Part shown: one piece after another, positions 1-64,000 of the stretch
How the letters are laid out: each line of letters opens with the position of its first letter
Numbering within the stretch: position 1 is the first letter of the stretch
DNA from: Protula sp. h YS-2021
Lineage: Eukaryota > Annelida > Polychaeta > Sabellida > Serpulidae
Direction: 5' to 3'
NCBI GenBank assembly: GCA_949752745.1
Contig: OX457027.1
Coordinates: 87,255,720 to 87,319,719, forward strand
DNA: 64,000 nt
Notes under the pieces: model-generated
Told to the model about the DNA's origin: nothing
The model's database searches: none
Seen by the model: the letters and a program-made list of their open reading frames with translations, nothing else
Program-made: the position numbers and the translations under genes

Positions 1-899
1 GATCCGGCAAGACACCACACGCGGACAAACAAGAGCCGGACGAGTGCTTTAAAATGAACGCCAGGGCTGAGCTAAAACCATTCTGACCTCAAAGAGGTCA
101 ACATGAAAGTCGGCAACTGACACTGCCGTGGGCAACAGAGGATCGACGCGCCATGCATCAAAAAGTAGACTTTATTTGTGGAGTCCTTGTGAGCTGTCTC
201 CATCCTCTGACATACCCTCTGAGAAAACCACGTGTTATTCATGAAGGAAATATTATGCACCAAAGATTGAGCTGAAACAAAGGAGAGTTTGGATAACATT
301 ACCCCCTATGAGCTTGCTGCAGACTGCTATACTACAGGGGAATTCGAAGATTCCTGACTCATGGTAACCGCAGCAACAAAGGAAACCAAGGCAGTTCTAG
401 TAGATCTGGAAACACAAGCAACAACTTCTTCAGCCTCTTGTACCAAATTTTCGTGAGCACCTTGGAGGGTAAAAACACGAACAATATCCTGGCGGCTAGC
501 GGCACTGAAGCGAATCTAATGCTAAAGCTGCTAAGTTCGGACACACAGGGATGTTTCTTGGAAGACGACGATGGAGACAGGTCAAGAAACCCAAGTTGGA
601 CACTAAAATGCCGCCTAGTCCTCTGAAGAAATGGTGGCAACCAATCAAAGTATCAGCTCGGGTTCATGCAGCGATCTTGTCCAGATGTTTCAAATTCTTA
701 TGAAGAGTTGGTTTTTTATTGAACAAATCAAAAGCAAATTTGTCTGTAGAAGGAAGGCTAAGGAATTGTTGGCAAGCTTGGCAATCACTTGGAGCTCCCA
801 AAAAGGTATTCCTTTGGTTTGTGTTAACACGTTCTTTCCCAGTGACCAAGCTTCCTGATCTTTCTTTAGTCACTTCGTTCGGTGAGAAATAAGATGATT
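1..899. other. Unassigned DNA, probably 5' part of a retroelement relic
   Basis: No reading frame here is convincing. The stretch lies directly upstream of the DIRS-type reverse transcriptase relic and contains short broken frames on both strands, so it may be the remains of that element's upstream coding region. This is inference from position; I recognise no domain in it. Confidence 0.3.
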
Positions 900-1500
900 C
901 AAGAAATGTTAAGAAACAAGAAGTCATATAAAGGATGCCTGTTGACCCTCACGGGTTTTTCAGTCGCGTCTTTTTTTATACCACAAAGTCTACAGGTTGG
1001 CGTTTAGTCATAGACTTGTCACAAATCATAGACTTATCACAAGTTGTTCAAAATGGACAGTTTACATCTAGTGAAGTCCATTTTTAAGTCAGCGCGTGTG
1101 GACACTCTCGGTAGACTTAATGGGTGTCTACCTTCATATTCCCAAGCACAAATCGGCTCGTCGCTATCTCTCCTTCATGGTAGGAGGTTACGTTGGTTTC
1201 TATTGCCTTCAAATTTGGGTTTTTCACCGCACCATTTGTGTTCACTCAGGATGTGGATATAATCAAATGTTGGGGCTAACAAGTCGGGTTGATTTTTTTT
1301 CCAATATGTTGACGATTGGCTGCTGGTTAGCAAGGACAAGGACGCCTAGCTATTTCACGCGGCCATCTTGATAAAACATTGCCTTGCTCTCGGTCCCTTG
1401 GTCAATGAAATCACTTTTGTTTCCGGTTCATTGAAAAGAGTTTTCCAAGGGGCAGAGCTTTTCCCACTGAACTACGCATTCAAAGATTGTCGCCTGTGAC
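900..1500 (+). pseudogene. DIRS-type reverse transcriptase relic, frameshifted
   Basis: Read across several frames, the translation gives the order typical of DIRS/Ngaro-like reverse transcriptases: GFFSRVFF, then STGWRLVIDLS, then KMDSLHLVKSI, then VDLMGVYLHIPKHKSARR, and finally YVDDWLLVSKDKD, the catalytic YVDD box followed by DWLL. The DWLL after the aspartates and the VYLHIP motif favour DIRS over gypsy. The frame changes at least twice and there are stops, so it cannot be expressed as one protein. No recombinase gene or split direct repeats were found nearby. It is a fossil; the direction is plus. Confidence 0.7.
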
Positions 1501-1739
1501 TTTTCGCGTAGTATCCATTTCCACACCACAAGTTTCTTTGATGGAGTACCTCCTAGGTCTGTAAGTGGCCGAGGCAAAAACGGTCAAAGCGGGCAGGTTT
1601 ATTTTCGAGAATATCATCGTATGATTCTAAAAGAGTGGCGTTGTGGCAGGTCGCCACATCATCGACTCAGAGATCTAGACCGATGGTGACGTCATAGCAA
1701 CCTTCTGAGGGGTGTACCTCCCTTCCATCATCATCAAGG

Positions 1740-2515
1740 CAGTTACCCCAGGGCTTCTATTTGAAAACTGGCCAATTTCAGGCGCTCATTTAGAAACCAA
1801 ATAGAATCCCGGGGCTTCTATCAGGAAACAGTTTCCTAATTAGAGCCCCGGGGCTTCTATTTTTTTAGATCGTGAGGGGGGGGGGGATTGTCGATAAGTT
1901 TTTATTGAAAAAAAAACAAAATTTACCATCAATCTCTTATTAAAGCGCTACATGCCTGAGGATATCGGCACAAAAAATAACAAAACACACAAAAGCAACA
2001 GTTACTAAAAAAGTCTAGAAAAATGGGGCGGAGGGGGGCTGCCTTGTGCGAAGCACAGGATTAAGCTAAGACGCAGAACGTGTCTAGGGGTTTGCCTCAC
2101 ATCAAAGGATTAAGTGCAAAGTGTCTGCATTGCTAGTAAACATAAGTTCTAAAAAGACTTGCAGAGAAGCAGGGGCAACATCATGATACCTGTTTCAGTG
2201 CTCAGCCGGTTATATTTCCAGTAATACTCCGGAGTAAAGGTGGCAGTGGGGAGGGGGTGTTCTCCTTGTGCAATGCACAGGATTAAGCAACGATGCAGAA
2301 CATGTTTAGGGGTGCCTCATATCAAAGGATTAAGTGCACCGTGTCTGCATTGCGAGTAAACACGAGTTTTAAAAAGACTTGCAGGGACGGAGGGGGGCTT
2401 TTATTAGGAAACGATTTTTTCAGGTCTTTATTTAACTCCAAATAGAAGCCCCGGCGCTTCTATTGGGAAACAGTTTCCTAATAAGAGCCCCGGGGCTTTT
2501 ATATGGGGGGAGCTT
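1740..2515. mobile_element. Fold-back-like element with palindromic arms
   Basis: Both ends carry several copies of GCCCCGGGGCTTCTATT and of GGAAACAGTTTCC, a self-complementary word. The left cluster is at about 1745-1860 and the right cluster at about 2400-2505, so the segment could fold into a long hairpin. The centre holds two copies of a 125 bp direct repeat. I could not fix a target duplication, so the exact ends are uncertain. It carries no coding sequence. It resembles the other elements in this window whose inverted ends are built from short repeats. Confidence 0.5.
2044..2390. repeat. About 125 bp direct repeat, two copies
   Basis: The segments at about 2044-2168 and 2267-2386 align over nearly their whole length, sharing TTAAGTGC, GTGTCTGCATTGC and AAAAAGACTTGCAG. 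They are separated by about 100 bp and sit inside the fold-back element. Confidence 0.75.
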
Positions 2516-2877
2516 CTTTTCGGAAACTCCCGGTAAGTCAGAGGATGGAGTTTACAAGGACTCCACAAATAAGGTGTATTTGTTGCACTGACAACTTTTC
2601 GTATCAGTCTGTCTATTAGTTGTCTTTGAGCGTTCAATGTACTTGTTCATAATGGGCAGTTCCCACTTAACTAGATGTAAGCGGTCCATTTTGAACAACT
2701 TTTTATGGAAAGGGCAGTTCGCGATGAGTTAAAAAATTTCATTGACTTAAATGATTTCATTGAATGCATTTCTTTTATTTCTGTCTTATCGCTACAATGC
2801 CTTGTAGGCAGTGTGTCAACCAGTCTGTGCACATTCGATGTACAATGTACAGTTTCCACCACCAGTTCTGGTCTCCC

Positions 2878-3260
2878 ATAGTGATGGCTTCGTTCTTGAC
2901 AAGCGGGTGTTTTCGAAATTAAAACTGAAGTAATTAGTTTCTTAACATTCATTTTTATTAATAAAATATCTTATAGACGCAGAAGCCATCACTCAAATTA
3001 TATCCGCCCACTTTCCCCTCATTTGGGAACGTGGCGTATGGTTTGGTGACGTGACCGACACTCCACCAACACTGATAGATCGGTTGGTTAAAAACGCATT
3101 GCAAGCACAGCAACAGAAGGAACACGTTCAAAGTTTACATTTGTAGTAATATCCCGCAAAATTTCTGTTATGGATCGCGATGACCAATGTCAACATAAGC
3201 ATATAGTGATGGAAAGCATATAGTGATGGCTTCTGCGTCTACAAGATATTTTACTCATGA
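2878..3260. repeat. Inverted repeat, arms of about 40 bp
   Basis: GTAGACGCAGAAGCCATCACT-like sequence occurs at about 2974-2994 in one orientation and at about 3212-3232 in the other, with flanking AAAATATCTT also mirrored. A third, partial copy starts near 2878. This looks like the end or ends of a small non-autonomous DNA element. No coding sequence lies between the arms. Confidence 0.55.
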
Positions 3261-5580
3261 AAACAGATATTAAGGAATTAAATACTTCAGATTCACATTC
3301 GAAATGTCTGTAACAGCAACAAAAATCTTCCCACACCCCTTCCATTTTCCACCAACAGCAACGAGATAAAATGAGCAACAACATGCAAACTATTGGTTGT
3401 ATATATTCAAAAGGACCTCAAGTGGCCAGCGCTTATCTGCCACATCATAAACAAAGAAAGATGAAAAGTGTTCTTCTTACGTCAACTAAAGAAGGCAAGA
3501 GTTATGGAAAACGACCTAAAAAATTCTACAAAATAATCATGTGACCACAACTCGAATAATATAGCTCACTATGGACTACTTCTGTAACACAAGTTCACCA
3601 TAACAAATTAGAAAACGCAAGAACATAGCATTAAAAATTATAGTTCCTCGCTGCAATTATTAAGATGCGGGTAAACATTAGCAAAATTAGTCACATTAGC
3701 AAATGGACAAAAAGAAGGCAGTAGAAAAATAGTCAAGGCATCGCAGAATATAAATAATGCACTGAACAAACTATTACCAAAGAAGCTAATTCGTGGACAC
3801 AATGCAAGGCAATCAGCCGAGTACCCAGAGCCAGATGCTAACGCAAGTAGATATAAGAACTCATTTACCCTTTATAGTCAGGTGTCCACGAGAATATAAG
3901 AAGTATCCTTAAAAGCAACCCCACAACAGTTTCCGAGTTCGTATTGAGAAAAGCATAAATCACAAACATTATTGATAAATAAAAACAATAATAAGAAAAC
4001 GACAAATTAACAACTCAAATAATGCAAAATATTAATATCAAGTGAATTTCGTGCTTCGAAATTTAAATGCGAAGCACATTTATTTATGTTCCAACCAATT
4101 CAACCGAAATATTGCTATATTGATAAAAAACTCATATTTGTTTATTCATCTCTCTAGCTCCCTATATTTCTGTGTCAATATATTTATCTATACCTATATA
4201 TCTATCTACCACTCCCCCTAATGCGTACATACAATGGCGTGATTGGTAATGCGAACCATTCTTTTCGCATATATGTAAATGCGATTAACCATCTGGTTTC
4301 ATGACAAGTGGTCGCTGGAGAAGAATGTAAAAAAATAAATATAATAAATAAACATAGCGATGGTGCAAATACACGTCTCAATGCATAATGTCTCATTTTT
4401 TTATTTTACAGGCTTTTATTATAATTGTTAGCTATAATTGCCAGCTATAATTGTAGAAAGCTCATTAAAATACAAAGAGTACATATCTTGAATCTTACAT
4501 TTAACGTCTCTTCCAAAAGTATGAAATAGTCTGTCTTCAAGAAACGTGGTATGCTAAGCGGAGACTTGGGAAGTTGTGCAGTTCATTGGACAATTATTAC
4601 TTTGTGGGTGAATGAACCACTAATTTCTCCAAAGGCATTGTTTGAGGTCATCCCAAGGCAAATAAAATCTGTCTGAGCGGTTTTTGTTACTGAACAGCGA
4701 AAATTCAGGACCACAAAAATATGATCCTGAAGAGTTAATATTTTAAAATCCTGCAAAGATCTTTGTTAAAAGTAAAGTCACGAAGTAGTTTGCATCAAAA
4801 CCGAACACAGCTTTTAACATGATACATACCAGTGAAACATTCCGAAGTCGATCAACGTCTATCTTAGGTTGCGACGTCGACCCAACCAAGCCATTACATT
4901 AAATCTGGTTGTAATTTCTTTCTGACTGGTCGCTATCATAGATCAAGGCCTATTACACAGCGTTGATTAGACATTAGTTTAAGGCTATTTAGACATTGAT
5001 TTTGGTCTCATCCAAATTCCAGTTTCTCATACGTCTAATTAAAGTCTTTGGTGAAAGGTTGAATAGACTAGGAAAGAGACGTTTTATAGACCCCGGAGTG
5101 ACGACCAAATCCAAACAGCTTCAAATTCTGAAAAAATTTCAACTTATTTAGAAGAGAAGGCCAAAAAAATAGATAAATGAGAAATAATAAATAAAGGATC
5201 AAAGAAAGATATCTGGTAAACCAAATATTCTTCACCTCCAGTTTGTTTTAGTATGAGAACAACTTAATAGCATTTCCACATATAAAACTCATCTTGTTGA
5301 ATTCTTCCAAAGAACTCTGCCACCGAGGGTACCCCTATTCCAAGACAGACTGTGCGAATATTGTTTCAGTCAGAAAATTGATTTTTGGTCTAGGATGAAG
5401 CGAAATGGTCACTCTTTATTATTTTTAACATTTTAAGTTCCAAAAAGTTTTCCCCACGGTCACAGATCCCAATCCCTCCACCTTGACAGAACTTTTGTCC
5501 TTATGTTTAGTTTTGTTCGGATCACTGAGGCGGAAGTAATAGCAGAACGTAATAAAATACTTGGAATATTTGTTTAACTG
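3261..5580. other. AT-rich DNA without recognisable genes
   Basis: I see no splice-consistent exon, no transposase motif and no long open frame on either strand. Short AT-rich words repeat locally, for example TATAATTG-containing words near 4420-4455. Nothing else can be supported. Confidence 0.4.
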
Positions 5581-5589
5581 ACCACATCG

Positions 5590-5940
5590 TTGGATTCACT
5601 AAAATCAACAATACGACATAAATTCAATTGGAGACGACGCTACGATTCACGTAATGTAACATGGCTCATGTGGTTAAAGATATTGATGTCAAAAAATCTT
5701 AAAAGATCCTACCATCCATTTGCTAAGTATGCTATTGACAAGCTATGTAAGTCATGGTTCTTGCCAAGTATGACGCTTGATACAGTATTGGTGCCAATAA
5801 TTATAGTTAAAACAGGCCCCATAATTTCCAAGGATAATTTCCGCTGGATAGCGCTAGACAGTATTTTAGCAAGTTATTGGACGGTATCCTATTTTACGCA
5901 TAAGGCAGATCATTTTCAGATCAATAAGAAGAGCCACTGA
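5590..5940 (+). pseudogene. LINE reverse transcriptase scrap
   Basis: An open frame of 116 codons includes LVPIIIVKTGPIISKDNFRW followed by IALDSILAS. This matches the block that opens the reverse transcriptase domain of many LINEs: a proline-lysine stretch, then NYRPIAL and S-I-L-S/A. The rest of the domain is missing downstream and no endonuclease is visible upstream, so it is a short relic. The family within LINEs cannot be decided. Confidence 0.5.
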
Positions 5941-5949
5941 AAGTACTTT

Positions 5950-6940
5950 TGACCTTTACAAAATAAAAGATGCTAGTGTATTTGTATGCCTTCTTGAAAC
6001 TTTAGATGGAGTCAACCGCGATAAATTATTTTTCAAGTTCTTGTATATATTATTTGAATTATTGTGTACTGTCAACTCAAGAAATGTTCTATGACGTAAT
6101 ATACATGACTGCAAGTTTTATGTTTTAATAGTTTACGGCAAGGGAGCATTATGTCACCCTATTTTTCAACGTTCACAGTGATTACCTGAGTTTTAGTTTA
6201 AAGTTTCTGGTACTGGCTTCTGTATGTTCAACATTTTGGTTATCTATTTGTTGTCTGCGGATGATCTAGGGGCTACGACTGCTACGACATTGTGGAGAGA
6301 TTTATTTTATCCGTGGCATTAAATATAACTCGAAACAACAGTAATCATGACCTACATATCAAAAATACTAATATGTAATATGTTATATGTACAGAAAAAT
6401 GTAAAAATAACTCTGTTTAAAGCTTTACGGTATTCTATATGTAGTGTTCATTTAAGAAAAGTTCTGTGTCAAAATTAAATTAACATTTAATAACATTTGT
6501 AAACGTTTTGTAGGCTTTTCAAAATGTGAAAGAAACACTCTGTACTTTAGCAGTCTCTCTTTGCTTTGGGATTAATGTTAATTTCAGTTCGTATAATGTA
6601 GTTTTATTCATACTCAGCCTGCTCGCTTTCGGCATTCTGGTCCACACAGCATACTCGCCACAGCCTTAACTGCCACTACCATAAACATTTTTTGTCTATA
6701 ATCTAACTACAAGAGTAATTGTTGAATTGTTCAATCATACTTTGATATCAGAACAAAGTATGAAACCGTGTTGACCTTTGCTAAATATGGTTAATTATAA
6801 TTGTAAGTAAGAATATAATTAGAACATCAAGTTCAATTTACCCGTATTTAATTAACTGCTATTAGTTTTCTGACCCAGCAAAATATTAACCTTTTGGATA
6901 ATAGATATTTTCTGGAATCGTAAGTATTATAGACTGGGGA
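5950..6940. other. AT-rich DNA without recognisable genes
   Basis: No frame with similarity to a known family and no repeat structure stands out. Confidence 0.35.
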
Positions 6941-7959
6941 TACCTGTTGTGTTGCGGAATGATGCGACTGGATTTATGTTCAGTCTTTATTCGCATCCAA
7001 GTCGTCTTGGTTATTACGTCACATGATCACATGACCAGATAGAATATATTCAGTAAGCAATACCAAAGGATGGATAGTTGTGACACTATCAATAATATTA
7101 CATCTCCTTTTCCTAAACAAAAAAGTATTAGATACTGCTTTAATGAAACAATACACGACTTTATGTCATGCGAAGAATACTTATTAAACTTCAAATACTT
7201 TTTAAGCATGTTACAAAATAAATATTTTCCGCTGAGAGTGATAATAGAGAAACATCAGTTTGTAAATTAGTACAAAATTGACTGAACTGTTGCTGAATGC
7301 TTAATTCTTGCGAAACAAAAAAAAAGTACATTTCTGTTAAAAGATAAAAAAAATAATAGTGGAAAGAACATTAAGAAGCATAAGCATGGGAAAATACTTT
7401 ACTCAATTCTGGCTCGTTCCTTTTTTACTTCAGGGGTCGGTTGTGTGACGTATCTACTAAGTGGGCGACGATAGATAAAACTATATATACAATATGAACT
7501 AACTTGTTTTAAAACACTACATTAGCAAAAAATAATAAACAAAATACCTATATGCGAACTGGATATCAATCACTAACTAAGAGAATTTTATACGCAAGCG
7601 ATTAACATGAAACTGTATTTTCCAGAGTCCATTCGGTAGTCCAAAATTTGTTTACCAGTTCAACTTATCGAGTCTCCGTTGTTCTTCCTGACCTCGTAGT
7701 AAGCAATGTTTTCTCTCCTTTAGCTTTAGTACCAGTATCAGGTACAGTGTTTTTCTTGTCAACAGTTTTTTAATGCTTTGATTTTGATTAACCTTAGAAC
7801 TACCTGAGCTGTTACAAGTTAAATTTTTCGCTTTATCACCCGACGTTTTTTCAATGTTTTGATTGTAAAGAGGAAGGGCAATTAATGCGTTACGATTTCT
7901 ACGAAAGGTGTCCCTAAGTAGATCTTTACCTTATAAGCTGTTATGAAATTACCCCTCCT

Positions 7960-8765
7960 TTCCGTTATCTCTAATACGTACCGGCTTACCTGCTATGAGC
8001 TCTGAGAGGGGTTTAGCATTGTGTTTTATGTCATGATAGAATTTCATATTCTGCTTGCAAACTTCTTCTTTTATGCGCATGTCCTGCGGCTGCGAGCGGA
8101 TTATCAGTAGGTGGAGGCTATTGATAATGTTGTTCTCAGCCGTCTGCCGAATAAAAGTTCAGCAGGGCTATATCCGTTATGGATAGGAGTTGACCTATAA
8201 TTGAGAAGTAAGAATCGTTATTTTTCTTTATGAGGTTTTTGAATGTTTTTACCGCTATCTCCGCTCGCGTGAATTGGCGAAGATGTTAAATGGAGAAAAT
8301 TGTACTCCATGCTGAATTTTGCCATTGCAGTGTTCTGTAGTTGTCCGCCATTGCCATGCCTGGCAAAAATCCATTTGAGGTGATTTATTATAGCACCTGC
8401 ATTTTGACCATCTTTAAGTAGAGCAATTTCCAAATACCTGGAATAGTAATCTACCACTGCTAAGTGGGTCTTACTTCGAAGCTCGCATAAATCGCAAGTT
8501 ACTTTCTGCCAAGGTCTGTCTGGAAGTGAGGTTGGTTGAAATGTCTCCATAGATTTAGACTGCTGCCTAATACAGGTCAGGCAATTTTGACCATGTCTTC
8601 AATCTGTTTTGATAGGCCAACCCACCAAACTCTTTCCCGGCATTTAGCAAGGCCATCTTGAATAGAGTACTCCGCAGCAAAATGCATATAAGGGAGTAAA
8701 ACAGTTGGAACTTGACTTTTATCTGGCCAACCTTCCTGGTTGTACAACATTATTCGCGTGCACAC
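7960..8765 (-). pseudogene. Integrase of gypsy element, broken
   Basis: The frame at 8765-8577 corresponds to the zinc-binding N-terminal part, ending REVWWVGL-like CRERVWWVGLSKQIE. The frame at 8550-8218 gives the catalytic core opening RPWQKVTCDL (first aspartate) and VVDYYSRYLEI. Further left, in a different frame, lies SPAELLFGRRLRT, the conserved C-terminal word. Several stops interrupt it. The second catalytic aspartate region is degraded. Confidence 0.75.
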
Positions 8766-9005
8766 TTCATCTTCTTGAAGTTCGCGAATTTGTACTAACT
8801 TGCTTTCAGCGATAGGAAGAACTTCACTTGCCTGCTTGACAAATGCTTCCGTTTCCTCAGCTAAATTCGTTTTGACTTATTCTGTTGTAGACAACGGAGT
8901 CCGGCTCAGTGTATCCGGAGTGTAGATTTCCCCACCTGGTAAATTTTGTATATTGAATATGACCCGCATGAGCCTGATTTTGAACCGAGTTATCCTAGGG
9001 GGTAT

Positions 9006-9432
9006 TCAATCGAGACTCTTTTTGGCAAGTATAGGCACCAACAGCTTATGGTCAGTGACTAACGTGAAATCTAAGTCTAAGACATACTCAGCAAATTTGT
9101 CACAACCTAAGGTCAAGGCCAAAGGCTCTTTCTCGATTTGTGCATATTGTCGCTCACAGTCTGTTAGACTTCTACTCGCGTATGAGATAGGTCTAAACTC
9201 ACCTGTAGTTGGCTCTTTTTGCCCAAGGACTGCACCCAGCCCAAATGATGAGCTGTCAGCCATGATTCTGGTTTCGTGTTTGACACTGTACGTCCTTAAA
9301 GTGTTTGGAGAACTCAGTTTTTCTTTGATTTTCTCCAGAGCAATTTGTTATTGTTTACCCCATGACCAATCCTTTTCCTTTTTTAGGAGTTCACGCAATG
9401 GTTGTGTCATGTTGGCGAGATCTGGGATAAAC
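9006..9432 (-). pseudogene. RNase H region of gypsy element
   Basis: The frame from 9263 begins ADSSSFGLGAVLGQKE and continues with ISYASRSLTDCERQYAQIEK, the hallmark of the Ty3/gypsy RNase H domain (D-A-S-x-x-G-G-A-V-L, then R-x-L-x-x-x-E-x-x-Y). It ends with TLVTDHKLLVPIL. Upstream linking sequence to the reverse transcriptase is present but out of frame. Confidence 0.75.
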
Positions 9433-10295
9433 TTACCTAACTGATTGGCCATTCCTAAAAAAATGAAGTAGCTCTGTTATATTTGTGGGTGCAAGCATGT
9501 GGTTGATTTTGCTGTCATCTGGCAAAATATCATTGGGACCAATCTTATGCCCTACAAAACTAACCTCTGTGTTGAGGAATTCACACATGCTTGGGTTTAG
9601 AGTGATTTTGTAACTTCTCCAAAACCGGAAATAGAGCTTGTTGGTATGACGCAATGCCTTTGCTGTCCACCAATATGTCGTCAATTTATCGTGTATAACG
9701 TCCTGGAATACCTCTGACCCACTCAAAATACCAAATGGAAAGCGTAAAAGCAATATCTTCCAAATGGTGTAATGAATTGAGTTAGATCCTACGAATCTTC
9801 AGCAAGTTTGATCTAATGAAAGGAGCTATTTGCGTCAAGTTTGTGAATATTTTGGCATGCTGTAACTTAGCGAGTGTTGTTTCAACTGTGGGAAGCTGAT
9901 ATCGCGGACGTATTACGCACTTGTTTAGTTGAGTTAAATCGACGCAAATGCTTATTTCTTCCGTTTGGGAACCACCACCATGCCAGCGCACTAGAGTGAG
10001 GTCTCGTTTGGTTCGAGACGTCGAATTACCCCTTTCTGTACCGTGTCATCTAACGCTGTTTTAACCTTGGACAACAATGGGTGATCAGCCCTTTAGGTGT
10101 ATTTATTGCAAATGGCTGCGCATCCGGTTCGATTTGTATTTTGTACTCGAAACCTTTTATCATCCCTAAGCTTGAAAATAATTTTGAGAACTTTCCCCTG
10201 ACATTTTGTTTAAAATTGGAAGACGTTATTGTATTTGCAATGCTAACAAGTAGCAATTTACTGATTGCAGGTTTGCCCAGTAAGGGTTTAGCCAA
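9433..10295 (-). pseudogene. Reverse transcriptase of gypsy element, broken
   Basis: Three separate frames carry its parts: FEYKIQIEPDAQPFAINTPK at the start, then CVDLTQLNKCVIRPRYQLP, then LRFPFGILSGSEVFQ. The YVDD catalytic box expected after this is not recognisable, and the fingers and palm are split by frameshifts. It cannot encode active enzyme. Confidence 0.75.
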
Positions 10296-10328
10296 ATTTT
10301 TGACGGCATAAAACTTTTCTTGTTTGAT

Positions 10329-10925
10329 TTAGTGACACATCGCGCATTGAACCGACCAAGCACCTTTCAGAACCTTCTCTGGAGGTTCCTGGGGAACCTG
10401 TTTAGCTACTCGATTGTATAAATCAAAACTGATTACCGATACATCTGCTCCGGTGTCCATTTTGAACAAAACCGGATGTTGATTTACCGTTGCAACTAGC
10501 ATAAACTTATTATCCTTGTCCTTGGTATGAACAACCCCTAAGAACTGCTCTTCACTGCCATGTACAAGGAATGGAACTGGGTCGATGTCCTGATAGTGAT
10601 CTACATCCCTCACTTCGTGAATGCGTTTCTGTTGCTTAGTACGGCAGATAACAGCCAAGTGCCCCTTTTTCTTGCAGAAGCTGCACGAAGAATATTTCGC
10701 CTGACAATCTTGTTTGGAATGTTTGTTTTTGCCACACCAGTGGCATGGCGGTTGTTGTTGTTGATGACGTCTCGCGCTGCACGCCAATGCTGATTGGTTT
10801 TTACTGATTTTTGTGTCTCTGAGTACCTGTGGAATGCTTGTTTGCGTAACATGTTGGCTTGGGCGGGGTTGAATGTGTTTAGGTGCGCAGAAAAAGACTG
10901 TCTTTGGACGGCATCTCACGTTCAT
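10329..10925 (-). pseudogene. Zinc knuckles and aspartic protease of gypsy element
   Basis: A 198-codon frame contains two CCHC knuckles, the first C-H-W-C-G-K-N-K-H-x4-C and the second C-S-F-C-x4-H-x4-C. These are followed by the protease active site FKMDTGADVSVI with the catalytic aspartate in DTGA. Nucleic-acid binding by the knuckles and cleavage of the polyprotein by the protease are the family roles. The frame ends before the reverse transcriptase. Confidence 0.8.
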
Positions 10926-11437
10926 GCCTTGTCTATGGCGTCTTGAAGTTTCAGATCTTTCTCCCTCTGCAACTGTTCTGATAACTTTTTGTCTCTGAAT
11001 CCCGCAACAATGCGGTCGCGTAACAGTTCTTCTTTCATGGTGCCATACTTACACTTTTCAATGTGGATCCAGAAGTCTTTTATGAAGTTGTCCACCGTTT
11101 CATCAATGCCTTGACAACGATTACTAAATTTGACACGTTCAAATACCAGGTTTTTCTTCCCACTAAATTGGAATTCAAACCTATTTTTCACTGTCTGGTA
11201 CGATTTCATCTCATCACTGAACAACTGAAAACTGGTTAAAATGTCTTCCGTCTCGTTACCCATGCAGTACACTAGGGTGTTTACTTTATCTTCATCATCA
11301 GTTATTTTGACAGCAGCTAGATACCGCTCAAAACGAGTACGCCATCGGCCCCAGTCCTCCGGCTTCCTGAAATCGAATGTTTGTCGGACGGGAATTGCGT
11401 TTGTTTCCATTTCTTCTGTTTGTGGCGTTGAGTGCAC
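10922..11437 (-). pseudogene. gag-like region of gypsy element
   Basis: A 171-codon open frame starting at an ATG at 11437. It contains FRKPEDWGRWRTRFERYLAA, the retrotransposon gag (capsid-like) opening seen in many gypsy elements, and later VDNFIKDFWIHIEKC. It runs into the zinc-knuckle frame with a small overlap (10922-10925). The frame is open by itself, but the downstream polyprotein is broken. Confidence 0.75.
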
Positions 11438-11519
11438 TAAATTTGCGAGTGACCTGAATCACTGGTTCCACATATCTCTTTCAGCGTGGTCACTGCTGCC
11501 ACCATGGTGTGTTACGGAA

Positions 11520-12890
11520 TGATGCGACTTGATTTCACATTATTGAAATTTCAGTTTAGCAAAATAATTATCCTAATTGTTTTGGGTCAATTTATTTGCC
11601 GTGCGCTTGAGATAACCCAGAGCACAACATGATTTATTTGTGAGTTGTACTTCAGTGACTGATGTTGACTTTTTATGTCATTGTTGTGATCATGTCATAA
11701 CCTAAATTAAAATAGTGTAGAATTGGTTTTGCTGGTTTGCACTGTTTGTAGTTATTATGATGTCCTTGGTGTTTCCTCTGATGTCTTCTGTGGGTCAAAT
11801 TTAAAGAAAATTAGTTGAAAAATAAAGATTTTATTCTAAAATGAAAAATGCAGCATTTTGATACGTTGAAGTTAAAGTTGTGGATAAAAGTTTAAAAAAG
11901 TTAAAATATCGGGGGAAAATGGACTAAGTTTTTCCACAATCGGCTAAGAAATAAAGATCTGATGAAGAAATTAAAAATGCTGCTCCTATACAAAGAAATG
12001 TGTTAGAAATGAATAAACAGCTTTAAAATACTCAACTAAAAGACATAATCTCGAAGAATGGAAGAAGAGCAAATTTATATTTTTAGGAAAATATAAAAAA
12101 CTTATAGCAAGTAACTATAATGACGCTTATACTATACTGAAATGTTTTTCAGCAGTAAATGTTTTTCGCAAGAAGCAAAACACAGCATTTTCAATAGCCT
12201 TATCTGTAATTGCCTGGAGAAATAAGTATTACCTTTAGTCGTAAGTCATGCACGACCAGCTGTCGCTGTTAAAGCCTGTACTCCACCACTTCACACGTTC
12301 TGGAACATTTGATTGTTAAGCCTATGTGATCGTCTGACGGTATTTCATTACATTACTTTCGCTATTTTTCTTTCGCCGTTTCCTGCATACGACTTCCAGT
12401 TCCGTATGAAATCATTAACTGTTTTTTTTTAGTTTACTATGTCGTTATTAGTGCAACCCCGCTCTAGTCATCACTCTTCCGTGATGAAACAGAAAAAAGG
12501 CTGAAAACGTACTTTGAATAGTGTTCCAATGTCAAATTTCTTGTGAGCAGTAATATAACAATTCCGGTGATACTTTTGCCTATAAGGGGAAAAGTAATCT
12601 TCGTCAAAGGATGTTTTCTTAAGATTGTCTTGATTTTACGAACAGATAATCCGTTGTATGCTTTTATATAATTTCCACATTTCATGAATTGTCTATGAAG
12701 CAGAATTGAATGTTGAACTGTTGCAGTTATAAATGTAAATAATCCGCTTCTATCGCCCATTGCTCTGATAATTGAGGATTTATGAGCGAAATTGCCTATG
12801 AAACGGGAATAAACAGGGAAAGCAGGTTGAAATAGAAAATATGTACACTCTGTCGTTTTTTATAAGAACCAATCACACCTAATATGCACG
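11520..12890. other. AT-rich DNA, part may be decayed LTR
   Basis: No coding similarity. The part next to 11510 should contain the 5' LTR of the gypsy element if that has survived. It does not align with the other end beyond about 30 bp. Nothing else is recognisable. Confidence 0.3.
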
Positions 12891-12899
12891 CAAGCGTTT

Positions 12900-13700
12900 A
12901 CAAGGTATGCACTACGATCGCACGAGTAGCTCCGGCTAGCTCCGAGTCAGCTCTGACTTGTATAACATCGTATATCTCTCTGTCAGAGCTACGAAGCCTT
13001 ACATTGTTACGCTAATAGGGATCAACTCTGAACGTTCTGCGGCACGAGTCCTGCATACCAGTCCCAATAATTCAAACATTTACTGAAAGTTCATGCACAA
13101 AATAGCCTTTTTGCAAAAAAGGCACAATTTTTATTGAGCTGTATATTTTTATTTGTTCATAAAAGTGCAGAAAAATTAGCTTCCGCACCCACCTGTCAAA
13201 TGTTTGTTTACATTCCGGCCTTTAAATGTCACATGACCGAAGTCAGATAGCCAAAATTTGAAATAAAGGGATCGTAGTTTATTTGTAAAATATATACTAA
13301 AATAGCTGATAAATGCAGAGTTAGGTATAAATTTATTTTGTATACCCACAATATTTGACATTTTATTTTTTACGTTCTTTTTGAAATACGATTCAAAAGT
13401 TTTTTATTGGATAATTGCGAAAATTATTGTTTCTCTTTCACGTAATAAATTATGCTCCCTGTATACAAACAAATGTCAATTATTGCGGGAGAATTGTAGT
13501 TATTTCCGTGTTATTTTCTTTTAAAAAAACACAGAAGGGCCTTTAGTAATGCCAATAAAAAGTTGTGGGTCGTTGAATCGCACATAAAGTAGCCACAGTG
13601 GTGCATCAGAGCGAGCGCAGTTGACTTGCTTATCGTTAATAGCGAGGCTTTGAAGTGGTACTTGGAAACTTTGTAGATTACCGCTTCTTGGAGCTAAGCT
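12900..13700 (+). repeat. Copy of a block that recurs upstream of the zinc-finger gene
   Basis: Words and order at about 12960-13260 match 20690-20940: a cattgtt..atagggatca block, TACTGAAAGT, a run of GCAAAA(A)AGGC(A/G)C, AGCTTCC, and AATGTTT.ACTTCCGG-like sequence. The 13540-13690 part matches 16415-16555 (TTGTGGGTCGT, GCGCAGTTGACTTG-type words, ACCGCTTCTTGGAGCT). A third copy of the first block begins near 14890. These may be a dispersed repeat or duplicated promoter DNA. Confidence 0.55.
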
Positions 13701-13754
13701 ACGGCCAGCTCTATACTTCTTTTCGGTAAATCTCGCCGTCAGGAGTGGTATTCT

Positions 13755-13812
13755 TCTCTGTCCTTATTTTTAAGGATGTCCTTATTTTTAAAAATAAGGA
13801 TAAAAAAGCTGT
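13755..13812. repeat. Perfect palindrome in AT-rich DNA
   Basis: ATCCTTATTTTTAAAAATAAGGAT-type palindrome of about 22-24 bp, preceded by another CCTTATTTTTAAGG word. It could form a cruciform or be the end of a small element. No function can be assigned. Confidence 0.5.
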
Positions 13813-15150
13813 TCTGCTCGATCCTCAAACTTAACAAAGTCTTTTAAATGAGGATAAAAGTTAAGGATCAACCATCTACAAGGCCCTAGTCCTAGACGGC
13901 TCTTGTGGTCTTCCTATGACAGCAAGAGTCAGAGTTCCTATAATAGGAAATGTCACTGATGTCAATTTTCAAATCTCGGCGCACGATTTTAGAAAGAGTG
14001 CTTCACATAAATGGCCAAATTATAAATTATGGCGCGCAAGTTTTACGGTCAGATAACAGAAAAATATGTGTTTTCTTGAGATCAGGATATCGACTCCCTC
14101 ATTATCGCCCACAACAACAGTGAATCCACAGTTGCAAAACCACGCTTTACTCTAGTGTGGGAGTTTCGCTGTGGTCCAAAATAATGCCCCAGGATACTTT
14201 ACAGTGTGCTTTTTAAGAACAAAAGCCTACCAGTTAGAGCCGCGGTGTCCTTGAACGTGCGCCGAAAGATCCAGAGCCTCGAAAATTGTGATCAGTGGCC
14301 TTTCTATTGCAGGAACTGTGACCCTTTCTGTCCTAGAAACATAGAAAGGGTCCGCTGGGACTAACAAGGCCCAAACCGTAGAATGGGACGGAGGGTAGAA
14401 TGAGACATTTGACGCAGATAGGCTGAAACCTGCTTTGCTCATTTTACTATTGGATATCCTTAGATCCACATTCTTGGGAAAGAGTATCTCATAATATTGG
14501 AACATAAAATTGAAAGTATCATTTGTTGTTCAAGAGAAAAGTTATAAAACTAGCCAGGTTGACCAGCTGTTTATTTGTTGACGTCGCCATCTTGGTTCTG
14601 GGGCATCGGTTGTAACGCTGTTTGTGATTGGTTCATATTCAGGCCGACATTTTATGTCTCAAGCTTGTCTATTGTTTACCTTAGAAACACAATTTATACT
14701 TTTGTGTATTTTAATGTCCGTATACTGGGAAGTTACTGTGTTTTGTATTAGCAATGTTTGGTTAGACCTCTTCTGTCGGTGGTATATATTTGTTTACGTG
14801 TAAGTTGAGGGATATTTCCCTAAAATCATTAAAAACCCATAATTTTGTCCCGATTACTGTCTCGTCCTTGTAGTCTCAAGAATACGACTCCAGTGCTACG
14901 ACGCCTTCCATTGTTCTGCTAATAGGGATCAACTTCATTTGATCTGAGTCAAGAATCCTGTGTACCAGCCCCAAAATCTCTTCCACTGCCTCGTTTCCGT
15001 GATTTCTAATACCATCACTATCGACCAGCAGAAGCTTTGGATTCAAAATTAAATTGAGATTCTTCAAAATTTTCATGTCGTTTCTGGAAATCTTTTATCA
15101 AATTCGTTTGACAAATTTGATATAAACTCATCTTTGACTTGGACAACAAT
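13813..15150. other. Non-coding DNA with a partial repeat copy
   Basis: Near 14890-14950 is a short third copy of the block found at 12960 and 20700 (GCCTTCCATTGTT followed by AATAGGGATCAACTT). Open frames at 14227-14505 and 14876-15076 on the minus strand show no recognisable family and no splice context. I see nothing else. Confidence 0.35.
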
Positions 15151-15154
15151 ATTA

Positions 15155-15526
15155 TCCCCTCGCCCAACTTTGTTGGCGAAGGGGATACAGGATTTGGTCA
15201 GTTCGTCCGTCTATCTGTCCGTCCGACCGTCCTTCACGCTTTTGGTTAGTGGTCTTGTATGCACAACTCCTTCGAACGGGTAAGCACACATTTCAAATCT
15301 TATACGGATTTGCTCCTCATGTATTGTAGTTGTGCACCTCGTATTCAGTTTGTCCGATTTTTCGTTTATTTAGCCAAAATTGAGGTCGAAACTTCGCATA
15401 TTTTTCGACTATAAAGGCTATATGATCTAAGTCTTGTATGTACAACTCCTCCGAACGGTTAAGCACACACATTTCAAATCCTATACAGATTTACTCCTCG
15501 TGTAAAAACGTGCGAAGCGCGAGGGG
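15155..15526. mobile_element. Helitron-like (HINE/pearl-type) non-autonomous element
   Basis: It begins with ATCCCCTCGC, then a hairpin CGCCCAACTTTGTTGGCG, then a run of GTCCGTC/GTCTGTCC words. The centre has two units containing GTATG(C/T)ACAACTCCT(C/T)CGAACGG and ATTTCAAATC. It ends with GCGAGGGGAT, the reverse complement of its start. Subterminal inverted repeats, a GTCC microsatellite and a tandem core are the layout known for Helitron-derived DINE/HINE and bivalve pearl elements. The assignment is by layout only. Confidence 0.6.
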
Positions 15527-15529
15527 ATT

Positions 15530-16780
15530 GGCAGCGTTCCGGTGCTGTTGTTTAAATGTGTTTTATCACAGGAATTTCTGTGCGTGACTGTACCCCGACT
15601 CTTCAAAAGTGTGCGTGTTTGTGCGTGAATCACGCACAAACGCACGGAAATGGGAACCCTGCGATAACATAATATAGATAGAGCAAACACTATGTTATGA
15701 AACATTCCAGGTGTAACACACATATCTGTGTATTTATTAGGACATCTGTTATATTATTCATTGTTAAAAAGAAGAGATTTCTGTTTCATTGTAATAATGA
15801 TACACAAAGAAATGAGTAATCAGCTGATTAATTGTTCCGGTCTGGTTGCGGGTGCTCCTGTAATGGATGCAAGCATTAATGTTCTTCCAATCACCATATC
15901 AGCATGAGGAAAACATGAAAAGTGTCCGTTTACACACCTGAAATCATTGCAAACAAGGGATAATGAGCCAATTTTATTGATTGGTGGTAAGATTTTGTTA
16001 TCAAAGGAATTAAAGCGTCTTTTGTATCGAGAAGTGTGAAACAAAAAGTACTGCTCCAAACTGGGCAGTCCGGCGTTTCGGCACAGTTGCTGGTAGACTA
16101 AGTCTGGTCAAAATTCCCCTTTCCCTTTATCGTAGTTTTTTTTTTCACAACTGATAAATTGTAGGAGCTTTTAAGCACTTAAAAGGTAAGGGTTATAAGG
16201 GTTTTTGCCTGTTGTTTTACATGTTGCACTTTGAAGTTGCGCGGCGGCGCACCAAAAAAAAAAAAAAAAACTTAGGTAATGAAAACCTTTAATTGTCGTC
16301 CAATCTACCTGCCTCACCCCGTATATTCAAATGATTTGTGGTTATTTCCGGATTTTTCCTTTTAATGAAAGGGTAACAGGAGTTGTATGTCATTACTTTT
16401 TCACTTTGAGGGCTTTTAGCAAATGCAAATAAAGACTTGTGGGTCGTCACAGAGGTGCCTCAAAGCGAACGCAGTTGACTTGTATATCGTTATATAGCGA
16501 GGAAGTGAAACGATACACCAAACCTCAGTAGCGAACCGCTTCTTGGAGCTGCGATGAAATATGTGTTACGCACTAGTTAGACACAGATCTATCCATAATG
16601 TGCATCCCTCGGATTTGAGTATTTTCGCACATGGTGCAAGGGGTGTCTGAATGTCTACTCATTAAAAAAAAAAAGAAAAAAAAAACACTTGATAAAAAAA
16701 CACGCAATGGTGCAGTTTAAAATCGACCTAAACATTAAGGCTGCCTAGACCGTGAAAATGTATTCCGACAAGTTAAGCTT
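15530..16780. other. Non-coding DNA with repeat fragments
   Basis: Contains poly-A and poly-T tracts and, at 16415-16555, the second copy of the block also seen at 13540-13690. The open frames on the minus strand at 15481-15723 and 15820-16059 have no recognisable product. Confidence 0.35.
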
Positions 16781-17170
16781 GAAGGAAGCTAGATGACTTC
16801 TGATGACTTCTGATGACTTATTGTAGGAGACTATTCCATAATCGTATTGCAGAGGGGGAGCATGAGTACTTGTACGCGAGTATTCTCTTATAGAGTGGCA
16901 GAGAACTTACCTCTTGTCCTCCAGTAGTTGTGTTTTTCGGCACGAGATATCGCGACGAGATTATTAACGATACGATATGTCATTACCGTCTTGGCTTGTT
17001 GTCGTCGGAGCGGGAGGGAATCCCACTTTTTTGGCGGTATGGGGGTCCCACACAGTTGAAGTGTACTCTAATGTTGGACGAAAGTATTTCGTGTAGCACT
17101 TCACTTTGATGTCGACTGGGCAAGCTCTGGTATTCCGCTCCAGAAAGGCACGACTTGAGTTACTTTTTTT

Positions 17171-18228
17171 TATGACCCGCCCGACGTTAGTCGGGGGGTC
17201 ATATAGTTTTTGCCCTGTCCGTCTTGCCGTCCGTCCGTGCGTGCCTAACGCTTTGGGTGCTCAAGATTGTGTAATGAACTTGTGCTAGGGATTTGTACCT
17301 ATAAATCCCAAAGCCATTGGAAATGATTAGAGATAGAATGAAGATGTGCACCTCCCCTTTTGCCGAAATCGACTGATTGGTCAGGCCGTCGTGAGTGTCT
17401 GAACTTAGGCAATTTTTCATTGATATTTAAGGAACAGCTTGAAGTTGTGTAATGCACTTGTGCTAGGGATTTGCACCTATAAATCCCAAAGCCATTGGAA
17501 ATGATTAGATATGCAATGAAGATGTGCACCTCCCCTTTTGGCCGAAATCGACCGATGGGTCAGACCGTGGTGAGTGTCTGAACTTAGGCAATTTTTTAGT
17601 GATATTTGATGAACAGCTTGAAGTTTTGTGTAATGAATTTGTGCTAGCGATTTCTGTCTATAAATTCCAAAGGTAGTGGAAATGGTTAAATATATAATGA
17701 AGATGTGTACCTCCCCTTTTGACCGAAATCAACCGACGGGTCAGGCCGTGGTGAGTGTCTGAACTTAGGCAATTTTTCAGTCATATTTAATGAACAGCTT
17801 GAAGTTTTGTCTAATGAACTTGTGCTAGCGATTTCTGTCGATAAGTCCAAAGCCGTTGTGAATGATTTTGTGTATAATGAACATGTGCACTGCCGCTTTG
17901 ATCGAAATCTACCAGTAAGTGTAACCGTGGTGAGTGTTTGAACTTAGATAATTTTTTCACTGGTATTGACTGAAACAAATTTGAACGTGAAGTTTTGTTT
18001 AATGAACTTGTGTTAGTCATTTCTACGTATAAATGCCAAAGGCATTGAGAATGACTATGCATATAATGAAGATGTGCACCTCCCGTTTAGCCCGTGTGGC
18101 CGTGATAGGTGACTGAATTTATACTAGTTTTGCTTCTTGTTGCATGTTACAATTACCGTATCATGAATTCTTCAGTTAAAATTTCGTTTAGGGCGGGTCA
18201 TTCGTGTTCCTCCAGGACACATTTCTAG
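17171..18228. mobile_element. Helitron-like element with five ~165 bp core units
   Basis: Starts ATGACCCGCCC with hairpin CCGACGTTAGTCGG, then a GTCCGTCC tract. Five units follow, each with AATGAACTTGTGCTAG(G/C)GATTT, AATGAAGATGTGCACCTCCC and TGAGTGTCTGAACTTAG. It ends with GGGCGGGTCAT (inverse of the start), hairpin GTGTTCCTCCAGGACAC and CTAG before a T run. A hairpin shortly before a CTRR end is the Helitron hallmark. It is inserted in the minus-strand LINE relic between the YLGL and RAFLERNT parts. Confidence 0.7.
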
Positions 18229-18345
18229 TTTTTTTTTTGGAAATCGTGTCGATATTAGTGTTAGCTTCCCGTCTATTGTAAACCCAAGATACTTTGCGCT
18301 ATTGACAGTTTTGAGAACCTTTCCGTGTATTTTATATTTAGTTAG

Positions 18346-19066
18346 TCACCCGCCGGGGGACTATAGTTTTCGGGTCTGTCTGTCCGTCTGTCGACAACTT
18401 TTTTGTTAACACGCTCATGCCTACATTTTTGGACCGATTGTTAAGATATTCTATATATGGGTAGTACTGGAACGAACAAGGGTCGGTATTGTAAATGAGC
18501 CATGTCGGCCCAAGGACATTGGCCCAGCTGAACTTCTCAAATTTTCCCAATCCTTACTCAGTTGGTATTGTAAATGAGCCCTGTCGACCCGAGGACATTG
18601 GTCCAGCTGGACTTTAAAAATTTACACAGTCTTTGAGCACTTGAGCGAGTTTAACACCATGAAGCCAACATTTTTTAATCGATTGTCGAAACATTTTACA
18701 TATACGTAGTGTGGGTGATAACAAGGGTTAGTCTTATAAATGAGATAGACTTTAAAAAATTGCACATTTTTTGAGCACTGGAGTTTGTTAACACACTCAA
18801 GCTTACATTTCTTGATCGATTGTCAAAATACCGGTATTTTACACATGGGTTCTCTCAAGATTTGGTACTGTAAATGAGCCACGTCTGTCCGAGGACATTG
18901 ACCCAGCTGGACTTTGAAAATTCACACAGTCTTTGAGCACTTGAGTGAGTTTGTTAACATATGTTCCTGAATATGATACGAATTGCTTGAGGGTTGTAGT
19001 CCAACCTTACAAAATCAAATACAGCGATTGTACGCCGGCGGGGGACATAGTCAGTTTCACTGACTA
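18346..19066. mobile_element. Helitron-like element, GGGGGAC family copy 1
   Basis: Begins GTCACCCGCCGGGGGACTAT and a GTCTGTCCGTC tract, followed by three to four units containing GGTATTGTAAATGAGCC, GAGGACATTG and ACTTTGAAAA. Ends CGGCGGGGGACATAGTCAGT with hairpin AGTCAGTTTCACTGACT. Related copies lie at 36228-36880 and 46953-47392. It is inserted inside the LINE relic, separating the FADD and YLGL parts. Confidence 0.7.
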
Positions 19067-19300
19067 CTTGTTTGTATTATATTTTTCTTGTTCGTTACCT
19101 TAAGGGCTTCACACTTAACTGGGTTGAAGTCCATCATCCATTTATGTTCCCACTCTTGTAGACGGTCAAGGTCCTGCAGCAGAGAGGCATCATTTTGACT
19201 ACGAATGCTACGACTAACCAAACTGTCATCAGCGAAGAGACTAGTGGATGAGTGCGTGACAAAGTCGGACAGGTCATTGATATATACAAAGAAGAGCAGG

Positions 19301-19316
19301 GGGGGGGGGGGGGGCG
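19301..19316. repeat. Poly-G tract
   Basis: A run of about 16 G residues within the LINE relic, next to the point where the reverse transcriptase frame has lost part of its GxPQGS region. Length of such tracts is often unreliable in assemblies. Confidence 0.6.
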
Positions 19317-20689
19317 ATCACGCTGCCTTCTGGGACTTCCGACATCACTTGAGCCGTTGTTGATTCTTGTCCGTCAACAACTACTTTGCTGAGTTCAAAC
19401 GTTATCAAAGGCTTTCGAAAAATCTAAAAGTACTGAATCACCTTGTTCATTGAGGGCTTGCACTTGCTCATTCAGGGTGAGGATTAACTTAGACTACGTC
19501 GAGCTGAATTTACGACAACTATGTTGGCGTTGGCTAGAATGTTATTGTGATCAAAGTAGCGAATTATGTTGCTATGGATTATATGTTCCAACATTCTACA
19601 GCACTTGCTGGATTGAGAGATAGGCCCGTAGTTTGCTGGTGAGCTTTAACAGCAGAGTTACGAAGGCCTCGGATAACACTTGGTCCTACACATGCTTGAA
19701 ATATTGTAGTTAGGGGTACCGAAAGCAGAGGCGCAAATGTCGGGATGTGGACTAGGACCTAAACCGGGAAGCTGTTGACCTTTTTTTTTTTGGTGAAGAC
19801 TGATGCGAACTGGTTATTTAGAATATTTGCTTTTCTTTTAGGATGTATGTGATTCACACCCTTGAGCTTCTATAGGGAAACGCCTGTAGATTCACATCGT
19901 TTCCGTTTCACATAACTCGAGTCGAGTGCTCTTGAGATTACTTTTAAAATTTCATTTTCATTTTACGACCGGTTTGTTCCGCGTGGCAGCTACACCAGAA
20001 TCGACGAGCAGCATACCGTGATCACTTGCCGATTGGTCAAAAATACATCCAGAATCTTATCTCCGCAAGTGAGAAAATTAACTATTTGTTCGAGTCCACT
20101 ATCATTTCTACAGTTCACAAAATCGACAGTTCATACGGACTGGATACTGGTTCGATACAATTGATTGAGTTTCTCAGTTCATATCTGGCAAGCTGTAGTC
20201 ACCAGTTACCCACAGCATGCAGTTTGAATTTTAGTTTAAATATTAGTTGTACTCGACATCGCTTCTTGGAGGAGGGTTATATAGAGTTACCATGTTTGAG
20301 AAATCAGCTGTTTTTTGTCATGACAAGTCGATACTAGTGCCATTATATCGCTGTGTGACATGTACAAGTATCCTAGAGCCCATTATCTGTTACATTTCCA
20401 AAGTTTATTTTTGGGCTATATTGTAGAATTCCTGCACTGGTCAGATCTCTGTGCTGCAATACCATTGATCCCTTTGTTTTGTTCCAAATTGATTCTATAA
20501 ATATCACTTTTTAAAATTGCTAGTTTTGATTTGTCTAAAATTTTAATTACGTTGTAAAGAACACACATTAAGATTTTTAAAATTATCCTTTTTCGTTAAA
20601 AGTCTGGTAGAAATCTATTTAAAATCGACTTATTGATTAATTTATTAATTTACGTGTGCAGCCTTGAGGGCGCGTTACACTTCTTTACT

Positions 20690-21023
20690 CTCTGTGTTTC
20701 GATGTCCAAGCCACAACGCGTTCCATTGTTCAGTCCATAGGGGTCAGCTTTCTGTGTTCTGGGGTTTGAATTGCGCACTAGTCACAATTACCGAAACATA
20801 TACTGAAAGTCCCCGGTCAGTGTCATTGCACCCATTTTGCAAAATAGGCGCATTTTCGATAAAATGGAGAAAACTAAGCTTCCACGCTCAGCTGCAAAAT
20901 GTTTACGTTCCGGGCTTTTTGGGGAAGTCTGTCGGTCAGTGGCTATTATTGGAGAACTTCAGCTCAGCCAATGAAACTGCTGCTTTTCTTTTTTACAGAG
21001 GTTGCACTTGACTGGCGGGAGAA
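20690..21023 (+). promoter_or_regulatory. Candidate promoter / 5' untranslated region of the zinc-finger gene
   Basis: This stretch precedes the inferred start codon at 21024. It contains a CCAAT word (CAGCCAATGAAA) at about 20966 and a good splice acceptor, TTTCTTTTTTACAG, ending near 20999, so the 5' leader may itself be spliced. The 20690-20940 part is a diverged copy of the block at 12960-13260. Transcription start is not visible; the assignment rests on position. Confidence 0.4.
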
Positions 21024-21194
21024 ATGGAAATTTATAACTCCGTAGCTGCAGTGATCTCAGATGATGTTTTCAACAAGATTCCACGGGAGAAACGCACGGA
21101 TTTGAAGGTGCTTCTAATAAACGATATTTCAGACTTAGAAACGTTAGCAATTTGGGGAGACACTCTGGATCTGCTTATCTTTTCTGTGACATCA
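21024..21194 (+). CDS. Zinc-finger gene exon 1 (start codon)
   Basis: Residues 1-57, from ATG to the phase-0 donor TCA|GTAACA. It has an even mix of acidic and hydrophobic residues (KVLLINDISDLETLAIWG) and no low-complexity run, unlike nearby shadows. A later in-phase stop at 21222 shows the exon must end before that. Start chosen because it is the first ATG after a strong acceptor and the reading continues in phase into exon 2. Another donor (CAC|GTAACG) would break phase. Support is moderate. Confidence 0.55.
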
Positions 21195-24100
21195 GTAACA
21201 TCACGTAACGTCAAAAAATATTGAAAATCTAATACTTGCCTGGTGTTCTTCAAAACAGGTGGAATCAACCCCAAACTTGTTTGGATTACTTCTTGGGAAG
21301 GCTGAAATTGTATACTTTTTTTAAGCTGAAGGGGGAAAACATGGCGTCATGTGAATAAGTGTTTTATTATTAAAGCAAGTTTTCTGAGCAAGATAACTAT
21401 TGACCGGGAAGTACTAAATCAGCAAAAACTACTTATCGGTGTAAAATGTCATATCTGTTAAGCTGTCCAGTTTTATGGCCTAAAGAAAGACAAATACTGA
21501 AATTAGTTGGAAAAATTTTAAAATGCCGAAAGGGCTTTAATTTCTTAGACACGTTTAAAACTTTGCGTTTGACCAGAGTTTTGTGACATACCCAAAATAT
21601 TTCCTTCTGGTAATCTGTTTAGAAACGATATATTGATGGCCATGTGATGCAAAAAAAATTTCAGTTCTCAACCTTCGTAAAAATTTCAGATATTAATTTT
21701 GCAAAAAATGGATATATTTTTGTGTGACGGGGTGTGTTTAATATTTTTTACCTTTTTAGCCCTCAGCCAATATTGGCTGAAGGCTATTGCTATTGGTCCG
21801 TCCGTCCGTCTGTCTGTCTGTCCGTGAACTTTTTTGTCCGGGCGATATCTTAAAAACTATTTATCAGAGCTTCACAAAACCTTACAGGAAGAAAGTATAT
21901 ATAGTGTAGATGTGCAACGGGGGTTTAATTTGTCTCTTGTCCGTCCGTCACACTTTAAACTTTTTTCTTGTCCTGCGATATCAAAAAAAACTATTCATCG
22001 GATCTTCTCAAAATCTTGCAGGAAGAAAGTATATATAGTATAGATGTGCAACGGGGGGGGGGGGGGGGGGGGGTCAATTTGTCCCATGTCCACCCGACTG
22101 TCCGTCCGTCGCACTTTAAACTTTTTTCTTGTCCGGGTGATACCTCAAAACCTATTTCTTGGATCTTCGCCAAACCTTACAGGAAGGAAGTATATGTAAT
22201 GCAGATGTGCAACGGGGGGTTCAATTTGTCCCATGTCCGCCCGTCGCACTTAAAACTTTTTTTTGTCCGGGCAATATCTCAAAAACTATTCATGGGATCT
22301 TAACCAAACCTTACAGGAAGAAATTATATATAGTGTAAATGTGCAAGGACCTGTCCGTCGCTCCATCCGTTGCACTTTGTATATTGGTTTTGTCCGGGCG
22401 GTATTTCAAAAGAGTAACTGGACCATAGTGATGTAACCGCTATTGGCTGAGGGCTCTGCATCTCCGATGCCTATGTTTTAAATGTTAAACAGGCTTTCAT
22501 AAAAGAAAAAGGTGCTGAATTGTTATCAGAAGGTGGTGTCAACATAGTAAATGGCGACAAACAAGCTGTTGATGAGGTCAGCACATTTATTCAGAAGGTA
22601 ATAGCTTTGTCTAGTTATGTGTCCCTCGCCCCCACCCCCCCCCCCCCGCCCCGACGTCTTCATGTTGATGTGATGGTGCCAGTTTAGGACCATTCCAGAA
22701 AGCGTCGCCGGCACAGCCCGGAGTCTGTCGGCACCGCGATATTCATGGAGTTCCACTTTCTCCATGCTTTGATATGACCTCCTCCCCACCCTCCTCGGCC
22801 AGTTTTATCTTCTTATTTCCAGTAGTTGTGCATCCGGTATTTGCCACGGCACTCTCCAACCAACACCCAAAAAACACCAAAAAAAAAAAAAAACAAAAAA
22901 AAACAAAACAAAAACAAACAAATAAACAATTATTGGGTTGAAAAACAAATTACATTAAATTTAATTGTGTTTCTTTGGTATTATACAGCTGATCCATGAT
23001 GTCGCGGAAACATCAAAGAGCCCTGTTGGTCCCGAAGCCAGTCCGGAGAACGGAAGGCATGGGCGGGCGTCGACATCAAAGGCTCAAAACGACTCGTCGC
23101 CAAGGAAGAGAAGAGGCGCCTCGCCAGGGGCAGTAACTGTAACGAAGCGAGAGAAGTCGTGTCGAGACGGGGAGGCGGGCTGTGTGCCGCGTCAGGGGGT
23201 GGGCGATATACCGGAGATATTGCCGAGGAGGACACGCGGGAAGAAAGTCGATGTGTTGTCGATTTTGAACAAACGAAGAAAGACAAATCAAAGTGGTCGT
23301 TCATGTTATGAACAAAAGTCGGAAGTGAAACGTGTTGTGCTGTCAGAAAACAAGACCGACAAGAAAAATGACTTGAGGTCGCCAGAAGAGGGACAGGTGT
23401 CAGAATGTGCGTCGCATTTAAGCGGACCGGAAATATGTGGGAACTGTGATTACAGTCCGGGCGACGTGGGTGGAGACGGGCGGGAATATGCGAGCGAGAC
23501 AGGAGGCGACTTTCCACATGAGTCTTTGCCTCTAGGAGATGAGATTTCACCTCGGGTAGAGAAATCTTCGCCTCGGGCTGACGAGTCTTCGCCTTGGACA
23601 GACGAGTCTTCGCCTCGGGCAGACGAGTCTTCGCCTCGGGCAGACGATTTTTCCACTTGGGCGTCTGACGAAGACCAAAGTGAAAGTCCCGCAGGATCCG
23701 ATGACGGGGCGTCCAGGAGTAAGCCTCGCCTGATCCGGGTGAATATAATACCTTCCGTAACAATCAAGCCATCCAAACGTGACGAGGCCACTGAAGGGGT
23801 AGAGAGTCCAGGTAATTATACAATGTACAAGTGTTTTTACTTTGATTATATGTACAGTCAGTACTTGGTTATCCGTTATTCCTTGGCCCACTTGCCAAAG
23901 CAACGAAGCTGTTTAGCCAATGCATGCACTTAGATGCAAAAGTGTCATAAAGAACTTTCATGCCGTAAACTAGAGCCTTAAAACAGAATTTTCACTGAAT
24001 AAAAAGGCAAATATACACGGTCAATTCAAAAAGACAGTTGAGGGCGGAAAACAAACTAGTGACGTATTCCATCCGAACTAGTCAGATGGTGAAGTACCAT

Positions 24101-27100
24101 AGAGCGCACTGCAAGTACAGGAAATCTTAATCATGCCCCGTCCCGTTTCACCCCAGGATTTCACGGTATTATGCAACCTTAACGATGATGAATCCGTGAG
24201 CTCTAAACATTTTGGTACCAAAAAAGCTATCAGGAATGTCGGTAGGAGGAATTTACTTAGAATTGATGCAGTGTTCTTGTAATCAAACAGAGTAAGAGAA
24301 CTGTAACAGATTTTCGACGATAAAAACGGGTTCCGGACAGAACCCCCCGGGACCAAACCCCCCGGGACCGAACCCCCCCGACCAAACCCCCCGGGACCGA
24401 ACCCCCCGCGCGCATAACCCCCCCATGCCAAAACCCCCCGATATGGAGAGGACCAAACCCCCCCCCCCCGCTTTAGAGGAGCTCCAAGAGGAACTGTCCG
24501 AGAAACATCTTGGTTTTTTTTGTTTTTTTTCAGAGGAATAGCTCACAATATTCAGTTTTAAACCAACAGTGACTGTTGACATTAGTCAGTTGTAGTCATC
24601 GTAGTAAAACAGATTTTGCAAAATGTACAAATGAACTACATCTCAAGTTATAAAATCATGATTCAATAAACGTGTGTTTAAATTTGACATATTATATGCT
24701 TTTTGAGAGGGGGGGTTTGGTCCGATCGGGGGGTTTTGGCACGGGGGGTTATGCGCGCGGGGGGTTCGGTCCCGGGGGGTTTGGTCGGGGGGATTCGGTC
24801 CCGGGGGGTTTGGTCCCGGGGGGTTCTGTCCTAGACCCGATAAAAACAGTGTACTTTCCAGTCAGCTATTTTAGATTTTTCTACCTTTCGAAGTAAAGCT
24901 AGGAAAGATACACAGAATGCGCAGAATCTGTTGTTATACATACGAGCACGGCTTGCTGCCACACGGTATTGATTGTTCTTACGTCACAGAGCCATGCCAC
25001 GCAAACTTCAACAGTTACTTCCCGCAGACAGGATGCTGCCCAAGTCTGCTGCTGCCTATATCGCTTATTATCGCCCATGTGCGGAATAATGTTATCATAC
25101 AAAATAAAAAAAAACATCTAAGGCCTGTATCCTTTTATCCTCTCATTCTTCCTGCACTGAATGAGTTGTGACGAGTTGTGCGGAAACAATTTGAGGAGAA
25201 AACAACAGCAAGATAATGAAACCTTTATGATGTTAATTGCACCAGGATGTTGTTACTTTATAAGTGCGCTTAAACGCTACGCGGTTCTGTAATTGTTATT
25301 GTTATAGCTGTAATTTGGGGCATTAGCGCTGAGTTATCGATCTGCTGATCCGGATGATATTACTGTGTCCAACGCTTAGATCTGGCCAGTTTTATAGTGA
25401 TAATTCATTATTTTGATTGTATTTTAAGGAAGCGAAGCAGAAGAAGAATACAAACCCGTTTCTAAGCAACGGATAACGAAGTGGATTAAGGTATGTGTGC
25501 GCGACAGTTGACAGGGCGCGGTAACAAAAGCCCTAGAGATGTGGGAGGATTTCCGAGAATAACGCCCAACCACTACCCCCCCCCCCTTCCCCCTCCCCAA
25601 ACACAATCAGGTGGGCGAAAAAAGAAGGAACTTTAATTCAGTAATGTACACATTAAAAAGAAATCTGTTGTATCTCACACATGGTGCCTCGGTGAGAAAA
25701 CGCAAACGTTTCAGAAGTTTTAACAAATTTTAATGCAACAAAATGTTGTTTCAACAAATCGTGATTCAGAAAAAAAAGTCTATAAATTTATAACTTCGTA
25801 GAAAAATATACCGCGTCGCTTCAGCATTTGGAACGGTATTGGAAGGTTTTCTTTATCAGGCTGCTAAGCGAAACAGCGTGAAGAAGAAGGCGGCTCGGTT
25901 CTACCAGACTGTCACCCATCCTCTCACGCGTTTTGACAGCCTGCCTCCTAAATCAGGTGCACTCTCATCTACTCATTAATCAATTTGACCTTACAATGTG
26001 TGTGCTGGTTGAGGTGATGCGTGTACATTCTGGCTGAGAGGTTGTCTGTGTTTATATATATCTGCTACGAACCTGTGGCTGTTGAGCTTTGGGTAAGCTT
26101 TGATATGCGTGTTAGAAGTACGGTAGTGATAAACACATTAGCCGGTGGCGGGGTGCTGTAAACGTCTGTCGGGGTACTCATAAATGCAAATTACATCACG
26201 CTTCTTCCAACAATAAAGATGCTTTAGCGTGAAGAGTGTGTTTTCCGGTGCATGTTGTACGTGAAGAGTGAGGGCAAATTTCAGCGTGGAGAGTGCTTTC
26301 TGTTGCAGTGTTATACGTTAGCAGTGAGGACAGATTTCAGTGCGGGGAGTGCGGCTATTTGGGTCAGACCGCAAACGTCATCAAGTCGCACCAATATTGT
26401 TACCACTCGGCTGCCATGCCCACATGTGACGTATGCCATATTTTATTAGTTGAGTCAGGTAGAATGACTGCGGGGCGGGGGGGGGGGGGTGAAAAGCTTC
26501 AAATAGGACCCCAGTCGTGGTATTGAAATTTTACAATCGCCACACAAAGCCAAAAAAAAGCAGATTTATTGTTCACTGTTTATTTTTAGATTTAAGTCCA
26601 AAAAACAAAAAAAAATGGTGTGTGTGAATGCTTTTAAACAATGCACCTGGTATGTAAATTTTATTTTTGAAAATATTATCCTCACGTCGGTCATAACTTA
26701 CCGTTTTTTTACTCCGTGAAATTTATTCAAGTTTCTTGAATTGGAATTTATTTCATTTAACGCAGATGAATGCGGGAACGTTTCATGTTAAGGTGTAATA
26801 CTGGCCAAGCCAGTTGACTTAGCCTTAACGTTTTTTTTGAGTCTAAAGGAAGTAATTTGCATGTGGAAAGCGCAGTGGGAAAGCCCTGTTGCGTCACGCC
26901 TTTTGTTTTGTTCAGTGACGTTATGACGTCATAAGTTGCGTTGCAGATCTGCTTCAAGCCGGTGCGCATCAAGTGTATGATGCTGAAACACAGAGCTGGC
27001 CACTTTGGCGAGGATGGCAAGCTTCTGCCAAGCTCCATCATCCTGCACAAGGTAAGAACCCACCCCCCCCCCCCCCCATCCTCCACCTTCCCCCCCACCG

Positions 27101-30100
27101 ACCCGTGACTCACCCTGCTACTGCCAAGCTCCATTATCCTGCACAAGGTAACAACCTCCTCGTCCCCTCCCCCCCCCCCCCACTACCCACCGACCACACG
27201 GTGAATCACCTCTCCTCATCGACAAAAAGCACAGAGCCGCTCACTCTTGCGGGGATGGCAAACTTCTGCCAAGCTCCATCATCCTGCACAAGGTAAGAAC
27301 CCACCCCCCCCCCCCCCCCACCCTCCCCGACCGACCCGTCAATCACCCGTCCCCATCGACAGGAACCACTAGCTGACCACTTTGGCGAGGATGGCAAGCT
27401 TCTGCCAAGCTCCATCATCCTGCACAAGGTAAGAACCCCCCCCCCCCCCCCCATCCTCCATCTTCCCCCACCTACTGCAAAGGTCCATTATCCTATTTCC
27501 TACACAAAGGAAGTAGCGCCCCTTCCCCTCTCCCCGACCGCCCCGCGGATCACCCCCTTCTCATGCCCATAAAAAGGCACAGAGCTGCCACTTTGTGAGG
27601 ATGCCAAGCTACTGCAGACTTCCATTATCCTACACAAGGTAAGTACGGGGTTGGGACAAGTCATCCCACGACCGAACTCATCCCACGACCGACTCAACCC
27701 ACTTTGGTCAAGTCAACCCACCTTGTCGCGGTCAACTCAACCCACCCTACATACCGACTCAACCCACCCTGAAAGTCAACTCAACCCACCCCAAAACCAA
27801 CTCAACCCACCTGTATTAAACCGTTCTAATATGAAAAAATAAAACGGAAATGAATATAAATCTTCATTTGAAATAGGTTTAGTTTAAATACGAGATATAA
27901 ATGAAAGAAATTACGCAAACATTTGATCTTCTCTGTGATCCATTGTCAATTTAAAATCACAGGAAACATCTGGAGTGGAGAGGGGTCTTTCAACGTGTGT
28001 AATTAGGAATAGTACGCTGAGTAGGGACTTAGTCTGATGTCTGGGTAGGAGGATTAGCATTACGGGTTGATTCTCAAATCGCAATTTGGATTAAGGCGTG
28101 TTCGTGTGCAATTAGGAATAACACGCGGAGTAGGGATTTAGTCTGGTGTCGGGGTAGGGGGATTAGCATTACGGGTTGATTCCAAATCGCAATTGGGATT
28201 AAGGCGTGTTCTCTGGTATTTTAAATAGCGAATAAACGCAAGTTTTCACAGTGGGGTGAGTTAATTGCAATTTGCTCCGTAATATACTCTGGTGTAAAGT
28301 TTAACGGATGTTTCTCATTGGTTATTCATGATTAGTTTTGCAATGTTTAAACTATAAAAAGCTCCCGAAAGGCGCTCGAAACCCAATTACAATTTATGCG
28401 GCTTGAGAGAATGGTCTGAAATTTTGTTTTTACCTGATCCATCGAGTGAACTGGTTTGCAGTCGTTATTGTGTGGATACATTTTATTAATCAAACCTTTG
28501 AAATGTCGGATAAATGCACTAAATGTAAACAGGACTTGAGGCCTCGACAGCAGATTGTAAAATGTGTGGAGTGTTCTGGTTTGCAACATCGGATATGTGG
28601 ATCGGGTATCTCACAAAGAGAGTACCAACGCGCAAAAAAGGGTGAATTTGCACAATTTTGTTAGACAAAAAAGTAAAAAGTTTTTAAGTAAGGAAAGAAG
28701 AAAAGACGCTAAAATTAGATTTTTTCTGGTGTGCATTTTACACACCATAAACTGAAAAACACTGAGGGCTGTTGCTAAAGTTGGCTTGTTTATGAAGCGA
28801 AGTTTTTGCAGGGCATTATTTTAAATTTGTCTACAAATGAAAGGCCGTTTCTTTAGTCATTTTTTTTTTGTTTTTATAGAAAGGCGTGAACTGGTCTTCG
28901 TCTGTATCGCATGCAGACAGTTTTCCATGCAGCATGATTGTTCAATGCCAGTCTTGCTAGTGCAAAATTCCTCAGTTAGTGTCCAGAATTCCTCTGATCT
29001 CACCATGCCTTTGTTGATTGCCGGTATATTTATTTTTTATACATATTTATATTTATTTGAGATTTAATAACTTTGTAAAGTTGAAAATAAGAAGTGAATA
29101 TATGAGAAAATAATTGAAGCAAGTCAAAAATTGAAATTAGTTATGAAAGAAGTGGAAAAATGGCAAAGAAAATAAATGAAGTTTGTTATTATAATGCTTT
29201 CCTTTAAACTTAAAATAAGAAAAATGTACAATTATTATTATTATTATTATCATTATTATTATTATTAATATGTGCTTAAATGCACTTCAGATTCCGTCCA
29301 AACTGCTCAAGATGAACAGAATCGCCGCGACGAGGAACTCCGAGCTCTGGAAGTTGCTGTCCAACCGTACGGTCTCGAGATCCTGATGAATGTACCTTAT
29401 GACGGCGATTGTTTCTTTGCGTCTGTTGCTGCACTGGTTCCAGACAGCCTATCAGCTTTTCAGTTGCGCACGGATCTTGTGCGTTTCTTCATTACTAAAG
29501 TGAGCTCTCTTTCTTTCATGTAGTCGTGAAAATTAATAATTATCTTGAAACGCAATTATAAATATATATCATATTATTGTAAGAAGATTACCGGGTAAAT
29601 TAATTGTTTAGATTTTAAAGAAAATAAATATTTTTAGTAACAGATATTAAATAACATTTGGCGGATTCAACATAATCGACAACGCTTCTCAAAGAGGGAA
29701 AAGAAAGCTCGTAGACAGCTTAGGCTATTCCTATGTTTTGAAGGTACGATAAATTAATTGAACGTAAAAAACTATATTTCTGCAATTGTAATCCTTGTCA
29801 ATTTCTGCAATTGTAATCCTTATTAATAATATTAATAATAAAAATAATATAAATTCCAAAATTACAGAGGTCCGGGCCTGTGGTTACATACTGGCGATGC
29901 TCTGTGAACAACAGAAAAGTCCGCTGTAAGGCAGCAGTAACGCAACGTGGAAATTCGTTCCAACCCAACGCCGCTGAACATTGCCACCCATGTGACCCTG
30001 CTGTAAAGTTCAAGACAGAAGTGACTGCAAAGGTAATAATATTGCGTTCTTTGCTGAGCAGATGATAGCGCATAATTTATCCCTTGTGTTTAGTATTTAA

Positions 30101-33100
30101 TTCCTCAATATTTTTTTATTTCAGATTAAAGAAAATGCAAAGAAGGACTTGTTTCGACAAGCAATCTCAATTGTTGAAGAGGCAATGCTTAGCCAAGAAC
30201 TGGTGTCTTCGCTGCCAAATCCTGAGAACCTAAGAAGGACTGCAAATCGTGTTAGAGAGACTGGCCGCCCAAAACACCCGAAAAGCGTAGACTTTGAGGT
30301 AAAATATAATAATAATAATCACAATCATCATAATAATTAGTGTAATAATATTAATGATAATATTGTTAATAACAATAATAATTTCATCATAAAAACAATG
30401 CTGATAACAAAAAAAAATTATGTTTCAGATGAATAACCAACATGTTCCCGAGGGTTTCCTGAAAAAAGATCTAACCGTAGATGATCAGCGCCATTTGATT
30501 TTCATCACGGACACCCAATTAGCTCTGCTCTCAAAAGCTAAAACATGGTTTTTAAATGGCACTTTTAAGGTGGTCAGGGCCCCGTTTCAGCAGTTGTTCA
30601 GTATACATTCTATCATTAGATCTGGCGAAGATGTGAAGCAAGTGCCATTGGTGTTTGTTCTGATGACAAGGCGCAAGAAAAAGGATTATATCAAGGTTAT
30701 TTCTTTGTTAATTTGCAACATAGGCTGTTCAGCTTTCTTCATTATTTTCATCGAATTTGTGGTGTGTAATATGTGCAAAAAATGTAAAATTGCACAATGT
30801 ACAAAAGTACAAAATAAAATCTACAAGAAACACATATAAATCACTTTTTGTTTTTATTGGTTAGGTACTGGAGGCCGTAAACGAACTTCTGGAAGAAAGA
30901 AACGTGACTGGCGCAGTTGCTGACTTCGAGAGAGGTAAAGTCGAAACATTTACAATCCAATAGTGTATTGATAAATTGGAATTGCACGTCTTCAATAACA
31001 CAGATAATGAAAGTACATTCAGTACAAAAGAAAAAGGCGTCGGAAACACAATAATAAGACAATCCATAAAACAATAGGAAATTGATAAATTATATACCTT
31101 TCCTTTACAGGTCTATGAAAAGCTTTTAGATACGTCTTTGGTGAAGAAGTCCCAATAAAGGGGTGTGTGTTCCACTGGACGCAGGCGGTATGGAGGCACG
31201 TACAGTCCAGTGGACTAATGCCGCCTTATATGCAGCACGGCCCCGTCCATAGGTAATTTTGTAATAATAATAATAATAGTAACAATAATAAAAAATAATA
31301 ATAATATGATAAAAGTGATAATAATAATAAATAACAATAATAATAATATTAACACTGGTAATCTTTTCAGGTTGATTCGCAAGTTGTTGGCACTTCCATT
31401 CCTCCAAGCTCAGCATATCGAACCGTCTTTCCTCCGCCTAAAGGGTGAAGCCGAAGAGCACGCTTATCTACACCCTATAGTACAATACGTTGAAGAAACA
31501 TGGGAATCCTCGACGGTTTGGACCACTGAGGACTGGAGTATTTTCGGCCTCGCCATACGCACCAACAATGATGTAGAGGGATGGCATTATCGCTTGAATG
31601 CCCGCGCCCGCCACAGTGGTCCAAACTTGTACATTCTTATCGCAATGCTGCACCACGAAGCTAGATTCACGGTGGCAAGGCTTAAATGCAAGGCTGGCAT
31701 CGGAAGGAAAGCTAAAATGGGCCCAGAGTAACAAATGTCGCAGCGTTTCTGCCAAAATCAATAAGTACTGTGCCGAGTACAGGAGCGGGTCGCGGTCAGC
31801 ATCCAGGTTATTAAAGGCGGTTGGTAGGGTGTATGCACCAAATGTGTAGAAACCACCCGAAAGTGTATGCACCAAATGTGTAGAAACTAACCGAAAGTCA
31901 AACTGTGGTGAAAAAGATCGTGTATGAAAAGGATTTTGTTTATGTTGTGTAAAATGTGGTGTGTAAAATGTGGACTGCGCAACATTTCCCTTGTAGTATT
32001 TCAGCCGCTTAAGAATGTAAACGTTTAGCTATTTACATTATATACGCTTTTTAACAACAAGTAAAATTTGGTAGCAATTACAAATAAATAAAATATATTT
32101 AGTATGTATGTACTACTGCATCAGTAAAATTACGATGTTCAATGTTTCACTTAAGAAAAACGAATTCGTTAAATAAATCACTGCTTTAGAGTACGTGTGT
32201 TTCTTTTATTTAGCCCTTAGGGACAAGAGGTGAACACGGAAGTAATAAAATTAGAAAAAAAATGGGTGGGTGAGTTGACTTTCAGGGTGGGTTGAGTTGG
32301 TATGAAAAAGTGGGTTGAGTTGACTTTCAGGGTGGGTTGAGTTTGCTAGGGTTGACTTGGTCGTGGGTTGACTTGACCCAAGACCGTAAGTACCACCCCC
32401 CCCCCCGCCTCCCCCCGAGCATTGTACAGGATTCATTTGTTCTTTCTGTCCAGTGTTTTTGCCAAGCAAAAAATTTAGCAGGCCTCACATCGAAACTTAA
32501 AGTTATATGGGCAAGTAAGCGTTAAAAGTTCTAGCTCACTTTTTATGTTTTTAAAATGGTGTTAGATGAAGCTGAAGGAATTAGAGATGGACGAGAATTT
32601 GGAAGGCGAGCTATTGCAGCAAGTCTTACATGGGGAGGGCGAACAGACCGGAAGTGGCTCTAAAGACAGCGCTGTGGACACTGATCCTATAAAAGAAGAG
32701 AATGCTGAAAGTAAGTTTTTGTTGTAAGCGCCCTTGAAGGCAGCTCAAAACGTACCTCCGCAAAGTTTTAATTATTAGTGTAGTTTTCAAAGCATTATTT
32801 AAGAAGGTTTTTATATCAGTGGATAGAGAATCGATTCGAGATTTTATTACATTAACTTTTTAGAGATAATTGATAACGGATATATATAAAAATACAACAT
32901 TTTAAACACACTTTTAGATAAAATATTAAGGATATGGTGAATTGAAAAGTGACATTTGACACTAAATAGCTTAAGCCCTGAGCATTTCTCACAACACCAA
33001 TCAATCAATAGGATAAACTGTCACATTATGAACATTCTCAGCCTATTTATTCTTGCAATGTGCCTGGGTCAAATAAGCATTTCTCACCGCAGAGGGAGTC

Positions 33101-36100
33101 GGGGTGGCAAAATTCGCAAAATTAAGAAGATTATAACCGAACGACAAGTTCCGAAAATCAACAGAACTTTCCGTGCAAACCTAAACAATCTTATCAGTGT
33201 ACATTATGAGAATGATCAATGTGCGCCCGAGTCATATTCAAACACATCTGTGTCTGATCTGTGCAAACACCCTACCGGCAGTTGTCTTGGCCTAATAAAT
33301 GCCCGTTCCGTCAAGTGCAAATCCGAACTGATCTCCACTATTATAGATCACCATAAACTAGATATCCTAGTAATCACGGAGACGTGGCTTTCCCAGGATG
33401 ACGACTTTTGTGAGAAGGAAATAACCCCCGATGGGTACTCATGTCTGCGCAAAGACCGCCATATGGGTAGGGGCGGCGGTATCGCGGTAGTGTTTAACAC
33501 CTCTATCAAACCCAAACGTTTGGAACTTGAAACTTTTTCTAGTTTTGAACATGACATCTTACGCACTGACTCGCCTACTGGCATGTTGCGTCTTATAGCT
33601 ATTTATAGACCACCTTCATCGCCTCAACAGCAATTCCTAGAAGAATTCACGTCGCTCCTAGAGACTCATACGCTATCCTCAGATCGCATTATAATAACAG
33701 GCGACTTTAACATACATGTGGATAATAGCCAGGATACTTTCGCTGTCAAGTTTCTGCGAACTCTAGCCATGTTTTCCCTGAAACAACACGTCACAGATTC
33801 CACTCACACTGGAGGCCATATTCTGGACTTGGTAATTGCACATGAACATGACCCCCTGATTATTGGAAAACCAGTTGTGCGTGATCTTGTATCTGATCAT
33901 TTTCTAATCACCTGTGGTTTGGATAAGGAAGCTTCTGAATTCAAGTCAACATGTATCAAATATCGCAAATTCAAAGACATCGATATTGAGCAATTAAAAA
34001 AGGATATACGTGAATCAGTTTTATGCAATCCTGAGGATATGTCGACTGAATCTCTAGTAGACACATACAACGCTACACTCACAAATCTGATAGATAAGCA
34101 TGCCCCATTACTTGAGCGCAAGATCACAGTACGACCACGCCATCCTTGGTATGGGAACGAGCTGAGATCGCTAAAACGACAGTGCAGCACTAGCGAACGA
34201 AAATGGCGTAAGAGCAGGCTTCATAAAGACTATGTGGAATTAAGCAATACCCAAAAACGCTACTTTGGATTAATCAAGGACGCAAAGAAGAATTACTATC
34301 ACAACTTAGTGTCACAAAATCAACATGACCAGGGTAAACTCTACAGAATCCTTAACAAGCTTCTCTGTCGCAATAACTCGTGTTGTCTACCGGATCACAC
34401 GTCCAAATTAGATCTTGCCAATACATTTGGAAATTTTTTCAAATCCAAAATTGAAAAAATAAGAGAAAACTTTACTGATAGTAGCCAGTGTTTTGAACTT
34501 GATAATGTAGAACCCCCACAGACTTTATCTAGCTTTGCTGAACTATCGTCGGATAAAGTACACTCTATCATCTCAGCTTCGCGCCCAAAATCGTGCGGGT
34601 TGGATCCCATACCGACATGGCTAGTGAAAGAGTGTTCGTTAGAATTGGCGCCAGTTATCACGAAAATTATTAATACATCGCTCCGTAGCACGTTCCCGAA
34701 CAACCTAAAACAAGCAATAGTGACACCAATAATAAAAAAACCTACTTTGAAAAAAATTCCTAAAAACTATCGCCCTGTGTCAAACTTGTCGTATGTGTCA
34801 AAATTGATAGAAAAAGCAGCTTCACTTCAGATTCGAGATCACATTTCAACCCATGCACTGAGCGAGCCCATGCAATCTGCGTATAAGAAAGGCCACAGCA
34901 CGGAAACCGCTCTCGTACGTATTTTTGATGAAATTTTGATGGCTATGGATAAGCGACGTGTTGTGTTTCTGTGCCTACTGGACCTATCAGCTGCATTTGA
35001 TACGGTCGACTATTCCATACTTATAAAAAGATTGAAGCTAACTTTTGGTATCGATGAACAGGCTCTACACTGGCTCGAATCCTACTTTCAAAATCGGCAG
35101 CAGAGAGTGAAAATAGATGATGTACTGTCGGATATCATTGAATTAACATGTGGTGCCCCCCAAGGATCTATCTACGGTCCAGAAGCATACGAACAATACA
35201 CGCGACCGGTTGGACGAGCAATCAGTCCCTTTGATATCTTCTACAGTTTTTACGCAGATGATAGTCAGCTACTAGACTCTGCTGATCCAAAGTCAATAAA
35301 CGACCAAAAAGCCAAACTAGAAAATATTTCGAACGCAATATCATCAGTCAGCTCGTGGATGTTCCAAAACAAACTGAAACTGAATGAAACGAAAACAGAA
35401 TTTATGGTTCTCGGCGCACAGAAATACGTAGACCTCTGTCAAATCGACAATTTGGTATTGGGCAATGAGATTATACCTAAGTCATCATCGGCAAAAAACT
35501 TAGGAGTTACCATGGACCAAACCCTGAGCCTTTCAGAACACATCGACAATATCTGTCGATCATGCTACAACAGCCTACGCATTATTTTCCGTATAAGAAA
35601 GTATTTAACTGAGGACGCGACAAAGTCTTTGGTGCACTCATTGGTTATGTCAAAACTGGACTATTGCAATGCGTTATATTTTGGTATAAATACAAAAGAA
35701 CTGAACAAACTTCAAAGGGTTATGAACTCAGCCGCTAGGATTATTACCTATACCCATCCTCATAAACATATTACCCCGGCCCTAGTCTCCCTACACTGGC
35801 TTCGAATAAAAGAACGCTGTGAATTCAAGATTGCAACTCTAACTTTCAAAGCTCTGCATGGAATGGCACCGTCATACCTGTGTAACCTTATAACACCGTA
35901 TACACCGACCCGCACACTCCGCTCTGAGAACCTTTTCCTATTGAGGCAACCTAAGTATAATTTAAAAAGATGTGGATACCGTGCTTTTACAGTTTCTGCT
36001 CCAACAGTATGGAACTCTCTGCCATTAGAAATAAGATGTACAGAAAACTTTCAAAGATTCAAGAAATCTCTAAAGACACACCTTTTCAAGAAATCGTATG

Positions 36101-38698
36101 GCGAACATTTCGATGTACAGCGCGGGGATACTTCAGTGTGACCACGCGCTATATAAGAACTGTATATGTAATGTAATGTAATGTAATGTAAAAAAATATA
36201 TAGCATAAAATGGATTGGTTCTATGTTGTTATTAGTTCCCCGCCGCCGCGGTACGCCCGTCTGTCCGTCATCGCTTTATACCCCTATAAATTTGGGGGGG
36301 GGGGGGGGGGGGCGGTTGGGGCCTGCTTGTGTTTCACAAATACTTGTGTTTGTTGGAGCACGATGCCCCCACTTTTGTACGCGAGATTTCTCAGTCACCT
36401 TTAATCGTAGGCTTTTTATATTTTGTGGGAAGTAATAACATATGTTTTAGTTGTGCGACCTGGGGTTATTTTTGAATTTGACTGTGAAACTTTAAACTTC
36501 AATTTTTTTTGTTCGTGTGTGGGAGGGGGGGAGTACTGTGGGAGCACTTTTGTACGCGCAATTTCTCAGTTATTGTGCGCGGCAGCCTTTTGAGTTTTTG
36601 TGAGGCGAAGAAATATATACTGCGATTGTGCGAACTGGGATTATTTTTGGATTTGACCAAAAATTGACAAAACTATGAAACTTCCAACATGACCAAAATT
36701 TTTGTTTTGGAGGCACGATGCTTCCACTTTTGACCAAAATTCCGTCCACCACCCTCCTGCTTTTTTGCGTGCAATGTGATCCAGCTGTACTAAAAAAAAT
36801 TCCGTTGTACTGCTCCCCATTCAGATATCTTTCGTGGGGGTGGGGGACTGTGATCAGTTTCACTGATATATTTGTATTAATTTAGATGGAGGGAGAGAGA
36901 GAGTGTATTAGTTTTAAACATGTTGCGGTAAACAGTAAATTTCAGGGTGCCATTTTTGCTTTTGCTATGTAGGTAAGGAGATGGATAAGGCTGGGAAAAG
37001 GGGCTCCTCTGTACAGTGTAGTATTTGCTTTGCGACCCTGTCTCAGAACAAGTTCCTCAAGGTGCACATGCGCAACGTGCATGGCGCTGACAAGAAACGG
37101 CTCACGGCCGAGCATTACACCAAACAGGTGAGGATGACGTCATAATGCGCAGATTGCATGGCGCTGACAAGAAACGGCTCACGGCCGAGCATTACACCAA
37201 ACAGGTGAGGGTGACGTCATAATGTCAAGATTGCACGGCGCTGACAAGAAACGGCTCACGGCCGAGCATTACACCAAACAGTTGAGGGTGACGTCATAAT
37301 GTCAAGATTGCATGGCGCTGACAAGAAACGGCTCATGGCCGGGCATTACACCAAACAGGTGAGGGTGACGTCATTATTTGCAGATTGCATGGTGCTGATA
37401 AGAAACGGCAGAGCACTGCACCAAACGGGTGAGGATGATGTCATTTAATGTATGCTAATGTGGATACGGTATGCTGTGGGAATGGTTCAACTTCATAAAT
37501 ACCGTTTAGAATAGCCAATCCGGTAAAGAATTTAAGTTACGGGAACTTTGGCACTAGATCAAGAAAAAAAAACTGTTATATTGCCATTTTCTCAAAGATA
37601 AAAAGTAGTGGTTTGTTTTAGAAGCACAGTGGCGCCTGACACCCCGTGCTTCGTTTGCTTTCAGCTTGGCAAGATGCGGGGCGAGGGGGTGGACACACAG
37701 CTCTACTCGTGCCCCAAGTGTGACTTCAGCACGGTGCGCCTGCAAAACTTCACGAGTCATTTCCGGCTGCACGAACAGCCCGAATTCTTCTATTGTGACG
37801 TCACTGGCTGTACGTACAAGAACAAGACCAATGCCGAGGTCTGTCATTGTGTTGTATTGCCGTTTGTTTACTCAAAATTATCCATGCGCCGCAAAATGAG
37901 TTTCTGCAAAATTATGTAAATCGGTATGGTATATTTTGGAATATGGGAAACCAAAAGTGTGCAGTTAAAATAAAAAAATTGATAAAAGGAAAATTTGATG
38001 CATACGTAAATGTGTATAAATGCGTGCAACACCTTAGGAAGTGATAGTAACATGTGAGTGTGTGACTCATTCAGATCAGAAGACACAAGAGGAACGCCCA
38101 CTCGGAGAAGGCGTACAAATGCGATCAGTGCGAGCTACGCTTCCGAACCGAGCCCAATCTCAAGTCCCACGTCAAAACGAAACACACGCGCGTCAGTGCT
38201 CTTGATTTAATTAACTGGGTTTTCAACAATTTATAAAAAAATATATATAGTTGGTTTCTGTGAGTATAATCTCTCGTTTAAATTTCTGTACCAAGGATTT
38301 TGTTTGAATTGAAGGATTAAACTGTGAAAATGTAGACTGAAATAAATAAAAAAACTTAACAGTGTTGCCTGAGACGAGATTATTATTATTATTATTATTA
38401 TTATTATTGTGGTAAATTAGATAAGGCTGAGCTATCTGCTTTCAACATTCTTTCATTTTATTCTTTCATTTTATAAATATTTTGAGGTTACTGTCCTTGT
38501 GACGGCACAAAGTAAACAAAAAGTAACGAAGAGTGCATTATGGTTTTGTGCGTGTGTTTCAGGAATACGCCCGGATATGCGAGGTGTGCGGTAAGCAGCT
38601 GACGTCACTGGGCACGTACCGGAAACACATGCAGGCTCACCATGGAGATGTCAACATGAGTGTCAGTGCGCCTTTGTCATGCCGACACCCCCTACCCC

Positions 38699-38775
<77 letters not shown>

Positions 38776-41700
38776 TAAATAATTGATACATGTGGCAAAC
38801 AACATGCAAGAATCTGAAAAATTAAGTTAGGTACTGGGAAATAATTTTCATGCTTGATAAAGTATTTGGTTAAGTAGAAGGATGTGTCATCCCGCCGTTG
38901 CAGTGTGTCCGTGACTGGCCTTCGTCTTAGTATAATGCCATTATGACGTCATTGCTTGTAGCCGGGCGACAGGATCATGTGCCCAAAGTGCGGCCGCGTC
39001 TTCCGCACGCTGGGCGCGTTCAAGACGCACCAGGAGAAGTTCCACGCGGATGCCGATGACTCGGTATTAAAAGAGGAGAAGCTCGTCAGCGAAGGCCTCA
39101 ACGTCCTGCACAACGGTACGACGCTTGTCGTCACTGCGGTACGGTTGTTTGTTGTCACTGCGGTACGGCGCTTGTCGTCACTGCGGTACGGTTGTTTGTT
39201 GTCACTGCGGTACGGCGCTTGTTGTTACTGCGGTGCGATTTGTTGTCACTGCGGTACGGCGCTTGTTGTTACTGCGGTACGGCGCTTGTCGTCACTGCGG
39301 TACGGTTGTTTGTTGTCACTGCGGTACAGTGTGTGTGTTGTCACTGCGGTATGACGCTTGTCGTTAGTGCGGTACGGTTGTTTGTTGTAATTGACGCACA
39401 GTGTGAGTTGTCACTGCGGTACGGTGCGTGTTGTCACTGCGGTGTGGAGCGAGTCACTGTGGTACGGTGTGTGTTGTCGCTGCGGTACGGTGTGTGTTGT
39501 CAATGCGGTACGGCACTGCAGTGTTACAGTGTTGTACACAGTTAAGGAACCTATGGGGAGGGGGAGGGGAGTATCGCATGATGTGCCCGCATTGTGATGC
39601 ACGTGACTGACCACTTACAGGCTGATACAATAGTCACAAGTGGCAAGCACAAAGCACTATCTTGTTCACGTAGAAAAGGCCTTAATTGTTTATTTAACAT
39701 TTGTTGCGAAATATGGAGAAATGTAGAACAAAATGAAAAGCAGTTTTAAAAAATGGTAATTCAGTTTGTAGAGAAATTGAAGACAGAAAAAAAGCAAATT
39801 AAAAAAAAGGCAATTAACTTAGTCTGTATTTTTTCAGGACAGCTGTTCCAGTGCAAGCACTGCCTGGCGTTCTCTAACACAAGCGCGCGGGCGGTGCGGC
39901 AGCACATAGTGCGCGTGCACTTAGACCGGAAGTTCCACTGCCACCACTGTGATCAGCAGTTCTCCAGGAAGACCTTCCTCGTCAAGCACATAGCGGTGCA
40001 CCACCTCGGCATGGAGGTGACCGCCTGCCCAGACTGTGGTACCGTATTCCAGGGCTCATTTATTTCACTGTTTATTACGGAAGTCCTTGGTAATAAACTA
40101 ATAATTGCACTAAAGAATCGAACAGCATGTCATTTAATTTTTTGCGCAAATTGTTTTTTAGTTTTAACTCATATAAATTCACTATGAATCAATTTTTCTG
40201 GTTTGAAAAAAACAACAACAAAGAAAAGGATAAAAATGCATTAAGGAACAATCGTTACAATACATGTATTATAGCCACATTACACGAATGGTCGTCCTAC
40301 TGTCATGGTTACGATACATGTGTCATGGCCACATTACACGCATGGTCGTCCTGCTGTCAGGGTCACGATACATGTATCATGGCCACATTACACGCATGGT
40401 CGTCCTGCTGTCAGGGTCACGATACATGTATCATAGCCACATTACACGCATGGTCGTCCTGCTGTCAGGGTCACGATACATGTATCATAGCCACATTACA
40501 CGCATGGTCGTCCTGCTGTCAGGGTTACGATACATGTATCATAGCCACATTACACGAATGGTCGTCCTACTGTCATGGTTACGATACATGTGTCATGGCC
40601 ACATTACACGCATGGTCGTCCTGCTGTCAGGGTTACGATACATGTATCATAGCCACATGACACGCATGGTCGTCCTGCTGTCAGGGTTACGATACATGTA
40701 TTATAGCCACATTACACGAATGGTCGTCCTACTGTCATGGTTACGATACATGTATCATAGCCACATGACACGCATGGTCGTCCTGCTGTCAGGGTTACGA
40801 TACATGTATCATAGCCACATTACACGCATGGTCGTCCTGCTGTCAGGGTTACGATACATGTATCATAGCCACATTACACGAATGGTCGTCCTACTGTCAT
40901 GGTTACGATACATGTATCATGGCCACATTACACGCATGGTCGTCCTGCTGTCAGGGTTACGATACATGTATCATAGCCACATGACACGCATGGTCGTCCT
41001 GCTGTCAGGGTTACGATACATGTATCATAGCCACGTTACACGCATGGTCGTCCTGCTGTCAGGGTTACGATACATGTATCATAGCCACATTACACGCATG
41101 GTCGTCCTGCTGTCAGGGTTACGATACATGTATCATAGCCACGTTACAAGCATAGTCGTCCTGCTGTCAGGGTCACGATACATGTATCATAGCCACATGA
41201 CACGCATGGTCGTCCTGCTGTCAGGGTTACGATACATGTATCATAGCCACATGACACGCATGGTCGTCCTGCTGTCAGGGTTACGATACATGTATCATAG
41301 CCACATTACACGCATGGTCGTCCTGCTGTCAGGGTTACGATACATGTATCATAGCCACATGACACGCATGGTCGTCCTGCTGTCAGGGTCACGATACATG
41401 TATCATAGCCACATGACACGCATGGTCGTCCTGCTGTCAGGGTTACGATACATGTATCATAGCCACGTTACACGCATGGTCGTCCTGCTGTCAGGGTTAC
41501 GATACATGTATCATAGCCACGTTACAAGCATAGTCGTCCTGCTGTCAGGGTTACGATACATGTATCATAGCCACGTTACAAGCATGGTCGTCCTACTGTC
41601 ATGGTTACGATACATGTATCATAGCCACATTACACGAATGGTCGTCCTACTGTCATGGTTACGATACATGTATCATAGCCACGTTACACGCATGGTCGTC

Positions 41701-44700
41701 CTGCTGTCAGGCAAGCAGTTCAAGAATAAGACGTACGTGAGCCACCACCGGAAGCGGATGCACGGGCAGGAGAGCGGCGAGCACCAATGCCCCGTCTGCC
41801 ACAAGTACTTCTTCCGCAAGGTCGACTACGAGAAGCACTTGTAAGCGCCCCCTTCTCTCTCTCTGCCATCAAATAAATAACGAGAATGTAAGGACAAAGG
41901 GCGTCAGAGGACGCGGGTGCTGACCCGACTTGGACACAGGATTTTCAAATGTTATGCTGAAGTTAAACTTATCATGTTTTTCCCCGAAGCTGTGATTTTG
42001 CTGTTCTAGAAACATGTTTTCTGGTTACGTGATTTTAGTGAACGTTGTGTGACTAATATTTCTCCTTTCTACTGCTCGTAGTGAGCTGCATAAGCCAGAG
42101 GAAGAAAGGAAATGGGACTACCAGTGCGGCAGCTGTGAGCGACGCTTTAGGTTCAAAAGCAACCTGGAGTACCACATGCTTGAGCACACGGGTAAGTGGC
42201 GGGGTAACGAGCAGTACCACATGCTTGAACACACAGGTAAGTGGCGAGGTAACGAGCAGTACCACATGCTTGAGCACACGGGTAAGTGGCGGGGTAACGA
42301 GCAGTACCACATGCTTGAGCACACGGGTAAGTGGCGTGGTAACCAGCAGTACCACATGCTTGAGCATACAGGTAAATGGTTGGGTAACCAGCTGTACCAC
42401 ATGCTTGAGCACACGGGTAAGTGGCGGGGTAACGAGCAGTACCACATGCTTGAGCATACATGTAAATGGTTTGGTAATCAGGGGTATCACATGCTTGAGC
42501 ACATAGGTAAATGGCTAGGTGATCAGGGGTACCACATGCTTGAGCACACAGGTAAATGGCTGGGTAACCAGCTGTACCACATGCTTGAGCACACGGGTAA
42601 GTGGCGGGGTAACGAGCAGTACCACATGCTTGAGCATACAGGTAAATGGTTGGGTAACCAGCTGTACCACATGCTTGAGCACATAGGTAAATGGCTGGGT
42701 AATCAGGGGTACCACATGCTTGAGCACACAGGTAAATGGCGGGTAAACCAGGAGTACGTCATGCTTGAGCACACAGGTAAATGGTGGCTGGTTTACCAAG
42801 GGTACCACTTTCTTGAACATCAGGTAAATGGTACTGTTGAAACAATTCGCCATTAATGTTTTAATCCATCGTAAGGTACATTTAACGCATAAGAACCAGA
42901 TCACGTGACGTAATGGTTGTTGCAGGCTTGAAGGCTTTTGAGTGTACGCTGTGTAAGAAGAAGTTCAAAACCATGGCGATCCTCAACAAGCACATGGTGT
43001 CGCACTCCACGCTGCGTCCGTTCGTCTGCCCGCACTGCGGTGAGACCATCCTCACTCCCTTCACAGGCTGTTACTCCCCTCCACCCCATGCTGTTACTCC
43101 CCCTCCACCCCTGGCTGTTACTCCCACCAGTCCTGGCTGTTACTCCCCTCCACCTCAGGATGTTACTGCCCTCCACCCTAGGCTGTTACTCCCCTCCACC
43201 CCAGGCTGTTACTCCCCTATACCCCAGGCTGTTACTCCTCTCCACCCCAGGCTATTACTCCCCTCCACCCCAGGCTGTAACTCCCCCTCCACCCCTGGCT
43301 GTTACTGCCCCCACTCCTGGCTGTTACTCCCCTCCACCTCAGGATGTTACTGCCCTCCACCCCAGGCTGTTATTCCCCCTCCACCCCAGGCTGTTACTCC
43401 CCTCCACCCCAGGCTGTTACTCCCCTCCACCCCAGGCCGTTATTCCCCTCCACCTCAGGATATTACTGCCCTCCACCCCAGGCTGTTACTCCCCTCCACC
43501 CCAGGCTGTTACTCCCCTCCACCCCAGGCTGTTACTCCCCTCCACCCCAGGCTGTTACTGCCCTCCACCCCAGGCTGTTACTCCCCTCCACCCCAGGCTG
43601 TTACTCCCCTCCACCCTAGGCTGTTACTCCCCTCCACCTCAGGATGTTACTGCCCTCCACCCAGGCTGTTACTCCCCTCCACCCCAGGCCGTTACCCCCC
43701 TCCACCTCAGGATGTTACTGCCCTCCACCCCAGGCTGTTACTCCCCTGCATCGTAGGCTGTTAATCCCCTCCACCCCAGGCCCTTACTCCCCTCCACCCC
43801 AGGCCGTTGCTCCTCTCCACCTCAGGATGTTACTGCCCTCCACCCCAGGCTGTTACTCCCCTGCATCCTAGGCTGTTACTCCCCTCCACCCCAGACTGTT
43901 ACTCCCCTCTACCCTAGGCTGTTAATCCCCTGCAGCCCAGGCCGTTACTCCCCTCTACCTCAGGATGCTACTCCCCTCCAACCCAGGTTGTTACTCCCCT
44001 CCATCCCCTGCAGCCCGGGCTGTTACTTCCCTCCACCCCAAGCCGTTACTCCCCTGCATCCTAGGCTGTTACTCCCCTCCACCCCAGACTGTTACTGCCC
44101 TCTACCCTAGGCTGTTAATCCCCTCCACCCCAGGCCGTTACTCCCCTCCACCTCAGATGTTACTCCCCTCTACCCTAGGCTGTTAATCCCCTGCACCCCA
44201 GGCCGTTACTCCCCTCCACCTCAGGATGCTACTCCCCTCCACCTCAGGATGCTACTCCCCTCCACCCTAGGCTGTTACTCCCCCACCCCTGGCTGTTACT
44301 CCCCCCACTCCTGGCTGTTACTACCTCTTACTCCTCTCCTGCCTTCCTCTGACACGATGTTTTGTTCTGATTGACAGATAAGAGCTTCAAGCAGGCCAAG
44401 TATCTGGACATTCACCTGATGTCACACGCCACATCGCAGTACGCCTGCCGCGCCTGCTGCCGCCTCTTCCCACACCAGCACGGCCTCAATAGGCACGTCT
44501 GCAAGGCCATCAGGTACACCTCACCCGTCACCCCACCCACCCTCGCCTGCCGTCTCTACCTACACCAGCACGGCCTCAATAGGCACGTCTGCAAGGCCAT
44601 CAGGTACACCTCACCCCCCCCCCCCCCACCCTCGCCTGCCGTCTCTTCCCACACCAGCACGGCCTCGATAGGCACGTCTGCAAGGCCATCAGGTAAACCT

Positions 44701-47700
44701 CATCCCCCTCCCCTTCCCTCGCCTGCCGTCTCTTCCCACACCAGCACGGCCTCAATAGGCACGTCTGCAAGGCCATCAGGTACACCTCACCCCCCACTCC
44801 CCCCCCCCCCGCCACCCTCGCCTGCCGCCTCTTCCCACACCAGCACGGCCTGAATAGGCACGTCTGCAAGGCCATCAGGTACACCTTACCCCCCCCCCCC
44901 CAATCCTCGCCTGCCGTCTCTTCCCACACCAGTATGGCCTCGATAGGCACGTCTGCAGAGCAGGCAGGTACACCTCACCCCCCTCCCCTTCCCTCGCCTG
45001 CCGTATCTTCCCACACCAGCACGGCCTCAATAGGCACGTCTGCAAGGCCATCAGGGACACCTCACCCGTCCCCCCCCCCCACCCACCCACCCTCGCCTGC
45101 CGTCTCTTCCCACACCAGCACGGCCTCGATAGGCACGTCTGCAAGGCCATCAGGTACACCTCACCCGTCCCCCCACCCACCCACCCTCGCCTGCCGTCTC
45201 TTCCCACACCAGCACGGCCTCGATAGGCACGTCTGCAAGGCCATCAGGTACACCTTACCCCTCCCCACCCCCATCCACCCTCGCCTGCCGTCTCTTCCCA
45301 CACCATCATGGCCTCGATAGGCACGTCTGCAAGGCCATCAGGTACACCTCACCCGTCCCCCCCACCCACCCACCCTCGCCTGCCGTCTCTTCCCACACCA
45401 GCACGGCCTCGATAGGCACGTCTGCAAGGCCATCAGGTAAACCTCATCCCCCTCCCCTTCCCTCGCCTGCCGTCTCTTCCCAAACCAGCATGGCCTCAAT
45501 AGGCACGTCTGCAAGGCCATCAGGTACACCTTACCCCTCCCCACCCCCATCCACCCTCGCCTGCCGTCTCTTCCCACACCATCATGGCCTCGATAGGCAC
45601 GTCTGCAAGGCCATCAGGTACACCTCACCCGTCCCCCCCACCCACCCACCCTCGCCTGCCGTCTCTTCCCACACCAGCACGGCCTCGATAGGCACGTCTG
45701 CAAGGCCATCAGGTAAACCTCATCCCCCTCCCCTTCCCTCGCCTGCCGTCTCTTCCCAAACCAGCATGGCCTCAATAGGCACGTCTGCAAGGCCATCAGG
45801 TACACCTTACCCCTCCCCACCCCCATCCACCCTCGCATGCCGTCTCTTCCCACACCAGCACGGCCTCAATAGGCACGTCTGCAAGGCCATCAGGTACACC
45901 TCACCCCCCGCCCCCCCGCCAGCCTCGCCTGCCGCCTCTTCCCACACCAGCACGGCCTGAATAGGCACGACTGCAAGGCCATCAGGTACACCTTACCCCC
46001 CCCCCCCACCCTCGCCTGCCGTCTCTTCCCACACCAGCATGGCCTCGATAGGCACGTCTGCAAGGCAGTCAGGTACACCTCATCCCCCTCCCCTTCCCTC
46101 GCCTGCTGTATCTTCCCACACCAGCACGGCCTCAATAGGCACGTCTGCAAGGCCATCAGGTACACCTCACCCGTCCCCCCCACCCACCCAGCCTCGCCTG
46201 CCGTCTCTTCCCACACCAGCACGGCCTCGATAGGCACGTCTGCAAGGCCATCAGGTACACCTCACCCCACCCACCCCCCACCCATCCTCGCCTGCTGTCT
46301 CTTCCCACACCAGCACGGCCTCAATAGGCACGTCTGCAAGGCCATCAGGTACACCTTACCCACCCCACCCCCTCGCCACCCTGGCCTGCCGTCTCTTCCC
46401 ACAACAGCACGGTCTCAATAGCAGGGTTGCCACACCGTACTTTTGAAAAAGATTTGTACTTTTTTTTGGCCTTGTACCTTTTTTTCCTAAAAAAACGTAC
46501 TTTTTTTTTGACCAGCGTACTTTTTAATGCTTTTTTTTGCATTTTCATTTTTCTGTTCATTTTTCAAAAAACACAGTTTTAGATTTGTTATAAGCAAAAT
46601 TTGCTTACAAGGTTACCAGACCGTACTTTTAAAAAAGGTTTATACTTTTCTTCGCCTTTAATGTTTTCTTCATTTATTTCAAGGCTAATAAGCTGTTTTT
46701 AGATACTTTTTAGCCCTCAGCCGATTTGGCTGAAGGCTATTGCTATCGGTCTGTCTCTCGTCCGTGCCAACAATGATTATGTTATGTGATAGATTTTCGG
46801 TACATCCGTCACTTGCGTGGTTTTTAGCCCGGCTTACGTTACCCGTAAGCTGGGGGTTTCCCCATCGGTTTGCAGACGGCGTCCGTTAATTAGTTGTTTA
46901 TTTAGTAAAATTTCGTTTCAAAATGCATCTGCTCCTATAATTTTGATGATATGTCATTAGTCCCCACCGGGGGACTATAATTTTCGGGTCTGTCTGTCCG
47001 TCTGTTGACACCTTTTTTTTAACACACTCAAGCCTACATTTCTGCATCGATTGACAAGATATCTTAACTATAAGTAGTATTGGAACCAACAAGGATCGGT
47101 ATTGTAAATGAGCCTGTCGATCCAAGGACATTGGCCCAAATTTTCCTAATCCTTAGTCATTTGAATGAGTTTGTTAACACACTCAAGCCTACATTTCTGG
47201 ATCGATTGTTGAAAACTTTTACATATAGGAAGTATTGGAACCAACAAAGGTCGGTATTGTAAATGCGCCGTGTCGGCCCAATGGGTTGCTTCAGTGAAAA
47301 TATGTATATATTGAGGTTGTGCGACGTCGAATTGTTTTTCGATTCGACCATAATTCGTGGCGGGGGACATCAGTTTCACTGATAACGTGTTTATTTTTGG
47401 TGTGAGTTATCCCTAAGGGGTCGTGCATACGGCTTGTGCCTTTTTACTCGATCGGACAATTTTTGTATTTTTGGGAAATTTTTAAAGAAAAGCCTTCAAA
47501 ATGCATTTCCTCCTACCGTTTTTATCCGGTTTCATTTCTTTTTGGTTTGAGGCATCCCTGGGTGGGTTGGGCATACGGCTTGTGCTTTTTGACCCGATTT
47601 GGGAATTTTTTATTTTGAAGAAAATACCTGAAAGTGCATCTTCTCCTACAATTTTGATCCGATATCATTTATCTTGGGTGTGAGGCACGATTAGGAGGTC

Positions 47701-50700
47701 GTGAATATCGCTTGTGCTATAAGTCGATCGGGGAATTAAAAGAAAAAAGAAGAAAAATTCAAAATACATTTCCTCCTACAGATTTTATCAGATGCTATTT
47801 ATTTTTGGTTTGAGCCGTCTGTAGGGGGTAACGCCTACGGCTTGTGCTTTTTGAGTGACTTGGAAAATTTCTGGATTTTTTTCGGAATTTTTTTAGAAAA
47901 CTAAACCGAATTTCGCTACACGTAGCGAAATGGCACCCACTTGCAATGGTGCAATCTATCTGGTCAAAGACATTTTTCAGTGTTTCGACATAATTATCAG
48001 CTTCCGAATTATTATCTTGAACGAGGACATCGAAGTAAATATAATGTTATCTCTTTTGGGTACAAATAATCAAATTCAGTTTTCTAACCGTTTTCGAGAT
48101 AATGGTCAACTTCCGGTTTTGGTCCTTGACCATGACGGAGGAGGTCAAGGTCACCGAGGTACCACTTATGTAACATTGTTTAGGCCGAAAGGGTCGAAAA
48201 TGAGCTCAAAATGGCTCTGTCTCCCGTTTTGAAAAAAAAGTTTGCCTATCGTACCCTCAAGGTCAAGATTTAAATCTCAGCGTTACCCCCTACGAAATAC
48301 GTTTTATATATTCAAACTGGGATTTAAACACATATTATAGCCACTTTTCGTGATAAATAGACGTTTTGAAAAATATTTTTTCCTCAATTTGACCTTGACC
48401 TTTGATGTCAAGATGAAAAATATTTGCGGTTTTACCGAGACCTGATGACTGTCTATAAGTGTGCCCAAATATAACAGTCCTCTGAGGTTTGCAAGTGGGA
48501 ATTATGCAAAACAGTAGTAAAAGATAAGTTGTGAAGTAGCATATTCAGAATGCGTTGACACACACTCACAAAGCATAAAACACTATTGATATTACAATGA
48601 CGCCTGCTGGGAACCAAACAAGGGCACTGGCAAATATAAACAACCACGTAAGTATTTTTAACCCAGCCGACCTTGTCGGACTGGGCTAGTCGTATCACTA
48701 TAGGGGGCTTCAATGTATGTGCGTATGTTAAGCTTTTTCTTTAAAATGCTACTCCTCCTACAGTTTTGCTCCAATCGTTTTGGTAATTATATGTCTCCCC
48801 CTAAGGGAGACATATATAGCATTTGGTGTGTCCGTCCGTCTGTCCGTCCTGCCGTCCGTCTGTCAGTAAACCTTTTTCGTCCGGATGATATCTCGAAAAC
48901 TATTCATTGGAGCTTCACCAAACTTCACAGGAAGAAAGTATATATAGTGTAGATGTGCAGCGGAGGTTCAGTTTGCCCCATATCAGCCCGTCCATTGCAC
49001 TCTATAAACTTTTTCTTGTTCAGGCGCTATCTCAAAAACTATTCATCGGATCTTCTCCAAGCCTTACATGAAGAAAGTATATATAGTGTAGATGCGCAAG
49101 GACCCGTCCCAAAGACTGTTTACTACTAAGATATGACACTCAGCCATTTTCGCGTATCCAGACAGCAGTGGCGCCGCCTGGTATTAGAGTTGCAAATTAA
49201 GCTGTCAAAAGCATTGAGGTCACCTGGAAAGTGCATGTGTTTTTTTCACTTTTCGTTATTTTTTCGGCCTTAAAGTTAATAAAAACATTTTGTCGCCTGG
49301 ATAATAATTAGTAATGAATAAGAGTATGGCTACTACAAGAAGAGGACGACCTTGTGCAGCAATTGGATGCGATAATGACTACTACAACTGCAATCTTTCC
49401 TTCTTTCGATTTCCAACGGACAAAGAAAGGTAATATTTTTTTTTAAATATGTTAAAATTTTTAAAGAAAAGTAATCGAATCAATAATTCCGTAGCAGATG
49501 TCTTTTTCTCTTTCCTTAAGTTAGGTGTTTGAAGGAGTTTTTATCTCTTTTTAGGAGCATGAAATGGGTTCAAAACACCAGACGAGCGGATCTGATGAAA
49601 GTTGATTCGGTGATTCTTCACAAGAACCACAAAATCTGTGCCAAGCATTTTGAGGATAACCAGTTTATGAACAAACATAGAAAGAGATTAATATGGAATG
49701 CTGTTCCAACACTATTTCAAGTTCCAAACCCCCCTCCAAAAATTACAATATCGCGCCCCGCGCCAAAAATTCGAAGTAAGAAGAAGGAATTAAAAACTCC
49801 AAAAGCATCTTTTTCTGTGGGTCCATCCTCACCACAAGAAAAACGTGATGAAGAAAAGAGTAGTTTGGTTTCAACGCCTTCACCATCAACTACACCTGAT
49901 ACGCCCAGAAAACAAAAATTAAAAAAAGAGGTGCGACGACTTCGATCAAAACTTTGGAGAGCCAAAAAACCAAAACAGACCAATTCTGCAGCGGCCAAAA
50001 TTAATTCTTGCATGAATGAACTTAGCCAATATTTGCCAACACAAACAATGGATTTTATCCGGACACAAGTAAAAATGTCCGGTCGGTCAAAATCTGGGAA
50101 GAGGTGGCCTATGAAGGATAAAATGCTCGCATTATCTATTTTTTACCATAGCAGAAAGGCGTACAGTTTGCTTGGGCGAATTTTTAATTTGCCATCAAAG
50201 AGAACCCTACAAAGAACTCTGCAGAACTCAAATATTTCTCCCGGTCTAAATGACAAAATTCTGGACGGTCTGAAAGAAAAGTTAAGAAATTTGCCTTCAG
50301 AAGAAAAAGAGTGTGTGTTGGTCTTTGATGAAATGTCATTAAAACAGGGGTTGTCATATAATAGTCATACAGACAGCATAGAGGGTTTTGAAGATTTTGG
50401 TGATTTAGGAAAATCAAAATATGTAGCAAATCATGTTCTGTTGTACATGGTTCGGGGTCTACACTCCAAGTGGAAACAACCCATAGGTTATTTTTTGTCG
50501 TCTGGTCCGATTGAAAATAGAATGTTGGACATTTTGACAAAAAATTGTGTTCGAAAATTGAAGGCAATTGATGTGAATATCCGCGTTGTGGTATGTGACC
50601 AGGGGTCTAATAACAGGTCTTTCCTTGAAAATATGAATAAAGTGTCGGTCAAAACGCCATATTTTTACGTTGATACTCAAAAGGTTTACGTTATATACGA

Positions 50701-53700
50701 CCCTCCCCATCTTTTAAAGAATATCAGAAATAACCTCATGAAACACGGGTTCATGTGGAAGGAAAAAGAAATAAAATGGCATTATATTGTGCAATTTTAC
50801 GAATTTGATCAAGAGAATAGCATTAAAATGGCACCAAAATTGAAAGAAGCGCACATTACTTTGCCCCCTTTTAAGGCAATGCGTGTTAACCTGGCCACTC
50901 AAATTCTTAGTCATTCGGTTGCCGCTGGTATTTCGACCCTAGTTCGTTTAAAAACAATGCCTGAACAAGCTAGAGACACTGCCCAATTTGTTGAAAACTT
51001 TGACCAATTATTCAATTCATTCAACAGTTGCGCAATAAAAAGTAGCCAAAAAATGAGACATGCAGTGAGTGCCAATAGTGGTCATTTAGAGTTTTTTCAA
51101 AACATGCTCGCGTTTTTAAATGACATTAAATTAGTGTCCGGAAAAAATGTTCCCTGTATTGAAGGTTGGAAACTGTCAATCATAAGTTTACTAGAATTAT
51201 GGAAAGACCTGAGTGAAAATTCCAATTACAGGTACTTGTTAACAAACCGGTTAAATCAAGATTGCGCCGAAAAATTTTTTTCGGTGATTAGGGGAAGAGG
51301 GGGTTTTCGCGATAATCCCGATCCCCAGGAATTTAGGGCAGCCTTTAGACAAGTAGCGGTTGAACAACTTTTGATGCCAAGCTCATTTTCTAATTGTCAG
51401 GCAGATTTTGACAAGATATTACTAGATTTGTCACATGTTTCGCAATCAAATAATGTCACCCAACGCATAAGAGAAAATGACAATTCTGATTTGGAAATTC
51501 AGGGTATTTCTGAAACTACTAGTATTTTGAGTGTTATGAGACAACCCGACAGTTCAGTGAAGAATGTGGCTTTTTATATTGCTGGTTATTTGCTTCGCAA
51601 AATTAAACTTAGCTGTAATATATGTATTATGGAGTTTGTTTCCGAATCAGTTCCAGATTCAGATTCGTACATTTTTTTGAGAGAAAAAAATTACAGCAAA
51701 GAAGGTGCATTATTTATACCATCCAAAAAATTTGGGTTATTTGTGAAAGATCTGGAATCTGTTTTCGTCACCGTTTTTCCAATGGTGCAGCACATGACAA
51801 AACTTCACACAAGACTTGTTTGCAATGCCAGAGATGTGGAAAAAAATGTAATTGAATGTACAAATACCGCTTGTGTTAAAAAGATAAAAAGCGCGGTAAG
51901 ATTGTTTATGAAGATGCGAATTCATTTCGCTCTGAAAATGGCAAATTTTTCTTCAATTAGATCCTCGAGTGGTAAAAGAAACAGAAAAGTTTTAAAGCTC
52001 ATTCATGTGTAAATGTGAGAGCAGTATTTACCTTTTTCTATTGTGACTTTGACGGGAGGGGGGTCATCGTTATCTGATCAGATTTGTTAAATAAAAGGTG
52101 GCTGTGCTAATAAAATGGCAATTTTTTATCCTTCTTACTTCTATTGTTCAGCTCCTGTTCAAATAAATTACTTTAAATCCCCTAAAATCTATTGAAATAT
52201 TGAGCTTAACACCAATACTGTAAAGTGTTTTGACAGTTGTTTTTCTCAGTTTACAACTCTTCCAACAGGGGCGCTGCAATCGCCTGGATACTATAGGCTG
52301 TATAGGGAGTGTCATATCTTAGTAGTATATAGTCTTTGCCCGTCCGTCGCTCCATACTCTGCACCTTGTATATTGTTTTTGTCCGGGCGGTATATCACAA
52401 GAGTAACTGGACCACAGTGATGTAACCGCTATTGGCTGAGGGCTCTGCATCTCCGATGCGTATGTTCTGTGTACTTTTTTTGTACTTTTTGTGTACTTTT
52501 TTGTACTTTTTTTTACAGAACGTACTTTTTTGTACTTTTTTTAACGCTTTCAGTGTACTTTTCTTGTACTTTTTTTTAACTTTTTTACTGAACGTACTTT
52601 TTTTGTACTTTTTTTTACGCTTTCAGTGTACTTTTTTTGTCCAACTCCCCGTGGCAACCCTGCAATAGGCACGTCTGCAAGGCCATCAGGTACATCTCAT
52701 CCCACCCACCCCCCACCCACCCTCGCCTGCCGTCTCTTCCCACACCAGCACGGCCTCAATAGGCACGTCTGCAAGGCCATCAGGAACACCTCACCCCTTT
52801 TCCCTCACTTACTGCCTGCATTCCCGCTGCAACAAAACCGCAAAAGGCGCGTCTGTAACATGAAATGGCCGCAATGGCTGTTTACAAAGTAGGATGGTGT
52901 GGTGCGTCTGGAAAGGAAAGTTTGCCATTCACTTGAACGAAGCCTTATACTTATATTTGATTGGTTCAGATACTCGAGCACAGACACAGAGTCGGGTCAC
53001 GTGTTCGAGGTGAAGGAGGAATGTGCTGAATTAGTTGTCCGCGACGAGCCGCCGGAGACGACGCAGCGCATTGACGACCAGTTTGTCCTCACCGAAGAGG
53101 TACGCTCTGCTCGTGCCGCGGTACTCAGAAAGTACTTAATGAATTAGTGTCAGAGGTCCCTTTACTCGTGCCACGGTACTCAGAAAGTAATTTTAATGAA
53201 TTAGTGTCGGAGGTCCCTAAACTCGTGCCACGGTACTCAAAAAGTACTTAGTGATTTAGTGTCAGATGTCCCTATACTCGGTCTACGGTACTCAGAAAGT
53301 ACTTAGTTAATTAGTGTCAGAGGTGCCTTACTCGTGCCACGGTACTCAAAAAGTACTTGTGAATTATTGTCAGAGGTCCCTATACTCGTGCCACGGTACT
53401 CAAAAAGTACTTGTGAATTAGTGTCGGAGGTCCCTATACTCGTGCCACGGTACTCAGAAAGTAATAAATGAATTAATGTCGGAGGTCCCTATACTCGTGC
53501 CACGGTACTCAAAAAGTACTTGTGAATTAGTGTCAGAGGTCCCTATACTCGTGCCACGGTACTCAAAAAGTACTTAGCGAATTAGTGTCAGAGGTGCCTT
53601 ACTCGTGCCACGGTACTCAAAAAGTACTTGTGAATTAGTGTCAGAGGTACCTATACTCGTGCCACGGTACTCAACGACGCGTTTGATTGGCTTGCAGGTA

Positions 53701-54903
53701 ACATCAAGTGATGTACAAAAGATCGCTCTGCACGAGAACCTGGTATGTGGTGATGACGGCACATACCTGCGGCAAAATGCCTCGTCATCGTTTGTGGGCA
53801 CGCAGAATGTCAAGGTAAGCCTAGCCTGAGGTGGAGGGGATATGAGAGGGGGGGGGGACTCAACAGAATGTCCAGTTAAGTCCTTGAGGCGAAGATAGGG
53901 GCTTGGGATGGAAGGGGATTCCTGTAATAAAGCACCGACACCTAACGCTTGCTTTTTGTTCAAGTCATCGTTTTTGGGAACACAAAATGTTCAGGTCAAC
54001 CTTAGAGGGGGTGCGGGGAGGTGGTGGAGGGGGGCGCGTCATCGTTTTTGGAACGCAGATTTTCTGGGTAAGCCCATCCTACCGTTTGTTTTTTGTTCCT
54101 TCATTTTCATTTCTTTCATTTTATAAACAGATATGGATCGTAAATTGTGCCACAGTCGTGTGAAACTTCGAATCGCTAGTAACGTTCATTATTTAATATA
54201 ATATTGTTTCAAAAAGAGCTGCTTGACTGGTGATTTTTTCTCGACTTTAGGAAGGCGGAGATAGAGAATTAAAGTATGATTTTATTGTAAAACGCTCATT
54301 TTTACTTCGCTCTATACTCGACAGGTGGAGTATTCAAAAGGGGAGAAGTCGGAAGTGACTCATGAAGACCTCATCGAACCAGGCGAAATTTCAGGTATTT
54401 TACTGCATTCCCTTTTTTTTCTGTACATAAAAAAGAAGAGAAAAAATGCAATGCCAAAAGTTATACAGGATTAAGCGACGATATATTTTGTGTTGTCAGA
54501 CTCAAATGATAAGGAACTGGATTAAGCACCTCTATCTATAAATTCGTTTTCTTTTTACTCCACAGAGATACTAGAGGACCATGGGGGTGGAGAATATTTT
54601 ATTCTCAAGTCTGGGATCGATGTCGATCCTGCGGTATTCCACACATTGTCTCAGCTTGAAGGACCGGCCGAAATACGCCTTGGTGACCAAAGCTACGTGG
54701 CTGTTCCTTCGATCGAACCTGCTGTTCCATCAAATAATGTTGATGTCTCGCAAACCGGCTTTTATACTGAAGAGCTCAAGATAGATGAAAACAGAGAGCC
54801 TGCTGTTGCTGTGGCGTCGGAAACCAAAGCAGAAGCGTCGCCTGGTGGCCAAGTATTAGCTGACGGCCACGTGGCCCTGATCGAACATTTCGATACCAGC
54901 TAG
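21024..54903 (+). CDS. Multi-C2H2 zinc-finger protein, 21 coding exons, ~1185 aa
   Basis: Inferred join: 21024-21194, 22493-22597, 22989-23811, 25429-25490, 26329-26430, 26947-27051, 32566-32710, 36973-37127, 37665-37838, 38075-38191, 38563-38661, 38962-39115, 39838-40038, 41711-41840, 42082-42191, 42926-43039, 44378-44513, 52970-53099, 53698-53814, 54325-54394, 54566-54903. All junctions are GT..AG and all phases agree, total 3558 bases. Fifteen C2H2 fingers fit C-x2/4-C-x12/13-H-x3/4-H; five are split by introns and regain perfect spacing only when spliced as given. A sixteenth is degenerate. Residues 1-92 are an unrecognised N-terminal region, 93-367 a charged low-complexity region, about 390-960 the fingers, and 968-1185 an acidic tail. 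Expected role: nuclear DNA-binding regulator. I do not recognise an orthologue. The first two exons are the least certain. Confidence 0.85.
21757..22470. mobile_element. Helitron-like element, AGCCCTCAG family copy 1
   Basis: Begins AGCCCTCAGCCAATATTGGCT (a hairpin), then a GTCCGTCCGTC tract. Four or five units of about 130 bp follow, each with AAAACTATTCATCGGATCTT, ACAGGAAGAAAGTATATATA and GTGTAGATGTGCAACGGGGG. Ends TATTGGCTGAGGGCT, the exact reverse complement of its start, then the hairpin GCATCTCCGATGC. It lies in intron 1 of the zinc-finger gene. A second copy with the same two ends frames 46711-52459. Confidence 0.75.
22493..22597 (+). CDS. Zinc-finger gene exon 2
   Basis: Residues 58-92. 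The 105-base exon lies between TTAAACAG and AAG|GTAATA and reads AFIKEKGAELLSEGG, then VNIVNGDKQAVDEVSTFIQK. It is in phase 0 with both neighbours. It starts only 22 bases after the end of the Helitron-like element. Small and without a known domain, so supported by splice sites and phase only. Confidence 0.6.
22860..22925. repeat. Poly-A rich simple sequence
   Basis: AAAAACACC/AAAAACAAA-type simple sequence in intron 2, just before the acceptor of exon 3. Confidence 0.6.
22989..23811 (+). CDS. Zinc-finger gene exon 3, long charged exon with 21-bp coding repeats
   Basis: Residues 93-367. Between TTATACAG and TCCAG|GTAATT it stays open for 823 bases and ends in phase 1. It is rich in basic clusters (SPRKRRG, PRRTRGKK, LNKRRK) that could be nuclear localisation signals, then acidic and serine-rich. 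A seven-residue repeat SSPRADE, coded by a 21-base unit (TCTTCGCCTCGGGCAGACGAG), is present four to five times at about residues 287-311. GC content is far higher than in flanking introns. Opposite-strand frames here are shadows of this repeat. Confidence 0.8.
23560..23650 (+). repeat. 21-bp coding minisatellite in exon 3
   Basis: Four to five copies of TCTTCGCCTCGGGCAGACGAG with few changes. Because the unit is 21 bases, copy-number change alters the protein by seven residues without frameshift. Confidence 0.85.
23812..24318. other. Intron 3, left part
   Basis: Nothing recognisable. The open frame of exon 3 runs on to a stop at 23933 but is intronic because the phase and splice signal at 23811 join exon 4. 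Confidence 0.5.
24328..24838. mobile_element. Non-autonomous element, TIRs built from 15-bp GGGACCGAACCCCCC repeats
   Basis: A 511 bp element in intron 3. The left arm (24328-24470) starts GGGTTCCGGACAGAACCCCCC-like and holds about nine copies of (G)GGACCRAACCCCCC. The right arm (24708-24838) is its inverse and ends CTGTCCTAGACCC. The nine bases GATAAAAAC flank both sides (24319-24327 and 24839-24847) and are a perfect target duplication. The centre has no coding sequence. By target size and arm design it groups with the Mutator-like elements at 27647 and 60675. Confidence 0.85.
24848..25428. other. Intron 3, right part
   Basis: No coding similarity. The frame at 24917-25171 is open but has no family match and no splice context. 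Confidence 0.4.
25429..25490 (+). CDS. Zinc-finger gene exon 4
   Basis: Residues 367-387. A 62-base exon between ATTTTAAG and AAG|GTATGT, read as GSEAEEEYKPVSKQRITKW then IK. It enters in phase 1 and leaves in phase 0, exactly as needed between exons 3 and 5. Too short to be seen as an open frame; support is the phase match and the strong donor. Confidence 0.7.
26249..26300 (+). repeat. Degenerate partial copy of exon 5 start
   Basis: TGTTGTACGTGAAGAGTGAGG followed by CAAATTTCAGCGTGGAGAGTGC matches, with changes, the sequence directly downstream that leads into exon 5 (TGTTATACGTTAGCAGTGAGG and so on). It is a tandem duplication of the intron-exon 5 border. Confidence 0.7.
26329..26430 (+). 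CDS. Zinc-finger gene exon 5, finger 1 and start of finger 2
   Basis: Residues 388-421. Finger 1 is C-G-E-C-x12-H-x4-H. The exon ends MPTCD at GAC|GTATGC in phase 0. Joined to exon 6 it gives C-D-I-C-F-x11-H-x3-H, a perfect finger 2, which is why this donor was preferred to one 50 bases downstream. The acceptor is AGTGAG|GACAGA, chosen because it is in phase. Confidence 0.75.
26947..27051 (+). CDS. Zinc-finger gene exon 6, end of finger 2
   Basis: Residues 422-456, between GTTGCAG and AAG|GTAAGA. It supplies the second cysteine, the hydrophobic core and both histidines of finger 2 (ICFKPVRIKCMMLKHRAGH), then HFGEDGKLLPSSIILHK. A TGACGTCA word lies just upstream. Its last 35-50 bases and donor are repeated several times downstream. 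Confidence 0.85.
27052..27638 (+). repeat. Tandem copies of the exon 6 end with its splice donor
   Basis: Five diverged copies of the exon 6 3' end (GCCAAGCTCCATCATCCTGC, ACAAG) each followed by a GTAAG-type donor and a poly-C tract end near 27149, 27293, 27429, 27510 and 27638. Units are 80-145 bp. The fourth has lost the donor GT (AAAGGAAGT). The longest copies extend back to GCCACTTTGGCGAGGATGGC. The last unit is the one into which the Mutator-like element inserted. Confidence 0.9.
27639..27646. other. Target site duplication GTAAGTAC (left)
   Basis: Eight bases GTAAGTAC, repeated at 32386-32393 on the other side of the element. The duplicated bases are the splice donor of a repeated exon 6 end. 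Confidence 0.95.
27650..27815 (+). repeat. Left TIR array of element A
   Basis: About eight words of the type GGTCAA(G/C)TCAACCCACC, spaced about 20-25 bases apart. Inverted copies form the right end at 32265-32385. Confidence 0.9.
27998..28215. repeat. 112-bp direct repeat, two copies, in element A
   Basis: The units at about 27998-28108 and 28110-28215 share AATTAGGAATA, GAGTAGGGA, TTAGTCTG, GGATTAGCATTACGGGTTGA and GGATTAAGGCGTGTTC. They lie just inside the left TIR and could be part of the element promoter or transposase binding region. Confidence 0.8.
28503..29023 (+). pseudogene. PHD-finger module of element A
   Basis: Across an intron the protein reads C-T-K-C-x12-C-V-E-C-x4-H-R-I-C, then after splicing ELVFVCIACRQ, giving the C4-H-C3 pattern of a PHD-type finger. 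Donor AAG|G-GTGAAT and acceptor TTTTTATAG fit in phase 1. PHD-like fingers at the start of FLYWCH-containing transposon proteins could bind chromatin; that is inference. Confidence 0.65.
29291..29499 (+). pseudogene. OTU protease-like module of element A
   Basis: Contains VPYDGDCFFASVAALVPDS, matching the OTU cysteine protease active-site word (D-G-D-C-L/F-F-x-S-V) with the catalytic aspartate and cysteine present. It is followed by QLRTDLVRFF. The histidine-bearing C-terminal half of an OTU domain is not visible in the following sequence, so the domain is partial or its next exon is decayed. Confidence 0.7.
29868..30298 (+). pseudogene. FLYWCH zinc finger and linker of element A
   Basis: VVTYWRCSVNNRKVRCKAAV followed by AEHCHPCDP gives the W-x-C, C and H-x-H/C ligands of a FLYWCH finger. 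The next exon is a helical linker, SIVEEAMLSQELVSSLPNPE, leading into the transposase. Both exons are in phase 0. Confidence 0.75.
32386..32393. other. Target site duplication GTAAGTAC (right)
   Basis: Exact repeat of 27639-27646, followed by the poly-C tract that characterises the exon 6 end repeats. This confirms the insertion point. Confidence 0.95.
32566..32710 (+). CDS. Zinc-finger gene exon 7, acidic linker
   Basis: Residues 457-505, between GTGTTAG and GAAA|GTAAGT. It reads MKLKELEMDENLEGELLQQV and continues to DPIKEENAE. It enters in phase 0 and leaves in phase 1. IKEE fits a sumoylation consensus (hydrophobic-K-x-E), which is common in such regulators; this is inference. No finger in this exon. 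Confidence 0.75.
32720..36195 (+). mobile_element. LINE retrotransposon (CR1/L2-like), apparently intact ORF2
   Basis: Located in intron 7. The long ORF at 32956-36141 is followed by a short 3' tail ending in TGTAATGTAATGTAATGTAA, a pentanucleotide repeat typical of LINE clades that do not use poly-A. The left end is not resolved and no ORF1 is seen, so it may be 5' truncated or a single-ORF type. A Helitron-like element begins about 35 bases after its tail. Confidence 0.8.
32956..36141 (+). CDS. LINE endonuclease-reverse transcriptase, 1061 aa
   Basis: An uninterrupted frame. Residues about 110-330 are an apurinic-like endonuclease with LGLINARSVKCK, ILVITETWLS, GGGIAVVF, IIITGDFNIHVD (catalytic D-F-N) and VSDHFLITC. 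Residues about 540-830 are the reverse transcriptase with NYRPVSNLSYVSKLIEKA, FLCLLDLSAAFDTVD, GAPQGSIYGPEAYEQYT and the catalytic FYADDSQLL. The C-terminal part has SAARIITYTH, LHWLRIKERCEFKI and APTVWNSLPLEIR, found in CR1/L2/Rex-type LINEs. The role is target-primed reverse transcription. All key catalytic motifs are present, so it could be active or very young. Confidence 0.9.
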   Translation: MTLNSLSPEHFSQHQSINRINCHIMNILSLFILAMCLGQISISHRRGSRGGKIRKIKKIITERQVPKINRTFRANLNNLISVHYENDQCAPESYSNTSVSDLCKHPTGSCLGLINARSVKCKSELISTIIDHHKLDILVITETWLSQDDDFCEKEITPDGYSCLRKDRHMGRGGGIAVVFNTSIKPKRLELETFSSFEHDILRTDSPTGMLRLIAIYRPPSSPQQQFLEEFTSLLETHTLSSDRIIITGDFNIHVDNSQDTFAVKFLRTLAMFSLKQHVTDSTHTGGHILDLVIAHEHDPLIIGKPVVRDLVSDHFLITCGLDKEASEFKSTCIKYRKFKDIDIEQLKKDIRESVLCNPEDMSTESLVDTYNATLTNLIDKHAPLLERKITVRPRHPWYGNELRSLKRQCSTSERKWRKSRLHKDYVELSNTQKRYFGLIKDAKKNYYHNLVSQNQHDQGKLYRILNKLLCRNNSCCLPDHTSKLDLANTFGNFFKSKIEKIRENFTDSSQCFELDNVEPPQTLSSFAELSSDKVHSIISASRPKSCGLDPIPTWLVKECSLELAPVITKIINTSLRSTFPNNLKQAIVTPIIKKPTLKKIPKNYRPVSNLSYVSKLIEKAASLQIRDHISTHALSEPMQSAYKKGHSTETALVRIFDEILMAMDKRRVVFLCLLDLSAAFDTVDYSILIKRLKLTFGIDEQALHWLESYFQNRQQRVKIDDVLSDIIELTCGAPQGSIYGPEAYEQYTRPVGRAISPFDIFYSFYADDSQLLDSADPKSINDQKAKLENISNAISSVSSWMFQNKLKLNETKTEFMVLGAQKYVDLCQIDNLVLGNEIIPKSSSAKNLGVTMDQTLSLSEHIDNICRSCYNSLRIIFRIRKYLTEDATKSLVHSLVMSKLDYCNALYFGINTKELNKLQRVMNSAARIITYTHPHKHITPALVSLHWLRIKERCEFKIATLTFKALHGMAPSYLCNLITPYTPTRTLRSENLFLLRQPKYNLKRCGYRAFTVSAPTVWNSLPLEIRCTENFQRFKKSLKTHLFKKSYGEHFDVQRGDTSV
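36228..36880. mobile_element. Helitron-like element, GGGGGAC family copy 2
   Basis: Starts ATTAGTTCCCCGCCGCCGCGG with a GTCTGTCCGTC tract. The core has two units sharing TTTTGTACGCG, ATTTCTCAGT and GTGCGA(C/A)CTGGG(G/A)TTATTTTTG. It ends GGGGGACTGTGATCAGTTTC, with hairpin ATCAGTTTCACTGAT, as in the copies at 19050 and 47370. Located in intron 7 next to the LINE tail. Confidence 0.7.
36973..37127 (+). CDS. Zinc-finger gene exon 8, finger 3
   Basis: Residues 505-556, between TATGTAG and CAG|GTGAGG. Finger: C-S-I-C-F-x11-H-x4-H (VQCSICFATLSQNKFLKVHM). It enters in phase 1, making serine with the A left by exon 7, and ends in phase 0 with HYTKQ. Its last 45-50 bases are amplified downstream. Confidence 0.85.
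37128..37440 (+). repeat. 77-bp array of the exon 8 end, donor and a TGACGTCA site
   Basis: Four further copies of GCATGGCGCTGACAAGAAAC...ACCAAACAG|GTGAGG follow exon 8 with donors at 37204, 37281, 37358 and 37428. Spacing is 77, 77, 77 and 70 bases. The second lost its donor G (CAGTTGAG). Each of the first four units carries the palindrome TGACGTCA a few bases after the donor (37135, 37212, 37289, 37366). Confidence 0.9.
37665..37838 (+). CDS. Zinc-finger gene exon 9, finger 4 and start of finger 5
   Basis: Residues 557-614, between GCTTTCAG and GAG|GTCTGT. Finger 4 is C-P-K-C-D-F-x10-H-x3-H. Finger 5 starts C-D-V-T-G-C (four residues between cysteines, an accepted variant) and is completed by exon 10. 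GC-rich codons contrast with the AT-rich intron. Phase 0 at both ends. Confidence 0.85.
38075..38191 (+). CDS. Zinc-finger gene exon 10, end of finger 5 and finger 6
   Basis: Residues 615-653, between CATTCAG and CGC|GTCAGT. IRRHKRNAH supplies the histidines of finger 5. HSEKAYKC is a linker close to the classical TGEKPY/F type. Finger 6 is C-D-Q-C-E-x11-H-x4-H. Phase 0 at both ends. Confidence 0.85.
38379..38408. repeat. (ATT)n microsatellite in intron 10
   Basis: About ten ATT units. Similar tracts lie in element A at 29233-29275, 30306-30395 and 31262-31352. Confidence 0.9.
38563..38661 (+). CDS. Zinc-finger gene exon 11, finger 7
   Basis: Residues 654-686, between GTTTCAG and AGT|GTCAGT. 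Finger: C-E-V-C-G-K-x10-H-x3-H (ICEVCGKQLTSLGTYRKHMQ). The donor GTCAGTGC is the same as that of exon 10, which is in phase 0; the alternative ATGA|GTGTCA one base pair earlier would break the frame. Confidence 0.85.
38699..38775. repeat. (AGT)n microsatellite in intron 11
   Basis: About 25 AGT units starting 38 bases after the exon 11 donor. The polyvaline frame through it is an artefact. Confidence 0.95.
38962..39115 (+). CDS. Zinc-finger gene exon 12, finger 8
   Basis: Residues 687-738, between GCTTGTAG and AACG|GTACGA. Finger: C-P-K-C-G-R-V-F-x8-H-x4-H. Then an acidic segment (DADDSVLKEEKLVSEGLNV) and LHN. Enters in phase 0 and leaves in phase 1. Confidence 0.85.
39116..39515 (+). repeat. 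23-24 bp minisatellite starting at the exon 12 donor
   Basis: About 16 copies of GGTACGGCGCTTGTCGTCACTGC, with changes. The first begins at the exon 12 donor itself (G|GTACGACGC), so most units contain a CG|GTACGG donor-like word. Predicted proteins through this array are artefacts. Confidence 0.9.
39838..40038 (+). CDS. Zinc-finger gene exon 13, fingers 9, 10 and start of 11
   Basis: Residues 738-805, between TTTTTTCAG and TGTG|GTACCG. Finger 9 is C-K-H-C-x13-H-x4-H (one residue longer than usual). Finger 10 is C-H-H-C-D-Q-Q-F-x8-H-x3-H. Finger 11 opens C-P-D-C-G and continues in exon 14. Phase 1 at both ends. Confidence 0.85.
40255..41710 (+). repeat. 54-bp minisatellite (27 copies) containing the exon 14 acceptor
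   Basis: Unit: TTACACGCATGGTCGTCCTG, CTGTCAGGGTTACGATACAT, GTATCATAGCCACA. The last unit ends CCTGCTGTCAG, which is the acceptor of exon 14, so nearly every unit carries a copy of that acceptor. The unit is 18 codons, has no stop and is in frame with exon 14, so a continuous 526-codon frame (40264-41844) arises. Copies differ at a few positions (CATGG/CAGGG, ATTA/ATGA/GTTA), with higher-order blocks. Confidence 0.95.
41711..41840 (+). CDS. Zinc-finger gene exon 14, end of finger 11 and start of 12
   Basis: Residues 805-848, between GCTGTCAG and CACTT|GTAAGC. KQFKNKTYVSHHRKRMH completes finger 11 (C-P-D-C-x12-H-x4-H). Finger 12 is C-P-V-C-H-K-Y-F-x8-H and its last histidine is in exon 15. Enters in phase 1, leaves in phase 2. 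Confidence 0.85.
42082..42191 (+). CDS. Zinc-finger gene exon 15, end of finger 12 and finger 13
   Basis: Residues 848-885, between GCTCGTAG and ACGG|GTAAGT. FELH supplies the last histidine of finger 12. Finger 13 is C-G-S-C-E-R-R-F-x8-H-x3-H and ends YHMLEHT. Enters in phase 2, leaves in phase 1. The last 20-odd bases with the donor are amplified downstream. Confidence 0.85.
42192..42830 (+). repeat. 45-bp minisatellite (14 copies) of the exon 15 end and donor
   Basis: Unit: GGTAAGTGGCGGGGTAACGA, GCAGTACCACATGCTTGAGC, ACACG. Each unit ends with the last 20-odd bases of exon 15 and restarts with G|GTAAGT or G|GTAAAT, a strong donor. The unit is 15 codons and has no stop in the exon 15 frame; the resulting frame runs from 42176 to 42856 (GKWRGNEQYHMLEHT repeated). 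Using any downstream donor would keep phase 1. Confidence 0.95.
42926..43039 (+). CDS. Zinc-finger gene exon 16, finger 14 and start of 15
   Basis: Residues 885-923, between TGTTGCAG and TGCG|GTGAGA. Finger 14 is C-T-L-C-K-K-K-F-x8-H-x3-H; the preceding linker HTGLKAF is classical in type. Finger 15 opens C-P-H-C and is completed in exon 17. Phase 1 at both ends. Confidence 0.85.
43060..44335 (+). repeat. 23-bp pyrimidine-rich minisatellite in intron 16
   Basis: About 55 copies of GGCTGTTACTCCCCTCCACCCCA. The first lies about 25 bases after the exon 16 donor. Each unit carries CTCCCCTCCACCCCAG|GCTG, a polypyrimidine tract with an AG, so the array mimics a row of 3' splice sites. The proline-rich frames of 272-283 codons through it are artefacts. 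Confidence 0.9.
44378..44513 (+). CDS. Zinc-finger gene exon 17, end of finger 15 and degenerate finger 16
   Basis: Residues 923-968, between GATTGACAG and ATCAG|GTACAC. DKSFKQAKYLDIHLMSH completes finger 15. Then C-R-A-C-C-R-L-F-x8-H-V-C; the last histidine is missing or replaced, so finger 16 is degenerate. Enters in phase 1, leaves in phase 2. Its last 55 bases and donor are amplified downstream. Confidence 0.85.
44514..46420 (+). repeat. About 90-bp array of exon 17 end and donor (about 21 copies)
   Basis: Unit: GCCTGCCGTCTCTTCCCACA, CCAGCACGGCCTCAATAGGC, ACGTCTGCAAGGCCATCAG, then GTACACCTCACCC and a C-rich tract. The first two donors are 90 bases apart; later spacing varies with the C tract, so the frame is not kept. 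Nearly all units keep CAG|GTACACC or CAG|GTAAACC; one near 45053 has lost it (CAGGGACAC). The array is cut at 46420 by an insertion and resumes at 52664. Confidence 0.95.
46824..47912. mobile_element. Helitron-like element with ~140-bp core units
   Basis: Begins TTTAGCCCGGCTTACGTTAC with hairpin CTTACGTTACCCGTAAG. Units contain AAAATGCAT(T/C)T(C/G)CTCCTAC, TTTTGATCCGATATCATTTA, TTTTTGGTGTGAG and TACGGCTTGTGCTTTTTGA, in about four copies. A GGGGGAC-family element at 46953-47392 interrupts the first unit. Near the right end is a perfect hairpin, ATTTCGCTACACGTAGCGAAAT. Confidence 0.55.
46953..47392. mobile_element. Helitron-like element, GGGGGAC family copy 3
   Basis: Starts AGTCCCCACCGGGGGACTAT and GTCTGTCCGTCTG, has two core units with AACACACTCAAGCCTACATT and GGTCGGTATTGTAAATG, and ends GGCGGGGGACATCAGTTTCA with hairpin ATCAGTTTCACTGAT. 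Flanks rejoin to the neighbouring family's unit, showing insertion between T residues. Confidence 0.65.
47913..48660. other. Intronic repeat-like DNA with AAGGTCAAGGTCA words
   Basis: Contains several CCTTGACC/AAGGTCAAGGTCA words. No coding sequence is visible. Confidence 0.4.
48660..49109. mobile_element. Helitron-like fragments left of the P-like element
   Basis: Two starts are visible: AACCCAGCCGACCTTGTCGG with its hairpin at 48660, and ATGTCTCCCCCTAAGGGAGA at 48792, followed by a GTCCGTC tract and two units like those of the AGCCCTCAG family (ACTATTCAT(C/T)GGA, GGAAGAAAGTATATATAGTG). The sequence is cut at 49109 by the P-like element and continues at 52339. Confidence 0.55.
49110..52338 (+). 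mobile_element. P-like (THAP) DNA transposon, 3229 bp, complete
   Basis: The ends are inverted repeats of about 32 bp: CAAAGACTGTTTACTACTAA at the left continues GATATGACACTC, and the right end is its inverse with two mismatches. CCCGTCC lies on both sides (49103-49109 and 52339-52345), a 7 bp duplication, or 8 with one mismatch; P elements make 8. One two-exon transposase gene fills it. The flanks rejoin into an AGCCCTCAG-family sequence (GCAAGGACC-CGTCCGTCGC), as in the copy at 22345. Confidence 0.9.
49314..52012 (+). CDS. P-element/THAP9-type transposase, about 857 aa, two exons
   Basis: Exons 49314-49429 and 49555-52012, donor AAAG|GTAATA and acceptor TTTTTAG, phase 2. The N-terminus is a THAP zinc domain: C-A-A-I-G-C, then FRFPTDKER, KWVQNTRR, ICAKHF (C-x2-H) and AVPTLF. 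A basic helix (KQKLKKEVRRLRSKLWRAKK) probably dimerises. The P-type RNase H-like core shows VFDEMSLKQG, VVVCDQGSNNRSF, IYDPPHLLKNIRNNL and, at the C-terminus, NRLNQDCAEKFFSVIR-GRGG. The expected D, D and E are present and there is no stop or frameshift, so it could be active. It is in the same orientation as the host gene. Confidence 0.9.
52664..52790 (+). repeat. Remainder of the exon 17 array
   Basis: Two more units of the exon 17 end repeat, resuming at the base where the array was cut at 46420. One donor is intact (CAG|GTACATC), the last is altered (CAGGAACACC). Confidence 0.9.
52970..53099 (+). CDS. Zinc-finger gene exon 18
   Basis: Residues 968-1011, between TTGGTTCAG and GAAGAG|GTACGC. 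It reads RYSSTDTESGHVFEVKEE, then ELVVRDEPPE and DDQFVLTEE. Enters in phase 2, leaves in phase 0. Acidic, no finger. Confidence 0.8.
53100..53690 (+). repeat. About 53-bp minisatellite at the exon 18 donor (11 copies)
   Basis: Unit: AGAGGTCCCTATACTCGTGC, CACGGTACTCAAAAAGTACT, TGTGAATTAGTGTC. The first unit begins at the donor (AAGAG|GTACGCTCTGCTCGTGCC). Units have AGAG|GTCCC or GGAG|GTCCC at that position, so donor quality drops after the first. Length varies by several bases. Confidence 0.9.
53698..53814 (+). CDS. Zinc-finger gene exon 19
   Basis: Residues 1012-1050, between GCTTGCAG and AAG|GTAAGC. It reads VTSSDVQKIALHENLVCGDD and ends SSFVGTQNVK. Phase 0 at both ends. Two worn copies of its 3' end follow in the intron. 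Confidence 0.8.
53959..54075 (+). repeat. Two degenerate copies of exon 19 end and donor
   Basis: TCATCGTTTTTGGGAACACA-AAATGTTCAG|GTCAAC at 53966-54001 and TCATCGTTTTTGGAACGCAG-ATTTTCTGG|GTAAGC at 54039-54074 resemble the exon 19 end TCATCGTTTGTGGGCACGCA. Donor-like words are kept. Confidence 0.8.
54325..54394 (+). CDS. Zinc-finger gene exon 20
   Basis: Residues 1051-1074, between CTCGACAG and TCAG|GTATTT. Reads VEYSKGEKSEVTHEDLIEPG, then EIS. Enters in phase 0, leaves in phase 1. Confidence 0.8.
54566..54903 (+). CDS. Zinc-finger gene exon 21 (stop codon)
   Basis: Residues 1074-1185 and TAG, after acceptor ACTCCACAG in phase 1. It reads EILEDHGGGEYFILKSGIDV, then FHTLSQLEGPAEIRLGDQSY and ends ALIEHFDTS. 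The tail is acidic with no domain I recognise; such tails can act as activation domains. No AATAAA signal is visible close downstream. Confidence 0.8.
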
Positions 54904-55313
54904 CATTAACTTTATAGTACCGCAAAAAAAAATCTCTCTCCATATGTTTAGAATCTACCTCTGGTTACGTGTCAATGAGGTGATTAGCACTTCCGGTGCG
55001 GCTAGCCCCAGTAAAAGCTAACCAAGTGCCGGGCAAGGCGATGAGCAACTGTCAGATCTCGTATACGCCCAGTTAGCCAAAGCAATTGTCTGTGTAAAGT
55101 GGATCATACCCTTTCGTTGGGAGAGGCAGTCCAAAGAAACGAAAAATACAAAATTCAAAGAAAAGCAAATATGGCGAGGCTTTAATAGTTATATGGAGAA
55201 GCAATGGCTTTAATCCATTAATTTTATTCACGTTATTGGATGAAATTGAGAATTCTAGGAGATATACAAAGATTTGTTTTGTGTTGTCCGCGTATTGTGC
55301 TCGTATCCACTAC
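54904..55313. other. 3' flank of the zinc-finger gene
   Basis: Presumably contains the 3' untranslated region. No clear polyadenylation signal or coding sequence. Confidence 0.35.
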
Positions 55314-55867
55314 GGGTCTTTGGTCAATTCGGCACCTTGCCAAGTCCTCCCCTACCAATTTTTACAGGTCAACTCAGCCCCTCGTGAAAGTCAAGTCGGC
55401 CCTTCATATTTTTGGTGTTTTATGTTATTCAGATAAAACATACAGGGTAATTCTACCTTATATATTTTTTTATTGGAAAAACAACACACTTACAATAACA
55501 GAATTTAAGACATACTTTACGCACAATTAGCACATCATTTTACACACCATATTCGGTAGTGCAACCTTTGCTATAATAACAATTACTAATAAAAATTTAT
55601 ATTATAGACTATAGTGCCGTGTAAGCTGGCGGCGTTGCCACATTGTATTTTGAACACTACTTTCAAGCACGAAGACTACTTTCAACCTGACATTTAAAAG
55701 CTATGTATTTAATTTTAAGTCTGAGTCTAGGTCGACGACGCCTACACTCGTCCAACAGCTTCGAGCAGGTTGGATGCCGACCGGGATCCCTGACGAGAGG
55801 CCGAGTTGGCGGGGCCGACTTGACCAAAAAGGGCTGAGTTGGCAAGGGGCCGAAATGACCCAACACC
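55314..55867. mobile_element. Non-autonomous element, TIRs of GGTCAACTCAGCCCC-type repeats
   Basis: The left arm starts GGTCTTTGGTCAATTCGGC and has three to four words of the type GGTCAA(C/G)TC(A/G)GCCC. The right arm (55795-55867) is the inverse, ending ATGACCCAACACC. The flanking TCCACTAC and TCCACAGC agree at six of eight bases, a possible old target duplication. The words resemble those of element A (GGTCAACTCAACCCACC), so it may be a distant non-autonomous relative. No coding sequence inside. Confidence 0.65.
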
Positions 55868-55875
55868 TCCACAGC

Positions 55876-56494
55876 GTGATTATCCGTCGGCGGACATATA
55901 GTTTTCACTGTCTGTCCGTCTGTCTGTGCACTTTCTGTCTCACGCACTTTGAGCATTTATTAGTGGCTGGATTCGTCTGAAATTTTACCCAGGGGTGGTT
56001 CCAACCCTTGTGCAGTGCAGTGACCAGGAATTTTTTAAATAGCGGAGAAATTGACAAAATGGAAAATTTTTTAACATTTGCAAAGTGTGTTTTTGGAGTG
56101 AGCATATACTGGAGTCAGTCTCATGCGCCTAGAGCATTTATAAGTGGATGAATTCGTTTCAAATTTTACCCAGGGGTGGTTCCAACCCTTGTGCAGTGCA
56201 GTGACCAGGAATTTTTTAAATAGCGGAGAAATTGACAAAATGGAAAATTTTTTAACATTTGCAAAGTGTGTTTTTGGAGTGAGCATATACTGGAGTCAGT
56301 CTCATGCGCCTAGAGCATTTATAAGTGGATGAATTCGTTTCAAATTTTACCCAGGGGTGGTTCCAACCCTTGTGCAGTGCAGTGACCAGGTATTTTGGTA
56401 GCACGACAGAAATTAACAAACTGGTAAATTGTTAAAAAATTACATTCAAATTTTGCCCAAACCCCGGTGGATTCATGCTTCTCGAGCATCTAGT
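55876..56494. mobile_element. Helitron-like element with ~180-bp core units
   Basis: Starts TTATCCGTCGGCGGACATAT and a GTCTGTCCGTCTGTCTG tract, then two full and one partial copies of a 179-181 bp unit (TTTTACCCAGGGGTGGTTCC, AACCCTTGTGCAGTGCAGTG, ACCAGG). Ends with hairpin ATGCTTCTCGAGCAT and CTAG before TTTT. This is the same plan as the element at 17171-18228. Confidence 0.7.
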
Positions 56495-56499
56495 TTTGT

Positions 56500-57450
56500 G
56501 AACGTTTCCCCCGCAAACTAACAGTACCAATCGTCTGAGAGGCAAGCCGTTGACTGGATTTATAATGTTATTGATAGCGCCTGGCTTACACCAACTGTCG
56601 CTCACACTGTTATAACCCGACCTTTGCCCCCCCCCCCCCCAATCCGCTCTGCCTCTTTCCAAAATCCGTAAAAATGACCATTGTTCCCTTGAGGAATTTT
56701 TCATAGCTGCTTTAGCAGTATCTGATACGAAAGGCTGAAACTAGCCAGTCGGATGCATCTCCTCAGTCAACCAGGAAAAATGCCAGTCGCTTAACCACAT
56801 TTAACCGTAATTAACCACAACCAGTTTGAGAAATTAAAATAATAGGAAAAGCTAACTATTTTTAGTTTAAAATTACTTGCAGTGTCACATAAATACGGCA
56901 CTTTAATTTAATGTTTTCGTACCAAACGTGTTTCTATACTACAAAGCCTCTCTTTTAGTGCATTGTAAGACCGTTCAACATGTTAAATATGGCATTTGAA
57001 CCTGGGATATCAAAAATGACGTCATAGTTGCAACTGGTCGATGTATTTGCTCGTTGGTTTTGATCTTACCGAGTATTCAGAGTGTTATTGTACGGTGCGG
57101 GGGGGTCGAATACGAAATGAAAATGATTTCCTCTTCCGCCAACCGCCCGCCCTAAGGACGTTTTCTACAACTTCCACAAATGTGTACCATCAGTGTGTTA
57201 CCGCTGTGTTTCTCATCACAGAAAAGTCACTTGAAATTTGATTTTGATGTGTTATTTTTAACCTATCCTCATCACTTGTTGGTAATCAGTCATCCGTTCG
57301 TTGTGTGTATAAACAATTAAAAATCCTTTTTCTACATTCCACGTCCTATTGTTTTGAAATTTTGCGGATTGTTCCCTGGGTTATCCTCCACATAACTTTT
57401 TTTTTTTGGCGATTTAGCCAAAATTGGTCATGGTATTGACCAAATTTAAG
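56500..57450. other. Non-coding DNA
   Basis: No gene or repeat structure recognised except a poly-C tract near 56630. Confidence 0.35.
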
Positions 57451-57464
57451 AAAACAAAAAAATG

Positions 57465-57730
57465 CCACTAAGCGTTGAACTGACAGTCATGAGATCGTGG
57501 GTTCAAGCCCGGTTGCCGGCGAAGTTTTTCATTGTCTCCCTCCACCGCTTTTCCTGGCAATATTGGTAGTTCTGCCTGCCATAGAAGCAGCGGTGACCTA
57601 CAAAGCAACAAGTTTGCGAGTTCAAGTAGGGCTGTAGGAGTATTTTTTTATTGTTTCCATTCATATCTTAACGGGTCATATTTGTAGTTCTGCCTCTCAC
57701 AGAAGCATATGAAGGCCCATACTATATTGA
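57465..57730 (+). repeat. SINE-like repeat with a tRNA-type B box
   Basis: GATCGTGGGTTCAAGCCCGG contains a perfect RNA polymerase III B box (GGTTCAAGCC). About 110 bases on, a second, weaker copy follows (TTTGCGAGTTCAAGTAGGGC) with shared flanks (ATTGT(C/T)TCC, TTGGTAGTTCTGCCT, CAGAAGCA). No complete tRNA cloverleaf forms, so this is a tRNA-derived SINE relic rather than a tRNA gene. Confidence 0.5.
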
Positions 57731-59400
57731 CTTCTTTTTGCCCCGTCTTTCTTTTCTTCTTTCTTTATTTCCTTCCGTGATCCCCGACCGGTTAGCAAAA
57801 ACTGACCAAATAAACGGATAGCTGTAACAAAAATCTGTTAGTCCCACAGATCTTGTTATATTACTTTTGATAGCCAATATCGCGAATAAGGTCTAACAAA
57901 ACTAAATTTGGCCAAATTTTTTTTTTGTCGTTCTTGCTTTTACCTTCGCTTTAAGGCAGAGCACGATGCCCATGGACATTAGTGCTTATATTCTATTTGC
58001 GATATCAATAATGATGTGTCTTTCTCCTTTGATAAAGCATAAATAGATATTGGTGGTGTTTTTCTCCGTCCATATGTAATCATTGAATTGATATGTTCTG
58101 TCCAGACCATTTCTGTTAAACTATTTTGTCTAAATGTTTGTAACCTTGTGCAATGAATATATATATAGCACGAATATCAGCACTTTTCGGGACCGGCAGT
58201 GTTTTTAAAGTTGTGATATTATGTAAAATAATATCTTGAATAAAACGCTTCATTTGCACCTAAATACTTTGTTAAACTCAAAATCATGAACTCAAAGCAC
58301 TTACTTCATAGAATTTATGTCAAAGTGAATCAATAGGGAATCTACATGTACAATAAGGCAATAAGGATATTTAAACTCGTTTAAAGTAATAACTGGTGCA
58401 TCTATCGTAACGTCATTACAGCAATCGTGGAGTTCACAATTTAGTATTTGATTGACAGGTCTCACATATGACACGCGCAGCGATTACTGGTATTGTAAAT
58501 GCCTGTGGCTGAGGTTATATCCCCTCTCGCGCATCACAGAATGGGGGTATTAGGGCAGTTGTGCTGGGATATCTATTACTCGGGACCTTTCCTCCTCCTC
58601 TAAAAATACAAATTTACTTTCTGCTTTTTTATCTATTTTATAATAATATTCTAAATTCATATTTCATGAAATCTATATTAAATGACAATTTGGAACTCCG
58701 ACATCAGTCCTGTGAAACTTACCGCAGGAAACTAGATAGAAAACACCAACATTGTAAAAAAATATAGATATAGAATTTTCCGAACCGTGCAATCATACAA
58801 AGATACCTTTTGATAATGATCCCTCCGCCAGTTCCTCCAAAAAAATATAATATATTCCAGTATGTCTTCCCTGAGAAGTGAGATGGAATATGCTTTGTTG
58901 CACCGATTTTTTTGTACGGTACCCATGCGGACGCGTTGACAATGACCCCGGGTGCAGTGTTGCCAAGGCTATATTAAACATAAGTATGATTCTCAGCCCT
59001 CTCATAATAGGCTCACAGATGATTGTTCTATTTATTCCCACTACAGGTTACGATTCATTCAACTTTTTTAGTTATCGTCCAGATCTTATACAGAAGTTAA
59101 TTATCAAATGTTCTGAAAATATCAAGTATTCTACAGAATGAACCTTTTTAGTATTTTGCGTTATTAGAATTATTTGATTTTTTGATAAAAATGTGTATTT
59201 GAAATATCTCTTTAAAGAATTATTTTTATACCTGATGAATTTTACTTAAGTTTGAAGTTGAAATAAGGGTTTAAGCTAAAGGAGGAACACAGCGAAGCAA
59301 CACCACCGCTCAGTAGGTAACCGAGTAATAAGTGCCATCTTGTGGTAGTTTATCGAAATTCCTCAGTGACATGTAAACAAAAAGAAGAAAAATCCATTTT
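57731..59400. other. AT-rich DNA without supported genes
   Basis: Frames at 58561-58767, 58878-59141 and 58793-59041 (minus) are open, but I recognise no family and no splice context. Confidence 0.35.
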
Positions 59401-59421
59401 AAACCCTCAGAAGGTATCAAA

Positions 59422-59453
59422 ATGAGTAGAACTGGAGCTCAAATAAAAGAAAG
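59422..59453 (+). CDS. Possible first exon of another gene
   Basis: ATG at 59422 opens MSRTGAQIKE then AG|GTATTT, a usable donor in phase 2, with in-frame stops upstream of the ATG. It looks like a short coding first exon, but I could not identify the next exon. Very tentative. Confidence 0.2.
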
Positions 59454-60660
59454 GTATTTTATCCATTTAAAATGTCTTGATGCAGTGTCAGACAGGTCTG
59501 GCGAGTAGCGTTTGAAATATATGATAAAAGCGCGTCCGGTCTTGTTTCTACGCTCCCTCCAAGACGGAACCGAAGCAAATCATGTTTGCAAAACAAAGTT
59601 TATATTCTTTTCCCTTTTTCGTATTTTCTGTTTTATTACAGGTTATCTCAGTTCTGTTTAAAAAATTGCTTTACTTTACTATTTATTGGCAATATACCAT
59701 ATTATCGCCCGCTGGGCCACCCACTAAATTAGACTCAGCAGATCCTTTGTGTCTTCTTAGGGCAAGGCAGAAAGCCTCACAGTCCCGACCATTTAAATAA
59801 CCATGGGCCTCAACTTTCAAGGATAGTGTTTCGGCGCATGGTCCAAAACATCGAGTTTCAAACTGGCAAACATTTTCTTTAAAAGAGGAAAAAAAACACT
59901 GAGAAGATTGATTGATATTTTATTTATTCTATTTTCAAACAATACAATTGCATAATGCATTAAATAAATCATGCATAATACATTGCATAAATCAAGCAGC
60001 TATGTCAAAACATAATTCCTGAATTATTTTGATTAAATAATTGAAAAAAAAGAAAGGCGTAGCTGAAAGTTTAAAAACTTATACTACCAGTAACCTAGGA
60101 CCGTTCGCCACTTTTCAATGGTTTTTGCGCAATAACTCTCATATTTTAAACGCGATCCGGATATGCTTTTGTATGCAGCAAATACAGAATTTTACACAAG
60201 TTTTCTGTTATGCGCGAAGTTAAATGTCAGGATTTACGAAAAGCCAGGCCGATGTATATTTTTCGGGCAGGATTTTCGAGGTGTAACTCGCCACTTTATT
60301 CAATCATCCCGAAATATAAATTTTAAGTGAAAACTGTAAGACTATCAATTTGCTTTTCAAAATGACTGCCAAGATCTATAAGGATTACATGTGAGCATAA
60401 ACCTGACTTCAAATGTGTATACTAACGTTTTTCTTATAGCAGCTCAGTATTTTGCATTCGAGAACCAGTGTCAGTTGTTGGGAGGTTCGGCAAAAAATAT
60501 CGTTTCCGGGATAATTGTTGTTTTCGGGAGTTGGCGATGCTACAGGCACAGGCGGATTCAATCTAGGTTACTGGTAGAGCACGCCCATAGTAATCACACA
60601 CACATATGAGGTAGTAGTATACAATTATGGCACGCAAAGGCACTAGACAATCATTAATCA
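59454..60660. other. Non-coding DNA; right end is LINE 3' flank
   Basis: The last part, up to 60666, should be the 3' untranslated part of the minus-strand LINE interrupted by element B. Otherwise nothing is recognisable. Confidence 0.35.
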
Positions 60661-60666
60661 CTATAT

Positions 60667-60674
60667 GATGCTAT
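60667..60674. other. Target site duplication GATGCTAT (left)
   Basis: Eight bases GATGCTAT, repeated exactly at 63280-63287 on the other side of element B. Confidence 0.95.
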
Positions 60675-63279
60675 GGAATCCGCGACATCTCGCATCTGGA
60701 CATCTCGCATCTGGACACCTCGCATCCGACAACTCGCATCTGGACATCTGGCATCTGGACATCTCGCATCCAAATGAAAAAGTGGACATCTCGCATCCGT
60801 TATTTTTTTTCTTGATTTATCATTGTATTTTGGCGGTGGGGGGGGCGTAGGGAGTTAGGTGATAATCATTTTATTCTGAAACTGTATGCTACTACGTGGA
60901 ATGAATAACATTTTCACGATGCATCAGATTTTATTCTAATTTACTACTAAACAGCAATCAGCTGTCGACATCACATGTTTACCACGAATCTAAGACTGCT
61001 AAGATCGACTAAAAACTGAACATATTATCAAAATACTGTCAATATAACATGTTTAAGTGCAAAAACTTAGTCCATTCAGTCAGTCAACAAAGTTTACTCG
61101 TCTCCTTCCATGTTTTGTCTGTTGATGGGGCGCCATCTGATGTTATAGGCAACACCTCAGAGGAAGTCTTCGATTGATTTCCTACCATCAGCACGATCGG
61201 CACACAGATTTTTTAGACGTTTTTGGAGTTCGGCATATTCCCGTCGAACACGTTTCTTGGGTGGGTCGCCCCTGGCATCTTGTTCCAAAACAGTGCTTAA
61301 CAGTACATTCCTCACGCTTGATTGCAGTGATCAGTGCCCAGATTGACGGATGTTTGTATCCAAAGAGATGGAAAAATCGATTATTTCAACCCTCGCACTG
61401 ATTATTTGTGCGAGGGTCATCACGAAGAGTTGGACTGTGTACGTTCCATATTTTCGGCGGGTATCGTGGATGAATTCCCCTAACTCGGATGCCCCCTTGA
61501 GGGTTTGGACGACGAGGATACGTTCCCTCCACGTACGTTTGAGCGAAGTAATTCAGCAGAGCCTCGGCACCATCTGGTACTGTCGCACGAAGATGTTCGA
61601 GGCCAGCGCTGACGTCCTCTAAGGGTAAGAATGCTAACGCATCTATTTTGGCACAGAACAATTTGAATTCATCGTCGGCTTTGTAGCGTTCAACGAGCCC
61701 CAATTCCTGGACTTTCCTCCAAGTAGCCTGAGTCAGATGGTAAAAACAGGCTTTTATATCCAACTCTGATCCAAGCACCTGGTCGAGGGCTCGCATTACA
61801 GACAGTTCGAAGTCACAGAGCAATGCTACTGGATCAAGCGGCAGATCGAGCGATTCGCAATAATCCACAATAGCCTGGAAGAATTCGGCATAAACGGCCT
61901 GAGATTTGCCCTGCAGGAGACCGTACACGGTGGAGACCGCAGTGGTGCCAAGCGGTACGCGAATCACATAAAGCTGAGTGAATCCAGGAGGGGCCATCGA
62001 AAAGTTCCCATCCACGAACCATGTATCTGAAGACGCCAGAAGACGGAGGGCGGCACGCGAACCGAAAATGAGAATCCGACTATTCGCGTTTTGGCCATTG
62101 TCGTAAAACAGGAATGGCTGAGGTACATCGCTTGCAGTTTCGCACCATTCGCCTTCAAGGATCAAGTCACCAACGGTCTCTGGTACTGGCGGCGAATTTT
62201 TACGTCGCTTACGTTGAATAACTTTCTTCAAGGCCTCATCGTGGCCCATTAAGTTGCGCGCATTTTCAGAAATATTGGCACGAGCAGCCGCGATCATTGT
62301 CGATGGACGTTCTTGCGTCTGTGTTGCAAGCGCCTTAATTATTGTCTTCGTTTTGGCGGCTTCAACCTGAAAAATAAATAATATGTACATTAATATACAC
62401 ATTTAAAGATGTTTAAAAATATATATTAAATGAGAAGAAACATTTTACATTAAGTTTTAAATTAAGTTATTATAAATCCCTCTAAATTTGTTTTCACAAT
62501 AGATAATTTGTTTCAAGTAAGTGACGTTTTATTTATTTATTTAGTTTTCATATTATACTTTTACGTATTATTAACAGAGGTAATGTTATTATTACCTCTT
62601 CAGGACAAGGGTCATGATTGTGCTCATTTGCCAACTGCGGGTCCAACATATCCCCTGAAGTTGTCAGAGAGCCTTTACAGTTAGTCTGGCGACGAACGCA
62701 TCTCCAGTAAATTCGCCCAGACTTGTTCGTTTTGTTGTTCGTGTATATGAAACCATCGAGACAAAGCTTAGGTTTGCCCCGAATACTTTCGATGAATTCC
62801 ATTCTAATTTTACCATTCAATAGCAAAACCCATGATTTTGGACTTCAATATCTTCCCTTTATACACCCTACCTTAAGGGATGTGGATTCGTGACTACATC
62901 TTACCCGCCGCATTTTCGAACCTGTGCACGTTTCCCTTCCAAACCGTGCATCAAAGATAAATTTTTAAAAATTGAATAGATCAGTGGGATTAGTGGATGT
63001 GGATTCATTCTTAATAGTCATCCGCCGCACGTTCATTAAATCCTTCATGCTTTCAAGTGCCTCTTTCGAGGGATCAGCGTATGTGGATTCGCGCTGCACC
63101 GAACGTTGAACTACTCACTACGGCATTCACTGAGTACAAATGTAAGTCTAACTCTTGAATTACTCCGTAAACTGAATTCAGTCACGGATGCGAGATGTCC
63201 ACTTTTTCATTTGGATGCGAGATGTCCAGATGCGAGATGTCCAGATGCGAGATGTCCAGATGCGAGATGTCTGGATACC
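60675..63279 (-). mobile_element. Mutator-like element B (FLYWCH-MULE), 2605 bp
   Basis: The ends are inverted: GGAATCCGCGACATCTCGCA at the left and the inverse of GGTATCCAGACATCTCGCA at the right. They continue as arrays of the 15-base word GGACATCTCGCATCT (about seven at 60684-60800, six at 63186-63272). A perfect 8 bp duplication GATGCTAT flanks it. It carries a minus-strand FLYWCH-MULE gene with inactivating changes. It interrupts the last codons of a minus-strand LINE. Confidence 0.9.
61100..62826 (-). pseudogene. FLYWCH-MULE transposase gene of element B, inactivated
   Basis: Minus-strand exon 1 (62826-62596) has a FLYWCH finger: DGFIYTNNKTNKSGRIYWRC, then C and NEHNHDPCPEE. It is spliced in phase 0 to exon 2 from 62366. 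Exon 2 holds the core: DTWFVDGNFSMAPPGF (first Asp), PVALLCDFELSVMRAL (second Asp), ACFYHLTQATWRKVQ and TNNQCEG (Glu), so the catalytic residues are intact. A TGA (plus 61386-61388) replaces the tryptophan expected after CEG. The reading then continues NNRFFHLFGYKHPSIWALI, shifts frame and meets another stop near SIEDFL. The ATG at 62826 is the first in the FLYWCH frame. Confidence 0.85.
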
Positions 63280-64000
63280 GATGCTATGTAATAATTCTTT
63301 ACCAATTTTTTCGAACAACTTAATACTGAAGCATGATCTGATAGACAATTCCAAGTTTCAACCCCAACTACAGATATACATTTTGATTTTAAATTCGTCC
63401 GTACAAAGTTTGTTTTGAATTTATAGCACTGTCTTGTACTGTAAGAAGTAGTACAGGTACCTATTTGGAAAACCCCTTGCAGGTTTACAGGAAGTTGACC
63501 ATGGTACGCTTTATGCATAATACACGCTGTTTTGAATTTAACAATATCTTCGAATTTTAACAATTTACATTTAACGAATAAATCATTTGTGTGATCGTGA
63601 TAGCCAACATTATTTATTATTCTAATCGCGCGTTTTTGTTTTATAAACAATACTTGTAATTTTGTTTTGGATGTATTAGCCCATATTTCACAGCAATAGG
63701 AGTGATAAGGAAAAAGAAGAGAGAAATATATGGTCAATAGTGAATACTTGTCAATCAAAAACTTAACGCGATACATGATAGCTAAAGCTCTTGATAATTT
63801 GTCAGAAACGCGATTTATTTGTTCATGCCAATTTTTAAGTTAGAGTCAATAATAACCCCTAAAAATTTTGTACTATGGACTTGTTTGACATCATGACCGT
63901 TTATAACAACACTAACATTGCTATGCGTTTGTTTAAACTTACCAAATATCATAAAATTTGTTTTTTTTTTGAACATTTAATGACAGTTTATTCACATTGA
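63280..64000 (-). pseudogene. C-terminal part of a LINE ORF2, running off the window
   Basis: Minus-strand frame from about 63840 reads SDKLSRALAI, then SYCCEIWANTSKTKL, FIKQKRAIRIINNVGYHDHT, FKTACIMHKAYHGQLP and VVGVETWNCLS, the region after the catalytic palm in CR1/jockey-type LINEs. Near 63900-64000 the KFGKFKQTH-like sequence continues upstream. The frame enters element B at 63279. If the element and one target copy are removed the LINE frame ends a few codons later at a stop. The rest lies beyond the window. Confidence 0.7.

Follow-up and report, generated by a model that had tools for sequence, protein, structure and literature searches.

The window, meaning the whole 64,000-nucleotide stretch of DNA analysed (C4:87255720-87319719, in an assembly of 863 Mb in 218 contigs), contains a zinc-finger gene on its forward strand. 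Its 20 coding exons, which we number 2-21 after the initial annotation, amount to 3375 nt in one frame with a stop at the terminus alone.

22493-54903, + strand: gene for a C2H2 zinc-finger protein, exons 2-21 (coding); the frame stays open after splicing as far as a single stop at its end, and a regular expression finds 14 C2H2 motifs in the product

The coding model begins with exon 2, and an ATG at 21024 is a candidate start for exon 1. Exon 3 carries an in-frame 21-bp coding minisatellite (23520-23647), and two arrays of 181-bp period flank the gene (17267-18088 and 55937-56396).

Nine minisatellite arrays, delimited by TRF and wraparound alignment, lie in the introns outside transposons, and their units range from 23 to about 137 bp by wraparound alignment. 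Eight of the nine overlap a splice junction by wraparound alignment and seven by TRF alone. The junctions copied are the donors of exons 6, 8, 12, 15, 17 and 18 and the acceptors of exons 5 and 14.

26223-26352, + strand: 56-bp repeat, 2.3 copies, with the acceptor of exon 5 (exon start 26341) and 12 coding bases; TRF, wraparound alignment, junction rescoring
26986-27640, + strand: array of about 137 bp across the exon 6 donor (last exon base 27051); TRF, wraparound alignment to 27472, worn copies to about 27640 by eye
37078-37451, + strand: 77-bp array, 4.9 copies, across the exon 8 donor (37127); TRF, wraparound alignment, junction rescoring
39109-39513, + strand: 23-bp array, 17.6 copies, taking in the exon 12 donor (39115) and 7 coding bases; TRF, wraparound alignment, rescoring
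40254-41711, + strand: 54-bp array, 27.0 copies, ending one base beyond the exon 14 acceptor (exon start 41711), 1 coding base; TRF, wraparound alignment, rescoring
42161-42831, + strand: 45-bp array, about 14 units, across the exon 15 donor (42191), in the exon's frame and mostly stop-free; TRF, wraparound alignment, rescoring
43051-44325, + strand: 23-bp array occupying the greater part of intron 16 and beginning 12 bp downstream of the exon 16 donor (43039); TRF, wraparound alignment
44457-46421, + strand: array of about 92 bp, about 21 copies, across the exon 17 donor (44513); TRF, wraparound alignment, rescoring
52663-52800, + strand: remnant of the exon 17 array beyond a transposon insertion; read directly, start set by the element end
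53096-53674, + strand: 55-bp array, 10.5 copies, with 4 coding bases before the exon 18 donor (last exon base 53099); wraparound alignment, TRF start 53110
53773-54075, + strand: worn, incomplete repeats of the sequence around the exon 19 donor (53814); rescoring gives 27 where shuffled sequence gives 16, and by eye further copies lie near 53971 and 54037

In the spliced model, one open frame runs through the exon-proximal (outer) junctions of all arrays. Some array ends were set by hand (the exon 6 array to 27640, the end of the exon 17 array and its remnant), and the exon 15 array is given its TRF start, the alignment running on weakly to 42087. With TRF alone, the exon 18 array would begin 10 bp beyond its donor. 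Since the intron 16 array begins 12 bp past its donor, it abuts the junction rather than spanning it; the acceptor-like look of its units is a judgement by eye. The total of nine leaves out arrays internal to transposons, the coding array of exon 3 and the arm of a MITE in intron 3 (24726-24831, 106 bp); with this arm counted, 8 of 10 arrays overlap a junction. The intron 3 element (24327-24839) has 112-nt inverted arms, 91% complementary, built of 15- and 29-bp tandem units. The unit lengths at exon 14 (54 bp) and exon 15 (45 bp) are divisible by three and both arrays stay open in frame; use of an inner site would thus add 18- or 15-residue repeats and leave the protein unbroken.

Sensitive rescoring of all 38 junctions separates them clearly, with scores of 34 to 96 at the eight array junctions, 27 at the exon 19 donor and 13 to 22 at the other 29, for which shuffled means are 13 to 20. 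The initial annotation, which had described arrays copying exon-intron borders throughout this gene, is thus correct in nearly every detail: the arrays after exons 6, 8, 12, 15, 17 and 18 stand, as do the inclusion of the exon 14 acceptor in an array unit and the copied border of exon 5, and only after exon 19 is the array reduced to worn copies. Its proposal that each array arose separately holds for the most part, with 34 of 36 unit pairs at background and two above z 3 (exons 12 and 14, z 6.0; exons 6 and 15, z 4.4). A shared ancestral unit for all arrays was rejected on the same comparison. The donor GT is retained in 43 of 45 units of four arrays, or 39 of 41 without the four true donors, and whole units are conserved to a similar degree.

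Two of the arrays, those of exons 6 and 17, hold transposons with flank duplications.

27647-32385, + strand: MULE-like element (named by eye from its translation), 8-bp target duplication GTAAGTAC, its insertion point being the donor word in a worn copy from the exon 6 array
46422-52662, no strand assigned: element splitting the exon 17 array, 12-bp terminal inverted repeats, 6-bp flank duplication CAATAG
49110-52338: P-element-like element nested in the 46422-52662 insertion, THAP and TNP-like domains, 7-bp flank duplication CCCGTCC

The 8-bp duplication of the MULE-like element is the donor word itself. Intron 7 contains a LINE (32953-36190) whose open frame of 1062 residues covers endonuclease and reverse transcriptase and whose tail is a TGTAA repeat.

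The arrays resemble the 'mirages' of amphioxus, minisatellites that copy exon-intron borders in Adh3, globins 6 and 9, PGBD5 and other genes (PMC3087553, PMC3902484); a likeness to such amphioxus repeats, suggested in the initial annotation, is borne out by these descriptions. Mirage units are given as about 10-160 bp (PMC3087553), with splice signals in most, not all, copies and the outer site presumed to be used (PMC3087553, PMC3902484). The zinc-finger arrays likewise span exon-intron borders at donors and acceptors alike (8/9), keep splice signals in most copies, as the GT counts of four arrays indicate, and have units whose lengths fall within the mirage range. They differ in reaching 27 copies, in numbering eight in one gene with several more in an unrelated gene, all known here from one assembly, and in a host that is probably not a cephalochordate, the cephalochordate host being where mirages were described rather than what defines them. 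The arrays of the zinc-finger gene are therefore probably mirage-type minisatellites, in what is probably a new lineage. The literature found under the name mirage treats such repeats in lancelets only, which is no proof of their absence elsewhere in print.

Two further systems are partly comparable. Human genes in segmental duplications show internal tandem repeats at exon-intron boundaries (PMC2812944), and so share minisatellite expansion at the borders; there, however, the genes are recent paralogs and the novel introns have transcript support, whereas the zinc-finger case is known from DNA alone. Earthworm metallothionein genes share large minisatellite arrays in the introns of an invertebrate gene (PMC12783039), but these are placed within intron 1 and, in the account given there, are not described as junction-spanning.

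How far junction overlap exceeds expectation depends on what is counted. Arrays occupy 7430 of 14913 bases (50%) of the non-transposon intron sequence, a count for which transposon ends were approximate and later refined. Against this share, 6 of 19 donors and 2 of 19 acceptors lie inside arrays, so that by base coverage, the kind of comparison that the initial annotation had set as its own refutation, this gene has no excess at donors, which lie in arrays less often than intron bases do. The sensitive score agrees: with the excess set at 8 to 16, it places 32-37% of donors and 11% of acceptors in arrays, compared with 56-60% of 1124 positions within introns. Counted per array, overlap is more frequent than expected. 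Without arrays and transposons the array-bearing introns collapse to lengths of 74 to 776, and with units of 23 to 137 bp a duplication landing in such an intron would often take in a border. A uniform-seed null allowing for this expects 4.2 of 9 arrays to overlap a junction against the 8 seen (P 0.0047), and a null based on the median array-free intron (381 bp) expects 2.4 (P 0.0001). When seeds are required to be at least nearly as GC-rich as the unit, 6.4 are expected (P 0.13), although this GC-matched null partly presupposes its answer because exon ends are GC-rich. Inclusion of exon 19 gives 9 of 10, with P of 0.0015 (uniform), 0.00003 (median intron) and 0.047 (GC-matched). The per-array excess is about twofold and its size depends on the null; a modest preference of arrays for exon ends is possible. 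To have called the pattern far from chance, as the initial annotation did, was an overstatement: the excess is present per array (P 0.13 to 0.0001) and absent by base coverage.

Arrays are abundant elsewhere on the chromosome as well as in the gene. In 18 random 10-kb stretches, all from contig C4, 35532 of 180000 bases (20%) are array, against 24% of the gene region (26201-54900, transposons included). The 20 background arrays of at least 300 bp are spread very unevenly, from 0 to 6 per stretch. A Pfam search for host exons in the random stretches matched reverse transcriptases alone, in 2 of the 20 frames scanned (of 430 listed).

Myosin genes provided an independent comparison. The genome has at least 87 myosin-head exon matches (65 of 230 candidates scored), from which 14 stretches with 52 exons were picked for compact spacing before any sequence was seen, so the sampled introns are on the short side. 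One of these stretches, L031, has four junction-copying repeats, two of them at donors (near 1293 and 2529) and two at acceptors (near 3794 and 5949). The donor repeats have units of 110 bp (2.7 copies) and 29 bp (about 10 copies); of the acceptor repeats, one is an array of about three 76-bp copies and the other a worn second copy, and all four lie within 1248-3823 and 5828-5949 of this one stretch. In L032 a 34-bp array of about 27 copies crosses the donor near 3044; in L033 the units of a 41-bp array, about 18 copies, resemble the last coding bases plus donor, with a worn copy at the donor near 574. Arrays of at least 100 bp are absent from 9 of the 14 stretches. The junction-array anatomy is common to unrelated genes of this genome, and the zinc-finger gene, which had been thought exceptional, looks like a striking example of a wider genome habit and no unique case. 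Myosin exons with identical scores in contigs C74 and C11, near 7.27 Mb, perhaps represent an unmerged haplotype.

By position, the myosin junctions show no more overlap than their surroundings. A script placed 46 of 52 donors and 49 of 52 acceptors, some of them wrongly (the L031 donor at 1293 was missed and the acceptor at 5949 scored at 5909), and found 4 of 46 donors and 4 of 49 acceptors (8/95) in arrays, an undercount, compared with 611 of 3840 positions outside exons; duplicated alternative exons account for two of these four donors. In a cruder count the figures are 6 of 36 for donor ends and 4 of 36 for acceptor ends, with 585 of 2417 for non-exon positions. Per array, a lenient reading has 6 of the 14 myosin arrays of at least 100 bp touching a junction, where 2.7 were expected (P 0.022), or 3.8 with GC matching (P 0.09); four of the six do so by TRF, the L033 donor by its worn copy, and the L033 acceptor array stops two bases short of the AG. 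Strict overlap is 4 of 14 (P 0.26), and five counted gives P 0.09. Some of the intron ends used for these 14 arrays were placed manually, and two of the introns run beyond the edge of their stretch. In the zinc-finger gene and the myosins together, 14 of 23 arrays touch a junction where 6.9 would be expected (P 0.0003, or 0.023 with GC matching); on strict overlaps the count is 11 of 23 (P 0.03). The zinc-finger gene has the higher proportion (8/9 against 6/14, Fisher P 0.04), and stands at the high end, as one would expect of a gene chosen because it was striking.

These observations are best explained, with a probability of about 0.68, by mirage-type minisatellites that began as random short tandem duplications, were tolerated in introns, later expanded and were then hit by transposons. 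Short tandem duplications of tens to over a hundred bases would arise widely in the genome, as far as it was sampled. Within genes, the survivors of selection would be those whose surplus copies fall in an intron and leave the coding frame intact, and many of these would take in a splice site because array-free introns are short relative to the units. After duplication of a donor, the exon-proximal copy would keep its place and frame and the surplus would be carried as intron, provided that the first donor is still used; after duplication of an acceptor, the last copy would keep its role in the same way, provided that the last acceptor is still used. The arrays could then expand and homogenise by slippage or unequal exchange, with transposon insertions into them coming later. 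The parts of this account that we infer, on the basis of one other gene family and a background from one chromosome, are that seeding is random but somewhat favours GC-rich exon ends, that the arrays are neutral, and which splice site is used. Against it, the uniform-seed null leaves an excess, both in the zinc-finger gene (P 0.005) and in the pooled sample (P 0.0003).

Junction-spanning arrays have been described for lancelets (PMC3087553, PMC3902484) and for recent human duplicates (PMC2812944). Their presence in several unrelated genes of a probably unrelated invertebrate makes the phenomenon look general, and testable. Up to 27 near-identical splice sites in a row, in natural genes, would allow direct tests of how the spliceosome chooses among equal donors or acceptors, and such arrays allow tests of how introns grow.

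The same excess would be expected if splicing or transcription, through R-loops, paused polymerase or spliceosome-associated breaks, seeded duplications preferentially at splice sites, a kind of mechanism that the initial annotation proposed and that we consider unlikely. Eight of nine arrays against 4.2 expected, the pooled excess even with GC matching, and the predominance of array donors over acceptors, six to two, are all in its direction, as is the count, by a donor matrix, of 2 in 11 units from the gene region that contain donor-like words where 0.8 were expected. The donor bias, however, is not significant (P 0.29), arrays cover a smaller share of donors than of intron bases, and strict overlap in the myosins is 4 of 14 (P 0.26). 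By the same matrix, a strong donor-like word occurs in 0 of 56 background units, mostly non-genic as far as seen, where 2.3 were expected. R-loop seeding in particular is without support, since GC skew varies among the nine arrays between -0.55 and +0.46 with no consistent sign. A splice-linked mechanism is thus weakened and unproven. Its broadest form, in which duplication tied to splicing or transcription operates genome-wide outside cephalochordates and lengthens introns by copying their own exon ends, is similarly doubtful; if it were true, up to half of the intron sequence in some genes would derive from arrays that copy exon ends.

It is quite improbable that the arrays mark introns newly born from duplicated exon segments bearing an AG-GT word (the Rogers model), even though mirages are put forward in the globin paper as an origin of new introns (PMC3087553). 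Comparison of exon end with intron end, and of intron start with next exon start, gives scores of 10 to 17 against shuffled means of 10 to 14, so the duplication signature is absent from the 19 introns tested and this origin was rejected; five of nine array introns also contain at least 150 bp of unrelated non-transposon sequence.

We give similarly little weight to the idea that the copies are functional, for example by offering decoy or alternative sites for splicing or by encoding peptide repeats in frame. GT retention across the four arrays would fit such a role, as would the exon 14 array, which is open in frame with its exon, and the exon 15 array, in which 10 of 11 alternative donors are in-frame and stop-free. 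Elsewhere in-frame, stop-free donors number 0 of 10 (exons 6, 8 and 18), 2 of 19 (exon 12) and 1 of 19 (exon 17), all by the donor matrix. Homogeneity moreover extends over whole units, beyond the GT alone, which means that GT retention needs no selection. Although the copy number of long near-identical arrays cannot be checked from one assembly, it is very improbable that the arrays are wholly or partly assembly artefacts, as their units differ individually, two of them contain transposons, similar arrays occur in other contigs and the assembly comprises 218 contigs for 863 Mb.

The mitochondrial contig, C218, bears on the identity of the host. It is 21,318 bp long, and Pfam recognises ten protein genes on it, every one of them plus-strand and following one another as ND5, ND3, COX2, ND4, COX1, ATP6, ND4L, CYTB, ND1, COX3; the names ND4 and ND5 were assigned by us from a shared domain, and ATP6 is below the cut-off. 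ND6 gives a weak plus-strand match (E 0.19) and was not found in the 8 minus-strand frames scanned, of 20. The amphioxus mitochondrial genome is about 15 kb, with a vertebrate-like order in which COX1-COX2 and ATP6-COX3 are adjacent, and ND6 is the one gene expected on the other strand. The size and gene order of C218 are unlike those of amphioxus, so the host is probably not a cephalochordate; they would suit a bivalve or a brachiopod. Strand was discarded as an argument against amphioxus, because ND6 alone would be expected to differ and here has its weak match on the plus strand. Two long mitochondrial open frames (L025, 863-2638) have no Pfam match and are alike by eye, and the COX1 and cytochrome b frames look extended.
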